The translations under genes and the position numbers were made by a program. Below, one piece after another: positions 1-64,000 of a stretch of DNA of 64,000 nucleotides (positions are counted from its first letter, which is position 1; each line of letters starts with the position of its first letter). Origin of the DNA: Chelativorans alearensis (GTDB lineage: Bacteria; Pseudomonadota; Alphaproteobacteria; Rhizobiales; Rhizobiaceae); contig NZ_WQNI01000012.1 of the NCBI RefSeq assembly GCF_010993735.1, positions 1-64,000 of the forward strand, read 5' to 3'. A model generated the notes under the pieces. That model was not told the origin of the DNA. It was given only the letters and a program-made list of their open reading frames with translations, and did no database searches.

Positions 1-84
1 CAACGCGCCCGCTACATGACACTGGAAACCATCAGCCAGATGAGCGATGATCCACTCATCAGCCTGCCGGCAGTGGCACGCTGA
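1..84 (+). CDS. C-terminal end of an unidentified protein (cut by window edge)
   Basis: The first 28 codons are open in frame 1 and end with TGA at 82-84. The visible tail ends in PLISLPAVAR. Too little is present to assign a family. The next gene starts 12 bases further on in the same frame, so this could be an upstream gene or part of a disrupted N-terminal region of the DUF892 protein that follows. Confidence 0.3.
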   Translation, partial: QRARYMTLETISQMSDDPLISLPAVAR

Positions 85-96
85 TCAGTCCGGCCC

Positions 97-564
97 ATGC
101 CGGAGAGCATGGCGACCAATGCCGTCACCTACACCACGCCTGGGGGCACGATCGAGAACTACCCGCAACTGAAGGCGCGGATCGAACAGCATGTCGGCGA
201 GACCCGCTCGCAGAAGGTGCGGCTTGAGGCTTGCCTGAAGGCTCGAGGCACAGCCAGCTCGGGCACGAAGGATGTGGCCGGAAAGGCGACGGCGTTCATG
301 CAGGGCCTGGGCGGTGTGTTCGCAGGCGATGAGGTGGTGAAAGGGGCGCTTGCAAGCTACGCCTTCGAACACATGGAGATCGCCTCCTACAAGATTTTGG
401 CAGCTGCTGCGAGACAGCTCGGTGATCAGGATACGGCGCAGACTTGCGACGAGATTTGCCGTGAGGAAGAGGAGATGGCTGAGTGGCTGGCCGATCACAT
501 CGACTCTGTAGTCATCGCCTATCTTCAGCGGGAATCTTCTGGATCAAGCGCATCCAAGCGATAG
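97..564 (+). CDS. Ferritin-like DUF892 (YciE/YciF-type) protein, possibly N-terminally truncated
   Basis: The 155-residue product matches the DUF892 ferritin-like family from about residue 20 on: IENYPQL, then a long helical region with FEHMEIASY and the acidic run REEEEMAEW. These Glu/His-rich helices form the family's four-helix bundle, and members are usually stress-induced. Family members normally carry about 20 more N-terminal residues with an AHA-x-EN motif. Here residues 1-18 are unrelated, and the sequence just upstream encodes an AHAGEH-like string in another frame. An old frameshift near base 100 is therefore possible. The first ATG is used; an ATG at 109 is an alternative. Cytosolic; function beyond the fold is unknown. 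Confidence 0.65.
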   Translation: MPESMATNAVTYTTPGGTIENYPQLKARIEQHVGETRSQKVRLEACLKARGTASSGTKDVAGKATAFMQGLGGVFAGDEVVKGALASYAFEHMEIASYKILAAAARQLGDQDTAQTCDEICREEEEMAEWLADHIDSVVIAYLQRESSGSSASKR

Positions 565-577
565 GAGTTGCGATGGG

Positions 578-1210
578 TCAGCGGGCGCTCGCTCCACTTT
601 CGTACCAGTCGAGCATGAACTTCTCGATATCTCGCCGTTCCCTCCGCGAGCGGATCTGGCGCGTGGACAACATCGTCGGGTTCAGAAGGCGTTCTCCATC
701 CTTGCAAGGCAGATCAAAACGGCGCTCTGCTGCTATCAAGCCGTCGTCGGCAGTGTAGGTGCAGACCACCATTACCTCGAGGCTTTCGGCGCTGCCAGCC
801 AGCGTCTGCCCCGTTTCGAAAGTGTTTTCAGCGCGCTCGATCAGACTATTGAAGGATCCAATGTCGATGAATTCGCCGCTTGCAAGTGGGCCCTGGAACA
901 GCTGCGGGCGCAGGTCACCATCCGCCGACAATGTGACGTCGAGGTCGCTCAGGTGAAAGACGAGCTGCTTGTCACCATCCCGGAGGGTCAGGATAATTGC
1001 CTCCACATAGACCGCCTCCGCGCTCATGTTGCTTATAACGCATCTGGAACTGCTCGACCGCCCACCGCCCCGGTTGATATTGATCTTCGGGCGGATCCGG
1101 TGGCGATAGCTATTCAGCAGAAGTTGGAAGTAGAGCGCCCATATCACCACCGTCACGACAGCCGCGGCTGCGCTTATGCCACCATGATTCTCGTTGATGA
1201 CTTCCCACAT
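578..1210 (-). CDS. Hypothetical membrane-anchored protein
   Basis: This 210-residue protein starts MWEVINENHGG and has one N-terminal transmembrane helix (about residues 10-32, AAAAVVTVVIWALYF), followed by a soluble domain rich in beta-strand. The N-terminus is short and uncharged, then a basic RHRIRPK stretch follows the helix, so the bulk is probably cytoplasmic. I recognise no catalytic motif. The start at 1210 was chosen over upstream ATGs because the family-like N-terminus begins there and a stress-type promoter element lies at the right distance upstream. It is convergent with the DUF892 gene. Confidence 0.6.
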   Translation of the reverse strand: MWEVINENHGGISAAAAVVTVVIWALYFQLLLNSYRHRIRPKININRGGGRSSSSRCVISNMSAEAVYVEAIILTLRDGDKQLVFHLSDLDVTLSADGDLRPQLFQGPLASGEFIDIGSFNSLIERAENTFETGQTLAGSAESLEVMVVCTYTADDGLIAAERRFDLPCKDGERLLNPTMLSTRQIRSRRERRDIEKFMLDWYESGASAR

Positions 1211-1243
1211 AGCGGACGGTCCTGACCTGCAATTGTCCGCTAA

Positions 1244-1268
1244 AACGGCTAAGATGGCCCTTTGTTCG
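1244..1268 (-). promoter_or_regulatory. EcfG-like promoter candidate (CGAAC-N16-CGTT)
   Basis: Reading leftwards, CGAAC lies at 1268-1264, then 16 bases, then CGTT at 1247-1244. The -10 half is the consensus CGTT and the -35 half differs at one base. It ends 34 bases before the ATG at 1210. Confidence 0.35.
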
Positions 1269-1492
1269 ATGGACCGCTGCAAATCTGGAAAATGGCTGAC
1301 ACTGGCGGTTCGCCTCGGGACACCCTGCACCGAAGTGCGTGGCAACCCTTGGTGGAGGTGTTTTCAGCGATGGCTGTTTTGTCTCATCTCATATGTCCCA
1401 TATTTGCCCTGCCTGTTTCGGGTCTCAGAGGGCGTTGCCTTGAGCCTTCCGGAGGCCTTTGCGATGCCTCCGCCGAACTCCCTTCCAGCGTC

Positions 1493-1518
1493 GGAACACT
1501 CCGGGCGCTTGCCGAGTT
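1493..1518 (+). promoter_or_regulatory. EcfG-like promoter candidate (GGAAC-N17-AGTT)
   Basis: GGAAC lies at 1493-1497 and AGTT at 1515-1518, with a 17-base spacer. It ends 31 bases before the PEBP start at 1550, which leaves room for the ribosome binding site GAGGAG at 1536-1541. The rest of 1211-1549 shows no gene. Confidence 0.45.
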
Positions 1519-1549
1519 TGGGCTCAGACAAAGATGAGGAGACGAATGG

Positions 1550-1993
1550 ATGGCGTTTGCTTTTTCGAACCTGGCCTTTGGCAACATAGAGAGAATTCCG
1601 GACAAGTACGTGCGCGATGGAAAAAACGTCTTGCCACCACCGGTCTGGAGGGATGCATCCCCGCAGACCAAGAACTTCATGCTGGTGGTGGAGGGTCCAG
1701 GCGCCCCTATGGCCACCTTCCACTATCGGAGCGTGTACCTGCCGGAGCGAACGACGGCAGGCGCCAAGACCGAAAGCCTCGGCCATTGTGTCAACGATTT
1801 GGGGAATCCGAACCATGGCGGCCCGCAGCCGCCGAAGGGCTACGGCGCTCACGACTACCACTTCCGTCTCGCCGCGCTCGACGTGGTGACGCTGCATTGT
1901 GACGGCAAGGCCAAGGTCGGGGAGATGCTGGAGCAGGCGAAGCCCCATATCATCGCCGCGGCGGAGCTCGGCGACACCTATGAGAGCGAATAG
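1550..1993 (+). CDS. YbhB/YbcL (PEBP) family protein
   Basis: The 147-residue product is a phosphatidylethanolamine-binding-protein fold member, as shown by LVVEGPGAP, the GNPNHGGPQPPKGYGAHDYHFRL segment (residues about 84-106, the family's GGP-PP-H-Y-F signature) and a C-terminal AELGDTY. Bacterial members bind small anionic or phospho ligands; the physiological ligand here is unknown. No signal peptide is seen, so it is likely cytosolic. GAGGAGACGA sits just before the ATG. The FAD/Rieske oxidoreductase starts 4 bases after its stop, so the two are probably one transcript, headed by a stress-type promoter at 1493. Confidence 0.8.
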   Translation: MAFAFSNLAFGNIERIPDKYVRDGKNVLPPPVWRDASPQTKNFMLVVEGPGAPMATFHYRSVYLPERTTAGAKTESLGHCVNDLGNPNHGGPQPPKGYGAHDYHFRLAALDVVTLHCDGKAKVGEMLEQAKPHIIAAAELGDTYESE

Positions 1994-1997
1994 TCCG

Positions 1998-3473
1998 ATG
2001 CGGGCACTTTCCGGAAAACCCGGAAGCTGCTGGGTCGCCACCGCCGAGCCCACCGGCTACCCGGCGCTCGAGGGATCCGTCCACGCCGAGACGGTCGTGG
2101 TCGGTGCCGGCATCTTCGGCCTCACTGTCGCCTTGCGGCTCGCAGAGGCGGGGCGCTCGGTCATCGTCTTGGAAGGGCTTCGGGTTGGACGGCAGGTGAC
2201 CGGGCGGTCGACGGCCAAGATCACCACGCAGCACCGGCTGATCTACCGCGAGCTGCTCGAAAAGCTCGGCACCGAGCGGGCGCGTGCCTATGCTGAGGCG
2301 AATAAGGCCGGAGTAGACTGCATCAAGGACTGGATTGCGGATTATGGCATCGCCTGCGACCTGGAGCCCAAGCCCGCCTACACCTATACGCAGGATCCCA
2401 GCCTCCGCTCCGCCATCGAGGCGGAGGCCGAGGCCGTTCGCAGCCTGGGCCTGCATGCGGAGGCGATCGATCGAGCGCCGCTTCCCTTCGACAATGCAGG
2501 CGCGCTCCTTTTCCGCGACCAGGCGCAGTTCAACCCGGCCATGTATTTGACCAAGCTCGCCCGCACGGTAGGGGATCGCGGCGGCCGCATCTTCGAGGAA
2601 AGCCGCGTGCGGTTCATCGGCGAGGCGAGCCGGTGGCGCGTCGTCACCGATGGCGGGACGGTGCACGCCGAAAACGTGGTAGTGGCCACCAACATGACCG
2701 TGAAGAGCCCGGTCGGCATGGCGAACCGCACGCAGCCGGGCAGCCACACAGTCATGGCCTTCCGCGTCAAAGATCCGGCGGTGATCGACGGCATGTTCAT
2801 CACCGTGGAAGAGGAGCAGTCGCGTTCCTTGCGGACCGGGCGGGACGCGGATGGCCCGCTGCTTCTTGCCCTCGGCCCGCGCTTCAACACCGGGCAGGAG
2901 GGCGACGTGGCAAGCCGCTTCGCGGAGCTCGAAGACTGGACGCGTGGGCACCTGCCGGTCGGCGAGACGGTCTGGCGCTGGTGCAACGAGGATTACGACA
3001 CCGCCGACCGGGTGCCGTATGCGGGCGAGCCGGCCCCGGAAAAGGCGCCCGGCTTCTATATCGCCACCGGCTTCAACGCCTGGGGCATCAGCAATGGGAC
3101 GGCTGTCGGCATGATGATCGCCGACGCGATCATGGGGCGGCCCACACCCTGGAAAGCGCTCTACGATCCCACGCGGCCGTACCCGCAGGACTTTCACACG
3201 AGCGGCGAAAGCCAGTCGGTGGTGGAGCGCGTGGGCGACATCGTCCCCGGCCACGGCGGCGTGCTTGTTACAGACGAGGGGCATGTTGCCGCCTGGCGGG
3301 ATGAGGCCGGCGAGTTGCACACCTTCTCCGCTCACTGCACCCACAAGGGGTGCACCGTCACCTGGAACAATGCCGATCGGACGTGGGACTGCCCATGCCA
3401 TGGCTCGATCTTCGCTCCCGATGGCGCAGTCATCCACGGTCCGGCGCGGCTTCCGCTATCGCCGAAGCAGTAA
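1998..3473 (+). CDS. FAD-dependent oxidoreductase with C-terminal Rieske [2Fe-2S] domain
   Basis: This 491-residue flavoprotein begins with a dinucleotide-binding fold, VVVGAGIFGL, at about residue 35. A DAO/glycine-oxidase-type FAD domain runs to about residue 395 (FYIATGFNAWGISNGTA closes it). A Rieske domain lies at the C-terminus with CTHKGC and CPCHGS supplying the two Cys and two His cluster ligands. This DAO-Rieske architecture is widespread in bacteria; substrate unknown. The ATG at 1998 follows the PEBP stop by 4 bases. An ATG at 1980 overlapping the PEBP gene is possible but adds only 6 residues. The first 15-20 residues are not a clear signal peptide, so it is probably cytosolic. 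Confidence 0.85.
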   Translation: MRALSGKPGSCWVATAEPTGYPALEGSVHAETVVVGAGIFGLTVALRLAEAGRSVIVLEGLRVGRQVTGRSTAKITTQHRLIYRELLEKLGTERARAYAEANKAGVDCIKDWIADYGIACDLEPKPAYTYTQDPSLRSAIEAEAEAVRSLGLHAEAIDRAPLPFDNAGALLFRDQAQFNPAMYLTKLARTVGDRGGRIFEESRVRFIGEASRWRVVTDGGTVHAENVVVATNMTVKSPVGMANRTQPGSHTVMAFRVKDPAVIDGMFITVEEEQSRSLRTGRDADGPLLLALGPRFNTGQEGDVASRFAELEDWTRGHLPVGETVWRWCNEDYDTADRVPYAGEPAPEKAPGFYIATGFNAWGISNGTAVGMMIADAIMGRPTPWKALYDPTRPYPQDFHTSGESQSVVERVGDIVPGHGGVLVTDEGHVAAWRDEAGELHTFSAHCTHKGCTVTWNNADRTWDCPCHGSIFAPDGAVIHGPARLPLSPKQ

Positions 3474-3809
3474 CGTACGGGCATCGTCTGTCGCTCCCAG
3501 CGAAAGGAACTGGCTTGTCCGCGACTGGAGCCTCGAAGGACAGGTACGGGCCGGTCGACGCTAAAGCCAGGAGAACAAGTGGCGATTGGAAGACACGGAA
3601 CTGCAACGGGAAACGGTAGGCAACGCACGGTCTACGCCCTGCGCAATAGTCATGGGCAGCCTGAGCACGAGCGATTGACGCATCTGCCGCGAGGCCTACA
3701 GCGCCATCCTCATCGGCTGGACGATTGAGATGATCCTGGGCGCGCGCTAGGGCGCCCGATCGGTCAAAAAACTTGCGCAAACCCTCACGCCTGTCAGCGA
3801 CCACTTCTG

Positions 3810-3911
3810 TTTCTCGGCTTCCTCGGCTTTGTCGTGGCGCTTCAGGCAAGGCGCTTCCTGCTCGCGCCGGTCTCGCTCGCCATCATCGTCGGAATCATGC
3901 TCAGCCCGCCG
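3810..3911 (+). pseudogene. Possible remnant of an AI-2E-type transporter N-terminus
   Basis: Read from 3810, the frame encodes FLGFLGFVVALQARRFLLAP followed by VSLAIIVGIMLSP. This resembles the first membrane segment and LxPxxxAxxxGxxLxP motif of AI-2E family transporters. No start is seen, the match stops abruptly and continues into glucose-dehydrogenase-like DNA. Assignment is tentative because only about 34 residues are present. Confidence 0.3.
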
Positions 3912-3924
3912 CCCTGCGCTTGGA

Positions 3925-4031
3925 GGTGCGATGCGCCGTCGGCCTTACGGTTTACGGCATCTCGGTTCTGATCACACTGGGTATTCCGATCGCCACACGA
4001 GGTCAGAGGATGTTCTCCAAGGAGAAGATGG
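3925..4031 (+). pseudogene. Fragment duplicating two pieces of the gcd gene
   Basis: GGTGCGAYGCGCCGTCGG at 3925 and about 45 further bases are nearly identical to gcd from about 6736 to 6790. They are followed at once by a stretch matching gcd from about 6993 to 7053 (tcgccacacgaggtca, then atgttctcc and gagaagatggcg). About 200 bases of gcd are missing between the two matched pieces, so this is an internally deleted, decayed partial copy. It cannot encode a working enzyme. It lies in the same orientation about 2.8 kb upstream of the intact gene. Confidence 0.75.
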
Positions 4032-4149
4032 CGCACCCGTATTTCTCAAGAGTTGCTCCCTTTCTCACCTCACCTCGACGCGGGGAACAACGAAGCCGCC
4101 ATGAGGATTGTGACACGGCACCCCTCAACCACCGCCGGAGACAGCCACG

Positions 4150-5229
4150 CTGACGCTCGCCGAAAAACACAGACCCGAAGCAGGCGCACCGGGCGGCTCG
4201 GTTGCCGCTGGGGGCGCCAACCTTTCCTATGTCATCGACACCGAGCCTGGAATCCGCCGGCGCAAGGCAGGTCGCGGCTTAGCCTACGTCTCGCCCACTG
4301 GCCAGCGTATAGCCGATAGGGCCACACTGGCGCGAATCCGGTCACTCGCCATTCCCCCGGCCTGGACAGACGTATGGATATCGCCGGACCCGTCGGGCCA
4401 CATTCAAGCGACGGGCCGAGATCAGGCAGGGCGCAAGCAATACCGTTACCATCCCGCCTGGCTCGCCTGCCGTGACGAAGCCAAGTTCTCCAGCCTTGTC
4501 GCCTTCGCGGAAGCGCTGCCGAGGCTACGCGCGCGGGTTCGTGCCGACCTTGCCAGGCATGGCCTCCCCCGCGAACGCGTCGTCGCAGCCGTGGTCTGGC
4601 TGCTCGATCATACTATGATGCGCATCGGCAACGACATCTATGCGCGCCGAAACAAGAGCTTCGGGCTGACGACGCTGGAGACGCGCCATCTTAGGATCGA
4701 TGGTCCGCAACTGCGATTCAGCTTTATCGGGAAATCCGGACGCGAGTGGAAGGTGAAGCTGGTCGACCGCCGCATCGCCAGCATTGTGCGCACGATCCAG
4801 GAACTGCCCGGCCAGCACCTGTTCCAGTACCTCGACGCCGACCGGACGCGACAACCGATCCATTCACACGATGTGAATGAGTACATCCGCGAGACGATTG
4901 GATCGCAGTTCACGTCAAAGCACTTCCGCACCTGGGGCGGCACGACCGCCGCCGCTTTCCTCCTGGCGCAGGAGGCTCCACCTGACAGCAAGCGCAAGGC
5001 GACACGGGTTCTCAATTCCATCATCGATCACGTCGCACGGAAACTTCGCAACACGCGCGCCATCTGCCGGCAAGGCTACATTCATCCGGCCATTCTCGAA
5101 CGCTGGCGGCAATGGCGGCTCGCCGGTGACTTCAGGGCCCTTCGGCGCCGCCATCCCAAGCCGCTCAAAGGTCTGTCACGCGACGAGTCGCTCGTCCTGC
5201 ACTGGCTGCGGGCTGCCGAGGGGAACTAA
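4150..5229 (+). CDS. DNA topoisomerase IB, probable CTG start
   Basis: The product is a eukaryotic-like type IB topoisomerase of the bacterial and poxvirus class. It nicks one DNA strand through a 3'-phosphotyrosine and relaxes supercoils. The N-terminal domain is recognisable from LSYVIDTEPGIRRRKAG; IPPAWTDVWISPDP, RIGNDIYARRNKSFGLTTL, KHFRTWGGT and ICRQGYIHP (the last with the catalytic Tyr) follow in order. The frame is open from 4114 to 5229 but has no ATG, GTG or TTG before the conserved N-terminus; the first ATG, at 4591, would remove it. A GGAG at 4137 lies 9 bases before CTG at 4150, giving 359 residues, the usual family length. A mutated start is the alternative. Confidence 0.75.
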   Translation: MTLAEKHRPEAGAPGGSVAAGGANLSYVIDTEPGIRRRKAGRGLAYVSPTGQRIADRATLARIRSLAIPPAWTDVWISPDPSGHIQATGRDQAGRKQYRYHPAWLACRDEAKFSSLVAFAEALPRLRARVRADLARHGLPRERVVAAVVWLLDHTMMRIGNDIYARRNKSFGLTTLETRHLRIDGPQLRFSFIGKSGREWKVKLVDRRIASIVRTIQELPGQHLFQYLDADRTRQPIHSHDVNEYIRETIGSQFTSKHFRTWGGTTAAAFLLAQEAPPDSKRKATRVLNSIIDHVARKLRNTRAICRQGYIHPAILERWRQWRLAGDFRALRRRHPKPLKGLSRDESLVLHWLRAAEGN

Positions 5230-5238
5230 CCTCCCTCC

Positions 5239-5252
5239 GCCGCGCACGCGGC
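5239..5252 (+). terminator. Short GC hairpin after topoisomerase gene
   Basis: GCCGC, a 4-base loop and GCGGC form a 5-bp stem 10 bases after the topoisomerase stop. There is no following T-run, so it is at best a weak terminator. Confidence 0.25.
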
Positions 5253-5410
5253 TTCCTGGCGTAGGGCTATCATCGGCATCAGTCTCCCAAATCGGTAAGG
5301 AAAACTGAATTGCTCCATCATGACTTCAAATGGGGTTTTCAACGATATCACCTACAGTTTGAAGAAGCCGGATTCGAGCCGGTGGGTGAGCTTGCTTGGG
5401 CGCCCATGAG

Positions 5411-5557
5411 ATGGCGCTGCCAGAGTTGTCCACCGAGGCCGAGAACGCCGATCGCTTGACAACGCTCATAACCCTTACGGAAACCATCATCTCGCTATTC
5501 GGCGACGTTGGTGATGATCCCGAAAGCGCGCATTGTCGCGAACGGCCCCTGAGGTGA
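5411..5557 (+). CDS. Doubtful small protein (48 aa)
   Basis: In the otherwise empty 5230-5597 interval, an ATG frame encodes MALPELSTEAENADRLTTLI and a further 28 residues ending RERPLR. The helical, Glu/Thr/Leu-rich composition resembles small rhizobial proteins of unknown function. No convincing ribosome binding site is present. It may be chance or a gene remnant. Confidence 0.25.
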   Translation: MALPELSTEAENADRLTTLITLTETIISLFGDVGDDPESAHCRERPLR

Positions 5558-5597
5558 AGGTCGCCAGCTCGCGAGCAACGCGATCAAATAACCCCGA

Positions 5598-6104
5598 TTA
5601 TCCGATTGCTGCCACGTTGACCCTATTTTCGGCAAGTTGTGTGAGCTTTTCGTCGGCGGCCTTTTCATCAGCGAGGTTGCGTTTCAGGACCTCAGCCCAG
5701 TCGTCGCAATCGAGCTCGTTGGCCCAGGTAATCAACGTCCCGTATCGTGTGATTTCGTAGTGTTCCACAGCTTGGGCTGCAGCAATCAGCGCGGCGTCCA
5801 GCACCTGCTTGTCTTCGACTTCACCGGCAACATCGTTGGCCTCTTTGATGATACCGTCGATGGCGGGGCAATCCACGCCCCCAGGCTGAAGGTCCATCAG
5901 GCGGAACACCTCCTCCAGGTTCCGGATGTGGTTCTCCGTCTCCTCCAGGTGCTTTTCGAAGGCCTGCTTCAACTGCGCATCGTCGGCCTTCTCACGCATC
6001 TTCGGCAGCGCCTTGGTGATTTGCTTCTCAGCATAATAGATGTCGCGCAGCGAGTGAGCGAAGAGATCGTCCATCGACTTGATGTCCTTGCTGAAAAGTC
6101 CCAT
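5598..6104 (-). CDS. YciE/YciF family ferritin-like stress protein (DUF892)
   Basis: The 168-residue product starts MGLFSKDIKSMDDLF and carries the canonical DUF892 features: LRDIYYAEKQITKALPKM, FEKHLEETENHI, AVEHYEITRYG and a terminal ADEKLTQLAE. The conserved Glu/His residues lie on antiparallel helices as in a di-metal four-helix bundle. Family members are typically induced by osmotic or general stress. The start at 6104 has AGAGGAA upstream; a longer frame to 6194 lacks family sequence. A GGAAC-N16-AGTT element lies 64 bases upstream. Unlike the copy at 97, this one has a complete N-terminus. Confidence 0.88.
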   Translation of the reverse strand: MGLFSKDIKSMDDLFAHSLRDIYYAEKQITKALPKMREKADDAQLKQAFEKHLEETENHIRNLEEVFRLMDLQPGGVDCPAIDGIIKEANDVAGEVEDKQVLDAALIAAAQAVEHYEITRYGTLITWANELDCDDWAEVLKRNLADEKAADEKLTQLAENRVNVAAIG

Positions 6105-6167
6105 GGTGGGTTCCTCTATTTTTGCGGTGGAAGAATCGGTTCGGTGGTCCATGTGGACACCCCAACC

Positions 6168-6192
6168 AACTCGGAGCGCTGCCGTCTGTTCC
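6168..6192 (-). promoter_or_regulatory. EcfG-like promoter candidate (GGAAC-N16-AGTT)
   Basis: Reading leftwards, GGAAC lies at 6192-6188 and AGTT at 6171-6168, 64 bases before the DUF892 start at 6104. Confidence 0.45.
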
Positions 6193-6455
6193 AAGCTGAG
6201 ACGCCCCGGCCGTTTTTCCTGCGACGTCCTCGATTATTTGGCCTGTCGATGAACTGCGGGCGAGTGTAGCCGGAGGCATACCGACGGGTGCACTCAGGAG
6301 AGAACACGCGGATAGCTCTCAACCTTTAAAAGGCGCGCCAGAAGCACGGCATTTGACGCCGCCGTCTTGAGCTACGCCTTCACTTTCTCCGGCACTGCCT
6401 CCAGGTCCCGTAATCCGTCGCCTGCCTGATCTGCACAAATGAGGCCGAAGCCGGA

Positions 6456-6480
6456 GGAACATTTCGCCGACCTGAAAGTT
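6456..6480 (+). promoter_or_regulatory. EcfG-like promoter candidate upstream of gcd (GGAAC-N16-AGTT)
   Basis: GGAAC lies at 6456-6460 and AGTT at 6477-6480. It is 112 bases before the gcd start, so a long leader would be needed. The remainder of the 6105-6592 interval holds no gene I can support. Confidence 0.35.
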
Positions 6481-6592
6481 GCGGTCGCTCGACAGGGGCG
6501 AGCAAGCGACGACGGTTCCCGTTCCTCTGATGTCGCGTTTTGCCCCGACGACCGCTGAACCCACGCCTCCCAAAACGTAACGGGCTACTATC

Positions 6593-9223
6593 GTGTATCG
6601 CATCATCATTTCCTGGATTGTTCTGCTATTGGGTGCGGTCTTGGCTGCAGGTGGCGTTTGGCTCGCCGCACTGGGCGGATCGTGGTTTTACCTCCTTTGG
6701 GGCGTGCTGCTCGTCGTTTCCGGCGCTCTTATCCTGGTGCGACGCGCCGTCGGCCTTACGGTTTACGGCATCTCGGTTCTGATCGCATTGGGATGGGCGT
6801 TGTGGGAAGTCGGCTTTGACTGGTGGGCGCTCACCGCCCGCGGCAGCCTGGTTATGGTGATCGGCATCCTTCTGCTGTTGCCGCCGCTGGTGCGGGCGAT
6901 GCATCCGCCGGGCGCCCCGCTGGCCCGCTATGATGCAAACAGCGTGGTGCTCGGCTTATCGATTCTCATCGCGGCGTCGGTGGGGATTTACTCGATATTC
7001 CAGTCGCCACACGAGGTCACGGAGATGTTCTCCGAAGAGAAGATGGCGTCCGAAAGTCAGCTTGACGCCGACATTCCCCCCGGTGAATGGCCAGCCTACG
7101 GTCGCACCTCTCATGGCAGGCGCTACTCGCCGCTGGCGCAGATCACGCCCGAGAACGTCTCGGACCTCGAGGTGGCCTGGCAGTATCAAACCGGCCAGAT
7201 ACGCGGAGAAGACGACCCTGACGAGACCACCTATGAGGTGACGCCGCTGAAGATCGGCGAGTCGCTCTTTGTCTGCACGCCGTTCAGTACGGTGATTGCT
7301 CTGGACCCGGTCACCGGCAAGGAGAAATGGCGCTTCGATCCGCAGCTCAGGCAACCTCCGACCCAGACCACGCAACACATGACCTGCCGCGGCGTTTCAT
7401 TTCACGCCGCCTCGCCCGACGACCTCCCCGCCACACCGCCTGGGGCGAGCTCGCCGCAGGCAGCCGCTCCACCCAATGAAGAGGGCTCGCCATCCGTGAG
7501 TCAGGCGCCCGCACAGGCGGCGCGCGAAGCCGACGGTACGGCTGCTACAACGGATGCCGCGCCCGAACCGGGGCAAGCAAATGCCGGAGCCGGCGAAGTG
7601 ACGACACAGGCTGCGCCCGTGCCGCAGAACATCGTCACCGGGCAAGCGCGACCGGATGCGCCAACGCCGGCCGTCGAGCGGGAAGAGCCGCCCGGCTCCG
7701 TAACCCTTACCGAGCAATGTATGAACAGGTTGTTCGTGCCGACTTCGGATGGACGACTGATCGCGATCAGCGCCGAGACGGGCGAAATCTGCCCAGGCTT
7801 CGGCGGTCGCGATGGGACCGTCAATCTGTGGGCCAACATGCCGAACGTAACGCCGGGCTCGTTCTACTCGACTTCACCACCGATCATCACGGAAGACGAC
7901 CTCGTGATCATCGGCGGCGCGATCAACGACAACGCCTCGGCCACCTCGCCATCTGGCGTCATTCGGGCCTATGATGCCTATACGGGCGCGCTCGTTTGGA
8001 ACTTCGACAGCAAGAGGCCCGAGGCGACGGAACCGATTCCCGCTGGAGAGACCTACAGCCAGAACGCGCCTAATTTCTGGAGCGTCGCAAGCTACGACCC
8101 CGAACGAGAGCTGGTCTTCATCCCCATGGGCAACGAATCGCCGGACCAGTTCGGCGCCAACCGGGGTGAGAACTCCGAGCGCTTCTCCTCCTCAATCCTG
8201 GCGCTTCACACCGCAACAGGCGAGGTCGCCTGGGTCTTCCAGACGGTGCACCATGACCTGTGGGACTACGACGTGCCGGCCCAGCCGAGCTTAGTTGAAC
8301 TCGCTGTCGACGGTGAAGAGGTGCCGGCGCTGGTAGCGCCGACCAAACAAGGCGATATCTTCGTGCTCAACAGAGAGACCGGCGAGCCCGTGCTTCCTGT
8401 TGAAGAACGTTCCGCTGGTGGGGATGCGGTCGAAGGAGACAGCGTAGCGCCTACGCAGCCGGCTTCCAGCCTGTCTTTCCGGCCAGAGCCTCTGACGGAA
8501 GCAATGATGTGGGGCGCGACGCCCATCGACCAGCTCTATTGCCGTATCCGCTTCCATCAGCTGCGATACCAGGGCATGTTCACCCCCCCTTCAACCCGGG
8601 AGACGATCGTCTACCCCGGCAATTTCGGCACTTTCAACTGGGGAGGCGTGGCGGTCGACCCCGAACGCGACATCATGTTCGGCATGCCCGTCTATCTCGC
8701 ATTCACCGTGGAACTCGTGCCGCGGCCGGATGATACTTCGCGCGTAGTGACGGAAGAGGGCGAACCGATCATCAACGAAAATTTCGGCGCCCCCTACGCA
8801 GCCAAGATGGGCCCGTTTTATTCGCCCCTCGACCTGCCTTGCCAACAACCGCCCTGGGGCTACGTTGCGGGGGTTGATCTTGGAAACGGAAAGACGGTTT
8901 ACAAGCACGTCAACGGTACGGTGCGCGACCTTGCACCATTTCCGATGCCCTTCGAGATGGGCGTCCCGGGTATTGGCGGGCCGATCGTCACAGCCGGTGG
9001 CGTCGCCTTTCTCAGCGGCGCCTTGGACTACTATGTACGAGGCTACGACCTGCGCACCGGTGAGGAAATCTGGCGTTCTCGACTGCCAGCGGGTGGCCAA
9101 GCTACACCCTCCACCTATGAAGGGGCGGACGGGCGCCAATATCTGGTTGTCGTAGCCGGCGGCCACGGCTCCACGGGAACGAAGCCGGGCGACTCCATAA
9201 TCGCCTATGCGCTGCCGCGGTAG
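6593..9223 (+). CDS. gcd: Membrane-bound PQQ-dependent glucose/quinate-type dehydrogenase
   Basis: This 876-residue quinoprotein oxidises an aldose or polyol in the periplasm and passes electrons to ubiquinone. Five membrane segments fill residues 1-140. A PQQ beta-propeller follows: WPAYGRTSHGRRYSPL, NVSDLEVAWQYQTG, TSPPIITEDDLVIIGG, VHHDLWDYDVPAQPSL near residue 553, PTKQGDIFVLNRETGEPV and the C-terminal RLPAGGQATPSTYE with GGHGSTGTKPGDSI. Residues about 273-368 form an Ala/Pro/Glu/Gln-rich, disorder-like insert between QHMTCRGVSFHA and TEQCMNRLFVPTSDGRL, far longer than the E. coli enzyme's segment. GTG at 6593 begins the first helix. A decayed partial copy lies at 3925. Glucose is the usual substrate, but quinate or shikimate is possible. 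Confidence 0.87.
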   Translation: MYRIIISWIVLLLGAVLAAGGVWLAALGGSWFYLLWGVLLVVSGALILVRRAVGLTVYGISVLIALGWALWEVGFDWWALTARGSLVMVIGILLLLPPLVRAMHPPGAPLARYDANSVVLGLSILIAASVGIYSIFQSPHEVTEMFSEEKMASESQLDADIPPGEWPAYGRTSHGRRYSPLAQITPENVSDLEVAWQYQTGQIRGEDDPDETTYEVTPLKIGESLFVCTPFSTVIALDPVTGKEKWRFDPQLRQPPTQTTQHMTCRGVSFHAASPDDLPATPPGASSPQAAAPPNEEGSPSVSQAPAQAAREADGTAATTDAAPEPGQANAGAGEVTTQAAPVPQNIVTGQARPDAPTPAVEREEPPGSVTLTEQCMNRLFVPTSDGRLIAISAETGEICPGFGGRDGTVNLWANMPNVTPGSFYSTSPPIITEDDLVIIGGAINDNASATSPSGVIRAYDAYTGALVWNFDSKRPEATEPIPAGETYSQNAPNFWSVASYDPERELVFIPMGNESPDQFGANRGENSERFSSSILALHTATGEVAWVFQTVHHDLWDYDVPAQPSLVELAVDGEEVPALVAPTKQGDIFVLNRETGEPVLPVEERSAGGDAVEGDSVAPTQPASSLSFRPEPLTEAMMWGATPIDQLYCRIRFHQLRYQGMFTPPSTRETIVYPGNFGTFNWGGVAVDPERDIMFGMPVYLAFTVELVPRPDDTSRVVTEEGEPIINENFGAPYAAKMGPFYSPLDLPCQQPPWGYVAGVDLGNGKTVYKHVNGTVRDLAPFPMPFEMGVPGIGGPIVTAGGVAFLSGALDYYVRGYDLRTGEEIWRSRLPAGGQATPSTYEGADGRQYLVVVAGGHGSTGTKPGDSIIAYALPR

Positions 9224-9252
9224 AGGAAGCCATAGGTGGAGAACCGCCGGGC

Positions 9253-9275
9253 GCGCGCTTGAGAGAAAAGCGCGC
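9253..9275 (+). terminator. Strong hairpin between gcd and the oxidase operon
   Basis: GCGCGCTT at 9253-9260 pairs perfectly with AAGCGCGC at 9268-9275 across a 7-base loop. No T-run follows, so it may be a Rho-aided end for gcd or a structure in the ctaC leader. Confidence 0.4.
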
Positions 9276-9323
9276 TCCAGTACTGCGCGGCAGCTCGCAA
9301 AGGTGCGGACGGGTCGTGACGTT

Positions 9324-10307
9324 ATGAAGGCGCAGAGTGTTGCTGCCTATCTTTTGCCTGTAGGCTGCCTTGTGGCTGGCTGCTCTGATGCGCAGTCGGT
9401 GCTGAACCCGCATGGCGCTGAAGCCGAGTCCATCGCGCTGCTGTTCTGGATAACGGCGATCGGTGGGGCCCTGATCTGGCTTGCCGTCGTCGGTGCACTG
9501 ATCTACGCGGGTCGGCGCCACAGAAAGCCCTACAGCCAGGCCTCGGCAGCTCGACTGGTTCTGTGGGCCGGGGCGGTTGTACCGAGCATCCTGCTCGCCG
9601 TTCTTCTGGGCTACGCGCTCGCTCTGATCCCCGACCTGCGGCCATTGGCGGCAAGCGCGGACGACGACCGGCTTCACATCGAGGTGATCGGCGAGCAGTT
9701 CTGGTGGCGCGTCATCTACCATCCGCCCGACGGCCAGCCGGTGGTTTCGGCAAACGAGGTGCGCCTGCCGGTGGGCGAGCGCGTCACCTTCAGCCTCAAG
9801 AGCACTGATGTCATCCATTCCTTCTGGATTCCGCCGCTCGGCGGCAAGATGGATATGATCCCGGGCCGTACCAACACCTTTTCGCTCAAGGCGACGAAAG
9901 CCGGGATCTTCCGCAGTCCTTGTACGGAATTCTGCGGACCCTCGCATGCGCTGATGGCCTTCACAGCCGTGGCGATGAAACCAGGCAGGTTCGACCGCTG
10001 GCTCGCGAACGAGGGAAAGGAAGCGGTAAACGGGAAACCGGGCCTTAAGCCATTCCTCGCCAATGGCTGCGGCGCGTGCCATGCAATCCGAGGGACGGAA
10101 GCAGACGGAGCGGTCGGGCCCGACCTGACGCATTTGGCTTCGCGAAAGACCCTGGCGGCAGGAAGCCTTCCCAATACCGAAGACGCGATCGCACGCTTCA
10201 TCGCCGAGCCGGACGAGGTGAAGCCCGGCGTCAGAATGCCCGCCTTCGGCATGCTCCCGCAGGATGAGATTGATGCGATCGCAGCTTATCTGGCGAGGCT
10301 CGAATGA
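9324..10307 (+). CDS. ctaC: Cytochrome c oxidase subunit II with fused cytochrome c domain (caa3-type)
   Basis: The 327-residue protein begins with a lipoprotein-like signal (LVAGC lipobox near residue 16-20). Two transmembrane helices and the periplasmic cupredoxin domain follow. CuA ligands are visible: H165 (VIHSFW), then C200, C204, H208 and M211 in CTEFCGPSHALM. A C-terminal cytochrome c domain carries CGACH at residues 249-253, with a distal Met probably in VRMPAFGM. It receives electrons from cytochrome c and feeds subunit I. The ATG at 9324 was chosen because it starts the signal peptide. Its stop overlaps the next start as ATGA. Confidence 0.92.
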   Translation: MKAQSVAAYLLPVGCLVAGCSDAQSVLNPHGAEAESIALLFWITAIGGALIWLAVVGALIYAGRRHRKPYSQASAARLVLWAGAVVPSILLAVLLGYALALIPDLRPLAASADDDRLHIEVIGEQFWWRVIYHPPDGQPVVSANEVRLPVGERVTFSLKSTDVIHSFWIPPLGGKMDMIPGRTNTFSLKATKAGIFRSPCTEFCGPSHALMAFTAVAMKPGRFDRWLANEGKEAVNGKPGLKPFLANGCGACHAIRGTEADGAVGPDLTHLASRKTLAAGSLPNTEDAIARFIAEPDEVKPGVRMPAFGMLPQDEIDAIAAYLARLE

Positions 10308-12820
10308 GCGCAGCCGATATGCACGAAGACAACACGCGCAAGGCGCAGGAAGAGCGCCTGCGCGCAGCCTGGATGGCGCCGCGCGGCTGGCGATACTTCA
10401 CGGCCGTGAACAACACACGGGTCGGCCTCTGGTACATCGTCACGGCCTTCACCTTCATGCTGTTCGCAGGCGTGCTGGCACTCTTGATGCGCGTTCAGCT
10501 CGCGGTGCCGAACAACAGCTTCCTATCGGCCGACTTCTTCAACCAAACCTTCACGCTGCACGGCACGGTGATGATGTTCCTCTTTGCCGTGCCGATCTTT
10601 GAGGCGGTGGCAATCACTGTCCTGCCACAGATGTTGGGCGCGCGCGACTTGCCCTTCCCGCGTCTTTCGGCCTTCGGCTACTGGAGTTTCGCGCTCGGTG
10701 GCGTGTTCGTCTGCGGCTCGATCTTCTTCGGCGCCGCACCCGATACGGGCTGGTTCATGTATCCGCCCCTCGCCACCGATCCGGAATATTCCGGTATCGG
10801 CGCCGACATCTGGCTGCTTGGGCTCTCCTTCATCGAGGTCGCCTCGATTGCTGCAGCCGTGGAACTCATTGTGGGTTTCCTGAAGTGTCGCCCTCCCGGT
10901 ATGCGCATCAACCTGACACCGCTTTACGGCTGGTACGTTCTGGTGGTGGCCGGCATGATCCTGTTCGCGTTTCCGCCGCTGATCGCCGGTGACATCCTGT
11001 TCGAGCTGGAACGGATGTTCGACTGGCCGTTCTTCGATCCTGAGCGCGGCGGCGATCCGCTGCTGTGGCAGCACCTGTTCTGGATCTTCGGCCATCCGGA
11101 GGTCTACATTATCTTTTTGCCGGCCATCGCGCTTCTGGCGATGATCGTGCCGACCTTCGCGCAACATCCCATCGTTGGCTACTCCTGGATCGTGCTCGCC
11201 GCCGTCGGCACCGGGTTCTTGAGCTTCGGCTTGTGGGTACACCACATGTTCACGACCGGTCTGCCCTCGATCTCGCTCGGCTTCTTCTCCGCCGCCTCCG
11301 AAGCAGTCGCGATCCCCACCGGCGTCCAAATCTTCGTCTTCCTGGCCACCCTGCTTGCCGGACGCGTCGTCTTTTCAGTACCGATGCTGTTTGCGGCCGG
11401 CGCCCTCGCGATCTTCGTCATCGGCGGCCTGACCGGCGTCATGGTCGCGTTGGCGCCGTTCGACTGGCAGGCTCACGACACCTATTTCGTCGTCGCACAT
11501 CTGCACTACACACTGATCGGCGGCATGCTGTTTCCGACCTTCGCCGGGCTCTACTATTTCTATCCCGTAATGAGGGGCCGCATGCTGTCGGCACGGCTCG
11601 GAAAGACCGGCTTCTGGCTGATGTTCGTCGGCTTCAACGTGGCCTTCTTTCCCATGCATATCGCCGGCCTGCGCGGCATGCCGCGACGGGTCTTCACCTA
11701 TCCCGACGAGATCGGCTTTAACGTCCTCAATCTTGTCTCGACCATCGGCGCCTTCGTCTTCGCGAGCGGCGTGCTCGTTGTCATCTGGGCGATCGCTCGC
11801 CCGAAACGCAACGAGCCATATGCCGGGCGCAATCCCTGGAACGCCGGAACGCTCGAATGGCTGATCGAGATGCCGGGCGAGGACTGGGGTGTGCGTTCGG
11901 TACCGATCATCGAAAGCCGCTATCCGCTCTGGGACCAGAAGAATCTGATGCGCGACGTCGACGCCGGCCGCTTCTACCTGGCGGATGCCGCGGAAGGTCG
12001 GCGTGAAACGCTCGTGACCAGCGTCCTCGACGGCGATCCGGTCCAATGCCTGCGCTTACCAGGTCCGGCCTATGTCACGATCCTAGCAGCCTTCTCCCTC
12101 GGCGGTGTCTTCATCTTCCTCACCTATCACTGGTGGATCGCCGCCCTTGTCAGCGGCGCGATCTGTGCAGTCTGCATTCTTTACTGGCTTTGGACCGGAA
12201 CCGCGGAAATCCCCGAGAAGCGTGAGAAGAATGTCGGCCTCGGCCTGACGCTGCCGCTCTATGTCTCGGGGCCACGTTCCGTCGGCTGGTGGGCGATGTT
12301 CATCACAATGGTCGGCGACGGCACTGCGCTCGCCAGCCTCATCTTCGGTTACTTTTTCTATTGGACGGTGCATCGGGGCTTCATCGCGGCGGCAGCCGGT
12401 CCGGGTGCCTTCTGGCCCATTGTCGGCATTGCGCTGTTTGCGGCGACGTGGGGCGCGATGCTCGGCGCACTGGCTGCCAACACGCGCGGCTCCGCGTCGG
12501 GTCAGCGGCTTCTGCTGATCCTTTCGCTGCTTATGGCTGTGTTGGGCAGCCTTGCCGGTCTCGCCGGTCCGTGGACGCACGCGATGACACCTTCCAGCCA
12601 TGCATATCCCGCAATCGTGTGGACGCTGGTCATCTGGGTCGCGGTTCACGGCGCGGTCGGGGCCGTAATGCAGGGGTATTGCCTGGCACGCAGCCTGGCG
12701 GGACGGCTTACGCGCGACCACGACATAGACCTGCGGAATGTCGTGCTCTACTGGCACTTCATGCTCGTCTCGGCGGTCCTGACATTTGTCGTCGTCGGCC
12801 TCTTTCCTCTGGCCTTGTGA
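10304..12820 (+). CDS. ctaD: Cytochrome c oxidase subunit I/III fusion
   Basis: This 838-residue integral membrane protein holds the haem-copper catalytic subunit (residues about 25-560) fused to subunit III helices (about 590-838). Ligands and channel residues are seen in LHGTVMMFLFAVP (haem His), IFGHPEVY (CuB His and the cross-linked Tyr), WVHHMF (two CuB His) and VVAHLHYTLIGG (haem a3 and haem a His). It reduces O2 to water and pumps protons. The I-III fusion is known in caa3-type oxidases of alphaproteobacteria. Translation is coupled to ctaC by a 4-base ATGA overlap; ATG 10319 is an alternative start. A reader expecting separate ctaD and ctaE should treat this as both. Confidence 0.92.
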   Translation: MSAADMHEDNTRKAQEERLRAAWMAPRGWRYFTAVNNTRVGLWYIVTAFTFMLFAGVLALLMRVQLAVPNNSFLSADFFNQTFTLHGTVMMFLFAVPIFEAVAITVLPQMLGARDLPFPRLSAFGYWSFALGGVFVCGSIFFGAAPDTGWFMYPPLATDPEYSGIGADIWLLGLSFIEVASIAAAVELIVGFLKCRPPGMRINLTPLYGWYVLVVAGMILFAFPPLIAGDILFELERMFDWPFFDPERGGDPLLWQHLFWIFGHPEVYIIFLPAIALLAMIVPTFAQHPIVGYSWIVLAAVGTGFLSFGLWVHHMFTTGLPSISLGFFSAASEAVAIPTGVQIFVFLATLLAGRVVFSVPMLFAAGALAIFVIGGLTGVMVALAPFDWQAHDTYFVVAHLHYTLIGGMLFPTFAGLYYFYPVMRGRMLSARLGKTGFWLMFVGFNVAFFPMHIAGLRGMPRRVFTYPDEIGFNVLNLVSTIGAFVFASGVLVVIWAIARPKRNEPYAGRNPWNAGTLEWLIEMPGEDWGVRSVPIIESRYPLWDQKNLMRDVDAGRFYLADAAEGRRETLVTSVLDGDPVQCLRLPGPAYVTILAAFSLGGVFIFLTYHWWIAALVSGAICAVCILYWLWTGTAEIPEKREKNVGLGLTLPLYVSGPRSVGWWAMFITMVGDGTALASLIFGYFFYWTVHRGFIAAAAGPGAFWPIVGIALFAATWGAMLGALAANTRGSASGQRLLLILSLLMAVLGSLAGLAGPWTHAMTPSSHAYPAIVWTLVIWVAVHGAVGAVMQGYCLARSLAGRLTRDHDIDLRNVVLYWHFMLVSAVLTFVVVGLFPLAL

Positions 12821-12827
12821 GGCGGTG

Positions 12828-13208
12828 ATGCGGCTTGTTCCGAAAGAGATCGAAAGCCTTTGGACGCTCTTCACCGCGCCGGCTGTCTGGGCAGCGCATT
12901 TTCTGCTCTGCTACGTCGGGGCGGCCGTCTATTGTGCCAAGCGCTCCTCGTGGGGTTTCGGTTTCGAGTGGGTGCGCGTCGGGATAGGCGTTGCGACACT
13001 GCTGGCCCTTACGATGATCCTCGTGTCGGCCTGGCTGGCATGGCGGCAATGGGGATTCGGCGCGCAAGACCCGCCGCACGACCGCCCGACCGGACATGAC
13101 AGGCGCAGTTTCCAGGGACTTGCGACCTTGCTGCTTTCAGGGCTGAGTTTTGTGGCGGTCATCTATACCGCCATGCCGGCACTGGTGATCGCGGAGTGCA
13201 ACCCATGA
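12828..13208 (+). CDS. Small three-helix membrane protein of the oxidase operon
   Basis: The 126-residue product has three hydrophobic segments (about residues 12-34, 46-68 and 92-115) and begins MRLVPKEIESLWTLFTAPAVW. It sits between the oxidase catalytic gene and the ctaG-like gene, overlapping the latter by ATGA. It could act as a small oxidase subunit (subunit IV-like) or assembly partner. No conserved metal site is seen, and the role is inferred only from context. Confidence 0.7.
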   Translation: MRLVPKEIESLWTLFTAPAVWAAHFLLCYVGAAVYCAKRSSWGFGFEWVRVGIGVATLLALTMILVSAWLAWRQWGFGAQDPPHDRPTGHDRRSFQGLATLLLSGLSFVAVIYTAMPALVIAECNP

Positions 13209-13849
13209 AGCGCATCGCTTTGATCGCTGGGGTCGCCGTCCTTGCCGTTGTCTGGGGCGTGCCTTTCACGGGCCTGCTCGAGGCCTCCTTCACACGCCAT
13301 ATGCTCACCCATATGGGTGTCGTGGCTGTGGCAGCACCACTGCTGGGCATCGGTCTTTCGGGAACCCGTCTCGACGCATCCGATCATCTACCGGTTCTCC
13401 TCTCGCCGGTCGTCGCCTCCCTTCTCGACCTTGTCGTGGTGTGGCTGTGGCATGTTCCGGCGATGCGGATGCTGGTCGCGGCATCGCCACTCGCCGCTGT
13501 CGCAGAGCAGGCGAGTTTTCTCGTCGCGGGCCTGGTTCTCTGGCTCGCCTGCCTTGGCAGCCGAAATGCGGCCGATAGCGACAGGCGCCGCGCCGCCGGC
13601 GCGTTCGGCTTGCTCCTGACATCGGTGCATATGACCCTGCTCGGTGCCCTCCTCGCGCTTGCGCCGCGGCCGCTCTACGGTTTCGACACCGTGACCTGCT
13701 TCGGAGTCCCATTGTCAGGGGCGCAGGACCAGCAGCTCGGTGGAGCCGTCATGCTGTTCATCGGGGCGGTTGTCTATACGGCGGGCGGCCTGGCTCTGCT
13801 CGCTCGGGTACTGAGGCGTCCGGAACCGGTGGAGGGCGCCGCACGATGA
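13205..13849 (+). CDS. ctaG: CtaG-like cytochrome c oxidase assembly membrane protein
   Basis: The 214-residue multi-pass protein matches the caa3_CtaG family: FTRHMLTHMGVV near residue 30, VVWLWHVPAMRMLVA near 80, LLTSVHMTLLGALLAL and the terminal GAQDQQLGGAVMLFIGA. Several conserved His residues face the membrane and may handle copper or support assembly of caa3 oxidases. This family differs from the Cox11-type protein also called CtaG in other bacteria, so the symbol should be read in the Bacillus sense. Start and stop both overlap neighbours by 4 bases. Confidence 0.8.
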   Translation: MKRIALIAGVAVLAVVWGVPFTGLLEASFTRHMLTHMGVVAVAAPLLGIGLSGTRLDASDHLPVLLSPVVASLLDLVVVWLWHVPAMRMLVAASPLAAVAEQASFLVAGLVLWLACLGSRNAADSDRRRAAGAFGLLLTSVHMTLLGALLALAPRPLYGFDTVTCFGVPLSGAQDQQLGGAVMLFIGAVVYTAGGLALLARVLRRPEPVEGAAR

Positions 13850-14967
13850 AGCTAAACGTCAATCGGCACCGCATCGCCGTCCGTATCAACTGGAAGTATA
13901 TTGCAATTGGGCTCGCGGTCCTCCCCTTTGCGGCAGTGTTCGTTGCTTGGCTCGGCTTCTTCAACATCGGCGCTGCAAGCGGCCACTGGAGGATTACCGA
14001 ACTGTTCCTGCAGTTGGCGATGCGTTCCGCTGTCAGGACCTACGCGATCGGGATTGAGGAACCGGAAGCGTTCGACAGAGGCGCCATTCTGCCTGCCGCC
14101 GGGCACTTCGCCAGAGGCTGCGCCACCTGCCACGGCGCGCCGGGCGAGCCGCGCCCTGCCATGGTGAAGGCCATGCTGCCCAGGCCGCCGAGGCTTGAGC
14201 GCGCCGTACACGCATGGGACGATGCCCAGCTTTTCCGTATCGTGAAGCGCGGCATCCGCTTCACCGGGATGCCAGCCTGGCCCACACAGATGCGCGACGA
14301 CGAGGTCTGGGGAATGGTGGCCTTCCTGCGCCGGTTGCCGGACCTTGATCCTGAGGAGTACCGTAATCTCGCCTACGGACCAGCCAAGCGATCGCGGGCG
14401 AGCGGCTTCAACGGCTCCTTCGATGCGGCCCTTGCGGGCTGTGCTCGCTGTCACGGAATGGACGGCCTCGGCAGGAGCGCATTCGTGCCGGTGATCGCCG
14501 GACAACATCGGGCCTACTTCGTGGAAAGCCTTCGCGCTTATGCAGCGGGCGAACGGGCAAGCGGGATCATGGAACTGGCAGCGACGGAGGCTGACAGGAA
14601 ACTGTGGCAGCGCCTGGCAGAGTACTACGCTTCACTGCCTGCCACCGAGGACGAGCAGAGTGCCGCAGATGCCGAACGCATCGCGCGCGGACGCCGGATA
14701 GCGCAATACGGTGTGCCTCGGCGCGACATCCCCGCCTGCCTCGGCTGCCATGGGCGGCCGGACCGCAATCCCGTCTATCCGCAGCTCGACGGACAGAAGC
14801 GCCCTTATCTCGAAAATCAGCTGCGCCTGTTCGCAGAAGGCGAGCGCGGCGGGACGGACTACGCTCATCTGATGACGGAATTCGCCTCCCGGCTCGAGCG
14901 AAAGGAGATCGAAAGCCTCGCGGCCTATTTCGCCAGCCGACAAGTGCAGCGTGGGAAAGCGGAGTAG
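13846..14967 (+). CDS. Membrane-anchored tri-haem cytochrome c
   Basis: The 373-residue protein has one N-terminal transmembrane anchor (about residues 18-40) and a periplasmic part with three CxxCH haem sites: CATCH at 92-96, CARCH at 199-203 and CLGCH at 298-302. The first domain resembles a single-haem class I cytochrome. The last two resemble the di-haem cytochrome c4 / alcohol-dehydrogenase-subunit type. As last gene of the coupled oxidase operon, it is a likely electron donor to the fused cytochrome c of subunit II. It might also link the PQQ dehydrogenase upstream, though that enzyme normally reduces quinone. Confidence 0.85.
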   Translation: MKLNVNRHRIAVRINWKYIAIGLAVLPFAAVFVAWLGFFNIGAASGHWRITELFLQLAMRSAVRTYAIGIEEPEAFDRGAILPAAGHFARGCATCHGAPGEPRPAMVKAMLPRPPRLERAVHAWDDAQLFRIVKRGIRFTGMPAWPTQMRDDEVWGMVAFLRRLPDLDPEEYRNLAYGPAKRSRASGFNGSFDAALAGCARCHGMDGLGRSAFVPVIAGQHRAYFVESLRAYAAGERASGIMELAATEADRKLWQRLAEYYASLPATEDEQSAADAERIARGRRIAQYGVPRRDIPACLGCHGRPDRNPVYPQLDGQKRPYLENQLRLFAEGERGGTDYAHLMTEFASRLERKEIESLAAYFASRQVQRGKAE

Positions 14968-15124
14968 GCGCCTTCTCGCCGCAACCCGTGGATGTGCTAA
15001 GGTTGTCTGTCCGCAAAACGCGGCTGACGCGGAAGTCGAGGCTGCACGGACTGTCGCGCAAGGTATGCAGCGCTGCGCTCAATATGTGCCACGCGACCTT
15101 CCGGTCGTCGCCATGCTCCTTCAA

Positions 15125-15685
15125 TCAAGTTCTGAGCCTGCGTATCCAATCGCGGAAATCGATAATCATGTCCGCCAAGAACTTCTTGGTCTCTTCGTCC
15201 TGCAACCGGCCATCGTCGTCGAATTTTTCGCCGGCCCGGAATATCAACACCTCCGAACTGGCCAGAAGCGGCATTGCATTATAGTAAGCGACCTGACGTA
15301 GATGCGCCTGCGCGCGGGCCGTGCCTATCATGCTGGGAGTGGCGCCCATGATCGCCGCGGGCTTCTTGTAGATCGACGATTTGCGCTCTGGGCGAGACAG
15401 CCAATCGATCGCGTTCTTGAGCACGCCTGGGATACTGTAGTTGTACTCTGGTGTTGAAAACAGCACGCCATCCACCGGCCTGATTGTCTCATGCAGACGG
15501 ACGACCGGATCGGGAAACCCCTTGGCCTCGACGTCCTCGTTGAACAGCGGAATATCCTCAAGTGTGATGATATCGATTTCGATGTCCTCAGGGGCCAGAT
15601 TGGCAGCGGCTCTCAGCGCAGCTGTATTGTAGGAGCCCTTTCGCAGGCTTCCTGATACGCCGGCAATTCGAGTGGCACCCTTCAT
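15125..15685 (-). CDS. NADPH-dependent FMN reductase / flavodoxin-like quinone reductase
   Basis: The 186-residue flavoprotein starts MKGATRIAGVSGSLRKGSYN, with the phosphate-binding loop GSLRKGS at about residues 10-16. FSTPEYNYSIPGVLKNAIDWLSR and YKKPAAIMGATPSMIGTARAQ are family hallmarks. Members reduce FMN, quinones, azo dyes or chromate with NAD(P)H. The start at 15685 has GGAG 6 bases upstream; longer frames lack family sequence. A GGAAC-N17-AGTT element ends 29 bases upstream, fitting control by a general stress sigma factor. Confidence 0.87.
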   Translation of the reverse strand: MKGATRIAGVSGSLRKGSYNTAALRAAANLAPEDIEIDIITLEDIPLFNEDVEAKGFPDPVVRLHETIRPVDGVLFSTPEYNYSIPGVLKNAIDWLSRPERKSSIYKKPAAIMGATPSMIGTARAQAHLRQVAYYNAMPLLASSEVLIFRAGEKFDDDGRLQDEETKKFLADMIIDFRDWIRRLRT

Positions 15686-15714
15686 TGATATCTCCATCGC
15701 GAGCTTTTCAGCCA

Positions 15715-15740
15715 AACTCATTGTGTCGCGTTGGTGTTCC
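15715..15740 (-). promoter_or_regulatory. EcfG-like promoter candidate (GGAAC-N17-AGTT)
   Basis: GGAAC lies at 15740-15736 and AGTT at 15718-15715, ending 29 bases before the FMN reductase start. The rest of 15741-16079 shows no gene. A looser GGAAC-N19-TT at 15950-15975 points towards the aldehyde dehydrogenase. Confidence 0.42.
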
Positions 15741-16079
15741 ACCCCGTTGTCCAGAACCAGAAGCGATGACCAGCGCGCTCGACGATCCGGTTGGGAATCG
15801 AGCGCATACCAAGAATATTTTTCCGTCGGAACTGGAGGAAATGGCCTCCACGCAAACGAACGGGCGAGCCAAACCTGAAGTCGAAGTCCTGAGGCCATGG
15901 ATTGGGGCGGTCAACGACCTTTCTCCCCTCGCTCATCAAAGTATTGGAACATACCTGCGCACCCCGGGATTGGGCGGTCGATGCCTGCCGCCGGGGAACC
16001 CATCCATCGGTTGCTGAGGGCCGATATGGTGCGGGGCGTCAATAGATGTCGACACCACTCAGGCACCGAGGACAAGCCG

Positions 16080-17462
16080 ATGACCATTGCTTCGATCAAT
16101 CCTGCGACTGGCGAGACCCGCGCACGCTTCGAGGAGATGTCCCCCGCCGATACGCGGGCCATCATCGAGCAGGTGCATGCAGCCTGGCAGGAGTGGCGCG
16201 AGCGCGACTTCGCCGATCGCGCCACGCTGATGTGGGAAGCCGCACGCATCCTGCGGGATGGCGCGCGGGACTATGGGCACCTGATGACGGAGGAGATGGG
16301 CAAGCCTATCAAGCAGGCTGTCGCGGAGGCCGAGAAATGCGCCTGGAGTTGCGAGTACTTCGCCGACAACGCGGCGGACTTCCTCGCGCCGGAGATGGTC
16401 GATATCGGGCGCCGCAAAAGCTATGTGAGCTTCCATCCCCTCGGTTGCGTTCTGGCGATCATGCCCTGGAACTTTCCATTCTGGCAGGTCTTCCGTTTTG
16501 CCGCGCCCGCCATGATGGCGGGCAACGCTGTGGTTTTAAAGCATGCAGCGAATGTGCCTTCCTCGGCGCTAGCGGTGGAAGAGATCTTCCGCAAGGCGGG
16601 CTTTCCGGAGAATCTCTTCCGCACGCTTTTGATCGGTTCGGATGCCGTCTCCTCTGTCATTGAGAACCCGCTTGTCCGGGCCATTACGCTCACTGGCAGC
16701 GTGCCGGCCGGCCGGGCGGTGGCGAGCCAAGCCGGCGAAGCGCTGAAGAAAACCGTGCTCGAACTGGGCGGTAGCGATGCCTATCTCATCCTCGAAGACG
16801 CCGACATTTCCTTTGCCGCGAAGGTGGCGGCTGAAGGTCGCCTGGTGAACTCCGGCCAGAGTTGCATCGCAGCCAAGCGCTTCATCGTCATCGATAGTGT
16901 ACGCTTCCAATTCGAGGAAGCGCTTGTTGCGGAGATGCAAGAAGCCAGGATGGGTGATCCATTATCGGAGGACACGGCGATCGGCCCCATGGCGCGCCAC
17001 GATCTGCGCGACGACCTGCACCGCCAGGTCGAGGAAAGCGTTCGTATGGGGGCGCGCTGCCTTCTTGGCGGCACTATTCCTGAGGGACCCGGCGCCTATT
17101 ATCCCGCAACCGTGCTGACCGACGTGAAACGCGGAATGCCGGCCTATGAAGAGGAAATCTTCGGGCCCGTCGCTGCCATCATATCCGCCGTCGACGATGT
17201 TGACGCAGTCACAAAAGCAAACGATTCGGTCTTCGGCCTCGGCGGCGGGGTTTTCACACGCGACCTCGAGCGTGGCGAACGTCTTGCGACCGCTGGGATG
17301 GAGGCCGGTTCAGTATTCGTGAATGCCACCGTTCAATCCCACCCGAAGCTTCCGTTTGGCGGTGTAAAGGAGAGCGGCTACGGCCGCGAACTTTCGCACT
17401 ACGGGATCAAGGAGTTCGTCAATATCAAGACGGTGGTGGTGGCGGAAAGCGGCGGCGGATAG
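16080..17462 (+). CDS. Aldehyde dehydrogenase, succinate-semialdehyde type (Sad/YneI-like)
   Basis: The 460-residue enzyme has the NAD(P) aldehyde dehydrogenase signature residues: N131 in IMPWNFPFWQ, the general base E228 in LELGGSDAYL, and nucleophile C262 in NSGQSCIAAKRF. Sequence throughout resembles E. coli Sad/YneI, which oxidises succinate semialdehyde to succinate, for example ALKKTVLELGGSD, GPMARHDLRDDLH and GVKESGYGRELSHYGIKEF. ATG 16080 begins the conserved IASINPATGE. No close metabolic neighbour is present, so the natural aldehyde could differ. Cytosolic. Confidence 0.87.
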   Translation: MTIASINPATGETRARFEEMSPADTRAIIEQVHAAWQEWRERDFADRATLMWEAARILRDGARDYGHLMTEEMGKPIKQAVAEAEKCAWSCEYFADNAADFLAPEMVDIGRRKSYVSFHPLGCVLAIMPWNFPFWQVFRFAAPAMMAGNAVVLKHAANVPSSALAVEEIFRKAGFPENLFRTLLIGSDAVSSVIENPLVRAITLTGSVPAGRAVASQAGEALKKTVLELGGSDAYLILEDADISFAAKVAAEGRLVNSGQSCIAAKRFIVIDSVRFQFEEALVAEMQEARMGDPLSEDTAIGPMARHDLRDDLHRQVEESVRMGARCLLGGTIPEGPGAYYPATVLTDVKRGMPAYEEEIFGPVAAIISAVDDVDAVTKANDSVFGLGGGVFTRDLERGERLATAGMEAGSVFVNATVQSHPKLPFGGVKESGYGRELSHYGIKEFVNIKTVVVAESGGG

Positions 17463-17913
17463 TCACCGCGCAAACGACAGAGCTTGCCGCCCCCGCGCGT
17501 ATGCACGCCGTTGCGACTGCTGGTCCATCAAGGCAGCATTTGCAAGTTCGCAAAGACACCCAGAGCGAACTCAGCAGCCATGCCGAAGACGAGAAGGGCT
17601 GATGTGCCAGCACAGTCGCCGTCATCGTCAAAGTTCCCAGCCTAGCGGTCGTAGGCCCCCGGGAGCTGCAGAATTGATCGGCCCGATCACACGCGGATAA
17701 CAGAAGAGCGAGACGACAGGGTTTGCCACGGCGGCGGGTAAAGCGTGGCCCCCGTCCCGCTGTCCTTATGCGTTCCGGTCACCGCGATATACCGAGCCGC
17801 GGCAGTGTCACGTGTTGTTACCTCGTTGGAACACTATGGCCGACAATGCATTAACCGACAGGAAAATCGGGGAAGGAGGGAATCGGAGCGACCTCAATCG
17901 AAGGAGACGCGGC
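17463..17913 (+). other. Gene-free interval before the sigma factor
   Basis: No supported gene in about 450 bases. It contains one loose stress-type promoter candidate (17828-17852) and an AAGGAG ribosome binding site at 17901-17906 for the sigma factor. Confidence 0.5.
17828..17852 (+). promoter_or_regulatory. Weak EcfG-like promoter candidate (GGAAC-N18-TT)
   Basis: GGAAC at 17828-17832 and TT at 17851-17852 fit the looser form of the consensus, but the -10 reads CATT rather than NGTT. It lies 61 bases before the sigma-factor start and would imply autoregulation. Confidence 0.25.
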
Positions 17914-18480
17914 ATGCCGCCGTCACCCAACTCGAAGAACGGTACCCCATATCACCCGGATGGCGAGATCGTTGCCTTAATTCCAGCGCTAAGAGCTTTT
18001 GCACGTACATTCTGTCGTGACCGACATGATGCTGACGACCTTGTCCAGGAAACGCTGACCAAAGGACTGGCAAACATTCACCAGTTTCAGCCCGGCACGA
18101 GCATGAAGTCCTGGCTCTTCACGATCATGCGCAACACCTTCTGCACCCGCACAAAGATCACGCGGCGTGAACTGCCCGGCGCAGAGGACTGCGCGTCCAC
18201 GCGACCAACAGTAGATCCAACACAAGAATGGTCTATCCGCGGCAGCGAGCTGCGCGAGGCTGTCCAGCGACTACCGAGCCAGCAGCGGCAGGTGCTTGTG
18301 CTTGTCGGTGTTCTCGGCGCTAGCTATGAGGAGGCGGCAGAAATTTGCGGTTGCGCGATAGGAACGATCAAGAGTCGCCTGAATCGCGCCCGCCTGCGTC
18401 TTGTCGATGAGTTAAGAGAAGAATCACCTCACTCAACAATTGAGTTGGCAGATGAGAATCCTGTCAACTTAGTGAAGTAA
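17914..18480 (+). CDS. ECF sigma factor, EcfG/RpoE2-like
   Basis: The 188-residue protein has region 2 (IPALRAFARTFCRDRHDADDLVQETL then MKSWLFTIMRNTF) and region 4 (LPSQQRQVLVLVGVLG, then YEEAAEICGCAIGTIKSRLNRAR helix-turn-helix). The region 4 EEAAEICGCAIGTIKSR stretch is typical of EcfG-type general stress sigma factors. It would direct RNA polymerase to GGAAC-type promoters. The start at 17914 is fixed by AAGGAG 7 bases upstream; the longer open frame to 17812 lacks sigma sequence. No PhyR or canonical NepR gene is adjacent, so it may be a secondary paralogue. The terminal about 20 codons are AT-rich. Confidence 0.85.
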   Translation: MPPSPNSKNGTPYHPDGEIVALIPALRAFARTFCRDRHDADDLVQETLTKGLANIHQFQPGTSMKSWLFTIMRNTFCTRTKITRRELPGAEDCASTRPTVDPTQEWSIRGSELREAVQRLPSQQRQVLVLVGVLGASYEEAAEICGCAIGTIKSRLNRARLRLVDELREESPHSTIELADENPVNLVK

Positions 18481-18641
18481 CATCCGCTGGATAAGTAAAT
18501 TATTATAAGGCATTCGCCAATATTAATTTATATCTTATTCACCCTACACTTCACTATCGTACCTATTCAAATTAATAACTTCAGGAAAAATGGAGTAATT
18601 TTCTCATGCAGGAGAAGAAGCGGAAAATGAGCTAGGTTGCC
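18481..18641 (+). other. AT-rich intergenic island
   Basis: Between the sigma factor and udgX the base composition flips to strongly AT-rich for roughly 120 bases, with runs such as taaattattataagg and ccaatattaatttatatc. The surroundings are GC-rich. I see no coding frame. It may be a promoter or nucleoid-protein binding region, or a scar of transfer. Confidence 0.6.
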
Positions 18642-19259
18642 ATGGACGCGGCAAAGGAAGGGAAGCTCGGACCGCTTAAAACGGCGCGTGAGGAGGCGGC
18701 GGATTGCACACGCTGCGACCTCTACAAGAACGCCACCCAGACCGTCTTCGGCGAGGGCGGCGCAAAGGCCAGTGTCGTTTTCGTCGGTGAGCAGCCAGGT
18801 GACAGGGAGGATATAGAGGGGCGACCCTTCGTCGGCCCGGCCGGCCGGCTTTTCGACACCATCCTCGAGGAAACGGGCATTGATCGCAAGAAGACTTACG
18901 TGACCAATGCTGTAAAGCATTTCAAATTCCAGTCGCGCGGTAAGCGTCGCATCCACTCCAAGCCCAATGCCGGTGAAATCCGCGCCTGCCGCTGGTGGCT
19001 CGGCCAAGAACTGACGATGATCCAGCCGGATTTGGCGGTGGCGCTGGGTGCCACAGCGGTGCGCGCGCTCACCGGCAAGGCGCTTGCGGTGAATACATTG
19101 CGCGGCAGCGTGGTGGAGAGCGCGGAGGGCGTGCCCGTTTTCATCACCGTGCACCCGTCATCGCTCTTGCGCATTCCCGACCGGGAGGCTCGGCATACCG
19201 CGCGCGAGCGCTTTGCCGAGGACATGCGCAAGGTGAAGACGATGATGAGAAAAGGGTAG
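18642..19259 (+). CDS. udgX: UdgX-type uracil-DNA binding/cross-linking protein
   Basis: The 205-residue protein belongs to the family 4-like uracil-DNA glycosylases. It shows GEQPGDREDIEGRPFVGPAG (motif A) and the UdgX-specific loop KRRIHSKP, with His at residue 105. In Mycobacterium smegmatis UdgX the equivalent His bonds covalently to the abasic sugar, so the enzyme traps uracil sites instead of releasing them. Cys residues in CTRCDLY and RACRWW, plus others, fit the 4Fe-4S cluster. VHPSSLLRI is the C-terminal motif. It may protect or mark uracil-containing DNA under stress. No regulator is fused. Confidence 0.92.
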   Translation: MDAAKEGKLGPLKTAREEAADCTRCDLYKNATQTVFGEGGAKASVVFVGEQPGDREDIEGRPFVGPAGRLFDTILEETGIDRKKTYVTNAVKHFKFQSRGKRRIHSKPNAGEIRACRWWLGQELTMIQPDLAVALGATAVRALTGKALAVNTLRGSVVESAEGVPVFITVHPSSLLRIPDREARHTARERFAEDMRKVKTMMRKG

Positions 19260-19298
19260 TGCCGGCCGGCGCTGCACCTCCCCCACGGCCTTCGCCTT

Positions 19299-19315
19299 GC
19301 CCGCTTCGCGCGGGC
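19299..19315. terminator. Hairpin between convergent genes
   Basis: GCCCGC, a 5-base loop and GCGGGC form a perfect 6-bp stem between the udgX and exchanger gene ends. No T-run is present, so termination activity is uncertain. Confidence 0.3.
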
Positions 19316-19433
19316 GATCGAGGTAGGAGCCGAAGTGGGTCCGCTCCTGGTTTTCGCGCACTCCGAGGTTCTTTACATCCAACCCTGTACGGGGAGGTAG
19401 CTAGTATTAACGGCGTCTTGCTGGCGGCGAGGC

Positions 19434-20465
19434 TCATATCGTCACCAGAACCACGGAGCTAGCGTAAAGAATTAACACAATGGCGCTTTCAAAGCCGATT
19501 CCGGCTACGCCGCTGCGCTCGCGCCGAAGCAACCCAAGCACGATCACACCTGTCATCAGAATCGCGATCAAGGCGGTGGTAAAGTCGTCGGGGGTAAAAG
19601 CAGCGTAGATCGAGCCATTGTAGACAACATCGGACAGGCTTAAGAACAGGACCTCGAAGGCATTACCACCGATGACGTCGCCAACTGCGAGACTGACAGC
19701 GCCGATCCGCACGGCAGCAATGGCCGTGACGAGTTCGGGAAGCGAAGTCGCGATTGCCGTGAAGACCGTGCCGACCACCGTTGCCGAAAGACCGGTCCGC
19801 GCAATGATGGCAATCCCGGCCTCCGCAACGGCGTAGCCGGCCACTGCCGTCACGACGGCATGGAAAGCGAAGCGCCCCCACAGGGAAGCCATTGTCTCCG
19901 CTTCTCGATCCTCCTCGACGGCTGAGATCTCCTCCCGCGTTTGTGCCGTCCGGACTGGCCGCCACATGGGCTCGTCGCGGATACGGCCGAGTAATCTGAT
20001 GCCGAACGCGTAGACGACAAGGGTCAGGAATGAGGCGGGATGGATGCCCCATATGATGACCTGCGGTTCGGAGGCAGCGATCAGCGGAATCGTCAGCAAC
20101 GTTACAAGCAGCACACCTTGAACGAGGCCGGTGACGCTCGCGGCAGCATGCTCCAGATTTGCCTGGCGATAGGTGAGATCGGCCACGGCAAGAAAAGTCG
20201 TCTGTGCGGTGAGGCCGCCCAGGGCGTTGCCGATGGCCAGGCTTGGGTGATCCTGGGCGGCGGCGGTCACCGACGCGATGGCGCCAGGCAGCGATGTGCT
20301 GGCGCCGACGAACAGTGCTCCGGCGACAATTTCCCCCAGGCCGGTGCGATCTGCCAGCCGGTCCGATACCCAGGCGAGCCGAGTACCGGCGAGCACGATC
20401 ACCACGGTTGCGCCGAAGAAGACGGCAGCAATGATCGGCAACGGCAGAGTTTCGACAGCAGCCAT
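19434..20465 (-). CDS. Sodium/calcium exchanger family membrane protein
   Basis: The 343-residue protein has two homologous five-helix halves of the CaCA exchanger superfamily. The alpha-repeats are GALFVGASTSLPGAIAS (about residue 50) and TAIATSLPELVTAIAAVRIG with DVIGGNAFEVLFLS (about residues 240-275). The conserved acidic and Asn residues bind Ca2+ or Na+. It probably exports Ca2+ from the cytoplasm. A hydrophilic cytosolic loop near residues 165-195 separates the halves. No partner genes are visible. Confidence 0.85.
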   Translation of the reverse strand: MAAVETLPLPIIAAVFFGATVVIVLAGTRLAWVSDRLADRTGLGEIVAGALFVGASTSLPGAIASVTAAAQDHPSLAIGNALGGLTAQTTFLAVADLTYRQANLEHAAASVTGLVQGVLLVTLLTIPLIAASEPQVIIWGIHPASFLTLVVYAFGIRLLGRIRDEPMWRPVRTAQTREEISAVEEDREAETMASLWGRFAFHAVVTAVAGYAVAEAGIAIIARTGLSATVVGTVFTAIATSLPELVTAIAAVRIGAVSLAVGDVIGGNAFEVLFLSLSDVVYNGSIYAAFTPDDFTTALIAILMTGVIVLGLLRRERSGVAGIGFESAIVLILYASSVVLVTI

Positions 20466-20675
20466 GAGGGCTAAACAAACGGGGGGCCAATTTGGTCCGG
20501 GAACCTAGGTTCGGCGCAGCCATGACGCCTTAGAAGGATCACAAAGTGTCCCATAGCTACCGTTCGAGATCATCCAACATGGCCTCCCTCGACCTGACAA
20601 GCTTTCAATACACGGGATAAGCCACGGTTTTTGCCGATCGACGAACAAGAACGTGCGTGGTGGCTGTCCTTTCTT

Positions 20676-21776
20676 TCACACTCGCGTCACGGTCTTCAGT
20701 TGCTCAATATTCTTGCTATCGGAAAGAAATAGAGCGACTGGCTGTAGCGCTGGTATGCGCGCACAGACGACGACTATGGCGAGCATTGTCGGCACAGCTA
20801 CCAAGGCACCCAAGATGCCCCAGACCCACGACCAGAACATCAACGCGATGAGAATTGCGAGAGGCGATAGTGCAAGCTGCTCTCCTTGCAATTTCGGATC
20901 GATATAATTTCCCATAATTTGTTCAATGATCAGCAACCCGACGCCATACAGAGCCGCCGATAAAGGGGAAAGTTGAAGGAAAGCAAACGCGGCCGGCAAT
21001 ATTCCTGCCACGATTGACCCTACCGTAGGAATATAGTTGAGCAAAAACGCAAGAACCGCCCAGACGAGGATAAAATCGAGTTGCCACCCCCAACTCCATA
21101 AGGCGTACAAAAGAGCAGTGGCTAGGCCTAACGCCGTTCTCACTGCCAGGTACCATCGAATGCGCACAGCAATCGTGGACAGCGCAGAATGGTATAGCTT
21201 ATCCTCGTTTCGCGCTGTTGTAGCCCGCAACTTTGCTTCGAGAGAAGGGGCTTCAAGCAACAGCAGGAGCACGAGAAAGAAGATCAGTGATATGATCCCG
21301 GCAGCACTCCAGATCGATTGAATGACCGTTGACGCATAGCCGACGACTGAATTGATCAATCCGCCTGACACCGCGTCGTTCTGGCCACCGGTCAACCCGG
21401 CGGATTCTACCCAAGCATAGAGCCTATCCTGCCAGACCTGAAAAACAGGCTCGTATTTCGGCAAGCCCGCGGTGATCTGGCGTGCTGCAACAGCAAGGCC
21501 GACCAGGAACAGTCCGAAGACGAGGAGCATGAGCAACAGTGCCGCCACATGCCCGAGCCAGCGCAGCGAGCGAGGCATACGATCTCTCACAAAGGCATCC
21601 ACGGGCCAAACGGCAAGCGCAGTGAAAAATGAGAAGGCGATCGTCGATGACAGCCAAGAGGTGGCCCGCAATGCGGTAACCACAAGGATCAGGGCGACGA
21701 GAACGGAAAACCAACAGGCAAGATGATACCAGCGCTCACGCTGCTCCTTTTGTCCGGTTTGATGGTTGTGGGACAC
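20676..21776 (-). CDS. AI-2E family transporter
   Basis: The 366-residue multi-pass protein matches the AI-2E/PerM family. The most diagnostic part is LLNYIPTVGSIVAGILPAAFAF, followed by GNYIDPKLQGEQLALSPLAILIALMFWSWVWGILGALVAVP. Known members export autoinducer-2 or exchange ions; the cargo here cannot be deduced. The N-terminus is hydrophilic with QTGQKEQRER before the first helix. It stands alone, with 210 bases to the exchanger gene and 66 to the SDR. Confidence 0.85.
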   Translation of the reverse strand: MSHNHQTGQKEQRERWYHLACWFSVLVALILVVTALRATSWLSSTIAFSFFTALAVWPVDAFVRDRMPRSLRWLGHVAALLLMLLVFGLFLVGLAVAARQITAGLPKYEPVFQVWQDRLYAWVESAGLTGGQNDAVSGGLINSVVGYASTVIQSIWSAAGIISLIFFLVLLLLLEAPSLEAKLRATTARNEDKLYHSALSTIAVRIRWYLAVRTALGLATALLYALWSWGWQLDFILVWAVLAFLLNYIPTVGSIVAGILPAAFAFLQLSPLSAALYGVGLLIIEQIMGNYIDPKLQGEQLALSPLAILIALMFWSWVWGILGALVAVPTMLAIVVVCARIPALQPVALFLSDSKNIEQLKTVTRV

Positions 21777-21842
21777 CTTGCGCCTTCCAGCTTAAGCACT
21801 ATGGCAAAGCAATAGCTGTCGCTCTCAACGGAGTACCTTCGA

Positions 21843-22811
21843 TCAGTAGCCCCCTATGATCGGAAGAATCTCCCCGGTGATGTAGCTGGAGCAGTGCGAA
21901 GAGGCGAAAAACACATATGCCGGCGCGATCTCTTCCGGTTGCGCCGGTCTTTTCATCGGCGTGTTCTTCCCGAAGTCAACGATCTTGTCGGCGGAACGAT
22001 CCGAGGGGTTGAGCGGTGTCCAGACGGGTCCCGGAGCTACCGCATTGACACGGATTCCCCGCGAAATCAGGGTGGCGGAAAGAGCTCGCGTGAAGGCGTG
22101 GATGCCTCCTTTCGTCATCGAGTAATCCAGAAGGTGGCCACTGCCTTCAATGCCGGTGATCGAGCCGCTGTTGATGATGGCCGAGCCAGGCTTCATATGG
22201 CGCACTGCAATTTGACTCATATAGAAGCAGCTATAGAGATTGGTCCTGAGCGTCGTATCGAAATGCTGCGGGCTAAGATCCTCTAACGCGAGTGCGTGGT
22301 ATTGAAATGCGGCGTTGTTGACCAGCACATCGAGAGAACCGAATTCGGCGATCACTCTTGCAACTGTCTCTTCGCAGACCTCTTTGCGGCTGATATCACC
22401 CGGTATCAACAGGCAGCGGCGGCCTTCATTCCTTACTGCGTTTGCGGTTTCCTCAGCATCGAAGTGTTCGGTGAGATAGGAAAGTGCGACGTTGGCGCCC
22501 TCGCGCGCAAAAAGCACCGCAACCGCTCTTCCGATTCCGGAATCTCCACCCGTCACAAGGGCCGTCTTCCCCTCGAGTTTATGCGACCCGCGGTAGTAGG
22601 GCGCGTCGTACATGGGTGGTGGCTCCACCAGCACTTCATCGCCGGGCTTTTGCAGATGCTGGCGTGGAAATGGCGGTTCCGGATATTCGCGGGCGCCGGC
22701 TTGCATCGCACCACCTTCGGGAGCCCTGCCTTCCTTGGTGCTGTCGATCTCTTGTTGCACTTCGCGTTGGGTATCAGCTGTCTGGCGCGCTTCACGTTCC
22801 CTGTCTGTCAT
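21843..22811 (-). CDS. SDR oxidoreductase of the YghA / general stress protein 39 type
   Basis: The 322-residue short-chain dehydrogenase has an N-terminal hydrophilic extension (about 80 residues, with the EYPEPPFPRQHLQKPGDE box typical of this subgroup). The Rossmann fold follows: ALVTGGDSGIGRAVA, LVNNAAFQ, Ser in SGSITG, and YSMTK as catalytic Tyr/Lys. The C-terminus is SSYITGEILPIIGG. GSP39-like members are stress-induced NAD(P)-dependent alcohol or aldehyde reductases. The start at 22811 has GAGGAG upstream. A GGAAC-N17-TGTT element lies 201 bases upstream. Confidence 0.87.
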   Translation of the reverse strand: MTDREREARQTADTQREVQQEIDSTKEGRAPEGGAMQAGAREYPEPPFPRQHLQKPGDEVLVEPPPMYDAPYYRGSHKLEGKTALVTGGDSGIGRAVAVLFAREGANVALSYLTEHFDAEETANAVRNEGRRCLLIPGDISRKEVCEETVARVIAEFGSLDVLVNNAAFQYHALALEDLSPQHFDTTLRTNLYSCFYMSQIAVRHMKPGSAIINSGSITGIEGSGHLLDYSMTKGGIHAFTRALSATLISRGIRVNAVAPGPVWTPLNPSDRSADKIVDFGKNTPMKRPAQPEEIAPAYVFFASSHCSSYITGEILPIIGGY

Positions 22812-23011
22812 GGTCGCTCCTCTACTGCTTTCCCGTTCAGGCGACCGCTTCCGCTCGACGTCCAGTGCACTGGGCCTCACGGGTGGTCACTTGGACGCCG
22901 CTGTGGTCGCGGGTTGCTGCTGAGAACTTCGCCGCGACGGTGCCGTCATAAGGCTCCACCGAATTTGCGCGCGATCCACTCACAGGCCTCGCTCCACGAT
23001 CACGGTCGCAA

Positions 23012-23037
23012 AACACCGCCCTCCCACGAAATGTTCC
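23012..23037 (-). promoter_or_regulatory. EcfG-like promoter candidate (GGAAC-N17-TGTT)
   Basis: GGAAC lies at 23037-23033 and TGTT at 23015-23012. It points towards the SDR gene but is about 200 bases from its start. Confidence 0.3.
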
Positions 23038-23085
23038 GAGAGGAGGTGCAGGGGTAAATATTCGCTGGTTGCTGTCTTGAACCCG

Positions 23086-23358
23086 ATGCGGCGGCCGCGG
23101 ACGCAGCGCAGAGGCGGACTTTCACGGCCAGAAACGGACGAACGAACCGCATGCCTCGACCACCGAGCCCGAGGCCTGCTGGACTACGAGGGAGCGGAGT
23201 TCCTGCTCATTGGAGCCCGCACTGATCCGGAGAGGGTATACGACATCGACTTGCCGGCGCAGGAGGAAAGCTATGATCGGGCGGAGGTCATCCGCGAGCT
23301 AAAAATGGTGAAGTTGCGCCATCCGGTCGAGCCCCTCTTCGAGGGCAAATGGGCATGA
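23086..23358 (+). CDS. Hypothetical small protein (90 aa)
   Basis: The product has a basic N-terminus and a more structured C-terminal half (LLDYEGAEFLLIGARTDPER, RAEVIRELKMVKLRHPVEPL). I recognise no family. It lacks a clear ribosome binding site near either the ATG at 23086 or the TTG at 23077. It is convergent with the LigD polymerase gene. It is plausible as a real gene from its composition, but unproven. Confidence 0.4.
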   Translation: MRRPRTQRRGGLSRPETDERTACLDHRARGLLDYEGAEFLLIGARTDPERVYDIDLPAQEESYDRAEVIRELKMVKLRHPVEPLFEGKWA

Positions 23359-23412
23359 TCCTTCCCGCCGCTGAAACCCTCGCTTGCGATCGCGCCGGAT
23401 GCGCCCGTTCTG

Positions 23413-24324
23413 CTACCCGCCTGCAGCAATTCCCAGTGTACGGAGGCTTGCTTTCTTGATGCTCTGGCGCACGTCACCGTAGTTTGCCCAGGCTTCGTGT
23501 GAAGACGGTGATGCGTCTGCCAGGCAAAACTGGCCGGCCGCACGGATCGAATGCAGTTCGTCCCAGCGAACAGGCCAGGCAAGCGGCGCGCCCTCACGGG
23601 CACGGAGCGAATAGGGTGCGATCGCCGAGGCGCCGCGCTCGTTGCGCAGATAGTCGATGAAGATACGCCCCTTGCGCTTTTCCTTGGCGGCGGTCGCTAT
23701 GAAGTGCTCCGGATCGTCCTGTGCGATGCGCTTGGCCACGGCTTCGGCAAAGGCTTTGACAACCGGCCATTCGTGCTGACGCATGAGCGGCGCGACCACG
23801 TGAATCCCCTTTCCGCCTGTGACCAGCGCAAAACTCTCCAGGCCAAGTTCCTCTAAGAGATCACGCACGAGGACGGCGGCATCCTTGACCTTGCCGAAAT
23901 CGACCGCTGGATCCGGATCCAGATCGAAGACAAGGCGGTCGGGGCGCTCGATATCGTCAATCCGCGAGCCCCAGACGTGCAACTCCAGCACACCCATTTG
24001 CGCGGCCGCAACAAGCCCACCGACGTCCTCGATATAAAGATACTCGCCTTCACCGCCATCTTTCTCGCGCACAGAAAGACGGCGAAGCTCGGCGGGAAAG
24101 CCGGCGCTGGCGTGGCGCTGGAAGAAGCACGCCTTTTCGTGACCTTGCGGGCAACGGACAAGGCTTATGAGGCGGCCGGCCACATAAGGCAGTATATGGT
24201 CGGCCATTGCCTCGAAATAGGCCGCAAGATCACGCTTGGTGACGCCCTGCTCAGCATAGAGCACCCGTTCAGGATGGGTCAGCCGGATACCGGCCACCAC
24301 GGCCGTGTCATTGTTTCGCGCCAT
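23413..24324 (-). CDS. ligD: Stand-alone LigD polymerase (NHEJ primase-like) domain protein
   Basis: The 303-residue protein is the archaeo-eukaryotic-primase-like polymerase module of bacterial LigD. It starts LTHPERVLYAEQGVTKRDLA. It has the metal-binding DLDPDP with D134 and D136, TGGKGIHVVAPL, RIFIDYLRN and APYSLRAREGAPLA. It adds a few ribo- or deoxynucleotides at broken DNA ends. In many bacteria it is fused to the ligase; here it stands alone, directly downstream of a broken ku. The ligase and phosphoesterase modules lie 5-7 kb away at 29779-31400. Confidence 0.9.
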   Translation of the reverse strand: MARNNDTAVVAGIRLTHPERVLYAEQGVTKRDLAAYFEAMADHILPYVAGRLISLVRCPQGHEKACFFQRHASAGFPAELRRLSVREKDGGEGEYLYIEDVGGLVAAAQMGVLELHVWGSRIDDIERPDRLVFDLDPDPAVDFGKVKDAAVLVRDLLEELGLESFALVTGGKGIHVVAPLMRQHEWPVVKAFAEAVAKRIAQDDPEHFIATAAKEKRKGRIFIDYLRNERGASAIAPYSLRAREGAPLAWPVRWDELHSIRAAGQFCLADASPSSHEAWANYGDVRQSIKKASLRTLGIAAGG

Positions 24325-24370
24325 GCTTTATTCCACCATGAAAGGAGTATGCCGAGCGCAACCGGCCAAC

Positions 24371-24758
24371 TCAACTCGCGATGTAGTAAGGGCAGTTAAA
24401 CCAGATCGGATCAATCTCGCCCTGATTGACGAACTGGACAAGGTCGAGTGTTCTCTTCGCCTCAAGCTGTACCGCCGCGATTTCCTCAGGATCGAAGAGT
24501 ACATACTGCCCCTTCTCGAGTTCGAAACCCTTGACGATTTCGCCCGTATCGACCGGTCCGACTCCCGGCACCGTCTTCTGATACCGTATGCGCTTGCTGG
24601 ATGGCTCATGAACCTGATGAAAATTGATCTGCCGGCGCGCGTCGTTGCGAAGAGCTTAACGGGCAAACGAGCTTGCCGGTGCCGAGGAACTGGATGGGCG
24701 TTGAATAGATCCGGCCCCTGACGATTGCTGCGATGAATTGAGAGTGCGCGTGAGCCAT
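24371..24758 (-). pseudogene. ku: Broken ku (NHEJ end-binding protein) gene
   Basis: Read leftwards, a frame starting ATG at 24758 gives a short Ku-like N-terminus ending near KLVCP. The next matching segment, VKLFATTRAG, is in a second frame. A third frame then encodes INFHQVHEPSSKRIRYQKTV, PGVGPVDTGEIVKGFELEKG and so on to NCPYYIAS, then TGA at 24371. These match the first third of alphaproteobacterial Ku in order. At least two frameshifts and a stop remove the remaining two-thirds of the core and the C-terminus. The LigD polymerase gene starts 46 bases later. This copy cannot make a working Ku. Confidence 0.82.
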
Positions 24759-25067
24759 CGCTGGTCTCTGCATTCTCAACGGGCTGACCTGGATTCTACG
24801 AAATAGGAGCCTGCTTTGTTCCTTTCGTTGACTCTCTTTGCTCAGCAGTGAGCCAGCCCCACACCTAGCAACATAGCGAATACAACTCCCCGATGCCGGC
24901 AGCCTGTCGGTCGAACACGGCCATAGGGGATACATCAGGATTTTAGCTATGTCCGCTGGTGCCCCGGGAAAGGGAAGCACCGTCTCGCGGCGCCCCATCC
25001 ACGCGGCAAACCGGATGTGGCCTTCGACTACCCGCCAAATCCGCCGGATGCAGAACGAGATACGAAA
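24759..25067 (+). other. Gene-free interval
   Basis: Nothing supported in these about 310 bases upstream of the small envelope-protein genes. Short frames are interrupted and show no family signature. Confidence 0.4.
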
Positions 25068-25092
25068 GGAACATCATGGTCGATCAGACGTT
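25068..25092 (+). promoter_or_regulatory. EcfG-type promoter, best match in window (GGAAC-N16-CGTT)
   Basis: GGAAC at 25068-25072, a 16-base spacer and CGTTGG from 25089 form a complete consensus match. It ends 34 bases before the ElaB-like start at 25127. A 12-codon frame at 25076-25114 overlaps it and is probably not translated. Confidence 0.6.
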
Positions 25093-25126
25093 GGCAACAC
25101 GTAAAGTGAATTGAAGGGAGCACAAA

Positions 25127-25450
25127 ATGGCAGCGACTACATCAAGGACTGGCGGGAAGGAGGCGACGCGGGATCTGGAAGAGGATATCCGCCAACTCCG
25201 CGAGGATGTCGCGCGGCTAACTCAGCATATGCGGCAGGCAAGCGGACATTCAGCCAGCGTTGCGCGTCATGCGGCTTCCGAGGGCATGGAGCAGATGCGC
25301 CAGCAGGGCAAAACCGCGATAAGGAGCCTTAAAAGCGGCGCCAATGATTTCGAACACGAACTTGCCGAGACGCTGCGTGAGCGCCCGGTCACGTCGCTGG
25401 CGATCGCTGTAGGTGTCGGGTACTTGTTGGCATTGATGTCGCGGCGCTAG
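25127..25450 (+). CDS. ElaB/YqjD/DUF883-like membrane-anchored protein
   Basis: The 107-residue product has a long charged amphipathic helix (RDLEEDIRQLREDVARLTQH and further) and ends in one membrane helix with SLAIAVGVGYLLALMSRR. That is the glycine-patterned tail of ElaB/YqjD/DUF883 proteins, which in E. coli are stationary-phase inner-membrane proteins that associate with ribosomes. AAGGGAG precedes the ATG. It heads a three-gene run with the holin-like and the small membrane protein. The consensus stress promoter at 25068 fits the known stationary-phase behaviour of the family. Confidence 0.8.
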   Translation: MAATTSRTGGKEATRDLEEDIRQLREDVARLTQHMRQASGHSASVARHAASEGMEQMRQQGKTAIRSLKSGANDFEHELAETLRERPVTSLAIAVGVGYLLALMSRR

Positions 25451-25912
25451 ATGAACATGTTACCGATGCGTGCGCTAGCGGTGGCCACTGGGGAGATCTC
25501 GGACAGGCTGAGGCGCATACGTGTCGCCGTGGTGCTTTACCTGCTGTCCGCCCTCGCCTTCCTATGCGGATGCGCGTTTTTGATCGGCGCGATGTTCGTC
25601 GTTGCTGTGGAACGTTGGACCGCAGAGATTGCGGCACTCTATTTCGCCCTTGGGTTCTTAGCTCTGGCCGCCGGGATTTTCGGTCTCTGCAAATTTCTCC
25701 TGCGCAGGCGAACGCGTAGGGCCGAATTGCAAAACGCGTCACATGAGCGTTTGCTCACGGAGGCAGCCGTACTCACGCTACTTCCCTCACTGCTCGCCAA
25801 CAAGGGAGGAACGCAGACGCTCCTGGTACCGCTGGTCGCCCTTGCAGGCTGGGTGATCTATCGGGAGAACCGACGTGCGGCCACCAATCGCGAGAAGGAT
25901 GGCGCAGATTGA
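25451..25912 (+). CDS. Holin-superfamily-III-like (DUF1469) membrane protein
   Basis: The 153-residue product has two strong membrane helices (about residues 24-50 and 58-84) with basic flanks. A weaker hydrophobic segment lies near residues 108-138. The layout and its place directly after an ElaB-like gene match the phage-holin-like DUF1469 proteins commonly paired with DUF883 proteins. The ATG follows the previous stop TAG with no gap. A phage origin is not implied, since no phage gene is near. Confidence 0.7.
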   Translation: MNMLPMRALAVATGEISDRLRRIRVAVVLYLLSALAFLCGCAFLIGAMFVVAVERWTAEIAALYFALGFLALAAGIFGLCKFLLRRRTRRAELQNASHERLLTEAAVLTLLPSLLANKGGTQTLLVPLVALAGWVIYRENRRAATNREKDGAD

Positions 25913-25932
25913 GAGCGCGTCTGCACAATATT

Positions 25933-25957
25933 GGAACATTCGGCCCGACAAGGCATT
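25933..25957 (+). promoter_or_regulatory. Weak EcfG-like promoter candidate (GGAAC-N18-TT)
   Basis: GGAAC at 25933-25937 and CATT at 25954-25957 fit only the looser consensus. It ends 38 bases before the small membrane protein start. Confidence 0.22.
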
Positions 25958-25995
25958 CCTGAAAGACACGGGATTTAGAGGCCGGAGATTGGTCT

Positions 25996-26181
25996 ATGCA
26001 GAACGAAGTTCCGCCGAAGAAGGCCCGACAGGGACGGCGGGGCATCCCTGTTCTGGTGGTGCTGGTTGCAGCACTGATCCTGTCCATGATCATCTGGGGG
26101 GGCGTGGAAATCTACGGAATCTACCTGGACAAGACACAGCCGGTCGAAACCGAACCTTCTCGGGACATCCCGATAGAATAA
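25996..26181 (+). CDS. Small single-pass membrane protein (61 aa)
   Basis: The product has a basic N-terminus (KKARQGRRG), one transmembrane helix at about residues 17-42 (IPVLVVLVAALILSMIIWGG) and a short acidic tail ending RDIPIE. The positive-inside rule puts the tail in the periplasm. It follows the ElaB-like/holin-like pair by 83 bases in the same direction and may belong to that group. No known family recognised. Confidence 0.6.
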   Translation: MQNEVPPKKARQGRRGIPVLVVLVAALILSMIIWGGVEIYGIYLDKTQPVETEPSRDIPIE

Positions 26182-26307
26182 GCGCAGTACAAACTCCGAT
26201 GGAGACCATCAATGAGCGAGGCTGCCGAAGTCCTCAGGCCAAAAGTTCACCCCGAGAAGATAGCCATCTGACTAGCCGATGATCGCAAGAACTGGCGCCG
26301 GTCTTTC

Positions 26308-26332
26308 GGAAATTTTGGTCGCCGCGATCGTT
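26308..26332 (+). promoter_or_regulatory. Weak EcfG-like promoter candidate (GGAAA-N16-CGTT)
   Basis: GGAAA at 26308-26312 and CGTTAA from 26329, with a 16-base spacer. One mismatch in the -35 element. It ends 46 bases before the aldo/keto reductase start. Confidence 0.3.
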
Positions 26333-26378
26333 AATGTTGCAGCGGGCTGGGAGCTAACCAATTCGGGGAGTTTCAGCT

Positions 26379-27182
26379 ATGGGTACGAACAGTGAGGTCA
26401 CTCTTCATACCGGCCGAAAGATGCCGGTGATCGGTCTTGGTACCTGGCAATTGACCGTCGATACAGCCGTGGCTGTCGCCAATGCGCTTCAGGCCGGCTA
26501 TCGCATGATCGATACGTCGGGGGACTACGGAACGCAGCCGGGCGTCGGCGAAGGCATTCGTCGCAACGGTATCGAGCGCTCCGCAATCTACGTCGTAACA
26601 AAGATCGAAGAAACGGATGACGCCTATGAGGCCACAATACAAAACCTCAACGAGTTGGGTCTCGACTATGTGGACTTGATGCTTATCCATCGGCCACCAG
26701 CATCAGGTGCTGGCGAAGAACTGTGGGGCGGCTTGATCAAAGCGAAGGCAGAGGGTCTCACTCGCGATATCGGTGTCAGTAACTATTCCGCCGAGCAGAT
26801 GAACGCACTCATCGATGCGCTGGGGGAAGTGCCGGTGGTGAACCAGATCGAGTGGAGCCCGTTCGGCCACAGCGAGAAGATGTTTCACTACGCCAAGGAC
26901 AACAGCATTATCATTCAGGCTTATAGCCCGCTTACGCGGACAAAGCGGCTGGCCGACGAAAGGTTGCAGGGTATTGCGGGTGAATATGGCAAGACACCGG
27001 CACAGGTTCTGCTGCGCTGGAATCTCCAGAGAGGTACTGTGCCGCTACCGAAGGCCCATCAACCCCAGCACCAACGGGAGAATATCGACATTTTCGACTT
27101 CGAGATCAGCGCTAGGGATATGAAGGTTCTGGATGGTCTGAACGAGCGCTATTCTTCGCTTGGGGCCCTACCTTACGAATGA
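26379..27182 (+). CDS. Aldo/keto reductase
   Basis: The 267-residue NADPH-dependent reductase shows the (beta/alpha)8 family marks: MPVIGLGTWQL, YRMIDTSGDYG with the catalytic Asp and Tyr, VVTKI with the catalytic Lys, and LMLIHRPP with the catalytic His. It then shows IGVSNYSAEQM, VVNQIEWSP and a C-terminal PLPKAHQPQHQREN that binds NADPH phosphate. It reduces small aldehydes or 2,5-diketogluconate-type compounds. Gluconate chemistry could connect to gcd, but the genes are not adjacent. ATG 26379 follows GGGGAG; cytosolic. Confidence 0.88.
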   Translation: MGTNSEVTLHTGRKMPVIGLGTWQLTVDTAVAVANALQAGYRMIDTSGDYGTQPGVGEGIRRNGIERSAIYVVTKIEETDDAYEATIQNLNELGLDYVDLMLIHRPPASGAGEELWGGLIKAKAEGLTRDIGVSNYSAEQMNALIDALGEVPVVNQIEWSPFGHSEKMFHYAKDNSIIIQAYSPLTRTKRLADERLQGIAGEYGKTPAQVLLRWNLQRGTVPLPKAHQPQHQRENIDIFDFEISARDMKVLDGLNERYSSLGALPYE

Positions 27183-27327
27183 CGGCAGCTTTGATCGGAC
27201 GGTCCGCCATCTGTTCGAGCTGCTGCGAAAGCGATGCCTCCTCCAGGTTGCGTGGACAAACGTATTCCTGTTTCGCCTGACGCATGTTTCAACGCTGCTC
27301 TTTAAGGAGGGCAGCATTCGAGGACTG

Positions 27328-27441
27328 ATGAGCGATGAGGAATGGGCGTTCTTCGCGCCATTCCTGGCGGAGAACCGCTCGGGCGGAGGTGGGCGGCGGC
27401 CACAGGACCACCGCCAGGTCCTGCACGACATCTTCTGGATC
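27328..27441 (+). mobile_element. IS5-family transposase, N-terminal fragment only
   Basis: ATG at 27328 opens MSDEEWAFFAPFLAENRSGG, then GRRPQDHRQVLHDIFWI. This is the start of IS5-group DDE transposases. The match ends at FWI, and unrelated sequence follows with no catalytic region or right end. This is therefore a truncated relic in the 27183-27532 interval. It lies between the aldo/keto reductase and a gene that looks imported. Confidence 0.72.
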
Positions 27442-27532
27442 AGCTTCCTCAGGTCCGTCCAACTCGCCACCATCAGGCACCGGATCAGTTTGCCCAGGCG
27501 GCCTGGGGCAGTGGAAGTGACCGCCTGCGCCC

Positions 27533-27988
27533 TCACGGGATACACGCCTCGGCGATCGACAGGCTGTTCTCGTAGAGGTGGTGGCGGGTGATCCGGCCGT
27601 CCTCGACGGTAAGGCGGAGCGCGAACGGGCCCTCGAAGGACTTTCCTGTTGCGCGCACGGTCCCCGCCAGGTGCCCCATCAAGATGGCGTCGGTACCGTC
27701 GACGAGGAAGGTGTCGACGGAGGCGCGCGCATCCTCGGGCACGGTATACTCCATCAATTCCGTGAACTGGGCAGCACATTCGGCGGCGGTGGACCGCGGA
27801 CGGATCCACGGGGCGGCCGGGTTCTCGGCCAGCAGCCAGTCGACCTCATCGGCGAAGAGCGCGACGAGCCGCCCGGTGTCCCCGGCCAGCCGGGCGGCAA
27901 GGAACTCCTGCACGACAGCCCGGGTGGTCTCGGCGACGGAGCCCGTGATGGTTGAAGTCTCCATGATGGCGATGGACATTGCGGACAT
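27533..27988 (-). CDS. NTF2-like / SnoaL-type small enzyme or binding protein
   Basis: The 151-residue product has the cone-shaped NTF2-like fold pattern: helical VAETTRAVVQEFLAARLAGD, LVALFADEVDWLLAENPAAPW, a central VDTFLVDGTDAILMGHLAG and the beta pair FALRLTVEDGRITRHHLYEN. Such proteins include ketosteroid isomerases and polyketide cyclases; no active site can be assigned. AAGGAG sits 7 bases before the ATG. Its GC-rich third positions and residue choice look actinobacterial, and an IS5 fragment abuts its 3' side, so transfer is plausible. A palindrome at 28063 lies in its promoter region. Confidence 0.72.
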   Translation of the reverse strand: MSAMSIAIMETSTITGSVAETTRAVVQEFLAARLAGDTGRLVALFADEVDWLLAENPAAPWIRPRSTAAECAAQFTELMEYTVPEDARASVDTFLVDGTDAILMGHLAGTVRATGKSFEGPFALRLTVEDGRITRHHLYENSLSIAEACIP

Positions 27989-28062
27989 GGCGCTCTCCTT
28001 GTTGCTGCGGTCGGACCGGGGCCGTCGATGTGTTCGATCCTCTCAGGGGAGCGAGGAGCGGT

Positions 28063-28083
28063 CGATTACCTCGGAAGTAATGA
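28063..28083. promoter_or_regulatory. Imperfect operator-like palindrome, first copy
   Basis: CGATTACC at 28063-28070, five bases, then AGTAATGA at 28076-28083. It closely matches the perfect palindrome at 29055-29075. It lies about 75 bases upstream of the NTF2-like gene and downstream of the regulator gene. Confidence 0.5.
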
Positions 28084-28193
28084 TCAGCAGATAATGATCC
28101 GGCACACCTTCGTTGGCGGAGATCCGGTGGAAGGAGGAACGCCAGTGACCCTCTTCCACTCAGCCAGACAAAGCCACCGGATACCCCAACGTC

Positions 28194-29021
28194 TCAACCG
28201 ATCCGCACGTCGGCCTGCGCCTCTCTCAAAAACCGTGCCGTAGCTTGATTCGCCGGAAAGAAGCCCTCGATGGCGAGTTCTGAAAGCGTGATGTCGAGTG
28301 GCGCGCCGAACACGGTCGTCGTCGTGATGAAGGAAAGCTCGGCTCCGCCGAGCCGCATCTGGAACGGCACGGCGATGCTGCCAGAGTGATTGACCTTGGG
28401 GCGGTGGCTGCTCGGCCCGCCCGGATAGGACGCGAGTTCCTTCTCCAGGTCGGCCAACACGGGATCCGCCACGAGATCGTTGAGATCCCGAAGGCGCACC
28501 AGAACATGGGCGCGCCATTCCGTGAGATTGAGAATGTTCGGCGCAAGTCCCTTAGGGTGCAAGCTTAGGCGCAGCGCGTTAACGGGCGGCTCAAGCAGCG
28601 ACTTGTCTTGAATTTCCGCCAACAGCGGAGCGACCGCGCCATTGGCAAGCAGCATTGTCCAGTACCGGTCGATGGCCAGCGCCGGATTGGGCGCATGGCC
28701 ATCGAGAAGCAGCTGCACGGCCTCCATCGCCGGCTTGAGGACGGGATCTCCAAGCGAGCGTTCGGCAAAGGATGGCGCGTAACCAGCAGCCAAAAGCAGG
28801 CGATTGCGCTCCCTCAGCGGGACCGCGAGCGTTTCGGCCAGATTCAGCACCATTTCGCGCGAAGGCGCGGCGCGGCCGCTCTCGACGAAGCTCAAATGCC
28901 GCTGGGAAATGCCGGCCTCCAGCGCTAGGTGAAGCTGGCTGATGCGACGGCGCTGACGCCATTCGCGCAAGAGGTCACCCACGCCGTCTCCGGATTTGTT
29001 TGCTGTGATTGTATTTTGCAT
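28194..29021 (-). CDS. XRE-family regulator with MmyB-like ligand domain
   Basis: The 275-residue protein has an N-terminal helix-turn-helix at about residues 15-75 (LREWRQRRRISQLHLALEAG, ISQRHLSFVESGRAAPSREM). The MmyB-type ligand-binding domain follows, with LLLAAGYAP, WTMLLANGAV, LHPKGLAPNILNL and ELASYPGG. Such regulators often repress a neighbouring oxidoreductase or efflux gene until a small, perhaps fatty-acid-like, ligand binds. The start at 29021 gives the conserved N-terminus. It is divergent from the small membrane protein at 29155. A perfect palindrome lies between them, and a second copy precedes the NTF2-like gene. Confidence 0.86.
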   Translation of the reverse strand: MQNTITANKSGDGVGDLLREWRQRRRISQLHLALEAGISQRHLSFVESGRAAPSREMVLNLAETLAVPLRERNRLLLAAGYAPSFAERSLGDPVLKPAMEAVQLLLDGHAPNPALAIDRYWTMLLANGAVAPLLAEIQDKSLLEPPVNALRLSLHPKGLAPNILNLTEWRAHVLVRLRDLNDLVADPVLADLEKELASYPGGPSSHRPKVNHSGSIAVPFQMRLGGAELSFITTTTVFGAPLDITLSELAIEGFFPANQATARFLREAQADVRIG

Positions 29022-29054
29022 GAGCAGTCTTATAGCCTGACAAGGTGAAACCAA

Positions 29055-29075
29055 CGATTACCTTCGAGGTAATCG
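29055..29075. promoter_or_regulatory. Operator-like perfect inverted repeat, second copy
   Basis: CGATTACC-TTCGA-GGTAATCG is a perfect 8-5-8 inverted repeat in the divergent promoter region between the MmyB-like regulator and the membrane protein. A similar 21-base site is at 28063. It is the natural candidate binding site of the regulator. Confidence 0.62.
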
Positions 29076-29154
29076 CCGCACTGAGCAGTACGCGTCATTC
29101 TCCTACCGTCCGGCGGCAATCAACCGGTCCGATAGAGACGAAGGAGTTCGAAAA

Positions 29155-29550
29155 ATGACGCTTGCCATCTCACCCTTCCTGCGCAAGGCCTTTCTGGCGG
29201 ATGCGTTTGTGAGCGGCGCTGCCGCGATCCTGATGATAGCAGGGGCTGGGCTGCTTGGCCCGTTTCTGGACCTGCCAGCCGCACTTCTGTTCTGGGCCGG
29301 CCTCGCGCTTATCCCATTCGTAGGGCTGCTCTTTGTGCTTGCTCGACGAGAAGCGGCACCACGTTTGCTCATGCTGGATATCGTGCTCGTCAACGCGCTG
29401 TGGGTCGTTGCGAGTTTCAGTATCATGGCGATCGGCCTTGTCACGCCGAACACGCTCGGCGTGTTGTTCATCACCGCTCAGGCGCTCGCCGTCGCCCTCT
29501 TCGCAGCCTTGCAGTTCACCGCCCTGCGGAGTGCTCCAGTCACGGCGTGA
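29155..29550 (+). CDS. Four-helix membrane protein divergent from the MmyB-like regulator
   Basis: The 131-residue product has four hydrophobic helices (about residues 12-36, 43-62, 70-95 and 100-122) with short loops. Its layout resembles small integral-membrane proteins that are often found beside MmyB-like regulators. GAAGGAG occurs 13 bases before the ATG. The palindrome at 29055 lies upstream, so control by the neighbouring regulator is likely. No substrate or enzymatic motif seen. Confidence 0.7.
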   Translation: MTLAISPFLRKAFLADAFVSGAAAILMIAGAGLLGPFLDLPAALLFWAGLALIPFVGLLFVLARREAAPRLLMLDIVLVNALWVVASFSIMAIGLVTPNTLGVLFITAQALAVALFAALQFTALRSAPVTA

Positions 29551-29778
29551 AAGCGAATACCCCGGCCCATTTTGTCCGGCGCCCGGCCACTGGGTCAAAG
29601 CACGAATAGCTGACATGGCGGCGTTTCAGGAATTTCTGCAGCGGGTCGCCCTGCGCGCCACCGTGTCAGTGAAATGCATACTTATGCATCAATGGCCAAG
29701 AAATAGCCCGTCACATTCCACATCCGCACCCACGGGTGGCGACAGTTCGTTGAGTGTGGTGCTGTCGGCATTCGTGCG

Positions 29779-30720
29779 CTACTCGGCTTCGGACTCCTCC
29801 CAGCTAACATTCTCCGCCGGCTTATCCTCGCGCAGGCCGAGAAAGCGTGCTTGGCGAACAAGCCCGTCGGCTGTCAGTTCCGTGAATGCCACTTGGGCGA
29901 CGAGCTGCGGCGTCACCCAACGCGCATCCTTTGCGATGGCGCGCGGTACTCCACCGGTCACCGGCGGGGTCCTTCGTGACAATCTGTTGAGCCGCGCGCC
30001 AAGCTGCTGCAATTCATCCTGCGAGAAACCGGTGCCGACGCGGCCAGCATACTGCAAGTCTCCCTTCTCATAGACGCCGAGCAGCAGCGAGGCGAAGGGC
30101 CTGTTCTTTTGCGATGGAGACCAGCCGACAACGACAAACTCCTGCTCGTGCCCGCACTTTATCTTCAGCCAGATTCGCCCCCGCCCCGAACGGTATCGCG
30201 CGCTCGCGCGCTTGGCGATGATGCCTTCATAGCCGGAGCGGCATACCATCTCCAGCATTGCCGCTCCGTCTTGGTTGACATGATCCGTGTAGAATATTGG
30301 TCCCTCCCGACCCGCCTCCTTCAATAGAGATTTCAACCGCGCCTTCCTCTTGCTCAGGGGCTCGGATCGGATGCTCTTGTTGCGCACGGCAAGGAGGTCG
30401 AAGACAAAATAGGAGAGATTCTTCCCGCCGCTTCTCAAGCCCTTCTGCAGGTCAGAGAAGCTGGATCGGCCGGCCGAATCCAGCGCCACGACCTCTCCAT
30501 CCAGGAGCACGCCACGCAAATCAAGCTCGGCCAGGGCGTCGGCGATTGCATGGAACCTGTCGGTCCAGTCAAGGCCGCTGCGCGTGTATATGCGTACCTT
30601 GCTGCCTGAAACCGCCGAAAGGGCACGGTAGCCGTCGAACTTGGTCTCGAAGAGCCAATTTCCGCCGCTCGGCACATCGTCCACCAGCGTTGCAAGCGCA
30701 GGTTTCACGAAATGAGGCAT
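29779..30720 (-). CDS. ligD: LigD ATP-dependent DNA ligase domain, out of frame with phosphoesterase
   Basis: The 313-residue product is the NHEJ DNA ligase module. It has the adenylation motif KFDGYR with Lys27, LDGEVVALD, FDLLAVR, SGYEGIIAKR, IWLKIKC and an OB-fold tail with FVVVGWSPSQKNRPFASLLLG and RWVTPQLVAQVAFTE. It seals 3'-OH/5'-phosphate ends. The ATG at 30720 falls inside the last codons of the phosphoesterase gene, 16 bases of overlap in another frame and without a visible ribosome binding site. In most relatives the two are one polypeptide, so this is either a natural split or a frameshift. Confidence 0.85.
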   Translation of the reverse strand: MPHFVKPALATLVDDVPSGGNWLFETKFDGYRALSAVSGSKVRIYTRSGLDWTDRFHAIADALAELDLRGVLLDGEVVALDSAGRSSFSDLQKGLRSGGKNLSYFVFDLLAVRNKSIRSEPLSKRKARLKSLLKEAGREGPIFYTDHVNQDGAAMLEMVCRSGYEGIIAKRASARYRSGRGRIWLKIKCGHEQEFVVVGWSPSQKNRPFASLLLGVYEKGDLQYAGRVGTGFSQDELQQLGARLNRLSRRTPPVTGGVPRAIAKDARWVTPQLVAQVAFTELTADGLVRQARFLGLREDKPAENVSWEESEAE

Positions 30721-31400
30721 GCCCGAGACGCGGTCGCCACGTGGGGAGTTTTGCCGAGAACTTGATCCTCCCCGGTTCTTGTTTCGCTACCGGTCCGGTC
30801 CGGTCCGGCCGTGGCAGCGATGTCTTCAACTCTGCGGCCTGACGCAATGCTGGTCTTATGTTGTGAGGTCACGTCGCGCCGGTCGTCGGCTTCCTCATCG
30901 TCCGCCTTGATGAGCAGCCAGTCTTCACGGTGACCTGATTTCTTGCCTCGAAGACGGACAAGTGCCCAGCGGCCCCGCAGCCTTTTGCCGTAGATTTCGA
31001 AGGTGAGCTTGCCCTTGTTCAGCCCCTCGTAGGGATCGTTACGCGGCATCCACGTCCCCTCGTCCCACAACAGCACAGTCCCGGCACCGTAGCTGTCCTT
31101 GGGGATATTGCCTTCAAATGTTGCATACTCCAGCGGGTGATCCTCGGTGGATACCGCGAGCCGCTTTTCGGCCGGGTCGAGACTTGGCCCTCGCGTGATC
31201 GCCCAGCTTTTCAGCACACCGTCGAGCTCGAGCCGCAAATCATAGTGCAGACTTCTAGCCGCGTGTTTCTGGACCGCATAGATTCCGCCTTTGCGCCGTT
31301 TCGGGCGGCCTCGTGCCTTGCCATTTGGTTCAGGGGTCACGTCGAAGCGGCGCTTGGCGCGGTAGGTCTTGAGAGAATCGCCCTCGCTGCCGATAGCCAT
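30705..31400 (-). CDS. ligD: LigD 3'-phosphoesterase domain
   Basis: The 231-residue protein carries the LigD phosphoesterase signature IYAVQKHAARSLHYDLRLEL, with H46, H52, D54 and R56 as metal and catalytic residues. It is followed by SWAITRGPSLDP, HPLEYATFEGNIPKDSYGAG, and GRWALVRLRGKKSG with WLLIKADD. It trims 3' phosphates and ribonucleotides at broken ends. After the usual SGRRVEDIAA linker, the frame runs into 20-odd non-family residues and stops at 30705 while the ligase continues in another frame. The start at 31400 gives the usual family N-terminus. Confidence 0.85.
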   Translation of the reverse strand: MAIGSEGDSLKTYRAKRRFDVTPEPNGKARGRPKRRKGGIYAVQKHAARSLHYDLRLELDGVLKSWAITRGPSLDPAEKRLAVSTEDHPLEYATFEGNIPKDSYGAGTVLLWDEGTWMPRNDPYEGLNKGKLTFEIYGKRLRGRWALVRLRGKKSGHREDWLLIKADDEEADDRRDVTSQHKTSIASGRRVEDIAATAGPDRTGSETRTGEDQVLGKTPHVATASRACLIS

Positions 31401-31684
31401 GTCAACTCGCCTTCTGTCCCTCTGTGACGGACGCGCCCAAGGCCCAGGATTTCTCACGCGCCTGCGCATTGAATGAATATCCGGGCCGGAAAAATGTTCC
31501 CCCCACCACGATGAATGAGAGTGCTTGCGACATTTCCTTCGGAAGTCATTCTTCTCGGCGGCATCTGGATTTCGAGCGGGGACTGCTCGCCCGGCAGGTC
31601 TCAGCATGGCGGCGGTCATCTGGACCGGTCTAACGGCCTTCTCCCTGAGGGCCTGCACATGACCCCGCGTTCCTCGGTATGCGC

Positions 31685-34231
31685 CTAGAAGACGTAGCGA
31701 TCCCAGCCGCCATAATGTTCTTGGCTCCGAGCGCCGCGTGGCAAACTTAGCACGATCAGGATAAGGCCGGCGACGCCGCCGTGCGCCGCCGCCAGCGGGC
31801 CGCCGCCGGCCAGGAGCCAGGGGGCAGCGATCAGCCAGAGTCCGAAGGCCGCGTTGATGAAGCGCAGCGGCCGCGCCACCTCGGCCATGGCCGTGACGGC
31901 GATGGTGATGACCAACGCACCCACCAAGTGATCGCTATCGGCCATCGGCGGTTCGGTTCCGAAGACCAGTCGGCTGAACATCAGCCAGGCGCCGAGCACT
32001 GAACTCGCGACCAGAGTCCAGGGCACTGTAATGCCGCGGGAGGCCGAACGGACAAGCTCGTCAATCGGCACGTCGAAGCCCGGTCGATCCGCGTCCTTGC
32101 TGCTTCCCGGCAGTGCGTCACCCATGAAGAAGGAGCGCCAGAAGGGGCGGCCGCGGCGGGTGTTAGCGATCTGGAACTGCCCCATTGCCACCAACTCGTC
32201 GAGCGCGAAGGGGATCATGATCAGCATGGCGAGCGCCGCCGCCAGACACAGTGTGCAATAGGTGCCGATCATCATCGGCTGGATGATGATGAAATAGATG
32301 GAGATGACGCCGAGCGGCACCACGACGATGCCGAATAGAAGCACCATCCAAGGCATGGTGCGCCAGCGCGATCGTCCGCCCATCACTCCCATCAGGATCT
32401 CGAACATGTAGCTGGTCGCGCCCAGACCGCCATCGGCGATCGGCCAGGCCCTTGACACGTCAGAGGTGATGATGAATTCGGTGCCGTTTCGGTCGCCCTC
32501 GCCGGAGAAAAACGGCTCCCATACATAATCGATGTGCCCAAGCTGATAGGCGGCGAGCGCGCGTGCGATAACGAAGCCGATGGCGCCAAGCGCGATGATG
32601 GGCAGGCGCTGCAGATAGGTGGACGGGCAATAGGTCCAGCCGGGCGGCATGTCGGACTCATCCATCATGCCCTCGTGACTCATGCCCGGCATCATCGGCA
32701 CCAGAATGGAGAAGGTGATGACGAGCGCGCCGACGATGGTATCGTTGGCGTAGACGGCTGCACTCGGCGCCCAGAAGAAGAGTGGCGCGAATAGAAGCCA
32801 TATGCCGACCGCCGTGTTGGCCCATGGCGCCCAGCTCAGGCGTGGCGAGAGTGCAAGCGCGGAGAACCCCATGATGAGAATGCCGCTCAAGAGGTCGCTC
32901 CAGGCCGTGAGCGAATTGCGCAAAGAGGGGGCCCAAAGGCCGCGCTCCTCTGTTACGCGTATAACTGCTTCGCTGAAGGTGTCGGCGCCGAAGGTGCCGA
33001 AGACGAAGGGGCTTGTTGCCAGCCAGAGGCCAAGCAGCATGTTGAGGAAGTGCACCCAGAGCATGTCGAAATGCATCATGCGCATGTGCTGCATATGCTC
33101 GCGCATGGCCGCCTGATGCCGCTTAGGGTCTTCCTTCTCCTCTTCTTCGCGCTCCTCCGTCTGAACCTGCTCTGCCGCCACCGAGGCCGGATTGAGCTTG
33201 TTGGTCTTGTACCAGCGCGCTGGGTCGGCCTTCAGCGCGTCGATCATCCTCGGCAGGGTGTCGCGCAGGGAATGCTTCGGTTCCCAGCCCAGAAGGTTTC
33301 TGGCACGCGAAATGTCCAGCTCGTAATGGTCGTCCGAGATGTTGACCATCCATGGTCGAATAAAGGGATCCTGGTCCAGCACCTCGCCCTGCACCCACGC
33401 CCCGATGCGGGCGAGGCTCTTTGGAATCCGCCGCGTCTCCCACGCCTTGCCATGGATCAGACGACCTAGCTCGCGCTGCAATTCGCCAAAGGTCGGCGTG
33501 TCCGTCTCGCCGATGAGAAGCGGCAGCTCCGCCGGCAGCTCTTTCCTGCGTTCCACGATCGCAAGAAGCGCGTCCAAGAGATCGTTGAGATGGATGAACG
33601 GCTGCCCGGTGTCCAAGTCGCCAGGATAGACATGGCTGACGGGCAGGCGCTCGTGGATGCGGGCGATCTGATGCGCCAGAAAAGTCGCGCGGCACATGTC
33701 GTCATAGACGCCGGCCGGTCGCATCATGACGGCCGGTATGTCGCCTCGCTGCTCGCGGATGAGCGTTTCCGTCTGAATTTTTGAGGCACGGTAGGGGAGT
33801 TTCGGATCGAGCGGCCAGTCCTCGTCGATCGGCTGGCCCTTCATACCCGGAGCGTGGACGAGCATGGTGCTCGAGAAGACGAATTGTTCGACCTCGAAAT
33901 CCTGCAGCGCCCGCAAGAGCCGCTCCGTGCCGCGCACTGTCACCGCTTCATATTTCGGGTTCGGTTCTCCGGTCAGGTCGAAATAGGCGGCCAGGTGGAT
34001 CACTGAGGCGATGCGGTCGCCATAGCGCCTCCGCACTTGCTCCAGCGTTTCGTCGACGCTCTCGTCGGATGTCAGGTCGATGCGGATGTACTGCGCACCC
34101 GCCGGTGGATGCTCCGGCACGAAAAGGTCGAGGCCGACCGGCACGAAGCGGTCGGCCAGCTTCTCGATCAAAACTGAACCGATGAAGCCGCTACTTCCCG
34201 TGACGACGACGACGTCTTGCCTGCTATCCAT
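31685..34231 (-). CDS. Fusion: extended SDR + SPW repeats + VKOR-like membrane domain
   Basis: This 848-residue protein joins three modules. Residues 1-345 are an extended SDR/epimerase (VVVTGSSGFIGSVLI, HLAAYFD, FSSTMLVHAPG, YRASK, GWEPKHSL). After an acidic linker (EEREEEEKEDPKR), SPW-type membrane repeats follow (LLGLWLATSPFVFG, NTAVGIWLLFAPLFF). Then comes a vitamin-K-epoxide-reductase-like bundle with the redox pair C659/C662 in GTYCTLCLAAA. A final SPW-like segment closes the chain. VKOR normally reoxidises DsbA-type thiol oxidases using quinone. The outer VKOR Cys pair appears replaced (SDVSRAWP). Substrate of the SDR half unknown; the SDR is probably cytosolic. Confidence 0.82.
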   Translation of the reverse strand: MDSRQDVVVVTGSSGFIGSVLIEKLADRFVPVGLDLFVPEHPPAGAQYIRIDLTSDESVDETLEQVRRRYGDRIASVIHLAAYFDLTGEPNPKYEAVTVRGTERLLRALQDFEVEQFVFSSTMLVHAPGMKGQPIDEDWPLDPKLPYRASKIQTETLIREQRGDIPAVMMRPAGVYDDMCRATFLAHQIARIHERLPVSHVYPGDLDTGQPFIHLNDLLDALLAIVERRKELPAELPLLIGETDTPTFGELQRELGRLIHGKAWETRRIPKSLARIGAWVQGEVLDQDPFIRPWMVNISDDHYELDISRARNLLGWEPKHSLRDTLPRMIDALKADPARWYKTNKLNPASVAAEQVQTEEREEEEKEDPKRHQAAMREHMQHMRMMHFDMLWVHFLNMLLGLWLATSPFVFGTFGADTFSEAVIRVTEERGLWAPSLRNSLTAWSDLLSGILIMGFSALALSPRLSWAPWANTAVGIWLLFAPLFFWAPSAAVYANDTIVGALVITFSILVPMMPGMSHEGMMDESDMPPGWTYCPSTYLQRLPIIALGAIGFVIARALAAYQLGHIDYVWEPFFSGEGDRNGTEFIITSDVSRAWPIADGGLGATSYMFEILMGVMGGRSRWRTMPWMVLLFGIVVVPLGVISIYFIIIQPMMIGTYCTLCLAAALAMLIMIPFALDELVAMGQFQIANTRRGRPFWRSFFMGDALPGSSKDADRPGFDVPIDELVRSASRGITVPWTLVASSVLGAWLMFSRLVFGTEPPMADSDHLVGALVITIAVTAMAEVARPLRFINAAFGLWLIAAPWLLAGGGPLAAAHGGVAGLILIVLSLPRGARSQEHYGGWDRYVF

Positions 34232-34421
34232 TCGATACCCCGTTGGCGATACTCCGCTGGCGAGCGACGCACCCGTCCCACGTTTTTAGGCGCTTGATGG
34301 GCGTGGCATCACAGGAACACTTGAGTGTTTGTGGATCGCAACTAGGGTTGCTGGGCTCGATTGCCACGCCGTAGATTTCAGCGTCCTTGTTCAGCCGCTT
34401 GGCTGACCTCTTCCAGCCCTC

Positions 34422-34446
34422 AACCAAATCACATGTCGAATGTTCC
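34422..34446 (-). promoter_or_regulatory. EcfG-like promoter candidate (GGAAC-N16-GGTT)
   Basis: GGAAC lies at 34446-34442 and GGTT at 34425-34422. It points to the SDR-VKOR fusion, 190 bases away. Confidence 0.35.
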
Positions 34447-34634
34447 CGTCATAGGCTCCGACCTCACCGCACTTCGATGACAAATCTGTTTCAGCCGGTC
34501 GCATCTGCTGGCAGGAAGGCGAGCGTTTTGGATTACGGGAATTCGGTTGCTGACGCGCCCATGGTGCTCAAACCGTAAACCCGTGCGGCAGTTTCTCGCG
34601 GGATCGATATTGGGTCACGATTCATACCGGAAAG

Positions 34635-34659
34635 GGAACATCGCTCTGGATTGGAAGTT
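34635..34659 (+). promoter_or_regulatory. EcfG-like promoter candidate (GGAAC-N16-AGTT)
   Basis: GGAAC lies at 34635-34639 and AGTT at 34656-34659. It points to the small membrane protein 177 bases downstream. Confidence 0.35.
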
Positions 34660-34836
34660 TCTGGGAAAGGTTGCCTTGTCAGTGAGAAAGGCCTTGCTAT
34701 CCGCGCTTCTGGCTCGTCCCGGCGGTGTTTGAGCTTTGGCTTGGCCGTTCATGGTATTGGCCGGATGTGCAATCTACCAGGAAAGCGTCCGGACGGGCGA
34801 CACTGAACAGGAGGTACCCCGGGGACGGAGGTGACG

Positions 34837-34995
34837 GTGGAACCGTTGATGAACTACTTGTGGCTTTTCGTCGTCGCCGGCGGCCCTTTGATCCTTGCGG
34901 CTGCACTTATATTCGCCCTTCTGAGACGGCGGCGACTAAAAAGGGAAGAGCGCAGAAAACGCGACGAGGCCACCCGCGAACTCTACCGTGGTTAG
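34837..34995 (+). CDS. Small single-pass membrane protein (52 aa)
   Basis: A GTG start 5 bases after GGAGG (34827-34831) opens MEPLMNYLWLFVVAGGPLIL, then AAALIFALLRRRRLKREE and a charged tail ending RELYRG. One helix with a strongly basic C-terminal flank suggests N-out, C-in topology. Such tiny proteins are common and often act on larger membrane complexes, but nothing here identifies the partner. Confidence 0.6.
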   Translation: MEPLMNYLWLFVVAGGPLILAAALIFALLRRRRLKREERRKRDEATRELYRG

Positions 34996-35106
34996 GCTCA
35001 AGAGCCTATCGATTTGGCTCGCGCGGCAATGCGGGGGAGCGCCTGTCGGCAAATTGCCGTTTCACAGACTATTTGGACGAGGCGCCCGATCCTCTAAGAT
35101 GCTGCC

Positions 35107-35289
35107 ATGAGCAAGGACGATTCCAAAGGCGAGAAGGCTATAGTTCCTGACGCCTACCCGCGGGACATACAGCTTCTTCTGACGGAGATCGAAAGGGAGT
35201 CTGTTCCGGAGCGGATTCTGGCCCTGGCCGTTGAACTGCAGGCGGCGCTCGCAGAACGTCGCCGCCAGGAGACAGCAAAGCGCCGGTAG
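35107..35289 (+). CDS. Small NepR-like protein (60 aa)
   Basis: The core IQLLLTEIERESVPERILAL parallels the central helices of NepR anti-sigma factors, whose hallmark is an L-(x)-Y/L-(x)-E-P-V-P-x-R-(F/I)-L-x-L pattern. NepR sequesters EcfG until phosphorylated PhyR removes it. A basic tail (AERRRQETAKRR) follows. Similarity is judged by eye only, and the Tyr and Pro usually present are replaced (L and S). It is not beside the sigma gene (17 kb away). If not NepR-like, it is an unclassified small helical protein. Confidence 0.45.
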   Translation: MSKDDSKGEKAIVPDAYPRDIQLLLTEIERESVPERILALAVELQAALAERRRQETAKRR

Positions 35290-35368
35290 CATGCGCCACT
35301 CTCCTTCAGTCTCTCGCGGCCGGGAGCAGAACAGTGACAAGTGCTCAGTTTTCTGCCACCCCGCCTCC

Positions 35369-35393
35369 GGAACATATCCCGCGGCATCTTGTT
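35369..35393 (+). promoter_or_regulatory. EcfG-like promoter candidate (GGAAC-N16-TGTT)
   Basis: GGAAC lies at 35369-35373 and TGTT at 35390-35393, ending 36 bases before the ATG at 35430 of the dehydrogenase gene. Confidence 0.45.
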
Positions 35394-35429
35394 CGGCTGA
35401 AACGGAATCAAAGAAACCGAACGAACGAA

Positions 35430-36443
35430 ATGGCATCCGCTCCCACCGCGCTATCTGGTCGAACACCTTTGCTCCGAACCACGCAAACGATGCGCGGAGC
35501 TGTCGTGACGGGGCCCGGCAGGGTGGCGATCAAGGAGGTGCCGATCCCGAAACCCGCAACCGGGGAAGTGCGTGTGCGTCTGGAAGGCTGCGGGGTTTGC
35601 GCCTCCAATCTTGGGCCGTGGTCCGGTCCAGAATGGATGCGGTTTCCCACTGAGCCCGGCGACCTCGGCCATGAGGGTTGGGGAGTGGTGGATGAAGTCG
35701 GGCCGGAGGTAGAGGGGCTGATACCTGGCGACCGTGTGGCCGCCCTCTTCTATCGCAGCTATGCGGAATTCGATGTCGGACCGGCAAGCTCGGTGGTGCC
35801 GTTGCCACCTGCCTTTGCAGGCGAGCCTTTCCCCGGCGAACCGCTCGGCTGTGCCATGAACGTCTTCCACCGAAGCGGTATCGGGCCGGGTCAGACCGTG
35901 GCGATCGTCGGGATCGGCTTCCTCGGCGCGCTGCTCACGCAACTCGCGGCGGCAGCCGGGGCGCGCGTGATCGCCATCTCCCGACGCGCGTTCGCACTGG
36001 AAGTGGCACGCGAGATGGGGGCATCCGAAACGATTGCCACGGATGATCCGGCTGCTGTCATCGGTCGGGTCTCGGAGATTACCGGCGGCACGTTGTGTGA
36101 CCGCGTGATCGAGGCGACGGGGCTGGCGCGCCCGCTGGAGCTTTCCGCGGAGCTGACAATGGAACGCGGCCGCCTCGTCATTGCAGGCTATCACCAGGAC
36201 GGGCCAAGACAGGTAAACATGCAGCTCTGGAACTGGCGCGGTCTCGACGTGATCAATGCCCATGAGCGCGACCCGGCGATCTATGTCCAGGGCGTGCATG
36301 CAGCCGTGGAGGTGGTTGCCGGGGGGCGCCTCGATCCGGCGCCGCTGCTCACACACGCCTATCCGCTGGAGCGCCTCGATGCGGCACTGAACGCCACGCG
36401 GGATAGGCCGCACGGCTTCCTCAAAGCCATGGTGGTCATGTGA
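35430..36443 (+). CDS. Zinc-type medium-chain dehydrogenase
   Basis: The 337-residue product follows the alcohol dehydrogenase plan. A GroES-like domain has VRVRLEGCGVCASNLGPW (catalytic-zinc Cys) and GHEGWGVVDEVG (zinc His-Glu). A Rossmann domain has AIVGIGFLGALLTQLAAAAG. The structural four-Cys lobe is absent, as in sorbitol- or quinone-type members. ATG 35430 is favoured because a stress-type promoter ends 36 bases upstream; ATG 35490 (MRGAVVTGPG) is equally plausible from alignment. It overlaps the Gfo/Idh/MocA gene, and the pair converges on the glycan operon, so it may act on a related sugar or cyclitol. Confidence 0.82.
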   Translation: MASAPTALSGRTPLLRTTQTMRGAVVTGPGRVAIKEVPIPKPATGEVRVRLEGCGVCASNLGPWSGPEWMRFPTEPGDLGHEGWGVVDEVGPEVEGLIPGDRVAALFYRSYAEFDVGPASSVVPLPPAFAGEPFPGEPLGCAMNVFHRSGIGPGQTVAIVGIGFLGALLTQLAAAAGARVIAISRRAFALEVAREMGASETIATDDPAAVIGRVSEITGGTLCDRVIEATGLARPLELSAELTMERGRLVIAGYHQDGPRQVNMQLWNWRGLDVINAHERDPAIYVQGVHAAVEVVAGGRLDPAPLLTHAYPLERLDAALNATRDRPHGFLKAMVVM

Positions 36444-37522
36444 ACGACGCGCTGGCAAAACATCCGCGCCACACCCTCGCCAAACCGCGAATCGGCTTTC
36501 TCGGTGTTGGATGGATAGGGCGGCACAGGATGCAGGCGATCGTCGAAAGCGGCATCGCGGAAACCGTGGCGATAGCCGATCAGTCGCCGGAGATCGCCGC
36601 GAGAGCAGCCGAACTGGCGCCGGACGCCGAGATCGCGCCGTCGCTCGATAATGTGCTCGATGCGGGCGTCGATGGCCTCGTCATCGCCACACCGAGCGCC
36701 CTGCACGCGCCTCAGACAATCCGTGCCCTCAGGCATGGTGCCGCCGTTTTCTGCCAGAAGCCGCTTGGACGCACGGCCCATGAGGTGCGCTCCGTCATCG
36801 ATACTGCGCGTGCGGTCGACCGGTTGCTTGGTGTCGACATGTCGTACCGCTTTACGGAGGCTGCGCGGCGGGTCCGCAATGTGGTCGCTTCCAACGGGAT
36901 CGGACGCGTGCATGCGGTGGAAATGACGTTTCACAATGCCTACGGGCCGGATAAGCCCTGGTTCCGTGATGCCAGGCTTTCGGGCGGCGGCTGTGTCATG
37001 GATCTTGGCGTTCATCTGGTCGACCTGGCGCTGTGGGTCCTGGATTTCCCGCGCGCCCACGGCGTGTCGAGCAGGCTGCACGCACGTGGGAGGCCGCTGC
37101 GCGACGGCACCGGAATCGTTGAAGACTATGCGGTCGCGACGATCGATCTCGAAGGAGACACGGTGGTCCGGCTTGCCTGCTCCTGGCACCTTTCGGCGGG
37201 CTGCGATGCCGTCATTTCCGCCGCTTTCCATGGGACGGAAGGCAGTGCCATGCTAAGGAATATCGATGGTTCTTTCTATGATTTCACGGCCGAACAATAC
37301 TGCGGCACCGCATGTGAGACGCTTGCCCGGCCGCCGGATGCGTGGGGCGGACGCGCCGCCGTCGACTGGGCGACGCGGCTAGCAGGGAGCGATCGCTTCG
37401 ATCCCTCCATCGAAAGGCTGGTGGACGTAGCCGAGGTTCTTGACCGCATCTATGGACGGACGGGTGACATCGGCCGGCGCCAGCGCCTCAAGGCGGCGGC
37501 TGCGCGTCGACGTGACCATTAA
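36440..37522 (+). CDS. Gfo/Idh/MocA family oxidoreductase
   Basis: The 360-residue NAD(P)-dependent sugar or cyclitol dehydrogenase starts at a GTG overlapping the preceding stop. Its Rossmann fold reads RIGFLGVGWIGRHRM (about residues 17-31). The family motif is FCQKPLGRTAHE (normally CEKP; here CQKP, so Glu is Gln). DLGVHLVDLALWVL has the conserved Asp/His. Substrate unknown. With the dehydrogenase before it, it forms a two-gene unit that could prepare or modify a sugar for the neighbouring glycosyltransferase operon. Confidence 0.85.
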   Translation: MNDALAKHPRHTLAKPRIGFLGVGWIGRHRMQAIVESGIAETVAIADQSPEIAARAAELAPDAEIAPSLDNVLDAGVDGLVIATPSALHAPQTIRALRHGAAVFCQKPLGRTAHEVRSVIDTARAVDRLLGVDMSYRFTEAARRVRNVVASNGIGRVHAVEMTFHNAYGPDKPWFRDARLSGGGCVMDLGVHLVDLALWVLDFPRAHGVSSRLHARGRPLRDGTGIVEDYAVATIDLEGDTVVRLACSWHLSAGCDAVISAAFHGTEGSAMLRNIDGSFYDFTAEQYCGTACETLARPPDAWGGRAAVDWATRLAGSDRFDPSIERLVDVAEVLDRIYGRTGDIGRRQRLKAAAARRRDH

Positions 37523-37542
37523 GTGCGCCTGCGGCTGAAACG

Positions 37543-37938
37543 CTATCCCTCGCCGAAGCGACCTTTCTGCCGCGACGGATTGCGCAGAAGGTCTGACTCT
37601 TCCTCCGAGCCGGGAAGTGCTTCGTCCGGCCTCTGATAAGGATTGTCATCTTCCTCTTCCAGCGAAGGTGCCGCGACCGGCGTCCCCAAGGCGCGACCTG
37701 AGGCATCAACCTCGACGTCGGCCAACGGTAGCGGATTTTCGCCTTCGGTTGCCGACACCGCATCAAGGAGGGCGGCGCGCGCGCTGCCGACGAGCATGCT
37801 GCTGCTCTCGCCAACCTCATCGCCCGACTGCGGAAGGCGCACGACAATGGTCTCGCCCTTAGTGCCGCGAAAAGTCACCAGCGACCAATAGCCGTCCCCG
37901 GCGTCAAGCCGCTGCACCTGCACATCGTTAAACTGCAT
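37543..37938 (-). CDS. Hypothetical acidic protein (131 aa)
   Basis: Residues 1-60 form a likely compact beta-rich domain (VQVQRLDAGDGYWSLVTFRG, ETIVVRLPQS). A long acidic, disorder-like tail follows (SLEEEDDNPYQRPDEALPGS). AAGGAAC lies just upstream of the ATG. It is the last gene in the direction of the glycan operon, 67 bases after the methyltransferase, and may be co-transcribed with it. No family recognised. Confidence 0.6.
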   Translation of the reverse strand: MQFNDVQVQRLDAGDGYWSLVTFRGTKGETIVVRLPQSGDEVGESSSMLVGSARAALLDAVSATEGENPLPLADVEVDASGRALGTPVAAPSLEEEDDNPYQRPDEALPGSEEESDLLRNPSRQKGRFGEG

Positions 37939-38005
37939 TGCCCTGTTCCTTGTGCCTGTTTCGGACGGAAACGGGAAAGCGGGGCAGATTGTTTCAAGAA
38001 GGGCA

Positions 38006-38761
38006 TCAAAGCGGCGGCGGCTCGACTATCTCCGGTCGCCCGCCGCGCCGGCACAGATAGACCTCGCGCTCCGGATGCATCTCGATGCGGAAACCGGCAC
38101 TGCGCAACATCGCCTCCACAGCGGCACGATTGGGAATGAACCAGTTCGTCGGGTCACCGGCATAGCGGTGCTCGACAAAGTGGAGGCGCGGGAAGTCCGC
38201 TTTCTCGAACAGTTGCCATTCCGAGAAGGGGTAGTCGTCTCGGACCTTCGGCACCGTGTCATTGCCACGCTGGAGAGACTGCACGAGAAGCAGGTCGCCC
38301 GCCACATGCTCATGGATGAGGTCGAGCGCCAGAAGCGGATGACGCAGGTGGTAGAGTACCCCCAGAAAGAGGACAAGATCGAACTTGCGACCCAGCCTTC
38401 CGACGTCGTAGACCGACATCTGATGCAGTTCGAGGTCGATGCCGGCCTGTGTGGAGGCGAACTCCGCCTGCGCCAGATAGCGCGGGTTCGAGTCGATACC
38501 GACGACGAGACCGGCGCCGCGCCGCTTCATCTCGATCGCATAGAAGCCGGCATTGCAGCCGATGTCGAGGACGCTGCAGCCGGCGATATCCTGCGGCAGG
38601 GCATGCGCGAATTTCTCCCACTTGCAACGCGGATAGTCGCCGAGGAAATGGTCGGGGGCGGTCGCCATGCCGCCGATGGTCATGTTGTGAAACCACGGCG
38701 CCAGCTCCTCGATGCGTTGGCGGATCGACGCCTTCCGCTTCGGATGGAAGCCTACATTCAT
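38006..38761 (-). CDS. SAM-dependent methyltransferase, TIGR04290-like
   Basis: The 251-residue enzyme has a class I methyltransferase core with VLDIGCNAGFYAIEMKRRGA (motif I, residues about 64-83), VVGIDSN and FDLVLFLGVLYHLRHPLLAL, a pattern shared with CmoB-type tRNA-modifying enzymes. The N-terminal WFHNMTIGGMATAPDHFLGD and C-terminal YAGDPTNWFIPNRAAVEAML match the TIGR04290 subgroup found beside glycosyltransferases. It probably O-methylates a sugar or glycoside made by this cluster. It starts 16 bases after the UXS-like gene. Confidence 0.85.
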   Translation of the reverse strand: MNVGFHPKRKASIRQRIEELAPWFHNMTIGGMATAPDHFLGDYPRCKWEKFAHALPQDIAGCSVLDIGCNAGFYAIEMKRRGAGLVVGIDSNPRYLAQAEFASTQAGIDLELHQMSVYDVGRLGRKFDLVLFLGVLYHLRHPLLALDLIHEHVAGDLLLVQSLQRGNDTVPKVRDDYPFSEWQLFEKADFPRLHFVEHRYAGDPTNWFIPNRAAVEAMLRSAGFRIEMHPEREVYLCRRGGRPEIVEPPPL

Positions 38762-38777
38762 TCGGCTCTCCTTCGAG

Positions 38778-39773
38778 TTAGCAGATGAGCGGTTCCGTTG
38801 CGGGCCGCTTGGCCGGCCGGCGCCCGCCGTGCCGGCGCGTCGTAAGCTGGAACCACGAGATGGTTCTGCGCAGTCCTTCCTCGAGCGGCACGCGCGGCTC
38901 CCACCCCAGGATGGCTTGTGCGCGGTGGATATCCGGCCGGCGCCGCTGCGGATCGTCTTCCGTCATCGGCAATTGCATCACTTCGGGCCTTGTGCCGATC
39001 TGCTGCGCCAAAAGATCGATGAGCTCCTTCACCGTGAACTCGCCCGGATTGCCGAGATTGATCGGCTGGCCTGGGTTTTGCGGCTTGCGCATCAGGAGGA
39101 TGAGGCCGTGCACGAGGTCGGAGACATAGCAGAAGGAACGTGTCTGCTCGCCGCTGCCGTGAACGGTGATCTGCGCGCCCGACAACGCCTGACAGATGAA
39201 GGTGGAGACGATGCGTCCGTCGTCCGGCTGCATGCGCGGCCCGTATGTGTTGAAGATCCGGGCAACGCGGACATTGGCGCGGTTGAGGCGCAGAAAATCG
39301 AAGCACAGCGCCTCTGCTGCACGCTTGCCCTCGTCGTAGCAGGCGCGCGGGCCGGTGCAGTTGACGCTTCCGCAGTAGTCCTCGTTCTGCGGGTGTTCTT
39401 GAGGATCGCCATACACCTCGCTTGTCGATGCCTGGAGAAAGGTAGCGCCCTTGCGCTCGGCAAGCCGAAGCAGGTTGTGCGTACCAAGAACGCTGGACAT
39501 CATGGTGTGGACAGGATCGGCACGGTAGCGCGGCGGCGAAGCGGCACAGGCGAGATTGTATATCTCGTCGATCCTCTCGCCGATTTCGATGGGCATGCAG
39601 ATGTCCTTTTCGATCAGCTTGAACCGGTCGTTGGCGCGCCAGGGCACGACGTTGGCGCGCGCCCCGGTAAGAAAGCTGTCGACGCAGATGACGCGATTTC
39701 CCTCCCGTAGGATCGCTTCGCAAAGGTGGGAGCCGAGAAAACCTGCGCCGCCGGCGATCAGTACGGTCTTCAT
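38778..39773 (-). CDS. UDP-glucuronate decarboxylase-like (UXS) SDR
   Basis: The 331-residue extended SDR shows VLIAGGAGFLGSHLCE, YNLACAASPPRYRADPVHTM, QASTSEVYGDP, the catalytic Y146-x3-K150 in ACYDEGKRAAE, RIFNTYGPRM, and GILGWEPRVPLEEGL-like end motifs. These closely follow UXS enzymes, which convert UDP-glucuronate to UDP-xylose by oxidation and decarboxylation with tightly bound NAD. The UDP-glucose dehydrogenase at 47863 supplies UDP-glucuronate. It starts by ATGA overlap with the glycosyltransferase gene before it. Confidence 0.87.
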   Translation of the reverse strand: MKTVLIAGGAGFLGSHLCEAILREGNRVICVDSFLTGARANVVPWRANDRFKLIEKDICMPIEIGERIDEIYNLACAASPPRYRADPVHTMMSSVLGTHNLLRLAERKGATFLQASTSEVYGDPQEHPQNEDYCGSVNCTGPRACYDEGKRAAEALCFDFLRLNRANVRVARIFNTYGPRMQPDDGRIVSTFICQALSGAQITVHGSGEQTRSFCYVSDLVHGLILLMRKPQNPGQPINLGNPGEFTVKELIDLLAQQIGTRPEVMQLPMTEDDPQRRRPDIHRAQAILGWEPRVPLEEGLRRTISWFQLTTRRHGGRRPAKRPATEPLIC

Positions 39774-40909
39774 AATGGCTGACCTCCGCTTCTGACCGCG
39801 CGCGCATGCCGCATTGGGGCGCGCTCGCTCCGCATCCGTGTCTCGCTCAGCGTTTCAATGTGTCTGGCAAGTTCGTTCGCGCGTGCGACCGCAGTATGGC
39901 CTGCCAGAACGCGCTCACGCGCACTTCCGGCAACCCTGCGACGCACGTCGCCGGGAAGCTGCGTCAGTGTCTGCACGACGTCTTCCGGGGTATCGGCTAT
40001 GAGAACCGCCTCGTCCTCGGGCAAGAGCGCGCCCAGTCCCGGCCAGCGATCGCTGATGATCGGCGTAGCGCAGGCGGCGGCCTCAAAGATGCGCACGCTT
40101 GGCGAGAAACCGGCGGCGGCCATATCGGCGCGCGTGATGTTCAGCGTGAAGCGGGATCTGCTGTAGAAGGAAGCATGCGCGGAAGGCGGCAAGTGCTCGA
40201 TCCGCTCGACATTTGCCGGCCAGTCGATATCCGCCGGGTATTGCGGGCCGGCGACCACGAAGCGCTTCTCCGGCAGCCGCCGGGCGGGCTCTATCAGAAG
40301 CCGTTCAAGCGCTGGTTGCCGGTCCGGGCTGTAGGTGCCTAGATAGCCGAAGTCCCAGCGTATCTCCTCGCCGGTGGGGAAATAGAGGGCGGGATCGACG
40401 GAGCAGTACAGCGGCACGGCCCGCCTGGCGCCATAGCGGTTTTCAAGAAGCTCAAGCAGGCGGCCGCCCGCAAAGGAGAGGTAAAGGTCGAAATACGGCA
40501 CTTGACGGTGTGCCAGATAGTCCTCCTCGCCGGCTTCGAGCCGTGCCATGGTGACGGGCGTATCGATATCGTAGAAGCAGAGAAGCGGTGGGTTCATCGC
40601 CCGGATGCGGTCGATCACCGCAACCCCCTCCGGCACGAACGAACCGACGATGACCGCGTCGGCCTCGCGGATTTCCGGCAGGAAGGCACCGAACTCATCA
40701 AGGCTGCGGTAGTATTCGAGGTGGCAGAAATCGGGTGCGGCCAGGTCGCGGTTGTCGGCGTACCACGGCACGTCGCGCTCCAGGAAGAGAACGTCGTGGC
40801 CGTTGGCATGCAGGCCCTTGAGCAACGATCGATACGTTGTGGCATGGCCGTTGCCCCAGGAAGACGACAGCGAAAGGCCGGTCACGACGATGTTAAGCCG
40901 GCGGCTCAT
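39770..40909 (-). CDS. CgeB-like glycosyltransferase, copy 1
   Basis: The 379-residue protein starts MSRRLNIVVTGLSLSSSWGN and has two GT-B Rossmann domains: DAVIVGSFVPEGVAVI in the first; WDFGYLGTYSPDRQPALERL, FVVAGPQYPADIDW and a donor-site stretch RIFEAAACATPIISDRWPGL near residue 295. This is the CgeB/DUF3880-like family, probably transferring a nucleotide-activated sugar. It is paralogous to the next gene. Start at 40909 (ATGA overlap) is preferred over a longer frame beginning inside the preceding gene. Cytosolic or peripheral; acceptor unknown. Confidence 0.83.
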   Translation of the reverse strand: MSRRLNIVVTGLSLSSSWGNGHATTYRSLLKGLHANGHDVLFLERDVPWYADNRDLAAPDFCHLEYYRSLDEFGAFLPEIREADAVIVGSFVPEGVAVIDRIRAMNPPLLCFYDIDTPVTMARLEAGEEDYLAHRQVPYFDLYLSFAGGRLLELLENRYGARRAVPLYCSVDPALYFPTGEEIRWDFGYLGTYSPDRQPALERLLIEPARRLPEKRFVVAGPQYPADIDWPANVERIEHLPPSAHASFYSRSRFTLNITRADMAAAGFSPSVRIFEAAACATPIISDRWPGLGALLPEDEAVLIADTPEDVVQTLTQLPGDVRRRVAGSARERVLAGHTAVARANELARHIETLSETRMRSERAPMRHARAVRSGGQPL

Positions 40910-42000
40910 TCGGCAGCCTCCGTTTGCGGCTTGGGCAGAAACCCTGAAAGGATCTGGTGCACCTGCTCGGCCCGATGGGCATAGGTGTGCTCGCGCATCA
41001 CGTGTTGCCGCGCCGCCCGTCCGATCCTCTCGGCTTCGGCCGGCGTCAACCAAGTCAGTATATCGGCGACGTCCTTGCCATCGCGCGCCACCAGCGCCTC
41101 GCTGCCTTCGGCAAGGAAAAGATCGAGCCCGGCCCAGCTATCGGTGATCAGGCATGCGCCGGCGCCGGCGGCCTCGAAGACGCGGGTCGCTGGCGAGTAG
41201 CCATTGCTGGCCATGCTCTGCCGGTTAACGTTGAGAACCGCCTTGGGCGAGACGTTGAAGGCATTGTGGTCGCAGGTCGGCACGTGGCCGAGATAGCGCA
41301 CGTTATCCGGGAGACGCCGACTGGACCAGCCGGCCCCGCCTAGAAGAAAAAACTGATCTGGAAGGAGCGAAGCCGCACGGAAGAAAAACGTCTCCACCCT
41401 TTCCTCGCGGTCCGGCAAGCGGTTGCCCAAGAAGGCAAGATCGGCCGCAAAGCGTGGATCGGGTGCGACAGGGTGATGGGTGAGAGGGTCGAGCGCATTA
41501 TAGACGGGGATGCAGTGCGGCGCACCGAGCGCCCGATACCCGTAGACCACCGGGTCGCCGCCGCCATAGGTGAGGATGAGATCGATCCGCGAGAGCTCGT
41601 GGAGCAACGGATGCTCGCGGTCACGGTCGATCTGGGCGAGCGTGGCAGGCGCATCGACATCCCAGAAGATAGTAAGCGCCTCGGACCGGGCCGCATTCAA
41701 AACCAGCTGCAGCAGTGCGTTGTCTTCGAAGCCGACGCCGCTTGCCTTGACGACGACATCGGCGGCCGCCGCGTGCGCCGCGGCGTGCTTCATCGAGACA
41801 TCGTCACAGTCGTAGACGACGACGCGGCACCAGTCGGGCGGTTCCATGTCCCGGTTCTGGTGCCGCTCGCGGATGTTGGGCTCATAGAAGGTGATGTCGT
41901 AGCCAAGCATGGACAGCGCTTGCAGCAGACCACGGTAGTATGTTGCCGCTCCATTCCAATAGGAGGAAAGGAGGCTTGATCCATAGAACGCAATCTTCAT
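40906..42000 (-). CDS. CgeB-like glycosyltransferase, copy 2
   Basis: The 364-residue GT-B enzyme starts MKIAFYGSSLLSSYWNGAAT, closely paralleling the start of copy 1 (SLSSSWGNGHATTYR). It has IFWDVDAPATLAQI, DLAFLGNRLPDREERVETFF, FLLGGAGWSSRRLP and the donor-site segment RVFEAAGAGACLITDSWAGL. Two adjacent diverged paralogues suggest either two successive linkages or two donors. Overlaps both neighbours by 4 bases (ATGA). Confidence 0.83.
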   Translation of the reverse strand: MKIAFYGSSLLSSYWNGAATYYRGLLQALSMLGYDITFYEPNIRERHQNRDMEPPDWCRVVVYDCDDVSMKHAAAHAAAADVVVKASGVGFEDNALLQLVLNAARSEALTIFWDVDAPATLAQIDRDREHPLLHELSRIDLILTYGGGDPVVYGYRALGAPHCIPVYNALDPLTHHPVAPDPRFAADLAFLGNRLPDREERVETFFFRAASLLPDQFFLLGGAGWSSRRLPDNVRYLGHVPTCDHNAFNVSPKAVLNVNRQSMASNGYSPATRVFEAAGAGACLITDSWAGLDLFLAEGSEALVARDGKDVADILTWLTPAEAERIGRAARQHVMREHTYAHRAEQVHQILSGFLPKPQTEAAE

Positions 42001-43127
42001 TCCGCAGCCTCCTTTCGTATCGAGGTTTCCGTGCGCGCTCCGCCCAAAACCGATGCGATCGACAGAAGTTCACGTGCCCTGTGACGGCAGGTGTGCCTCG
42101 CCCGAATTGTCTCCAGCCCAGAGGTCGCAAGGGCGTCTGCGCGGTCGCGGTCGGCCAGGACCTGGCGCAGCAGTGCGGACATCTCCGCGCCGTTGCGCGC
42201 AAAGAGGAAATCCTCACCGGCCCGAAAGAGATTTTCCGCATCGTCCCAAGGCGCGGAGATCAAGGGGATGCCGCAAGCAAGAGCCTCGAAGACACGGATC
42301 GTCGGGATGCCCGGCAGCGCCTTGACATAGGGGCGCCGGGGAATGTGCATCGTTACACGGTGGCGTGCGAAGGCGGCCGGAACATCCGCGTTGGCGATCC
42401 AGCCGTCATAGTCGAGCCCCGCCTCGGCAAGCGCATCCAACGCGCGGCGCGGATAGCGCACGCCACGCACAGTGCATGAGAGGCCAAGCCTTTCCGACGG
42501 CTCGATCAGGAATTCACGCAGCTCGGCGGTGCGCTCATTGTCACCCCAGTTGCCGATCCAGATAAGATCGCGGCGGTCGCCTTCATGCGGCATGGGCTTG
42601 AAGAGAGCGGTGTCGGCTGCCTCGTGCCAGGTGAACACGCTGCGGCCCCACCCTGCCTCCACATAGCGCTGACGCAGAGATTCGCCGAATGCCAGGACGC
42701 CGTCATAATCTTCAAGGCGAAACGCCTCTATGTCCCGGCGTGCCGAGACGGCACGGTGGTGCGTGTCGTGAAAGAGAAGCGTGAAGCGGCCCACGCGACG
42801 CGCCCGGCCGATGCGTTCGACCAGCGAGCGCTCCGTCCATTCGTGGACGATCACGATATCGGCGCCCTGCAGCACCTCCTCATGGGGGAAGCTGGGGCCG
42901 TAAGTGACTGATCGCAAACCGGGGAAGTCACGCGCGAAGCGGCCGAAGGCGGCGGAACCTTGGTCGGCCGACAGGTTCTTGCGGCTCCAGCCATTGGCGG
43001 GCTCGAGCGCAAGCACCTCATGCCCGAGCGCCATCAGCTCGCGCATCACGCCACGCAGGAAGTGTGCGTTGCCGTGGTTCCAGTCGGACACGAGCGAGTG
43101 GGTGTGGAAAAGAAAGCGCATGGTCAC
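41997..43127 (-). CDS. Glycosyltransferase (GT-B, CgeB-related)
   Basis: The 376-residue protein has MRFLFHTHSLVSDWNHGNAH at the start, GADIVIVHEWTERSLVERIG, LIWIGNWGDNERTAELREFL and a donor-site region IRVFEALACGIPLISAPWDD. It is more distant from the two CgeB-like copies but has the same domain order. GTG 43127 overlaps the preceding stop (GTGA); ATG 43121, two codons later, is the alternative. Fourth gene of the coupled operon. Acceptor and donor unknown; UDP-xylose is an obvious candidate donor because its synthesis is encoded nearby. Confidence 0.82.
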   Translation of the reverse strand: MTMRFLFHTHSLVSDWNHGNAHFLRGVMRELMALGHEVLALEPANGWSRKNLSADQGSAAFGRFARDFPGLRSVTYGPSFPHEEVLQGADIVIVHEWTERSLVERIGRARRVGRFTLLFHDTHHRAVSARRDIEAFRLEDYDGVLAFGESLRQRYVEAGWGRSVFTWHEAADTALFKPMPHEGDRRDLIWIGNWGDNERTAELREFLIEPSERLGLSCTVRGVRYPRRALDALAEAGLDYDGWIANADVPAAFARHRVTMHIPRRPYVKALPGIPTIRVFEALACGIPLISAPWDDAENLFRAGEDFLFARNGAEMSALLRQVLADRDRADALATSGLETIRARHTCRHRARELLSIASVLGGARTETSIRKEAAE

Positions 43128-44269
43128 GCTCCCGCCGCGCTGTGCCGGCAGCTCGCGGTGATCATTGAGCGATAGATCCCGATCATCGCCTCGGCCTGCG
43201 CCCTTGGGGTGAAATGTCGTACACGCTGGGAGGCCCGCATCGCCAACTCCCGCCGCAGCGCCTTATCGGCAGCCAGGTGGTCAAGCGCGGCAACGAGGCT
43301 CTTGGCATTATGCGGATCGAAGAAAAGTGCGGCGTCCGGCCACAGCTCGCGATAGGTGGGGATATCGGAAAGAACCAGTGCGCAGCCTGCGTGCGCAGCC
43401 TCGAGCGCCACCAACCCAAATGGCTCATAGAGTGAAGGCGAGACGACGACGGCGGCTCGCCGCATGTGCTCGAGAACCCCACTGTTGCTCAGTTCGCCGC
43501 AATAGTAGGCGTGCTTGGGTATGAAATGCTGGCCGTCGGGAGCGGAGAGAGGTCCTGCCATAAGAAGCGGCCATGACACCTCGCGCGCCGCAACGTCGAG
43601 GATTTCGCCGTTCTTGCTCTCGTCCCACCATCGCGCCGCGGCGAATACAAACTCCTCCTTGGGCCCCGGTTCAGGAGCGACCGCGAGCGCATTCGGGACC
43701 ACCGTAAGGCCGGGCAGTGCGCCGTAACACCTTTCGAGAGATTTGGCGTGGCTGCGGCTCGGCGCCACTATGGCGTCCGCGCCCTCGAAGCCGGACTTGT
43801 TGCGCGTCATGTGCCACTGCCACTCGTCGGGCAGCGGCCCTCCGCGCATCGTCCGCCACCAGGTCGGGATGCACGAATGGGAGGCGACGAGGATGGGAAC
43901 GTCGACGTCCAGGCCGCAGGACTGGGAGGGAAGATTGAGGTGAATGAGGTCAATCCGGCATTCGTCTGCCAGATGCCGTAGCAACTCGGGTAAGACGTCC
44001 AACTCGGTTTCGCGGTTGCACGTCCAATCAAGCGGCACATCGAGCCAGACAAGCTCGCCAAGCACCTGCGCTTCTGCGCGCTGCTCCGCCGTCGGGCCCG
44101 GTCCGAGACCGGCGAAGACGATGGAGACCCCGTGGGGCGCAAGTGCGCGCGCCAGACCCATCGCATAGCGCCATACGCCGCCCACTGCGTCCACTGTCAT
44201 CAGCAGGCGCGCCGATGCGCCCGGCTGCTGATGCCGATGTGCCGATGTTGTGGAAACAGCCTGCGTCAT
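43124..44269 (-). CDS. Family 4 glycosyltransferase
   Basis: The 381-residue GT4 enzyme shows MTVDAVGGVWRYAMGLARAL near the N-terminus (acceptor domain), VVPNALAV, KNGEILDVAAREVSWPLLMAG and the E-x7-E donor motif in PSLYEPFGLVALEAAHAGCALVLSD (about residues 292-316). Retaining GT-B enzymes of this family use UDP- or GDP-sugars. The start at 44269 (ATGA overlap) is chosen over a frame beginning 63 bases upstream. Part of the eight-gene operon. Confidence 0.86.
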   Translation of the reverse strand: MTQAVSTTSAHRHQQPGASARLLMTVDAVGGVWRYAMGLARALAPHGVSIVFAGLGPGPTAEQRAEAQVLGELVWLDVPLDWTCNRETELDVLPELLRHLADECRIDLIHLNLPSQSCGLDVDVPILVASHSCIPTWWRTMRGGPLPDEWQWHMTRNKSGFEGADAIVAPSRSHAKSLERCYGALPGLTVVPNALAVAPEPGPKEEFVFAAARWWDESKNGEILDVAAREVSWPLLMAGPLSAPDGQHFIPKHAYYCGELSNSGVLEHMRRAAVVVSPSLYEPFGLVALEAAHAGCALVLSDIPTYRELWPDAALFFDPHNAKSLVAALDHLAADKALRRELAMRASQRVRHFTPRAQAEAMIGIYRSMITASCRHSAAGA

Positions 44270-46299
44270 CGTGCGATCCTTCTTGCCGTGACGCGGTCGA
44301 CGGGCACTGACACCCTTTCCGCTCGCAACCAACCCAAGAGATCCTCAAGGCCATCGCTCCAGGGCACTTTAGGGCTCCAGCCAACGCGTCGTTGCAGCCA
44401 GCGCGTGTCGGCCACGAAATAAAGCTGGTCGCCGGCCCGCCAGTCCTCGCGCCTGACGTGCGGCTTGCTGCCCTTCAGGCGAGCGATCTTCTGCAGGACG
44501 ACCTGCAAACTAACCGCGTTGGCGGCCCCCCCGCCAAGGTTGAAAGCTTCCCCGCTGACTTCCGCGATACTGGCCCGTATCTGGCGATAGGCGGCCACGG
44601 CATCGCTGACGTGCAGCACATCGCGAACCTGCTTGCCGTCGCCGAAGACGGTGATGAGACTGTCCTCCAGCGCGCGGATGAGGAAGTGAGCGACCCAACC
44701 CTGATCCTCCGTGCCGAACTGCCGCGGGCCATAGACGCAACTCATGCGCAGGACCGCCGCCGGCAAGCCATAAGAGGTGGCGTAGTCGAGCACATATTGA
44801 TCTGCCACCCCCTTTGAGCAGCCGTAGGGTGTGCAGAACCGAAGGCTGCAATCCTCGCCGATGCCGTATTTGCGCACCTGCCGGTCGGCCGGCATATAAC
44901 GGTCTTCCAGCTCGATCATCTCCAGGTGGTCGAGTGACCCGTAAACCTTGTTCGTGCTGGCGAAAACGATCGGTATGCGCCGCCCCGACTGGCGGGCCGC
45001 CTCCAGCACGTTCAGCGTTCCGCGGCCGTTGACCTCGAAGTCGTCAAAGGGCTGCAGGAGACTGCTCGTAACGGCTGTCTGAGCTGCCAGGTGAAAGATC
45101 GAGCCGGCGTCGGCGACGGCGGGGTAGATCGACATATAATCGCGCACGTCGGCAAGGAACGGATGAACGCGATCGCCGTGCCTCTCCTTCAGCCAGCCGA
45201 GATTCTCATCGACACCGGGACGGCTCAGATTGTCGAGAACTATCACCTCCTCGCCGTCTTCGAGCAGGCTGTCCGCAAGATTGGCGCCGATAAAACCGCT
45301 GCCGCCCGTAATCAGAACGGGCTCTGTTCTGGCGCCGATCGAGGGAGCGGCCAGGCGTGCGATCTCCGCCACCTTCTCAACACCGCCATCGGTCAGAAGC
45401 CGCGCCAGCAACTTCGGCCGACCGGAATTATCGACAGCGCCCAGATGATAGTGGCGGACGTCGAACCATAGACCTTCCTGCACAGCCACGTCGTGCGGCA
45501 CGTCGCGCCAGCTGTACCAATACATGCGGTCGGCCGGCACATCGAGTGCGCTGATGAAGCGCCGCGCCTGCTCGACCTCGTCGTTGCGCCAGGTCGAATA
45601 GCCGGTTTCGGTGATCCATATCTCCGCCGCTTTATTGTAACGGTCGACGATGCGCCGCATCTCGCCGATATGCAGATCCCAGCCGCCCCAGCTTCCCTTC
45701 TCGCTGTCCCACGTACCTGGAAAACCATGGAACCCAACAGCACTGACGCGGTCCAGGACGCCTCTTTCGCCCATCAGGTCGAGCCAGTAGGGATCGAAAG
45801 GCGACGGTCCTCCGAGCACGGGATCCCAGCCGCGTTCCCGGGCCCAATGGGCGGCGTCGCCAATCATCTCACAGAAGAGCTGGAAATCGGTGTCTTCGCG
45901 CCAGTCCCAGTCGAGAAGGTTGTTCGGTTCGTTCCACAGCTCGATATGACGGAAGAGATGGCCGTAGCGCGTCAACACGTGGTCGACGAAATCAGCATAG
46001 TCGCGGAGGCGGCGCGGCGCGCCCGACGTCTTGCCCGTACGGGAAATGGAGGGTGGGGTGTAGTGGATACACGGCAACACATCCAACTTCGCAGCCAGCC
46101 TTGGCAAGAGCCAATCGAACCACTCCGGCCCCCCTGGGGCGAAATACTCCGCCCAGGACAGGTGTGTGCGCAGATAGGAGGCACCGGAAGCGATAATTTC
46201 GGGAAGCACCGTTTCCGTGCGCTCGTACTCGCCGGGGCGGAACCACTCGACGAACCCGAATTTGCGCTCGCTGTAGGGGGGACGTTTCGCCCCGGTCAT
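44266..46299 (-). CDS. Fusion of a GH39-like glycosidase domain and an SDR epimerase
   Basis: The 677-residue protein begins with a clan GH-A-like domain (residues 1-320). E124 in WNEPNN is the probable acid/base and E231 in WITETGYST the nucleophile, as in beta-xylosidases. From residue 327 an extended SDR follows: VLITGGSGFIGANLAD, HLAAQTAV, ASTNKVYGS and catalytic Y492-x3-K496 (YGCSK). It most resembles CDP-paratose or UDP-sugar epimerases. One protein thus joins a glycosidase-type fold with sugar-nucleotide epimerisation. The glycosidase half may instead be a binding or transglycosylating module. ATGA overlaps on both sides. Confidence 0.84.
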   Translation of the reverse strand: MTGAKRPPYSERKFGFVEWFRPGEYERTETVLPEIIASGASYLRTHLSWAEYFAPGGPEWFDWLLPRLAAKLDVLPCIHYTPPSISRTGKTSGAPRRLRDYADFVDHVLTRYGHLFRHIELWNEPNNLLDWDWREDTDFQLFCEMIGDAAHWARERGWDPVLGGPSPFDPYWLDLMGERGVLDRVSAVGFHGFPGTWDSEKGSWGGWDLHIGEMRRIVDRYNKAAEIWITETGYSTWRNDEVEQARRFISALDVPADRMYWYSWRDVPHDVAVQEGLWFDVRHYHLGAVDNSGRPKLLARLLTDGGVEKVAEIARLAAPSIGARTEPVLITGGSGFIGANLADSLLEDGEEVIVLDNLSRPGVDENLGWLKERHGDRVHPFLADVRDYMSIYPAVADAGSIFHLAAQTAVTSSLLQPFDDFEVNGRGTLNVLEAARQSGRRIPIVFASTNKVYGSLDHLEMIELEDRYMPADRQVRKYGIGEDCSLRFCTPYGCSKGVADQYVLDYATSYGLPAAVLRMSCVYGPRQFGTEDQGWVAHFLIRALEDSLITVFGDGKQVRDVLHVSDAVAAYRQIRASIAEVSGEAFNLGGGAANAVSLQVVLQKIARLKGSKPHVRREDWRAGDQLYFVADTRWLQRRVGWSPKVPWSDGLEDLLGWLRAERVSVPVDRVTARRIAR

Positions 46300-47405
46300 G
46301 ACACGAGCCCTCTTTCTTCGAGGTGACGTTTCATTTCCGCACCCCGGTCGACGGCCCCCGACCGCCGCACCCAGTCGGCCAGTTCCACCAGCGAATCCTC
46401 GAGCAGGTGCTCAGGCTCAAAGTCGAGCAAGGCACGTGCGCGGGAAATATCGGCGAAGCAATGGCGGATGTCGCCCACTCGTGCCTTGCCGAGAATCTCC
46501 GGCTTCATATCCGGCACTTCCATCGCCTCAGCCAGCAACCGCGCGACGCTGCTGATCGTATACGCGCGACCGCTGCCTATGTTGATAACGTTGCCGCGCG
46601 CTTCCGGTTTGCGCAGGGCCAAGGCGAAAGCGCGCGCGACATCTTGCACATGCACGAAATCACGCCGCTGCGCGCCATCCTCGAAGATGAGGGGAGGCTC
46701 GCCATTGATCAGGCGCGCGGCGAAGTTGGCAAGCACGCCTGTATATGGATTCGATAGCGCCTGGCCCGGCCCGAAGACGTTGAACAGCCGCAGCGCCACC
46801 GCATCGATGCCATAGGCCTCGGCGAAGATGAGAACGGCACGCTCCTGTGCGAATTTCGTCAGCGCATAGATGGATGCAAGCTCGACCGGCTTATCCTCGT
46901 TCGTGGGAACTGGCAGGAGCGGATCGCCGCTGCGCGTGGCCGGGTCCCACAGCCTGGCCTGTATGCGCGAACGGTCCCTTCGCACATCGTCATGGATACC
47001 GCCTGCCGCGTCCCGGTAGAGCCCCTCGCCGTAAACACTCATCGACGAGGCAACAACGATGCGCCGGACGGGCTGAGCGGCTATTTCCTGAAGCAGGACG
47101 GCCGTGCCGTAGTCGTTGGCGCCGACGTAACGCTCGATCTCGTACATGGATTGGCCAACACCGACTTCGGCCGCAAGATGCACCACCAGGCCCACCCCGT
47201 TCAGCGCATGCCGCACCGCATTAGCATCGCGGATGTCGCCACATATGAACTCTGCTCGGTCGGGCAGAACGGCGGGCCGGCCCCCGTGCACCTGATCGAC
47301 GAGGCTGTCGAGAACACGCACTTCGAAGCCGCCGTCCAGCAGTTCACGTGCTACACGGCGGCCGATAAACCCGCCGCCTCCCGTGATTAATACGATATCT
47401 TTCAC
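46296..47405 (-). CDS. NAD-dependent sugar-nucleotide epimerase/dehydratase (first operon gene)
   Basis: The 369-residue extended SDR has VLITGGGGFIGRRVARELLD, LVVHLAAEVGVGQSMYE, SSMSVYGEG, the catalytic YALTK, and RLFNVFGPGQALSNPYTG, a sequence style common in UDP-glucose/UDP-glucuronate 4-epimerases. An insertion of about 30 residues precedes the YALTK (DRSRIQARLWDP). It heads the operon. A GGAAC-N16-GGTT element ends 44 bases upstream of its ATG, so the entire pathway may be stress-induced. Confidence 0.85.
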   Translation of the reverse strand: MKDIVLITGGGGFIGRRVARELLDGGFEVRVLDSLVDQVHGGRPAVLPDRAEFICGDIRDANAVRHALNGVGLVVHLAAEVGVGQSMYEIERYVGANDYGTAVLLQEIAAQPVRRIVVASSMSVYGEGLYRDAAGGIHDDVRRDRSRIQARLWDPATRSGDPLLPVPTNEDKPVELASIYALTKFAQERAVLIFAEAYGIDAVALRLFNVFGPGQALSNPYTGVLANFAARLINGEPPLIFEDGAQRRDFVHVQDVARAFALALRKPEARGNVINIGSGRAYTISSVARLLAEAMEVPDMKPEILGKARVGDIRHCFADISRARALLDFEPEHLLEDSLVELADWVRRSGAVDRGAEMKRHLEERGLVS

Positions 47406-47449
47406 TATTGCTCCTGCTTACATCGAAGACGGGCTCTTCAGTGTCTTCC

Positions 47450-47474
47450 AACCGCAGCAGGAAGCTTTTGTTCC
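47450..47474 (-). promoter_or_regulatory. EcfG-like promoter candidate for the glycan operon (GGAAC-N16-GGTT)
   Basis: GGAAC lies at 47474-47470 and GGTT at 47453-47450, 44 bases before the first operon gene. It is back-to-back with the rightward element at 47495. Confidence 0.45.
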
Positions 47475-47494
47475 TACCGGCTGTGCGGGCATTT

Positions 47495-47519
47495 GGAACA
47501 GAAGGCCTTTTTGCGTGTT
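47495..47519 (+). promoter_or_regulatory. EcfG-like promoter candidate (GGAAC-N16-TGTT)
   Basis: GGAAC lies at 47495-47499 and TGTT at 47516-47519, 30 bases before the small protein gene at 47550. Confidence 0.45.
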
Positions 47520-47549
47520 TGGCGCTCCAAAACACACGAGGAGAAGGCG

Positions 47550-47813
47550 ATGAGCGCGGCAGTAACCACAACCGACCACGACGAGATCAGGAACTGGGCC
47601 GAGGCCAGGGGCGGCCGGCCAGCCCGTGTGAAGGCGACCAAGCCCGATGGAATATTGAGGATCGATTTCGGCGAGCCCGAAGAGGAACTGGAACCGATCA
47701 CCTGGGCCGACTTCTTCCGTATATTCGATGAGAGCAACTTGGCGTTCCTCTATCAGGAGCGCACGGACGACGATCGTATCAGCCGTTTCAATAAACTGGT
47801 CGAGCGTGGCTGA
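47550..47813 (+). CDS. Conserved hypothetical protein (87 aa)
   Basis: The protein MSAAVTTTDHDEIRNWAEAR has the pattern of a small rhizobial family with a conserved TTDHxEIRxWAExRGGxPARV start and an ITWADFFRIFDESNLAFLYQ core. GAGGAGAAG lies directly before the ATG. Family members occur beside stress genes and lack assigned function. Acidic, with no membrane segment. It is divergent from the glycan operon and convergent with ugd, and a stress-type promoter precedes it. Confidence 0.78.
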   Translation: MSAAVTTTDHDEIRNWAEARGGRPARVKATKPDGILRIDFGEPEEELEPITWADFFRIFDESNLAFLYQERTDDDRISRFNKLVERG

Positions 47814-47862
47814 GGCGACCCGGCGGGAGACCGGCGCAGGCCGCAGAGCCTGGCCTGATAAG

Positions 47863-49248
47863 CTAATCGCGCGCCGGCGCGGCTACGCGTCGGCGTGAGC
47901 CGGCCAACGCCGACACGCGCCCTCTCGTGCTTTTCCCGACTGGAGAAACCGGAGGTCGGCCAAGGCTGAAATAGGTCAACCCGTGGGCCGCGACCGCCCG
48001 TGGATCGAGCAAGTTCCGATAGTCGAAGACGACACGCTGGGACATCGTGCAGGCGAGGCGGCCAAGGTCGATGTTCTTGTACTCCTCCCATTCCGTGAGG
48101 ATGACGACCGCGTCCGCACCATGTGCCGCCTCATAGGGGGTATCCGTCCATTCGACATCGCGCAGCCACTGCCGCGCATTTGCCCTGGCCTTCGGGTCGT
48201 GTGCCCTCACCCTAAGCCCTGCCTTTTGCAGGATGGGGACCATCGTTAAGGCGGCGGCCTCGCGGACATCGTCGGTGTTCGCTTTGAAGGCCAGACCGAG
48301 CACCGCAACGACAGAGCCTTCCCGCAATTCGCCTTGCGCGATGACCCGCCTTGCCAATGCAACCTTTCGCTTTTCATTTCTTTCGATCAGGGTCTCGATA
48401 AGAAACTGCCGGGCGCCACGCCCATGACCGGTGGCTGCGAAGATGCATGTATCCTTCGGGAAGCACGACCCGCCGTAGCCCGGCCCCGGCCGTAGAAAGC
48501 TCGGGCCGATCCGCCGGTCGAGGCCAATGCCTTCGGCGACGGGGCCAACATCCGCACCTGTCTGCGCGCACAGGTCGGCCACCTCATTGATGAAGCCGAT
48601 CTTGAGAGCCAGGAAGGCGTTTGCCGCATATTTGATCAGCTCGGCATTTGGGGTGCTCGACAGCACTTTCGGTGCGCCGCGCTCCGTCAACGGTCGATAG
48701 ACTTCGGACAGCAATGAAGCGGACCGGCGGTCGTCGCAGCCGATGACGATCCTGTCCGGACACAGGAAATCCTCCATCGCCGATCCTTCGCGCAGGAACT
48801 CTGGATTCGCCGCAACGCTGAAATCGAGCGACTGGCGCTCCTCCGCCATGATCTCGCGAACACGCCGGCATGTTCCCGCAACGACGGTCGATTTGATAGC
48901 GACCACCGCGCCCGGCTTCAGCCAACGGCTGACGAGCCGCGCCGCGGCTTCCACTTGCGACAGGTCTATACGTCCGTCGGGCGTGGCGGGTGTACCGACG
49001 GCGAGAAACACGATATCTGCGCCGCCTACGCAATCAGCGCCTGAACGTGAAAAACGCAGTTTACCGGAGGCTACCGCTCGCCGCATGGCCTCCTCGAGAC
49101 GGGGTTCATAAATGGGTAGTTCGCCCGCTTCGAGTTGCCTGATACGTTCACCATCCACGTCATGACACGCGACCTCGTGGCCCATCTCGGCAAAACACGT
49201 TGCTGTCGTTAGGCCCACGTAGCCTGCGCCGATCATTGCGATTTGCAT
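47863..49248 (-). CDS. ugd: UDP-glucose 6-dehydrogenase
   Basis: The 461-residue enzyme oxidises UDP-glucose to UDP-glucuronate in two NAD-dependent steps. It shows IAMIGAGYVGLTTATCFAEM, FLAVGTP, IKSTVVAGT, VAANPEFLREGSAMEDFLCPDRIVIG, KYAANAFLALKIGFINEVAD and GYGGSCFPKD with catalytic C262. The C-terminal UDP-binding domain has LGLAFKANTDDVREA. About 20 extra basic residues (STRGRVSALAGSRRR) end the protein. It probably supplies the UXS-like enzyme of the adjacent operon. A GGAAC-N16-GGTT element ends 36 bases upstream. Confidence 0.92.
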   Translation of the reverse strand: MQIAMIGAGYVGLTTATCFAEMGHEVACHDVDGERIRQLEAGELPIYEPRLEEAMRRAVASGKLRFSRSGADCVGGADIVFLAVGTPATPDGRIDLSQVEAAARLVSRWLKPGAVVAIKSTVVAGTCRRVREIMAEERQSLDFSVAANPEFLREGSAMEDFLCPDRIVIGCDDRRSASLLSEVYRPLTERGAPKVLSSTPNAELIKYAANAFLALKIGFINEVADLCAQTGADVGPVAEGIGLDRRIGPSFLRPGPGYGGSCFPKDTCIFAATGHGRGARQFLIETLIERNEKRKVALARRVIAQGELREGSVVAVLGLAFKANTDDVREAAALTMVPILQKAGLRVRAHDPKARANARQWLRDVEWTDTPYEAAHGADAVVILTEWEEYKNIDLGRLACTMSQRVVFDYRNLLDPRAVAAHGLTYFSLGRPPVSPVGKSTRGRVSALAGSRRRVAAPARD

Positions 49249-49284
49249 AAGCCGCTCCCGCTCGGTTTAGGTTCTGCCGCTCCT

Positions 49285-49309
49285 AACCGCAGCCGGTAGC
49301 CGATGTTCC
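49285..49309 (-). promoter_or_regulatory. EcfG-like promoter candidate for ugd (GGAAC-N16-GGTT)
   Basis: GGAAC lies at 49309-49305 and GGTT at 49288-49285, 36 bases before the ugd ATG at 49248. Confidence 0.45.
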
Positions 49310-49382
49310 CGTAGACGCTGAAGATGAGAAACCATGATGCTACCGACCGCTATAGACGAACCAGCGGAAAGACGGACCCAGC

Positions 49383-50309
49383 CTACCTCTGCGACTTTTG
49401 GTCAAGCATCTCCTGAATAGCATCTTCGATCGCCGCAGGTTCGATCGCGAGTTGCGCAAATCCGGGCAAATCGGCGGCGGCGACGTTGTCGCGCCGCATA
49501 AGCTCGACCTGGTTTCGCGTAAGAGGCACGCTCGGCAGCTCTTCGGCCAGCCGCGCGATCATGCTCCAGAAAACGAAAGGTATCGGCACTGTGACGGTGT
49601 GCGCAGAAGACTGTCGTGCAACGGTTTTGACGAGATCGCGATAAAGATAGACGCGCGGCCCGCCCAGTTCATAACAGGGAGCGCTGTCCCCGCTATCCAG
49701 CACGCGCGCCACCGCCTCTGCCACGTCCTCCACATGAACCGGCTGCAGGCGCGTCTTTCCGTCGCCGAACAAAGGGTAGACCGGCAACAGCCGAACGAGG
49801 CGGGCGATGGTTGTCAGGAATGCGTCGTCCGGCCCAACCATGACGGCCGGGCGGACGATCGTCGCGCCGGGGAAAGCTTCCCTCACGGCGTTCTCGCCCC
49901 TGCCCCGGGCGCTGATATAGTCGGATCTGGAAAGCGGATCGGATCCGATCCCCGATATGTGGACCAGTTGCCTCATACCGACGTCACGCGCCACCCGCGC
50001 GACGCGCGCAGCGGCCCTGACGTGGATCGCATCGAAGGTTTGCTCGCCGTGCTCGACATAGAGGCTGACGGCATTGATGACATTGGCGGAACGCGCAAGC
50101 GCGGCGTTGAGCGAGACCTCATCCGTCACATCGGCACGGATAGCCTCGACCGCCGCCTTTCCAAAGATGCTGTGCGCCCGTTCAGGATGGCGAGATCCTG
50201 AACGGACTTCGAAGCCGCGTCTGAGCAGATGGCGAACAACGCGGCGGCCGAGAAATCCCGTCCCGCCGAGAACAAGCACGGAACGTGTTTCCCTCTTGGT
50301 GAGAGCCAT
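49383..50309 (-). CDS. Complex I NDUFA9-like NAD(P)-binding protein
   Basis: The 308-residue atypical SDR shows VLVLGGTGFLGRRVVRHLLRRGFEVRSGSR, HISGIGSDPLSRSDYISARGRGENAVRE, TIVRPAVMVGPDDAFL and ARLVRLLPVYPLFGDGKTRL with VHVEDVAEAVARVL. That pattern is shared with the NDUFA9 accessory subunit and bacterial relatives. It binds NAD(P)H, and the catalytic Lys is present in a variant arrangement (YISARGRGE), so dehydrogenase activity is doubtful. The CBS protein gene ends 4 bases before its start, so the two are one unit behind the promoter candidate at 50895. Confidence 0.82.
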   Translation of the reverse strand: MALTKRETRSVLVLGGTGFLGRRVVRHLLRRGFEVRSGSRHPERAHSIFGKAAVEAIRADVTDEVSLNAALARSANVINAVSLYVEHGEQTFDAIHVRAAARVARVARDVGMRQLVHISGIGSDPLSRSDYISARGRGENAVREAFPGATIVRPAVMVGPDDAFLTTIARLVRLLPVYPLFGDGKTRLQPVHVEDVAEAVARVLDSGDSAPCYELGGPRVYLYRDLVKTVARQSSAHTVTVPIPFVFWSMIARLAEELPSVPLTRNQVELMRRDNVAAADLPGFAQLAIEPAAIEDAIQEMLDQKSQR

Positions 50310-50312
50310 CCC

Positions 50313-50759
50313 TCAGGCGTGCGCATCGTCCGATTGGCAATGAACACCGCCCGGTCGCGCTACTCCCCGGAGCGCCTCGCCGGCAGGTGCCGGCCCTTCC
50401 TTGAACGCCAGGTCGCCGAGTGAGAGGATACCGACCAGCTGCTTTTCCCGATTCACGACCGGAATGCGTCTGATCTGCTGTTCGCCCATATTGTGCGCGA
50501 CGTGATCCGTATCCTCATCTTCGAAGCAGTATTTGATGTCACGGGTCATCACCTCGCGGACCTGTGTGTCGGAACCGCGCCCCTGCGCCACCGCCCGAAC
50601 CGCCAGGTCGCGATCGGTCAGCATGCCGACCAGATGGTCATCTCCACCGACCGGGACGACACCCGCATCGATCTCGGCCATGATCTTCGCCGCCTCGCGG
50701 ATGGATTGGTCGGGGCTCACAGTGCGGACGTTGGTCGTCATTACTTCGCTTACTTTCAT
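50313..50759 (-). CDS. Tandem CBS domain protein
   Basis: The 148-residue product has two CBS domains: residues 1-60 (MKVSEVMTTNVRTVSPDQSI, GVVPVGGDDHLVGMLTDRDL) and about 68-125 (VREVMTRDIKYCFEDEDTDH, RRIPVVNREKQLVGILSLGDLA). Stand-alone CBS pairs bind adenine nucleotides and act as energy or redox sensors. A short low-complexity tail follows. GGAGAAGG is just upstream of the ATG. It likely shares a transcript with the NDUFA9-like gene. Confidence 0.88.
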   Translation of the reverse strand: MKVSEVMTTNVRTVSPDQSIREAAKIMAEIDAGVVPVGGDDHLVGMLTDRDLAVRAVAQGRGSDTQVREVMTRDIKYCFEDEDTDHVAHNMGEQQIRRIPVVNREKQLVGILSLGDLAFKEGPAPAGEALRGVARPGGVHCQSDDAHA

Positions 50760-50894
50760 AGTACCTTCTCCTTTCTGCCAGTGGCCATGCCAGTGCCTTC
50801 CAATCTTGCTTGTGAAGGCAGCGGTCGTCTCTTCGTATTGCGGAAGCTGCCTCCTTTCCTCCGGTCCAGATAGCAGGAATCCCCTGCCCGCTTG

Positions 50895-50919
50895 AACCCG
50901 CCGAAAGGCCGATTGTTCC
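50895..50919 (-). promoter_or_regulatory. EcfG-like promoter candidate (GGAAC-N16-GGTT)
   Basis: GGAAC lies at 50919-50915 and GGTT at 50898-50895. It points to the CBS gene 135 bases away. The remainder of 50760-51128 has no supported gene. Confidence 0.35.
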
Positions 50920-51128
50920 CGGACGGCCAGAGCGCGCGCTTATCTCGCCAACTCAAGGACAACCGCCGCCGAAGTTCGCCATGAAATCTTGGATTCCGCC
51001 CCTGGCAAGATGCTCGGCATTGGCGATTCTCCTTCTGACGCAGGTTCTCAAGACCACTTGGTGGTGGTCGTGAGTTGCGGTAGGACCGGCACATTCAACG
51101 TCGGAGTGACGAGTGTGGCGGGAGTTAA

Positions 51129-52349
51129 ATGGACTCGCTGATCACGGCCGCAGCACATGCACTCGCGGCGGGTGACCCTCTCGGCGCACTGAACCGGGTC
51201 GCCCTGCGCGAGGACGCGCCGGCGCTGGCGCTTCGCGGTATCGCGATGGCGCAGCTCGGCGATCTCGTTCGCGCGAAGGCCCTCCTGCGACGTGCGGCGC
51301 GCGCCTTCGGCGCGAAGGAGGCCGTGGCCCGCGCACGGTGCGTCGTCGCCGAGGCCGAGATCGCGCTCGTCTCGCGCGACCTCGGCTGGCCTCAGAAGGC
51401 GCTCGAGAAGGCGCGGGCGACGCTCGAAGCGCACGGCGACCCGGTGAACGCCGCGTATGCGCGGTACCTCGATGTCCGGCGCCTGCTCCTGATCGGGCGC
51501 CTCGACGAGGCCGAGCGTGGGCTTGCCGAGCTCAACTCCGCGCCCTTCCCGCCCGCGTCGCGGGCCGCCCACGAGTTGGTCGTCGCGGGGATCGCCCTGC
51601 GGCGCCTCCAAACGAAGGCGGCGCGCGAAGCACTCGCTCGGGCCGAGCGCGCCGCACGGCACGCGGGTATCCCCGCGCTGGCGGCGGAAGTGGAGAATGC
51701 GTCCCTCGTCCTGAATACGCCCGCGGCCCGGCTGATGGCACGCGGCGAGGAACGGCTCCTCCTGCTTGGTGAGGTCGAAGCGTTGCTGGCATCGAACGCG
51801 CTCGTCATAGACGCGTGCCGTCATGTCGTGCGGAATGCTGGCACGGTGGTTTCGCTCGCGACGCGCCCTGTATTGTTCGCGCTCGCGCGCACACTGGGCG
51901 AAGCCTGGCCCGGAGATGTGTCGAGGGGCACACTCCTCGCGCGGGCATTTCGAGCCAAGCATGCCGATGAATCGCATCGTGCACGGTTGCGGGTCGAAAT
52001 CGGGCGGCTCCGCGTGGAGCTTCGGACGCTGGCCGGGGTGAGCGCGACGAAGCGAGGATTCAAGCTGGTGCCGCGCGGGGCGAGCGAGTTTGTCGTGTTG
52101 GCACCGCCCGTGGAAGAGGATCATGCGGTGGTGCTCGCCCTTCTCGCCGACGGCGAGTCGTGGTCGAGCTCGGCTCTGGCGATCGCGCTCGGCGCCAGCC
52201 AGCGAACCGTGCAGCGGGCACTCGAGCAGCTCGCGGCAGCAGGCAAGGTGCAGTCCTTTGGCCGCGCGCGAGCACGCCGTTGGATGACCCCGCCCGTGCC
52301 GGGATTCCCGACGACATTGTTACTCCCCGCTCCACTGCCGAGCGTATAG
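51129..52349 (+). CDS. TPR-like protein with C-terminal helix-turn-helix (regulator)
   Basis: The 406-residue protein is Ala/Arg-rich. The first about 220 residues are repeated helical pairs (ALALRGIAMAQLGDLVRAKA, AREALARAERAARHAGIPAL) that look tetratricopeptide-like. The C-terminus, from about residue 330, is a winged helix-turn-helix: ALAIALGASQRTVQRALEQL then AAAGKVQSFGRARARRWM. It probably binds DNA in response to a partner. Base use is more GC-skewed than the neighbours, with many gcg codons, and the style recalls myxobacterial proteins. It is followed within 10 bases by the propeller-like gene. Exact family unknown. Confidence 0.72.
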   Translation: MDSLITAAAHALAAGDPLGALNRVALREDAPALALRGIAMAQLGDLVRAKALLRRAARAFGAKEAVARARCVVAEAEIALVSRDLGWPQKALEKARATLEAHGDPVNAAYARYLDVRRLLLIGRLDEAERGLAELNSAPFPPASRAAHELVVAGIALRRLQTKAAREALARAERAARHAGIPALAAEVENASLVLNTPAARLMARGEERLLLLGEVEALLASNALVIDACRHVVRNAGTVVSLATRPVLFALARTLGEAWPGDVSRGTLLARAFRAKHADESHRARLRVEIGRLRVELRTLAGVSATKRGFKLVPRGASEFVVLAPPVEEDHAVVLALLADGESWSSSALAIALGASQRTVQRALEQLAAAGKVQSFGRARARRWMTPPVPGFPTTLLLPAPLPSV

Positions 52350-52358
52350 GATGGAAGC

Positions 52359-53009
52359 ATGAAACGATCAGCGGCCGAAATCCTCCATGAATACGGACCC
52401 TTTCCCGGTGTCGACAACGTGCACGGGGTTACCTTTGACGGTCAGCACGTCTGGTTCGCGTCCGGCGACAAATTGAACACGTTCGATCCGGCGAACGAGA
52501 GGACACTGCGCTCGATCGATGCCGCCGCGCATGCGGGAACGGCCTTCGACGGCCAGCACCTTTTTCAGATCGCCGAGGACCGCATCCAGAAGATCGACCC
52601 GAAGACCGGCCATGTGCTCGCCACCATCCCGGCGCCCGGCGGCGGCAGCGACTCGGGGCTCGCGTGGGCCGAAGGGACGCTCTGGGTGGGGCAGTATAGG
52701 GATCGGAGGATCCATCAAATCGATCCCCAGACAGGGGCGATCCTCCGCACCATCGAGTCCAACCGCTTCGTCACCGGAGTTACCTGGCTCGACAACGAGC
52801 TCTGGCATGGCACGTGGGATGGTGACGAGAGCGAGTTGAGGCAAATCGACCCTCAAACGGGAGAGGTCCTGGAGAGGATCGAGATGCCGCCAGGAGTAGG
52901 CGTGTCGGGGCTCGAGTCCGATGGCGGCGATCGGTTCTTCTGCGGCGGCGGAAACAGTGGGATGGTGAGAACCGTCCGCCGGCCCAAGCGAGGCGCCGCG
53001 AGAAGCTGA
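52359..53009 (+). CDS. Beta-propeller (Vgb / glutaminyl-cyclase-like) protein
   Basis: The 216-residue protein contains about four to five repeats of roughly 45 residues, each with a G/D-x-x-W/F core: VTFDGQHVWFASGDKLNTFD, TAFDGQHLFQIAEDRIQKID, LAWAEGTLWVGQYRDRRIHQ, VTWLDNELWHGTWDGDESEL. These resemble Vgb lyase and glutamine cyclotransferase propellers. No signal peptide. It begins 9 bases after the HTH protein stop; the two probably transfer together as one unit. Substrate unknown. Confidence 0.72.
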   Translation: MKRSAAEILHEYGPFPGVDNVHGVTFDGQHVWFASGDKLNTFDPANERTLRSIDAAAHAGTAFDGQHLFQIAEDRIQKIDPKTGHVLATIPAPGGGSDSGLAWAEGTLWVGQYRDRRIHQIDPQTGAILRTIESNRFVTGVTWLDNELWHGTWDGDESELRQIDPQTGEVLERIEMPPGVGVSGLESDGGDRFFCGGGNSGMVRTVRRPKRGAARS

Positions 53010-53221
53010 TCTTCGTGCTTCCGTGGCGGCTTACCCTGTCGCGCATATGGGCCGCGCATATGGCATGCGTTTGAACATCTCCCTCCTCTTCCCGGCCATC
53101 GGGCCGGGGCTGCAATCCACTGATCCAGTGTCCTTTTTCCGTTGCCGTACCTTCATCCAGATGTAACATGCAGGGCATACCGCTGCGCGCAATCAGGGCA
53201 ACGGAAACTGGGAGAAGTCAC

Positions 53222-54346
53222 ATGAGACTGGTCAAACGGCGTGCGTTCATCAAGGGAGCGGCTTCCGCGGCGGGGCTTTCGCTGGCGGCACCATTCATTT
53301 CGCGCACCTATGCGCAGGGTTCATCGGGTAGCGTCAACATCTTCGCTTGGGCGGGCTATCTCAACGACGAGATGCTGGCGGAGTTCGAGGATGCCACCGG
53401 CATCAAGGCCAACTATACGCCCTACGGCACTAATGACGAGCTTCTGAACCAGCTGCGCGCCAACAACGGCGCCGGCTTCGACATCATCTGGCCGACGGTC
53501 GACCGCGTGCCGAATTATGTGGAGTTCGGCCTCGTGCAGCCGATCGACGAGAGCAAAGTCGATGTCGACAAGTGCCTGCCAAGCGCCTGGTCGAACTCCG
53601 AGAATCTTGGCGCTGTTATCGAAGGCAAGCGTTATCAGGTGCCAACCGACTGGGGCACGGAAGCGCTGTCCTTCGACAAGGAGCAGGCGCCGCTGAAATA
53701 CGGCACGGCCTCCTACGGCGACATCTGGAAGCCGGAGATGGCGGGGAAGGCAACCGTACGCGGCCATTCGGGCCTCGTCGGCATCGGCCTGTGGCTCGAA
53801 GGCGACGGGAAGCTTCCCATGCCCATGGTCGAGGCCTTCAAGTCGGAAGAGAACATGACGCAGATCTATGACGTCATTCTCGAGGAAGCCATCGCCCGCA
53901 AGGCTAATGTCGCCCAGTTCTGGAACAACGAGAACGAGGCGCAGGGCGCCTTCCGCGTCAATGGCTGCGCCATCGGCCAGACCTGGGATTCGACGGCGGC
54001 CGCCCTTGCCAAGGAGGGCCTGCCCATCGGCTTCATCGCGCCGAAGGAAGGCGCGCTCACCTGGATGGAGGGTGTCGCGATCCCGTCAGGCGCCGAGAAC
54101 ATCGAACAGGCCTACGCCTTCATCAACTGGTTCCTGACGCCGGAAGCCGGCGCCATGTACACCAACGCCACCTCCATCAACTCCACCGCCGTCGGCGCGG
54201 CCGACCTGACGTCGGACGAGGCCAAGGCCTTCTTCGCCGCCGCGTATCCGGGCGACGCGCTGGAGAAGCTCTGGTGGTGGCCGATCCAGGAGAGCTGGTT
54301 CGTCGCCAAGCGCAACGAGTATCAGGACCGGTTCCTCTCGGCCTGA
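53222..54346 (+). CDS. Polyamine-type ABC transporter substrate-binding protein, Tat-exported
   Basis: The 374-residue protein has a twin-arginine-like signal (KRRAFIKGAASAAGLSLAAP, cleavage after TYAQ near residue 35). A PotD/PotF-type type 2 binding fold follows: NIFAWAGYLNDEMLAEFEDATG, FDIIWPTVDRVPNYVEFGLV, YQVPTDWGTEALSFDKEQ and GVAIPSGAENIEQAYAFINW. It captures a cationic ligand, by family a polyamine or related amine, for the following permeases. GGGAGAAG precedes the ATG. Confidence 0.88.
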   Translation: MRLVKRRAFIKGAASAAGLSLAAPFISRTYAQGSSGSVNIFAWAGYLNDEMLAEFEDATGIKANYTPYGTNDELLNQLRANNGAGFDIIWPTVDRVPNYVEFGLVQPIDESKVDVDKCLPSAWSNSENLGAVIEGKRYQVPTDWGTEALSFDKEQAPLKYGTASYGDIWKPEMAGKATVRGHSGLVGIGLWLEGDGKLPMPMVEAFKSEENMTQIYDVILEEAIARKANVAQFWNNENEAQGAFRVNGCAIGQTWDSTAAALAKEGLPIGFIAPKEGALTWMEGVAIPSGAENIEQAYAFINWFLTPEAGAMYTNATSINSTAVGAADLTSDEAKAFFAAAYPGDALEKLWWWPIQESWFVAKRNEYQDRFLSA

Positions 54347-54404
54347 CGCATATTCCGGGGTGGGCGCACCTCTTCGCCCGCCCCTTCTCACTCATCGGGC
54401 AACA

Positions 54405-55472
54405 ATGTCGCATTCGGTAGAGCTGCAGAACGTCGGTATGGCCTTCGGCCAGACCCGCGCCGTCATGGATGTCTCCTTCACCGTGGAAGGCGGCGAGTTC
54501 TTCTCCATTCTCGGGCCGTCGGGCTGCGGCAAGACAACCATCCTGCGCATTGTCGCGGGCTTCCTCGAGCCGACCGATGGAAGGGTGCTGATCGGCGGGC
54601 GCGACATGAAGGGCCTCGGCCCCGACCAGCGCCCCACAGCCATGATCTTCCAGTCGCTCGCCCTCTTCCCGCTCATGCCGGTGTGGGAAAACATCGCCTT
54701 CGGCCTCGAGGCGCGCGGCGTTGCCAAGGCGGAGCGGCGCAAGAAGGCGAACGACCTGCTCAAGCTGGTGGCGCTCGAAGGCTTCGGCGAGCGCATGCCG
54801 GGCGAGCTTTCCGGCGGGCAGCGGCAGCGCGTAGCGATTGCCCGCGCTCTCGCGGTGGAGCCGCAGGTGCTGCTCCTCGACGAGCCACTGTCGGCGCTCG
54901 ACCTGAAGCTGCGCCAGCATATGCGGGCAGAGCTGCGCGCCCTGCAGAAGCGCACGGGCGTCACCTTCATCTACATCACCCACGACCAGTCGGAAGCGCT
55001 TGCCATGTCCGACCGCGTGGCGGTGATGAGTGAAGGCGTGCTGCAGCAGGTGGGCGCGCCTCGCGAGCTTTACGACAATCCCGCCACGCCTTTTGTTGCC
55101 CGTTTCGTTGGCGAGACGAACGCGATCACCGGCAGGGTCGCAGCCATCGAGAACGGCATCGCCACGGTAGAGAGCGCTTTCGGGCCACTGAGCGGCCGCG
55201 CAGGCGACGGCCTCTCCGCGGGGGCGGCAGCCAGGCTCTATGTCCGCCCGGAGGCGCTGCAGCATAAGGCGCGGGGCGAGAACCGGCTGATGGCCACCAT
55301 TGAGCGCGTCGATTTCGAGGGCGCCTTCGCGCTCGCCCATGGCACGTTGGAAGACGGCAGCCGGCTCATCGCCTCGATTGCCAGCACGGAACTCGGCGAG
55401 GCGCCGGAGATCGGTGCGCGTGCCTCCTTCGCCTTCCAAAACGTCAATGCGGTGGTTCTGCCCGATGGGTGA
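54405..55472 (+). CDS. Polyamine-type ABC transporter ATPase
   Basis: The 355-residue ATPase has Walker A GPSGCGKTT, Q-loop IFQSLALFPLM, signature LSGGQRQRVAIARAL, Walker B LLLDEPLSALDLKL and H-loop YITHDQSEAL. A C-terminal TOBE domain of the PotA type follows (LYVRPEALQH). ATG 54405 begins the family N-terminus, with a poor ribosome binding site. Its last 8 bases overlap the first permease start, indicating coupled expression. Confidence 0.92.
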   Translation: MSHSVELQNVGMAFGQTRAVMDVSFTVEGGEFFSILGPSGCGKTTILRIVAGFLEPTDGRVLIGGRDMKGLGPDQRPTAMIFQSLALFPLMPVWENIAFGLEARGVAKAERRKKANDLLKLVALEGFGERMPGELSGGQRQRVAIARALAVEPQVLLLDEPLSALDLKLRQHMRAELRALQKRTGVTFIYITHDQSEALAMSDRVAVMSEGVLQQVGAPRELYDNPATPFVARFVGETNAITGRVAAIENGIATVESAFGPLSGRAGDGLSAGAAARLYVRPEALQHKARGENRLMATIERVDFEGAFALAHGTLEDGSRLIASIASTELGEAPEIGARASFAFQNVNAVVLPDG

Positions 55473-56346
55473 GCTTTACAAGCGCTTCGGGGGCGGGCTC
55501 GGCACCGTCTTTCTTGCGCTGGTCGCCGCGTGGCTCGCCGGTATGGTGCTGGCACCCAACGTGATGATGATCGACTATGCGCTGAGGCCCAACCTGCCGC
55601 CTGCGGACATCGGCGGCCCGCGCGACGTCTATTCGCTGAGCAACGTCCTCTACCTTGCCAATGAGGGCGTGCACCGGGCCATCTTCTTCAAGACCGTCTG
55701 GGCGAGCGCGCTGGTCGCCTTCGTCACGCTGATGGTCTGCTATCCGCTTGCCTATTGGCTGGCGCAAAACGCCACGCCCAATCAGACGGCCATCGCCATC
55801 CTCGCGCTCACCATCCCCTTCTGGATCAACGAGGTGCTGCGCACGCTCGCCTGGTACATCCTGCTCGCCTTCCGTGGACCGCTCAATGCGGCACTCCTTG
55901 CCCTCGGCGTCATCGACGAGCCTGTGCGCTGGTATGGCGACGGCGGCGTGCTGGCGGGCATGACCTACGCCTACATCCTCTTCATGCTCTTCCCGATCTA
56001 CAACGCCATCGAATCGCTCGAAAAATCGCAGATCGAGGCAGCACGTGACCTTGGCGCGTCCGTCTGGCGTACCCATTGGCGCGTCGTCATCCCGCATGCC
56101 AAGGCCGGAATCGCCACGGGCTGCGTCTTCACCTTCATGCTGGCCGCCGGCAGCTATGTGGCGCCCGCGCTTCTCGGTGCGCCGGGCAGCCGCTGGTTCA
56201 CCGAGATCATCTACAACTGGTTCTTCGAAGGCGGCGACTGGAACCGCGGCGCGGCCTATGCGCTGGTGCTCCTCGTGCTCTGTCTCACGGTCGTGCTCGT
56301 CACGCTGAAGATCGCCCGCGTAAACCTTACGGACGTGGCCAAATGA
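55465..56346 (+). CDS. Polyamine-type ABC permease 1 (PotB-like)
   Basis: The 293-residue permease has six membrane helices and the binding-protein-dependent EAA loop as EAARDLGASVWRTHWRVVIPHAKAG near residue 195. It forms one half of the membrane channel with the next protein. GCVFTFMLAAGSYVAPALLG is the typical segment after the EAA loop. The ATG at 55465 lies inside the end of the ATPase gene, and ATGA overlaps the second permease. Confidence 0.9.
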   Translation: MGELYKRFGGGLGTVFLALVAAWLAGMVLAPNVMMIDYALRPNLPPADIGGPRDVYSLSNVLYLANEGVHRAIFFKTVWASALVAFVTLMVCYPLAYWLAQNATPNQTAIAILALTIPFWINEVLRTLAWYILLAFRGPLNAALLALGVIDEPVRWYGDGGVLAGMTYAYILFMLFPIYNAIESLEKSQIEAARDLGASVWRTHWRVVIPHAKAGIATGCVFTFMLAAGSYVAPALLGAPGSRWFTEIIYNWFFEGGDWNRGAAYALVLLVLCLTVVLVTLKIARVNLTDVAK

Positions 56347-57167
56347 GCGCCGCCGACCGCATCATGAAGGGGCTCTTCGGCGTCTATTTCGTGGCCTTCT
56401 TCGTCTATCTCTTCGCCCCGCTCGCCATCATGGCCGCGGCGACCTTCAACACGAGCCGCTTCCCCACCGTCACGCCGTGGCAAGGCACGACGCTCGAGTG
56501 GTTCAATGCGCTTGCCGCCGACCGCGGCATGTGGGACGCGCTATGGACCTCGATCGTGGTCGCCTTCTTCGTCGTTCTGGTGGTCCTGCCGATCGGCACG
56601 GCGGCGGCCCTGGTGCTCACCAGCCTGCACGCGCGGGCCCGCAGCTTCCTCTATGCCGTCATGGTCTCGCCGCTTCTGACGCCCGGCGTCGTGATCGGCA
56701 TTTCGACGCTGGTGCTGTGGCGCCAGCTCGGCGTGGGCGGCGGCGTCTTCCTCATCGTGCTCGCGCAATCGAGCTTCATCATCTGCTATATAATGCTGAT
56801 GGTTGCCGCCCGCCTGCAGCGTTTCGACCGCACGCAGGAAGAGGCCGCGCTCGGCCTCGGCGCCTCGAAATTCATGGTCTTCCGCCGCGTCATCCTGCCT
56901 TTCCTCAAACCGGCGCTCTTCGCGGCGGGTTTCCTGGCCGTGCTGCAGTCGATCGAGAACTACAACACGACGCTTTTCGTGCGCGGCTTCGACACGCCGC
57001 TCACCGTCTACATCGCCACCAAGGTGCGCACTGGGCTCACGCCGGCCGTCAACGCGCTCGCGCTGATCATGGTGGCGGTGACTATCGTGGGCGCCGTCAC
57101 CTATGAGGTGGCGCGCCGCCGCAGCGTGGCGCGGCGGGCCAACATTGAGGAGGAGCAACGGGGCTAG
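56343..57167 (+). CDS. Polyamine-type ABC permease 2 (PotC-like)
   Basis: The 274-residue partner permease carries six helices. The EAA motif reads EEAALGLGASKFMVFRRVILPFLKPA near residue 175. The start MSAADRIMKGLFGVYFVAFFVYLFAPL gives an N-terminal cytosolic segment and the first helix. The tail is basic (RRRSVARRANIEEEQRG). It completes a four-gene importer (binding protein, ATPase, two permeases). The substrate is unproven; polyamine, spermidine or a related cation is most likely by family. Confidence 0.9.
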   Translation: MSAADRIMKGLFGVYFVAFFVYLFAPLAIMAAATFNTSRFPTVTPWQGTTLEWFNALAADRGMWDALWTSIVVAFFVVLVVLPIGTAAALVLTSLHARARSFLYAVMVSPLLTPGVVIGISTLVLWRQLGVGGGVFLIVLAQSSFIICYIMLMVAARLQRFDRTQEEAALGLGASKFMVFRRVILPFLKPALFAAGFLAVLQSIENYNTTLFVRGFDTPLTVYIATKVRTGLTPAVNALALIMVAVTIVGAVTYEVARRRSVARRANIEEEQRG

Positions 57168-57290
57168 CACTTGGCAGTTCCAGTGTGGTTCCATTGCTAC
57201 CCACGGGCGAGGACCTTCCCTCGGCAAACTCGGCACGACGGCATAACGAGGCGAACATCACCAATTCAGGCGTTGAACGCCTCGCCCCCT

Positions 57291-58034
57291 TCAGTGAGTG
57301 TTGAGTATATCGAACGCTTGATCAAAGCGGCCGTCTCGCTCTGCCCAGCGCAGGAAACCCACCCGTTCCACCAGAATCTCCTGGGGCGTCGGCTCCCGGC
57401 GGAACAGCGCCATCACCTCGTCGATGAATTCGTCGAGGGGCATATAGCCCTCGCGCGTCGACTGGCCGGGTGTAAGCTCGGTTTGAACTGCGGGCGGCGC
57501 AAGTTCGATGACCTCGATCCTGCCGTCAAGCTGCTTGCGCAGCGAGACCGTGTAGGAATGGATCGCCGCCTTGGTGGCGTTGTAGGTCGGCGTGCCGGTG
57601 AGCGGCACGAAGGCCAGGCCCGACGACACATTGACGATCGCGGCGTTTGGCCGGCCTGCGAGATGGTCGGTCAGCGCGTCGGTAAGCCGGATCGGCCCGA
57701 GCAGATTGGTGGTGATCGTCTCCTCCGCGTCGCGCAGGTTGCGAGTTCCGGTCAGGTCCTCGCGGCGCATAATGCCTGCGTTATTGATCAGGACGTTGAG
57801 CGCCGGGTGCTCCGTGACGACCTGCTTGGCAAATGCGGTGATCGCTGTCGGATCCTCAATATCAAGAACAACCGCATGCATGCGGTCCCGACCGGCGATT
57901 GTCTCTTCGAGCGCGTCCCTGCGGCGTCCAGCGACGATCACCGTGTTTCCGAGTCCGTTGAAGCGCAGGGCAAGTTCCCTGCCGATGCCGGATCCACCGC
58001 CGGTGATGAGAATTGTGTTTCCTGTCATTTCCAT
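57291..58034 (-). CDS. Short-chain dehydrogenase (DltE-like)
   Basis: The 247-residue SDR has ILITGGGSGIGRELALRFNG, VLINNAGIMRREDL, NVSSGLAFVPLTGTPTYNATKAAIHSYT with catalytic Ser, Tyr and Lys (YNATK), and VIELAPPAVQTEL. DltE-type oxidoreductases act on unidentified small carbonyl compounds. The start MEMTGNT is preferred over the second Met by two residues. It and the next SDR lie in tandem and are divergent from the AraC regulator, which may control both. Confidence 0.87.
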   Translation of the reverse strand: MEMTGNTILITGGGSGIGRELALRFNGLGNTVIVAGRRRDALEETIAGRDRMHAVVLDIEDPTAITAFAKQVVTEHPALNVLINNAGIMRREDLTGTRNLRDAEETITTNLLGPIRLTDALTDHLAGRPNAAIVNVSSGLAFVPLTGTPTYNATKAAIHSYTVSLRKQLDGRIEVIELAPPAVQTELTPGQSTREGYMPLDEFIDEVMALFRREPTPQEILVERVGFLRWAERDGRFDQAFDILNTH

Positions 58035-58065
58035 CGCTTTGTGCTCCTAAATCCAGCTAATCGGG

Positions 58066-58917
58066 TCAGACGATTCCGCCGTTCGCGAACACCGTTTGCC
58101 CGTTGATCCATGCACCGTCCCCACTGCAGAGCGCCGCGATCACATCGGCGATGTCGGAGGGTTCGCCTATGCGCTTGTGCGGTGTGCGCGCGGCGAAGCC
58201 GGCGATCTGCTCCGGCGTCTTACCGTCCGTGAAGAGCGTGGTGTTCACGACACCCGGAGCCATCGCATTCACCGAGATCATGCGGCCTTCAAGCTCCTTC
58301 GCGAGGACATTTGCAAAGAGATCCTGCGCGGCCTTGGTGGCGGCATAGGGCCCATAGGTCGGGCTGCGCAGCTGTGTAATGCTCGATGAGAGCGCGATGA
58401 TCCGGCCGCCGTCGCGCACCCGCCGCGCGGCCTCGCGCAGGACGTAAAAACTGCCCTTCTGATTGACATCGACCATCCGACTGAAATCTGCGTCGGCCAT
58501 GTTGCTGAACGGCGCGAGCCGCATGATGCCGGCATTGCTCACGACGACGTCGACACCGCCGAATGCGCGCTCGTTCTCCTCGAACAGGCGTAGCACCGCG
58601 CTCGGATCGCTGACGTCGGCCTGCACCCACACGGCGCTCCCGCCGGCCGCCTCGATGTCTCGGACGACGCCGGCCGCGAGATCGCGGTTCTTCTCACAAT
58701 TCACGGTGACGGCATAGCCGTCGCGGGCAAGGCGCTTAGCCGTCGCAGCTCCAATGCCGCGGGAAGAGCCGGTCACTAATGCGACCTTGCCCTGGCCCGG
58801 CGTTGGCCTCGCCTGATCCGTCGTTTGAGCGCGGGCGGCGCCAGCCGCAAGTGCCGCGGATGCCGTCGCCATAGCAGTCAAAACGGCCCGTCTCGGGATA
58901 TTGGTTTGTCCAGACAT
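58066..58917 (-). CDS. Short-chain dehydrogenase with Tat-like signal peptide
   Basis: The 283-residue SDR begins MSGQTNIPRRAVLTAMATAS, AALAAGAARAQ, a twin-arginine leader with a likely cleavage near residue 31. The dehydrogenase fold follows: KVALVTGSSRGIGAATAKRL, VVSNAGIMRLAPFS, LSSSITQLRS, catalytic YAATK and AMAPGVVNTTLF. SDRs are normally cytosolic and NADP-dependent; export would be unusual and would place this enzyme in the periplasm. A spurious signal from a wrong start is unlikely because the next in-frame Met lies inside the signal (residue 16). Divergent from the AraC regulator. Confidence 0.85.
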   Translation of the reverse strand: MSGQTNIPRRAVLTAMATASAALAAGAARAQTTDQARPTPGQGKVALVTGSSRGIGAATAKRLARDGYAVTVNCEKNRDLAAGVVRDIEAAGGSAVWVQADVSDPSAVLRLFEENERAFGGVDVVVSNAGIMRLAPFSNMADADFSRMVDVNQKGSFYVLREAARRVRDGGRIIALSSSITQLRSPTYGPYAATKAAQDLFANVLAKELEGRMISVNAMAPGVVNTTLFTDGKTPEQIAGFAARTPHKRIGEPSDIADVIAALCSGDGAWINGQTVFANGGIV

Positions 58918-59085
58918 GATGTGATCCTTTCCTCATCGAGCGACCATCTTCCGTCGGTAGGTTTCATACCCACTGGCCTGGGCGAGAGCTTGCCAATGGC
59001 TGCGCAAAGCTTGCCTGATCCTGCAGCCCCCGTGATATCCGTCCGCCTCCGTGCTAGGTTCGGGCTGAGTTTTAGGAGAGATCGC

Positions 59086-60021
59086 ATGGAGTCGCTCAAG
59101 AAGGCCGTCCGGGCGTATGCCGGCCGTCATTCAAATCGCGATGGCTTGGCACTGACGCCAGTGCCCGGGCTGCGGATGATGTGCGTCGAGTCACCGCGCG
59201 GCGACCTGCATTCGGTCTACCGGCCCCTGGTTTGCCTGGTCTTGCAGGGTGCCAAGCACATGACGGTGGGAAGAGAAGAGCGGCTCTTTTCCGCAGGCCA
59301 GTCCGTGATCGTGAGCGCGGACATGCCTGTCGTCGGTCGTATTGTGCAGGCGAGCCGGAGCGAGCCTTATCTGGCGGTTGCCGTCGAACTGGAGATGACG
59401 ATCCTGCGCGAGGTCTCGACGCAGTTGGGCAGCGTGCGTGCGCAGCGCCTTTCCGAAACGCGCACCTTATTCGCCGAAGACACCGATGCCGTGATCCTGG
59501 ACTGCGCATTGCGGCTGACCCGCTTGCTGGACCGCCCCGAAGCGGCCCCGCTGCTGCGCCCAGGGATCATGCTGGAGTTGCATTATTGGCTTCTGTCGGG
59601 ACAGCACGGCGCCGCCTTGCGGGCACTTGCAGCGCCTGACAGCCACGCGAGCCGCCTCGCCGCGGCCATTGCTATCCTGAGAGACGAGTATCGATCGCGT
59701 GTGCCCGTCGAGCGCCTTGCGGCGGCAGCAGCGATGAGCCTCACCGCGTTCCACAAGCATTTCAAGCACATGACCTCGCTGACGCCGGGACAGTACCAGA
59801 AGCGGCTTCGGCTCATCGAGGCGCGCCGCCTCATGCTGAATGAAGGCCTTTCGGCAACCAGCGCCGCGTTTGAAGTCGGCTACGAGAGCGTCTCGCAGTT
59901 CACCCGCGAATACGGCCGCATGTTCCAGGCGCCGCCGAAGCGGGACGCCCTCCGCGCCCGAGTGGGATCAAACGGCGTTAAAGAACGAGCACAGGAATAC
60001 AAACGGGCGAACGCCGCCTAG
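59086..60021 (+). CDS. AraC-family transcriptional regulator
   Basis: The 311-residue protein has an AraC_N-type ligand domain (residues about 20-175: RMMCVESPRGDLHSVYRPLV, CLVLQGAKHMTVGREERLF). The C-terminal double helix-turn-helix has VERLAAAAAMSLTAFHKHFKHMTSLTPGQY and LSATSAAFEVGYESVSQFTREYGRMFQAPPKRD. AGGAGAG precedes the ATG at 59086. It is divergent from the two SDR genes across 168 bases, the usual layout for AraC_N regulators of reductase genes. Confidence 0.87.
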   Translation: MESLKKAVRAYAGRHSNRDGLALTPVPGLRMMCVESPRGDLHSVYRPLVCLVLQGAKHMTVGREERLFSAGQSVIVSADMPVVGRIVQASRSEPYLAVAVELEMTILREVSTQLGSVRAQRLSETRTLFAEDTDAVILDCALRLTRLLDRPEAAPLLRPGIMLELHYWLLSGQHGAALRALAAPDSHASRLAAAIAILRDEYRSRVPVERLAAAAAMSLTAFHKHFKHMTSLTPGQYQKRLRLIEARRLMLNEGLSATSAAFEVGYESVSQFTREYGRMFQAPPKRDALRARVGSNGVKERAQEYKRANAA

Positions 60022-60060
60022 CATGCCCCGATAGATGACCGCGGGGGCTGCAGTTGCACG

Positions 60061-61854
60061 TCAATCGAGCCCATGGTGTTCATAGAGCTCGTCCATGCTC
60101 AGCGATGCCAAATTGGCGAGCGGAGTCTGGCCCTTTACGCGGCCACCGCTCAGTATGACGACGTCGTCGCAGAACGAAATGGTACTGCGATGATGGCTGA
60201 TGACGACCGTCGTGCGGCGGCCGGCCCTCGACCTTAGCGTTTCGACAATCGCTGCCTCCGAGAGACCATCCACGGCATTGGTGGCCTCGTCCAGAATCAG
60301 GATATCGGGATCGCGGACCAGCGCTCTTGCCAATGCAATCCGCTGCCGCTGCCCCGCCGACAGATTGACGCCCCGATAGCCGACGACGGTTTGGTATCCC
60401 TGGGGCAGTTCTTCTATGAACCCATGCGCTTCGGCCAGTTTTGCAGCCTGCTCGGCTTCAGCGGCGGTGGCCTGCTTCTGCCCGTAGGTGATGTTCTCCA
60501 GAATAGTGCCATCGACCAGCTCGAGCTCCTGGCTGGCCAGCGCGATCTGGCTTCGCCAATGGGTTGGGTCGATCTGGCCGAGGGGCAGCCCGTCGACGAG
60601 GATCACCCCCTCATCCGGCTCCACGAACCGGCATAGAAGGTTCACGACCGTCGTCTTGCCGGCGCCCGACCGGCCGATGATCGCTGTCGAACGGCCTTTG
60701 CGGATTTCAAAACTCGCGGAATGCAGCACCACGGCGCGGGAGTCCGAAGCTGGATACCGGAAAGTCACGTCCTCGAATTTCACGCGTTGCTTGAGGCGGC
60801 GGAAGGGGATGATGCCCTCGGGCGGCTTGGGTTTGTCCGACGTATCCAGCAACCACCTGACTTCCTCCATCGACCCGCTCCAACCCTGCAGCTGGCTCCA
60901 GGCCATCTGCAAAGACCGCATGTGCGGCTGTAGCCTGTAGAGAAGGACGACGAAGGCCACGATTACCGGGAAACTCACGCCCACGAACCACGCTCCCACG
61001 ACCACACCCAGGAAGAGCATCGCGTGGAGAACTTCCGTCAGCAGCGGCAACGCACCCTGGCGGGTCTGCAGGACGAAGCCTGCACGGCGAACCGCGTCCG
61101 AAGCTCCGTCAAACACCGCCTTTTCCCGTTGCTCCTGCCCGAAAATACGGATCAGCCGCCCGGCATGCACGAGGTGGAGCATCCTCGATGCGAGTGCGCT
61201 GTTGTGGGAGGTGACACTGCGGCTGGGGGCCTTCAGGCTGGCCGACAGAACGGCATGCGCGAGTTGGACAACGGCCAAGCCGAACGCGACCAGCAGCGTC
61301 ATCTTCCAGGAAAGGAGCAGCAGGAAGGCCAACAGAATGATTGCAGCCGAGGCGTTCACGATCGCCCCAAGGACAGTCTGGACCGCATCCGAAGCCCGCC
61401 AGGACTCGTTGGAGATGACATTGAGCAGACGGCCGGGGTCCTGTTGCAGGAAGAAGGGGTAGCCTACCCTCAAGAGCTGTTCCGAAAGGGCACTTCGGAT
61501 GGAATGGCTTGCCTTGCCGTAGATGAATGTCGTGAGCACCGTATTTGAAAATGCCAGGATGTTCTTCAGCACGATCAAGGCGAGGATGACGGCGGAGATC
61601 ACGACCAGCCGTTCCCCGTTATCCAGCCCCGACCCAACCTCCTGAAAGAAGGCGGAGAGGCCGCTCATTTGGGAGCCATCCTCATGCCCGACGATGATGC
61701 CCAGCATGGGGATGACCAGACCGATACCGACACCTTCGAGCGCGGCGGCCACCAGGCCTAGAACCACAACGGCCGGAAGGAGGCGCAATTGTTGCCCCAG
61801 CGCTTCGCGCAGCACTGGCAATCCTGGCAGTACCAATCGCAACATAACGGGCAT
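60061..61854 (-). CDS. ABC exporter, fused membrane-ATPase
   Basis: The 597-residue half-transporter has six membrane helices (residues about 20-340) and a nucleotide-binding domain: Walker A IGRSGAGKTT, Q-loop ALASQELELV, signature NLSAGQRQRIALARAL, Walker B ILILDEATNAVD and switch His in VVISHHRST. It works as a dimer and resembles MsbA/PglK-type flippases and lipid or oligosaccharide exporters. The start at 61854 is fixed by a 1-base overlap (TGATG) with the glycosyltransferase stop. The two upstream GT2 genes suggest it exports their glycan product. Confidence 0.87.
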   Translation of the reverse strand: MPVMLRLVLPGLPVLREALGQQLRLLPAVVVLGLVAAALEGVGIGLVIPMLGIIVGHEDGSQMSGLSAFFQEVGSGLDNGERLVVISAVILALIVLKNILAFSNTVLTTFIYGKASHSIRSALSEQLLRVGYPFFLQQDPGRLLNVISNESWRASDAVQTVLGAIVNASAAIILLAFLLLLSWKMTLLVAFGLAVVQLAHAVLSASLKAPSRSVTSHNSALASRMLHLVHAGRLIRIFGQEQREKAVFDGASDAVRRAGFVLQTRQGALPLLTEVLHAMLFLGVVVGAWFVGVSFPVIVAFVVLLYRLQPHMRSLQMAWSQLQGWSGSMEEVRWLLDTSDKPKPPEGIIPFRRLKQRVKFEDVTFRYPASDSRAVVLHSASFEIRKGRSTAIIGRSGAGKTTVVNLLCRFVEPDEGVILVDGLPLGQIDPTHWRSQIALASQELELVDGTILENITYGQKQATAAEAEQAAKLAEAHGFIEELPQGYQTVVGYRGVNLSAGQRQRIALARALVRDPDILILDEATNAVDGLSEAAIVETLRSRAGRRTTVVISHHRSTISFCDDVVILSGGRVKGQTPLANLASLSMDELYEHHGLD

Positions 61855-62873
61855 CACCTCAACTCGACTGTTGCCTGTTGGACATGCTGCAACTCCGAAC
61901 GCTCTGGCCGCCTTGCTATCAGGAGGCCGATGAATTTTGCGGCGCCGAGGATGTTCATGAACACGATCGGCCAATGAGACAGGCGCAACTCGGGATCGAA
62001 CTGTGGACCACCCACGAGCTCTTTAAAAGCCGATCGCATGGTCCAGTAGAAATGGAGGAGCAACCAAGGGGCGTGGCGGATGTGCTTCAGACAAAGCCCT
62101 CCATTGCCAAGGCTGTAGTTTCGGTGGAGCGTCTCGATGGCTTGGCGGACGTTTCGGCCGTGGTGATGGAGAACCGTCATGTCGGGCACATATTCGACCG
62201 GGATACCCAGCAGGTATGCCCGCACCAGATAGTCGGTGTCCTCCGCAGACCGCAGCGGGCCGCCGGTGCCGAAGCGCTCGTCGAAACGGCCCACAAGAAC
62301 TGCAACCTCGCGATGCATCGTCATGTTGCACCCCAGTACGAAACCGCCAGGATGGACGTCGCGTGTAAGCCGTTCGCGCACCGGCGAGCGTTTGATCGTG
62401 AAAGGCAGGTCCTTTGCGTCTCCGAGTTCGACGCGGCCGCCTCGGATAACGCACTTCTCGCCGCTCGCGTAGTGCCGCTCCAGGTCGCGGAGATAATCCC
62501 GGTGGATCTCGCAATCATCGTCGACAAAGACGAGTATGCGGCCACGGGCGCTCTTGAGCCCGGCATTGCGAGCGGCGGCCAACCCCGGACGCGGCTCCGA
62601 AACGAGCGTGACAGCGATGTTCGACGTTGCGGCGATGCGCGCCAGATATTCCGAAGTGCCGTCCGTGGATCCGTTGTCGACCACGACGAGCTCGGCCGTG
62701 ACGGCGGCATGGGATTGGCATGCAGCCTGAATTGACCTGACGCATATACCAAGCGACGAAGCACGGTTGCGGGTGCAGATAATAAAGCTTGCCAGCGGCA
62801 TCGGCTCGTCTGCCACCGAGGGATCGGCGGTCGCTGGGTTCCTTGGCATGGGTTGGGCAGGTCCGGCGGTCAT
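61854..62873 (-). CDS. Family 2 glycosyltransferase
   Basis: The 339-residue GT-A enzyme has ASFIICTRNRASSLGICVRS, LVVVDNGSTDGTSEYLA, GLAAARNAGLKSARGRILVFVDDDCEIH (DxD as DDD), DERFGTGGPLRSAEDTDYLVRA (acceptor-site ED) and a weakly hydrophobic C-terminal stretch near residue 310. It probably adds a sugar to a lipid-linked or cell-surface acceptor. It abuts the ABC exporter and follows the next GT2 gene by 1 base. Confidence 0.87.
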   Translation of the reverse strand: MTAGPAQPMPRNPATADPSVADEPMPLASFIICTRNRASSLGICVRSIQAACQSHAAVTAELVVVDNGSTDGTSEYLARIAATSNIAVTLVSEPRPGLAAARNAGLKSARGRILVFVDDDCEIHRDYLRDLERHYASGEKCVIRGGRVELGDAKDLPFTIKRSPVRERLTRDVHPGGFVLGCNMTMHREVAVLVGRFDERFGTGGPLRSAEDTDYLVRAYLLGIPVEYVPDMTVLHHHGRNVRQAIETLHRNYSLGNGGLCLKHIRHAPWLLLHFYWTMRSAFKELVGGPQFDPELRLSHWPIVFMNILGAAKFIGLLIARRPERSELQHVQQATVELR

Positions 62874-62874
62874 T

Positions 62875-63978
62875 CTAGCTCATGTGATAACGCGGAAGGA
62901 CAGCGGCAGCAGGCACTGACTGCAAGTATCGCGAGAGCGCGTCCAACCGCCTGGTGGCGGCGATCGAGATAAGGCTCAGCCGCGGCGCATAGGCGCCAGC
63001 GAGCAACCCGTATTTCTCGCGGCGCCGGATGAGCGCCCATTTTCGCGTTCGGGTCAGGAACTCATGCGTCAGCTCTGGCCGCTGCTCGTCGCCGATGAGC
63101 TGGTAGATGAAATAAAAGAGATTCAACGTTCCTCCCTCATAGCTTCGCCTCGTCTCCACAGGCTGGGTCGCGACCCAGTCTTCAAGCGCGAGAATGTACT
63201 CGGCCGCCCGACGGACCGTATCCTCGGTCGCCGCCTCGCCGAGGTCGCACAAGGTGCCGGGGGCGACGGCAAGAGCTTCCTGTTCAAGATTTTCGGTGAC
63301 GATCGCCAAATGCGTTCTGCGCATCTGCCGCTTGTGCCTGTTTGAGACGCTGCCGTTGTGGATACGGTAGGCAATCAGGCTGTCTTCGATCATCGTTGCC
63401 GGAAAGCGATCGGCAATCCGCCTGAAAAGATCGAAATCTTCCGCGTGTACATAGCGCGGATCATACCTCAATACGGTCTCCGGTATGACTTTCCTGTTGT
63501 AGACGACCGTCGAGTGGATGAAGATCGTGAAGAACATCGACAGTATACGCAGGCTGCAGCGCTGGTGCATCGGATCGGCCGTGCCCCTGACGATACGATC
63601 GCCGATGAGTGTGTCGACGCCCGACCCGCAGATTGCGCACTGGGGTTGTTGGGCAAATACCGCCACCTGTCGCGACAGGCGCGAAGGATAGGCAATGTCA
63701 TCGGCGTCCATCCTGGCGATGAGATCGCCCTGGGCCAAGGCAAGGCCCTCGTTCAAGGTCGCAATCAGGCCGCGGTTTTCGCGCGAGACGATCGAAATTC
63801 GACGATCGGCTTTCTGGTACCGCCGCAGGATCTCAAGCGAACGGTCGGTCGAGCCATCATCGATGGCAATGATTTCCAAACGCCCGTAATCCTGGCGCAG
63901 GATGCTCTCCAGCGCAGCGGCCAGATAAGGCTCGGCGTTGTAGATGGGTAGCAGAACGGAGACCAATGGGGCGGGCAT
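62875..63978 (-). CDS. Family 2 glycosyltransferase
   Basis: The 367-residue GT-A enzyme has VSVLLPIYNAEPYLAAALES, IIAIDDGSTDRSLEILRRY, LNEGLALAQGDLIARMDADDIAYPSRLSRQV (DxD as DADD) and VHAEDFDLFRRI. The C-terminal about 130 residues are helical and unfamiliar. It is the first of three same-strand genes (two GT2 enzymes, then the exporter), which continue from a gene beyond the right edge of the window. Confidence 0.87.
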   Translation of the reverse strand: MPAPLVSVLLPIYNAEPYLAAALESILRQDYGRLEIIAIDDGSTDRSLEILRRYQKADRRISIVSRENRGLIATLNEGLALAQGDLIARMDADDIAYPSRLSRQVAVFAQQPQCAICGSGVDTLIGDRIVRGTADPMHQRCSLRILSMFFTIFIHSTVVYNRKVIPETVLRYDPRYVHAEDFDLFRRIADRFPATMIEDSLIAYRIHNGSVSNRHKRQMRRTHLAIVTENLEQEALAVAPGTLCDLGEAATEDTVRRAAEYILALEDWVATQPVETRRSYEGGTLNLFYFIYQLIGDEQRPELTHEFLTRTRKWALIRRREKYGLLAGAYAPRLSLISIAATRRLDALSRYLQSVPAAAVLPRYHMS

Positions 63979-63981
63979 GGT

Positions 63982-64000
63982 TCAGCCTTCAATCAGTTCA
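63982..64000 (-). CDS. Last codons of a gene entering from the right edge (tentative)
   Basis: Reading leftwards, GAA CTG ATT GAA GGC TGA ends 3 bases before the glycosyltransferase ATG. The spacing is typical of operon neighbours. Only five codons and a stop are visible, so nothing can be said of the product. Confidence 0.25.

Follow-up and report, generated by a model that had tools for sequence, protein, structure and literature searches.

Two or more EcfG copies were counted in half of the alphaproteobacterial genomes completed by 2013, according to the available text of the study concerned (PMC3892343). EcfG1 and EcfG2 of R. etli are less close to each other than the paralogue pairs of Caulobacter and Sphingomonas, and a motif search on the EcfG2 targets found no motif (PMC3892343). 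The genes of non-canonical EcfG proteins are plasmid-borne in Figure 5 of Jans et al. (2013). In S. meliloti, RpoE5 is activated by RpoE2, as stated in the available part of PMC6180224, and the accessible text of a 2021 review describes the promoter pattern of non-canonical EcfG as “yet to be determined” (PMC8103513).

The window analyzed here, a whole stretch of 64 kb of Chelativorans alearensis DNA, contains a sigma factor gene of this type amid promoter-like elements. Our favored reading, with a probability of about 0.68, is that positions 1–51 kb bring together the regulon of a non-canonical EcfG, which would use its own promoter dialect under a two-tier cascade. The comparative evidence provides an explicit candidate pattern for non-canonical EcfG, candidate reading residues, and a compact test locus. 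A regulon that probably lies around the gene of the factor controlling it is also relevant to the spread of regulons.

Sigma factor gene

The plus-strand gene at 17914–18480 codes for a non-canonical EcfG-type ECF sigma factor of 188 amino acids with matches to the Pfam families Sigma70_r2, Sigma70_r4_2, and PhyR_sigma2, and with PF22029 above its cut-off. The ECF-type regions 2 and 4 and the relation to EcfG and the sigma-like domain of PhyR place it in the ECF15/EcfG group. Its best solved relative by sequence is 5uxx (E = 1.6e-34), which is named only “RNA polymerase sigma factor.” This gene with its own upstream site, and also a second copy on contig C6, had escaped the earlier note on this DNA, which was made from the sequence alone.

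In the phylogenetic tree the window sigma factor grouped with R. etli EcfG2 and S. meliloti RpoE5, apart from canonical EcfG, in a clade of 38 rows with an ultrafast bootstrap support of 82 (96 together with one further row), which we regard as moderate sequence-based support for a non-canonical branch. Beyond those already excluded from the first tree, this tree left out 11 misframed or long-branched rows (L135_g, L136_g, L137_g, L139_g, L068, L063, L066, L098, L119, L107, and L100). A first tree, from which rows shorter than 140 amino acids and four duplicates were excluded, contained a fork of 43 rows (support 99/97) that lacked the two named sigma factors and included one misframed row (L135, translated from the wrong strand). 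Locus L112, whose sigma frame is broken (89 amino acids), is in neither tree and was still counted in the dialect and sigma-promoter tallies described below.

No nepR or phyR gene lies beside the window sigma gene, near which PF22029 matched the sigma factor itself only. The single NepR of the genome above the cut-off is located at C12:425838, and the canonical EcfG locus is on the same contig, C12. The window gene thus differs from a canonical ecfG by the missing neighbors and also by its presumed targets, as just 1 of the 13 exact sites has the form GGAAC-N16/17-CGTT. In the probable DNA-contact region, position 78 is threonine in all 38 non-canonical proteins versus serine in 20 of 21 canonical ones, and position 79 is mostly arginine or lysine in the former versus mostly glutamine or glutamate in the latter; these are 2 of 25 branch-specific positions. 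The window sigma factor is the probable regulator of the surrounding cluster.

Promoter-like elements

The earlier note had listed 14 intergenic GGAAC-N16/17-NGTT elements on both strands. All 13 exact ones were recovered at their positions and strands and are intergenic in our gene models, in which starts outside Pfam-supported genes come from a simple caller; the fourteenth was found as CGAAC-N16-CGTT, with one mismatch. With the same caller, 25 of 50 GGAACA-N15/16-NGTT matches elsewhere in the genome were intergenic. Nine elements had been described as ending 25–65 bases before a gene start; with preferred starts, 10 of the 14 end 29–65 nt before a start codon.

The whole window contains 15 GGAAC-N16/17-NGTT matches versus 2.09 expected, and in the comparison with shuffled sequence that the note had proposed none of 100 dinucleotide shuffles reached this number (maximum 10). 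Together with the occupation of the same places in relatives (see below), this upholds the interpretation as EcfG-type promoter-like elements. In the intergenic DNA of 1–51 kb, GGAAC and GTT at N17/18 ranked first among 65,536 such pairs (13 versus 1.24 expected), and GTT or ATT at this distance follows 18 of 21 intergenic GGAACA. The window has 12 GGAAC-to-GTT pairs at N17 and 3 at N18, with 0–5 at each spacing of N8–N16 and N19–N29. The two exact matches outside the earlier list, at 29857–29881 (minus strand, within a ligase gene) and 57157–57181 (minus strand, partly coding), are about the number due to chance.

The proposed match to the published EcfG/RpoE2 consensus applies to the GGAAC -35 box and the spacing, but not to the -10 box, which is CGTT in only 1 of the 13 exact intergenic sites of 1–51 kb; all 13 have A after GGAAC. 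GGAAC-N16/17-CGTT was not enriched in the window (2 versus 0.99 expected, with 23 of 100 shuffles reaching 2), so that the enrichment rests on A/G/T-GTT. Genome-wide it occurred at background level (92 matches versus 99 for the reversed control pattern), and the canonical CGTT pattern was rejected as an explanation.

Among the 13 sites, AGTT boxes occur at 1493–1518 (plus strand), 31 nt before a PEBP gene (1550–1993); at 6168–6192 (minus), 63 nt before a DUF892 (YciE-type) gene (5598–6104); at 6456–6480 (plus), 112 nt before a PQQ dehydrogenase gene (6593–9223) followed by cytochrome oxidase genes; at 15715–15740 (minus), 29 nt before an FMN reductase gene (15125–15685); and at 34635–34659 (plus), 65 nt before an ORF (34725–35150) without Pfam match that the earlier note had labeled ElaB-like. 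GGTT is found at 34422–34446 (minus), 190 nt before an epimerase-VKOR-SPW fusion gene (31685–34231); at 47450–47474 (minus), 44 nt before a run of glycan and nucleotide-sugar genes that begins with the gene at 46296–47405 and extends to 38006; at 49285–49309 (minus), 36 nt before a gene of the UDP-glucose dehydrogenase (ugd) type (47863–49248); and at 50895–50919 (minus), 153 nt before a CBS-domain gene (50313–50741). TGTT is present at 23012–23037 (minus), 200 nt before an SDR gene (21843–22811); at 35369–35393 (plus), 36 nt upstream of a zinc-type dehydrogenase gene, assuming that this starts at 35430; and at 47495–47519 (plus), divergent from 47450–47474 and followed after 30 nt by a small gene with its called start at 47550. 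The sole CGTT site, at 25068–25092 (plus), lies 34 nt before a small gene (25127–25450) without Pfam match that looks ElaB-like by eye. The mismatched element (1244–1268, minus) precedes by 33 nt, if the start is at 1210, a gene without Pfam match that has homologues in five loci.

Five further GGAAC-N18/19-TT sites of 1–51 kb were absent from the earlier list. Two are of the GGAACA...GATT type, at 4084–4109 (plus), 46 nt before a DNA topoisomerase IB gene (4156–5229), and at 15946–15971 (plus), with an aldehyde dehydrogenase gene called from 15981, 9 nt downstream, although it may truly start later. The others are GGAACA...CATT at 25933–25957 (plus), 38 nt before a small ORF (25996–26181; a membrane protein by eye), GGAACA...TATT at 31476–31500 (minus), 75 nt before a LigD phosphoesterase gene (30705–31400) followed by a ligase gene (29779–30720), and GGAAC-N17-ATT with the box CATT at 17828–17852 (plus), 61 nt before the sigma gene. 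The total of approximately 18 promoter-like sites before probable stress genes makes the suggestion that most of 1–51 kb is one regulon better supported, but several transcription units of the window have no site (e.g., 18642, UDG; 19434; 20676; 23413, LigD polymerase; 27533; 28194). As a counterpoint, the distance to the called start is 190–200 nt at two sites, 153 nt at another, and 112 nt at a fourth.

Clustering in the genome

The elements had been called dispersed, which the genome does not support: 12 of 43 GGAACA-N15/16-DGTT matches fall within these 51 kb, or 0.9% of the genome (binomial 3e-15, for a region picked after seeing it). Another 29 of the 43 lie neither there nor in the initial 7 kb of contig C6, whose probable place is next to the left end of the window; some of these 29 may be real. 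That GGAACA-DGTT outnumbers the reversed pattern in the genome as a whole was discarded as evidence because all 16 genus genomes exceed the control, including G009, which has no such sigma gene; the reversed-pattern control is thus imperfect.

A plasmid origin found no clear support in the draft assembly, whose single repC-family match is on contig C1 and not on C4, and some relatives carry the sigma gene on chromosome-sized contigs (e.g., G011:C1, 5.3 Mb). The window has no tRNA gene and no Rfam match, and its G + C content varies from 0.57 to 0.66. Signs of insertion elements are present.

Conservation in related genomes

All seven sites of one block have a counterpart at the matching place in both sister species, among them 34422–34446, 34635–34659, and 35369–35393. 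As the sister sites were located with the pattern GGAAC...[GA]TT (one by its string), the invariance of the boxes is partly built in, whereas their presence is independent evidence; no more than four of the seven retain the first -10 base. Of 19 copies of the first gene of the glycan run, 18, among them the one in the window, have GGAAC-N17/18-GTT at a distance of 31–64 nt upstream of the aligned start; 1 of these 18 sites has CGTT. A close sigma relative occurs in 18 of 19 genomes with this gene versus 3 of 42 without it (best E ≤ 1e-50, a cut-off set after seeing the list); Fisher tests on these counts and on the clustering ignore relatedness. In G002 and G006 the sigma gene is flanked on both sides by orthologues of window genes, and G018, G023, and G053 have the sigma gene without the first gene of the run. 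G033 has the glycan operon and its site but no close non-canonical sigma factor, so another sigma factor, perhaps the canonical EcfG, may read the site there.

Promoter dialect of non-canonical and canonical loci

After background subtraction, 224 sites of 33 non-canonical loci had C at the first -10 base in 26% (19–32) and A after GGAAC in 60% (51–70), versus 92% (84–102) and 19% (8–38), respectively, for 74 sites of 11 canonical Rhizobiales loci; the intervals, bootstrapped over loci, are too narrow since the Mesorhizobium and Stappia loci are close relatives. The tally keeps identical sequences, covers the first 25 kb of L142, and includes the ecfG-nepR-phyR promoters themselves among the canonical loci. 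The dialect is weak in some genera (C in 11 of 34 sites in Rhizobium, 6 of 15 in RMAD-H1, and 2 of 5 in C. salis), and Nitratireductor luteus and bin61 (L047 and L048) have no GGAAC-N17/18-GTT within 10 kb of the sigma relative.

The sigma genes themselves follow a different pattern. In a scan of the named loci and six genus genomes (right-strand locus, non-duplicate), 25 of the 32 loci of named relatives had a GGAAC...CATT site upstream of the sigma gene. Unlike the site in the window, which has an A after GGAAC, those of relatives lack this A, and they retain the C of the -10 box.

Proposed regulation and alternative explanations

We propose that a stress regulon spans the first 51 kb of the window and probably extends 7 kb into contig C6. 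The ECF15-type sigma factor (17914–18480) would direct RNA polymerase to the GGAACA-N15/16-[A/G/T]GTT promoters of its neighbors, which include glycan and nucleotide-sugar genes, dehydrogenases, DUF892 proteins, and end-joining repair genes, among others. Stress would likely act through PhyR/NepR on the canonical EcfG of contig C12 and through this on the non-canonical EcfG and the island genes; the canonical protein is placed above because the sigma-gene sites of relatives resemble canonical EcfG sites. With even odds, the same holds for non-canonical EcfG of Hyphomicrobiales in general: changes in sigma region 2.4 would have given it the code GGAAC(A)-N15/16-[A/G/T]GTT, it would often lie beside its targets, and its own gene would keep a GGAAC-N17-ATT (CATT) promoter readable by canonical EcfG in a two-tier stress cascade.

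Alternatively, the single canonical EcfG, encoded beside nepR and phyR, could read all sites by accepting whatever base precedes GTT, and the non-canonical sigma factor would be an amplifier of the same specificity. G033 with its operon site is consistent with this, as is the recognition of the phyR promoter by both R. etli EcfG1 and EcfG2 in E. coli (PMC3892343). According to the available text on the Sphingopyxis EcfG regulon, only CGTT is commoner among the -10 boxes than TGTT, CATT, and GGTT, which served as in vitro templates, but a change of CGTT to CATT or TGTT lowered the output (PMC7083833). The frequency of CGTT near canonical Rhizobiales ecfG (92%, versus 1 of 13 sites in the window), that of A after GGAAC (19% versus 60% at non-canonical loci), and the co-occurrence of the glycan gene with the non-canonical sigma factor (18 of 19 versus 3 of 42) argue against it, and of 19 units found lowered in an R. 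etli ecfG2 mutant, just 1 has the EcfG1 motif (PMC3892343). On balance we judge this explanation unlikely, though worth serious consideration. It is very improbable that another ECF group with a GGAA-type -35 box, such as ECF26 (GGAATA/GT), reads the sites instead of the ECF15 sigma factor: 27 of 40 targets of RpoE6 (ECF26) in S. meliloti are also RpoE2 targets in the available part of PMC6180224, but the -35 box of the window sites is GGAAC, and among the window ORFs scanned, the cluster yielded a single sigma gene, which is ECF15-like. Hardly credible, finally, is a compositional or inherited accident, in which duplication or a mobile repeat spread GGAAC...GTT strings without promoter function. 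Copying alone could create local enrichment, and signs of insertion elements exist, but the spacers differ from site to site within the window, 18 of the 19 copies of the first glycan-run gene are preceded by a site, and dinucleotide shuffles give at most 10 matches. We thus retain the co-located regulon of a non-canonical EcfG, whose reading of these sites, place in a cascade, and stress inducibility are what we infer from the comparative data.

Comparison with known systems

The canonical EcfG/RpoE2 system with NepR and PhyR shares the GGAAC -35 box and the spacing with the window sites, but the boxes of the window sigma factor's neighbors are mostly A/G/T-GTT after GGAACA. Sphingopyxis granuli has two EcfG paralogues, EcfG1 and EcfG2, in one genome, as is the case here; in contrast, its inspected targets share one CGTT consensus, as far as the available text goes (PMC7083833). 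RpoE5 of S. meliloti (SMb21484, pSymB) belongs to the same clade as the window sigma factor, and the promoter published for it, GGAACCAAAGGGCCGGAAAGGCATT, has the GGAAC-N17-ATT form also found before the window sigma gene. The systems differ in that overexpression of RpoE5 yielded a single putative target in the available part of PMC6180224. A NepR-like ORF has been reported adjacent to RpoE5, whereas none was found beside the window sigma gene.

In R. etli CFN42 we took EcfG2 (PF00052, plasmid p42f) to be RHE_RS26680, based on homology and gene order. Its authors found no promoter motif, its gene has no upstream GGAAC-N17/18-ATT, unlike the window sigma gene, and the base after GGAAC in the p42f sites is A in 8 of 16 and C in 8 of 16, unlike the A in 13 of 13 window sites. 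The reportedly EcfG2-dependent katG was considered as a test of the motif and set aside, as the 145 bp upstream contain no GGAAC on the katG strand. This protein, the “non-canonical EcfG” of Jans et al. (2013), nevertheless resembles the window sigma factor in several respects: it falls into the same clade, lacks, by its authors' account, a neighboring response-regulator or anti-sigma gene, and is flanked on either side by annotated ferritin-like genes, and at 50–100 kb of p42f 13 of 16 GGAAC-N17/18-GTT sites (control 2.7) are not CGTT, as in the window.

Promoter-like elements in the window

The pattern GGAAC-N16/17-NGTT has 15 matches in the window, compared with 2.09 in shuffled sequence. 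Within the intergenic DNA of the first 51.1 kb, GGAAC followed by GTT at N17/18 occurs 13 times (1.24 expected), the highest count among all 65,536 pairs of a five-mer and a three-mer, the runners-up reaching 8. The recurrent elements pointed out in an earlier note thus are real. GTT or ATT stands at the right distance after 18 of the 21 intergenic GGAACA strings in these 51.1 kb; five of these 18 are sites not listed before (4084, 15946, 17828, 25933, and 31476). Some transcription units of the window lack sites, which counts against a regulon.

The window forms the initial 64 kb of the 177-kb contig C4 of a 5.7-Mb draft genome. Genome-wide, the reversed control gives 36 matches and GGAACA-N15/16-NGTT gives 63, of which 13 fall within the first 51 kb of the window; all 13 are intergenic, versus 25 of the 50 elsewhere, as judged with our own gene caller. 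When the first base of the -10 box is not C, 43 matches remain (control, 22), with 12 in the same 51 kb and two within 7 kb of the start of contig C6. The binomial probability of 12 of 43 is 3e-15 for a region that was picked post hoc, and the genome-wide reversed-pattern controls are imperfect, which was counted against the proposed reading. The sites are local, and the proposed dispersed regulon is not supported. Nor is the suggested match to the published consensus supported in its CGTT form; GGAAC-N16/17-CGTT shows no genome-wide excess (92 matches versus 99 for the reversed control).

A non-canonical EcfG-type sigma factor

The open reading frame at 17914-18480 (+), within the site cluster, encodes an ECF sigma factor with an EcfG/PhyR-type region 2, and it is the probable regulator that recognises these sites. 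A second copy (81% identical) is located at C6:4831, and no NepR above the cut-off was found near either copy. The genome also contains a canonical ecfG-nepR-phyR locus (C12:425-426 kb) and a further sigma-like PF22029 match with 38% identity to the window sigma (C36:100049-100489). In the phylogenetic analysis, the window sigma grouped with R. etli EcfG2 (p42f) and S. meliloti RpoE5 (pSymB) in a clade of 38 rows with a support of 82 (96 with one further row); all 11 canonical Rhizobiales rows lay outside it. Judged by its protein sequence, it is a member of the non-canonical EcfG subgroup described by Jans et al. (2013; PMC3892343).

Conservation and co-occurrence

The block at 31.7-50.7 kb is conserved in two sister species (G002 and G006), where most of its genes show 80-99% protein identity. 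In both, the sigma gene lies within the block, next to the orthologues of 34725 and 35397. All seven block sites have counterparts at matching places in both genomes. In three-way alignments GGAAC is invariant in 35/35 columns and GTT in 21/21, partly because counterparts were found by pattern; 83/105 spacer, 223/420 upstream flank, and 286/420 downstream flank columns are invariant. The A after GGAAC is kept in six of seven sites, the first -10 base in only four. In N. aestuarii a related cluster is unlinked to the sigma gene, with sites before relatives of 35397, 46296, and 47863. The segment 31685-34231 (848-aa epimerase, VKOR, and SPW domain protein) is 90-93% conserved in the two sister species.

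A search with gene 46296-47405, which opens the glycan run, gave 20 matches in 19 of 61 genomes. GGAAC-N17/18-GTT was found upstream of 18 of the 19 best matches per genome, a set that includes the window's own gene and spans 60-100% identity, and 17 of these 18 sites are not CGTT; it was absent upstream of the order-level locus L197 and of a second copy (L198, 48%). A close sigma relative is present in 18 of the 19 genomes with this gene versus three of the 42 without (Fisher test, 2e-11, ignoring relatedness). Some observations count against the reading that the window sigma recognises the sites: G033 has the site without a close sigma relative, the sigma loci of N. luteus and bin61 have no sites, and R. 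etli katG has none either.

The putative sigma gene promoter and predicted targets

Of 32 named loci, 25 have GGAAC-N17/18-ATT with a C before ATT upstream of the sigma gene. Such a site also precedes it in all six further relatives scanned, and in the window, C6, and S. meliloti; no GGAAC-N17/18-ATT lies upstream of the R. etli gene. None of the 25 named-locus sites has an A after GGAAC, whereas the window's does. The recurrent GGAAC-N17-ATT form (for example, at the sigma loci L043 and L049) differs from both the target sites and canonical CGTT. The S. meliloti promoter is among the mapped promoters listed in PMC6180224 (Table 1) and increases on RpoE2 overexpression, and R. etli EcfG2 is described as autoregulated and partly EcfG1-dependent (PMC3892343). 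Together, the CATT sites and the RpoE2 response suggest that the sigma gene is driven either by canonical EcfG or by the sigma factor itself. Canonical EcfG is predicted to switch on the window sigma gene, and the regulon would serve stress survival. By Pfam, its predicted targets comprise DUF892 proteins, LigD parts, topoisomerase IB, a PQQ dehydrogenase, aldehyde and zinc dehydrogenases, FMN reductase, and glycan and UDP-glucose genes. A cytochrome c oxidase set with a CtaG-type gene (9324-14967) directly follows the PQQ dehydrogenase gene and has no listed site of its own, and 44266-46299 encodes a 677-aa protein with an epimerase second half and a first half without Pfam match.

Contig C6

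Contigs C6 and C4 probably adjoin, because an apparently single DUF892 gene is split between window 1-160 and C6 1-140 (by eye), GATCGAGAACTA is common to both broken ends, and the flanks resemble inverted ends of an insertion element. By eye, the inverted-end-like sequence beside GATCGAGAACTA points to an insertion element there; a window fragment at 27328-27480 resembles the start of an IS5-type transposase (also by eye). Sites at the C6 end stand upstream of the DUF892-type gene and the sigma gene, and also of a Ku-type gene and another ORF. Two sets of end-joining genes are present. In the window, LigD is divided among separate polymerase (23413-24324), ligase (29779-30720), and phosphoesterase (30705-31400) genes; the C6 end carries a fused LigD (1143-3635) and two Ku-type genes (by eye).

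Candidate promoter dialect and comparison with known systems

The site background was estimated from ten other spacing pairs and subtracted. At 33 non-canonical sigma loci (224 sites, 31 expected as background), C at the first -10 base amounted to 26% (19-32), that is, no preference, and A after GGAAC to 60% (51-70). In contrast, the 74 sites (12 expected as background) at 11 canonical Rhizobiales loci had 92% C (84-102) and 19% A (8-38), and those at 48 other EcfG loci 76% and 14%, respectively. The non-canonical dialect is strong in Stappia (C 12/44, A 27/44) and Mesorhizobium (C 13/67, A 48/67); C was found in 11/34 sites in Rhizobium and 6/15 in RMAD-H1. The five sites in C. salis and two at three Nitratireductor-type loci do not exceed background. 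By our cut-off, 25 positions distinguish the sigma proteins of the two branches, including residue 78 (Thr in 38/38 non-canonical versus Ser in 20/21 canonical proteins) and residue 79 (mostly Arg/Lys versus mostly Gln/Glu), both of which lie where region 2.4 is expected to touch the -10 box.

In the mostly open-access literature covered (among it PMC3892343, PMC6180224, PMC7083833, and PMC11387232), no promoter motif is given for the non-canonical subgroup. According to PMC3892343, a motif search on R. etli EcfG2 targets found none, and of the 19 units with reduced expression in an ecfG2 mutant, only one had the EcfG1 motif upstream. On R. etli p42f, 13 of the 16 sites at 50-100 kb are not CGTT, and GGAAC is followed by A or C.
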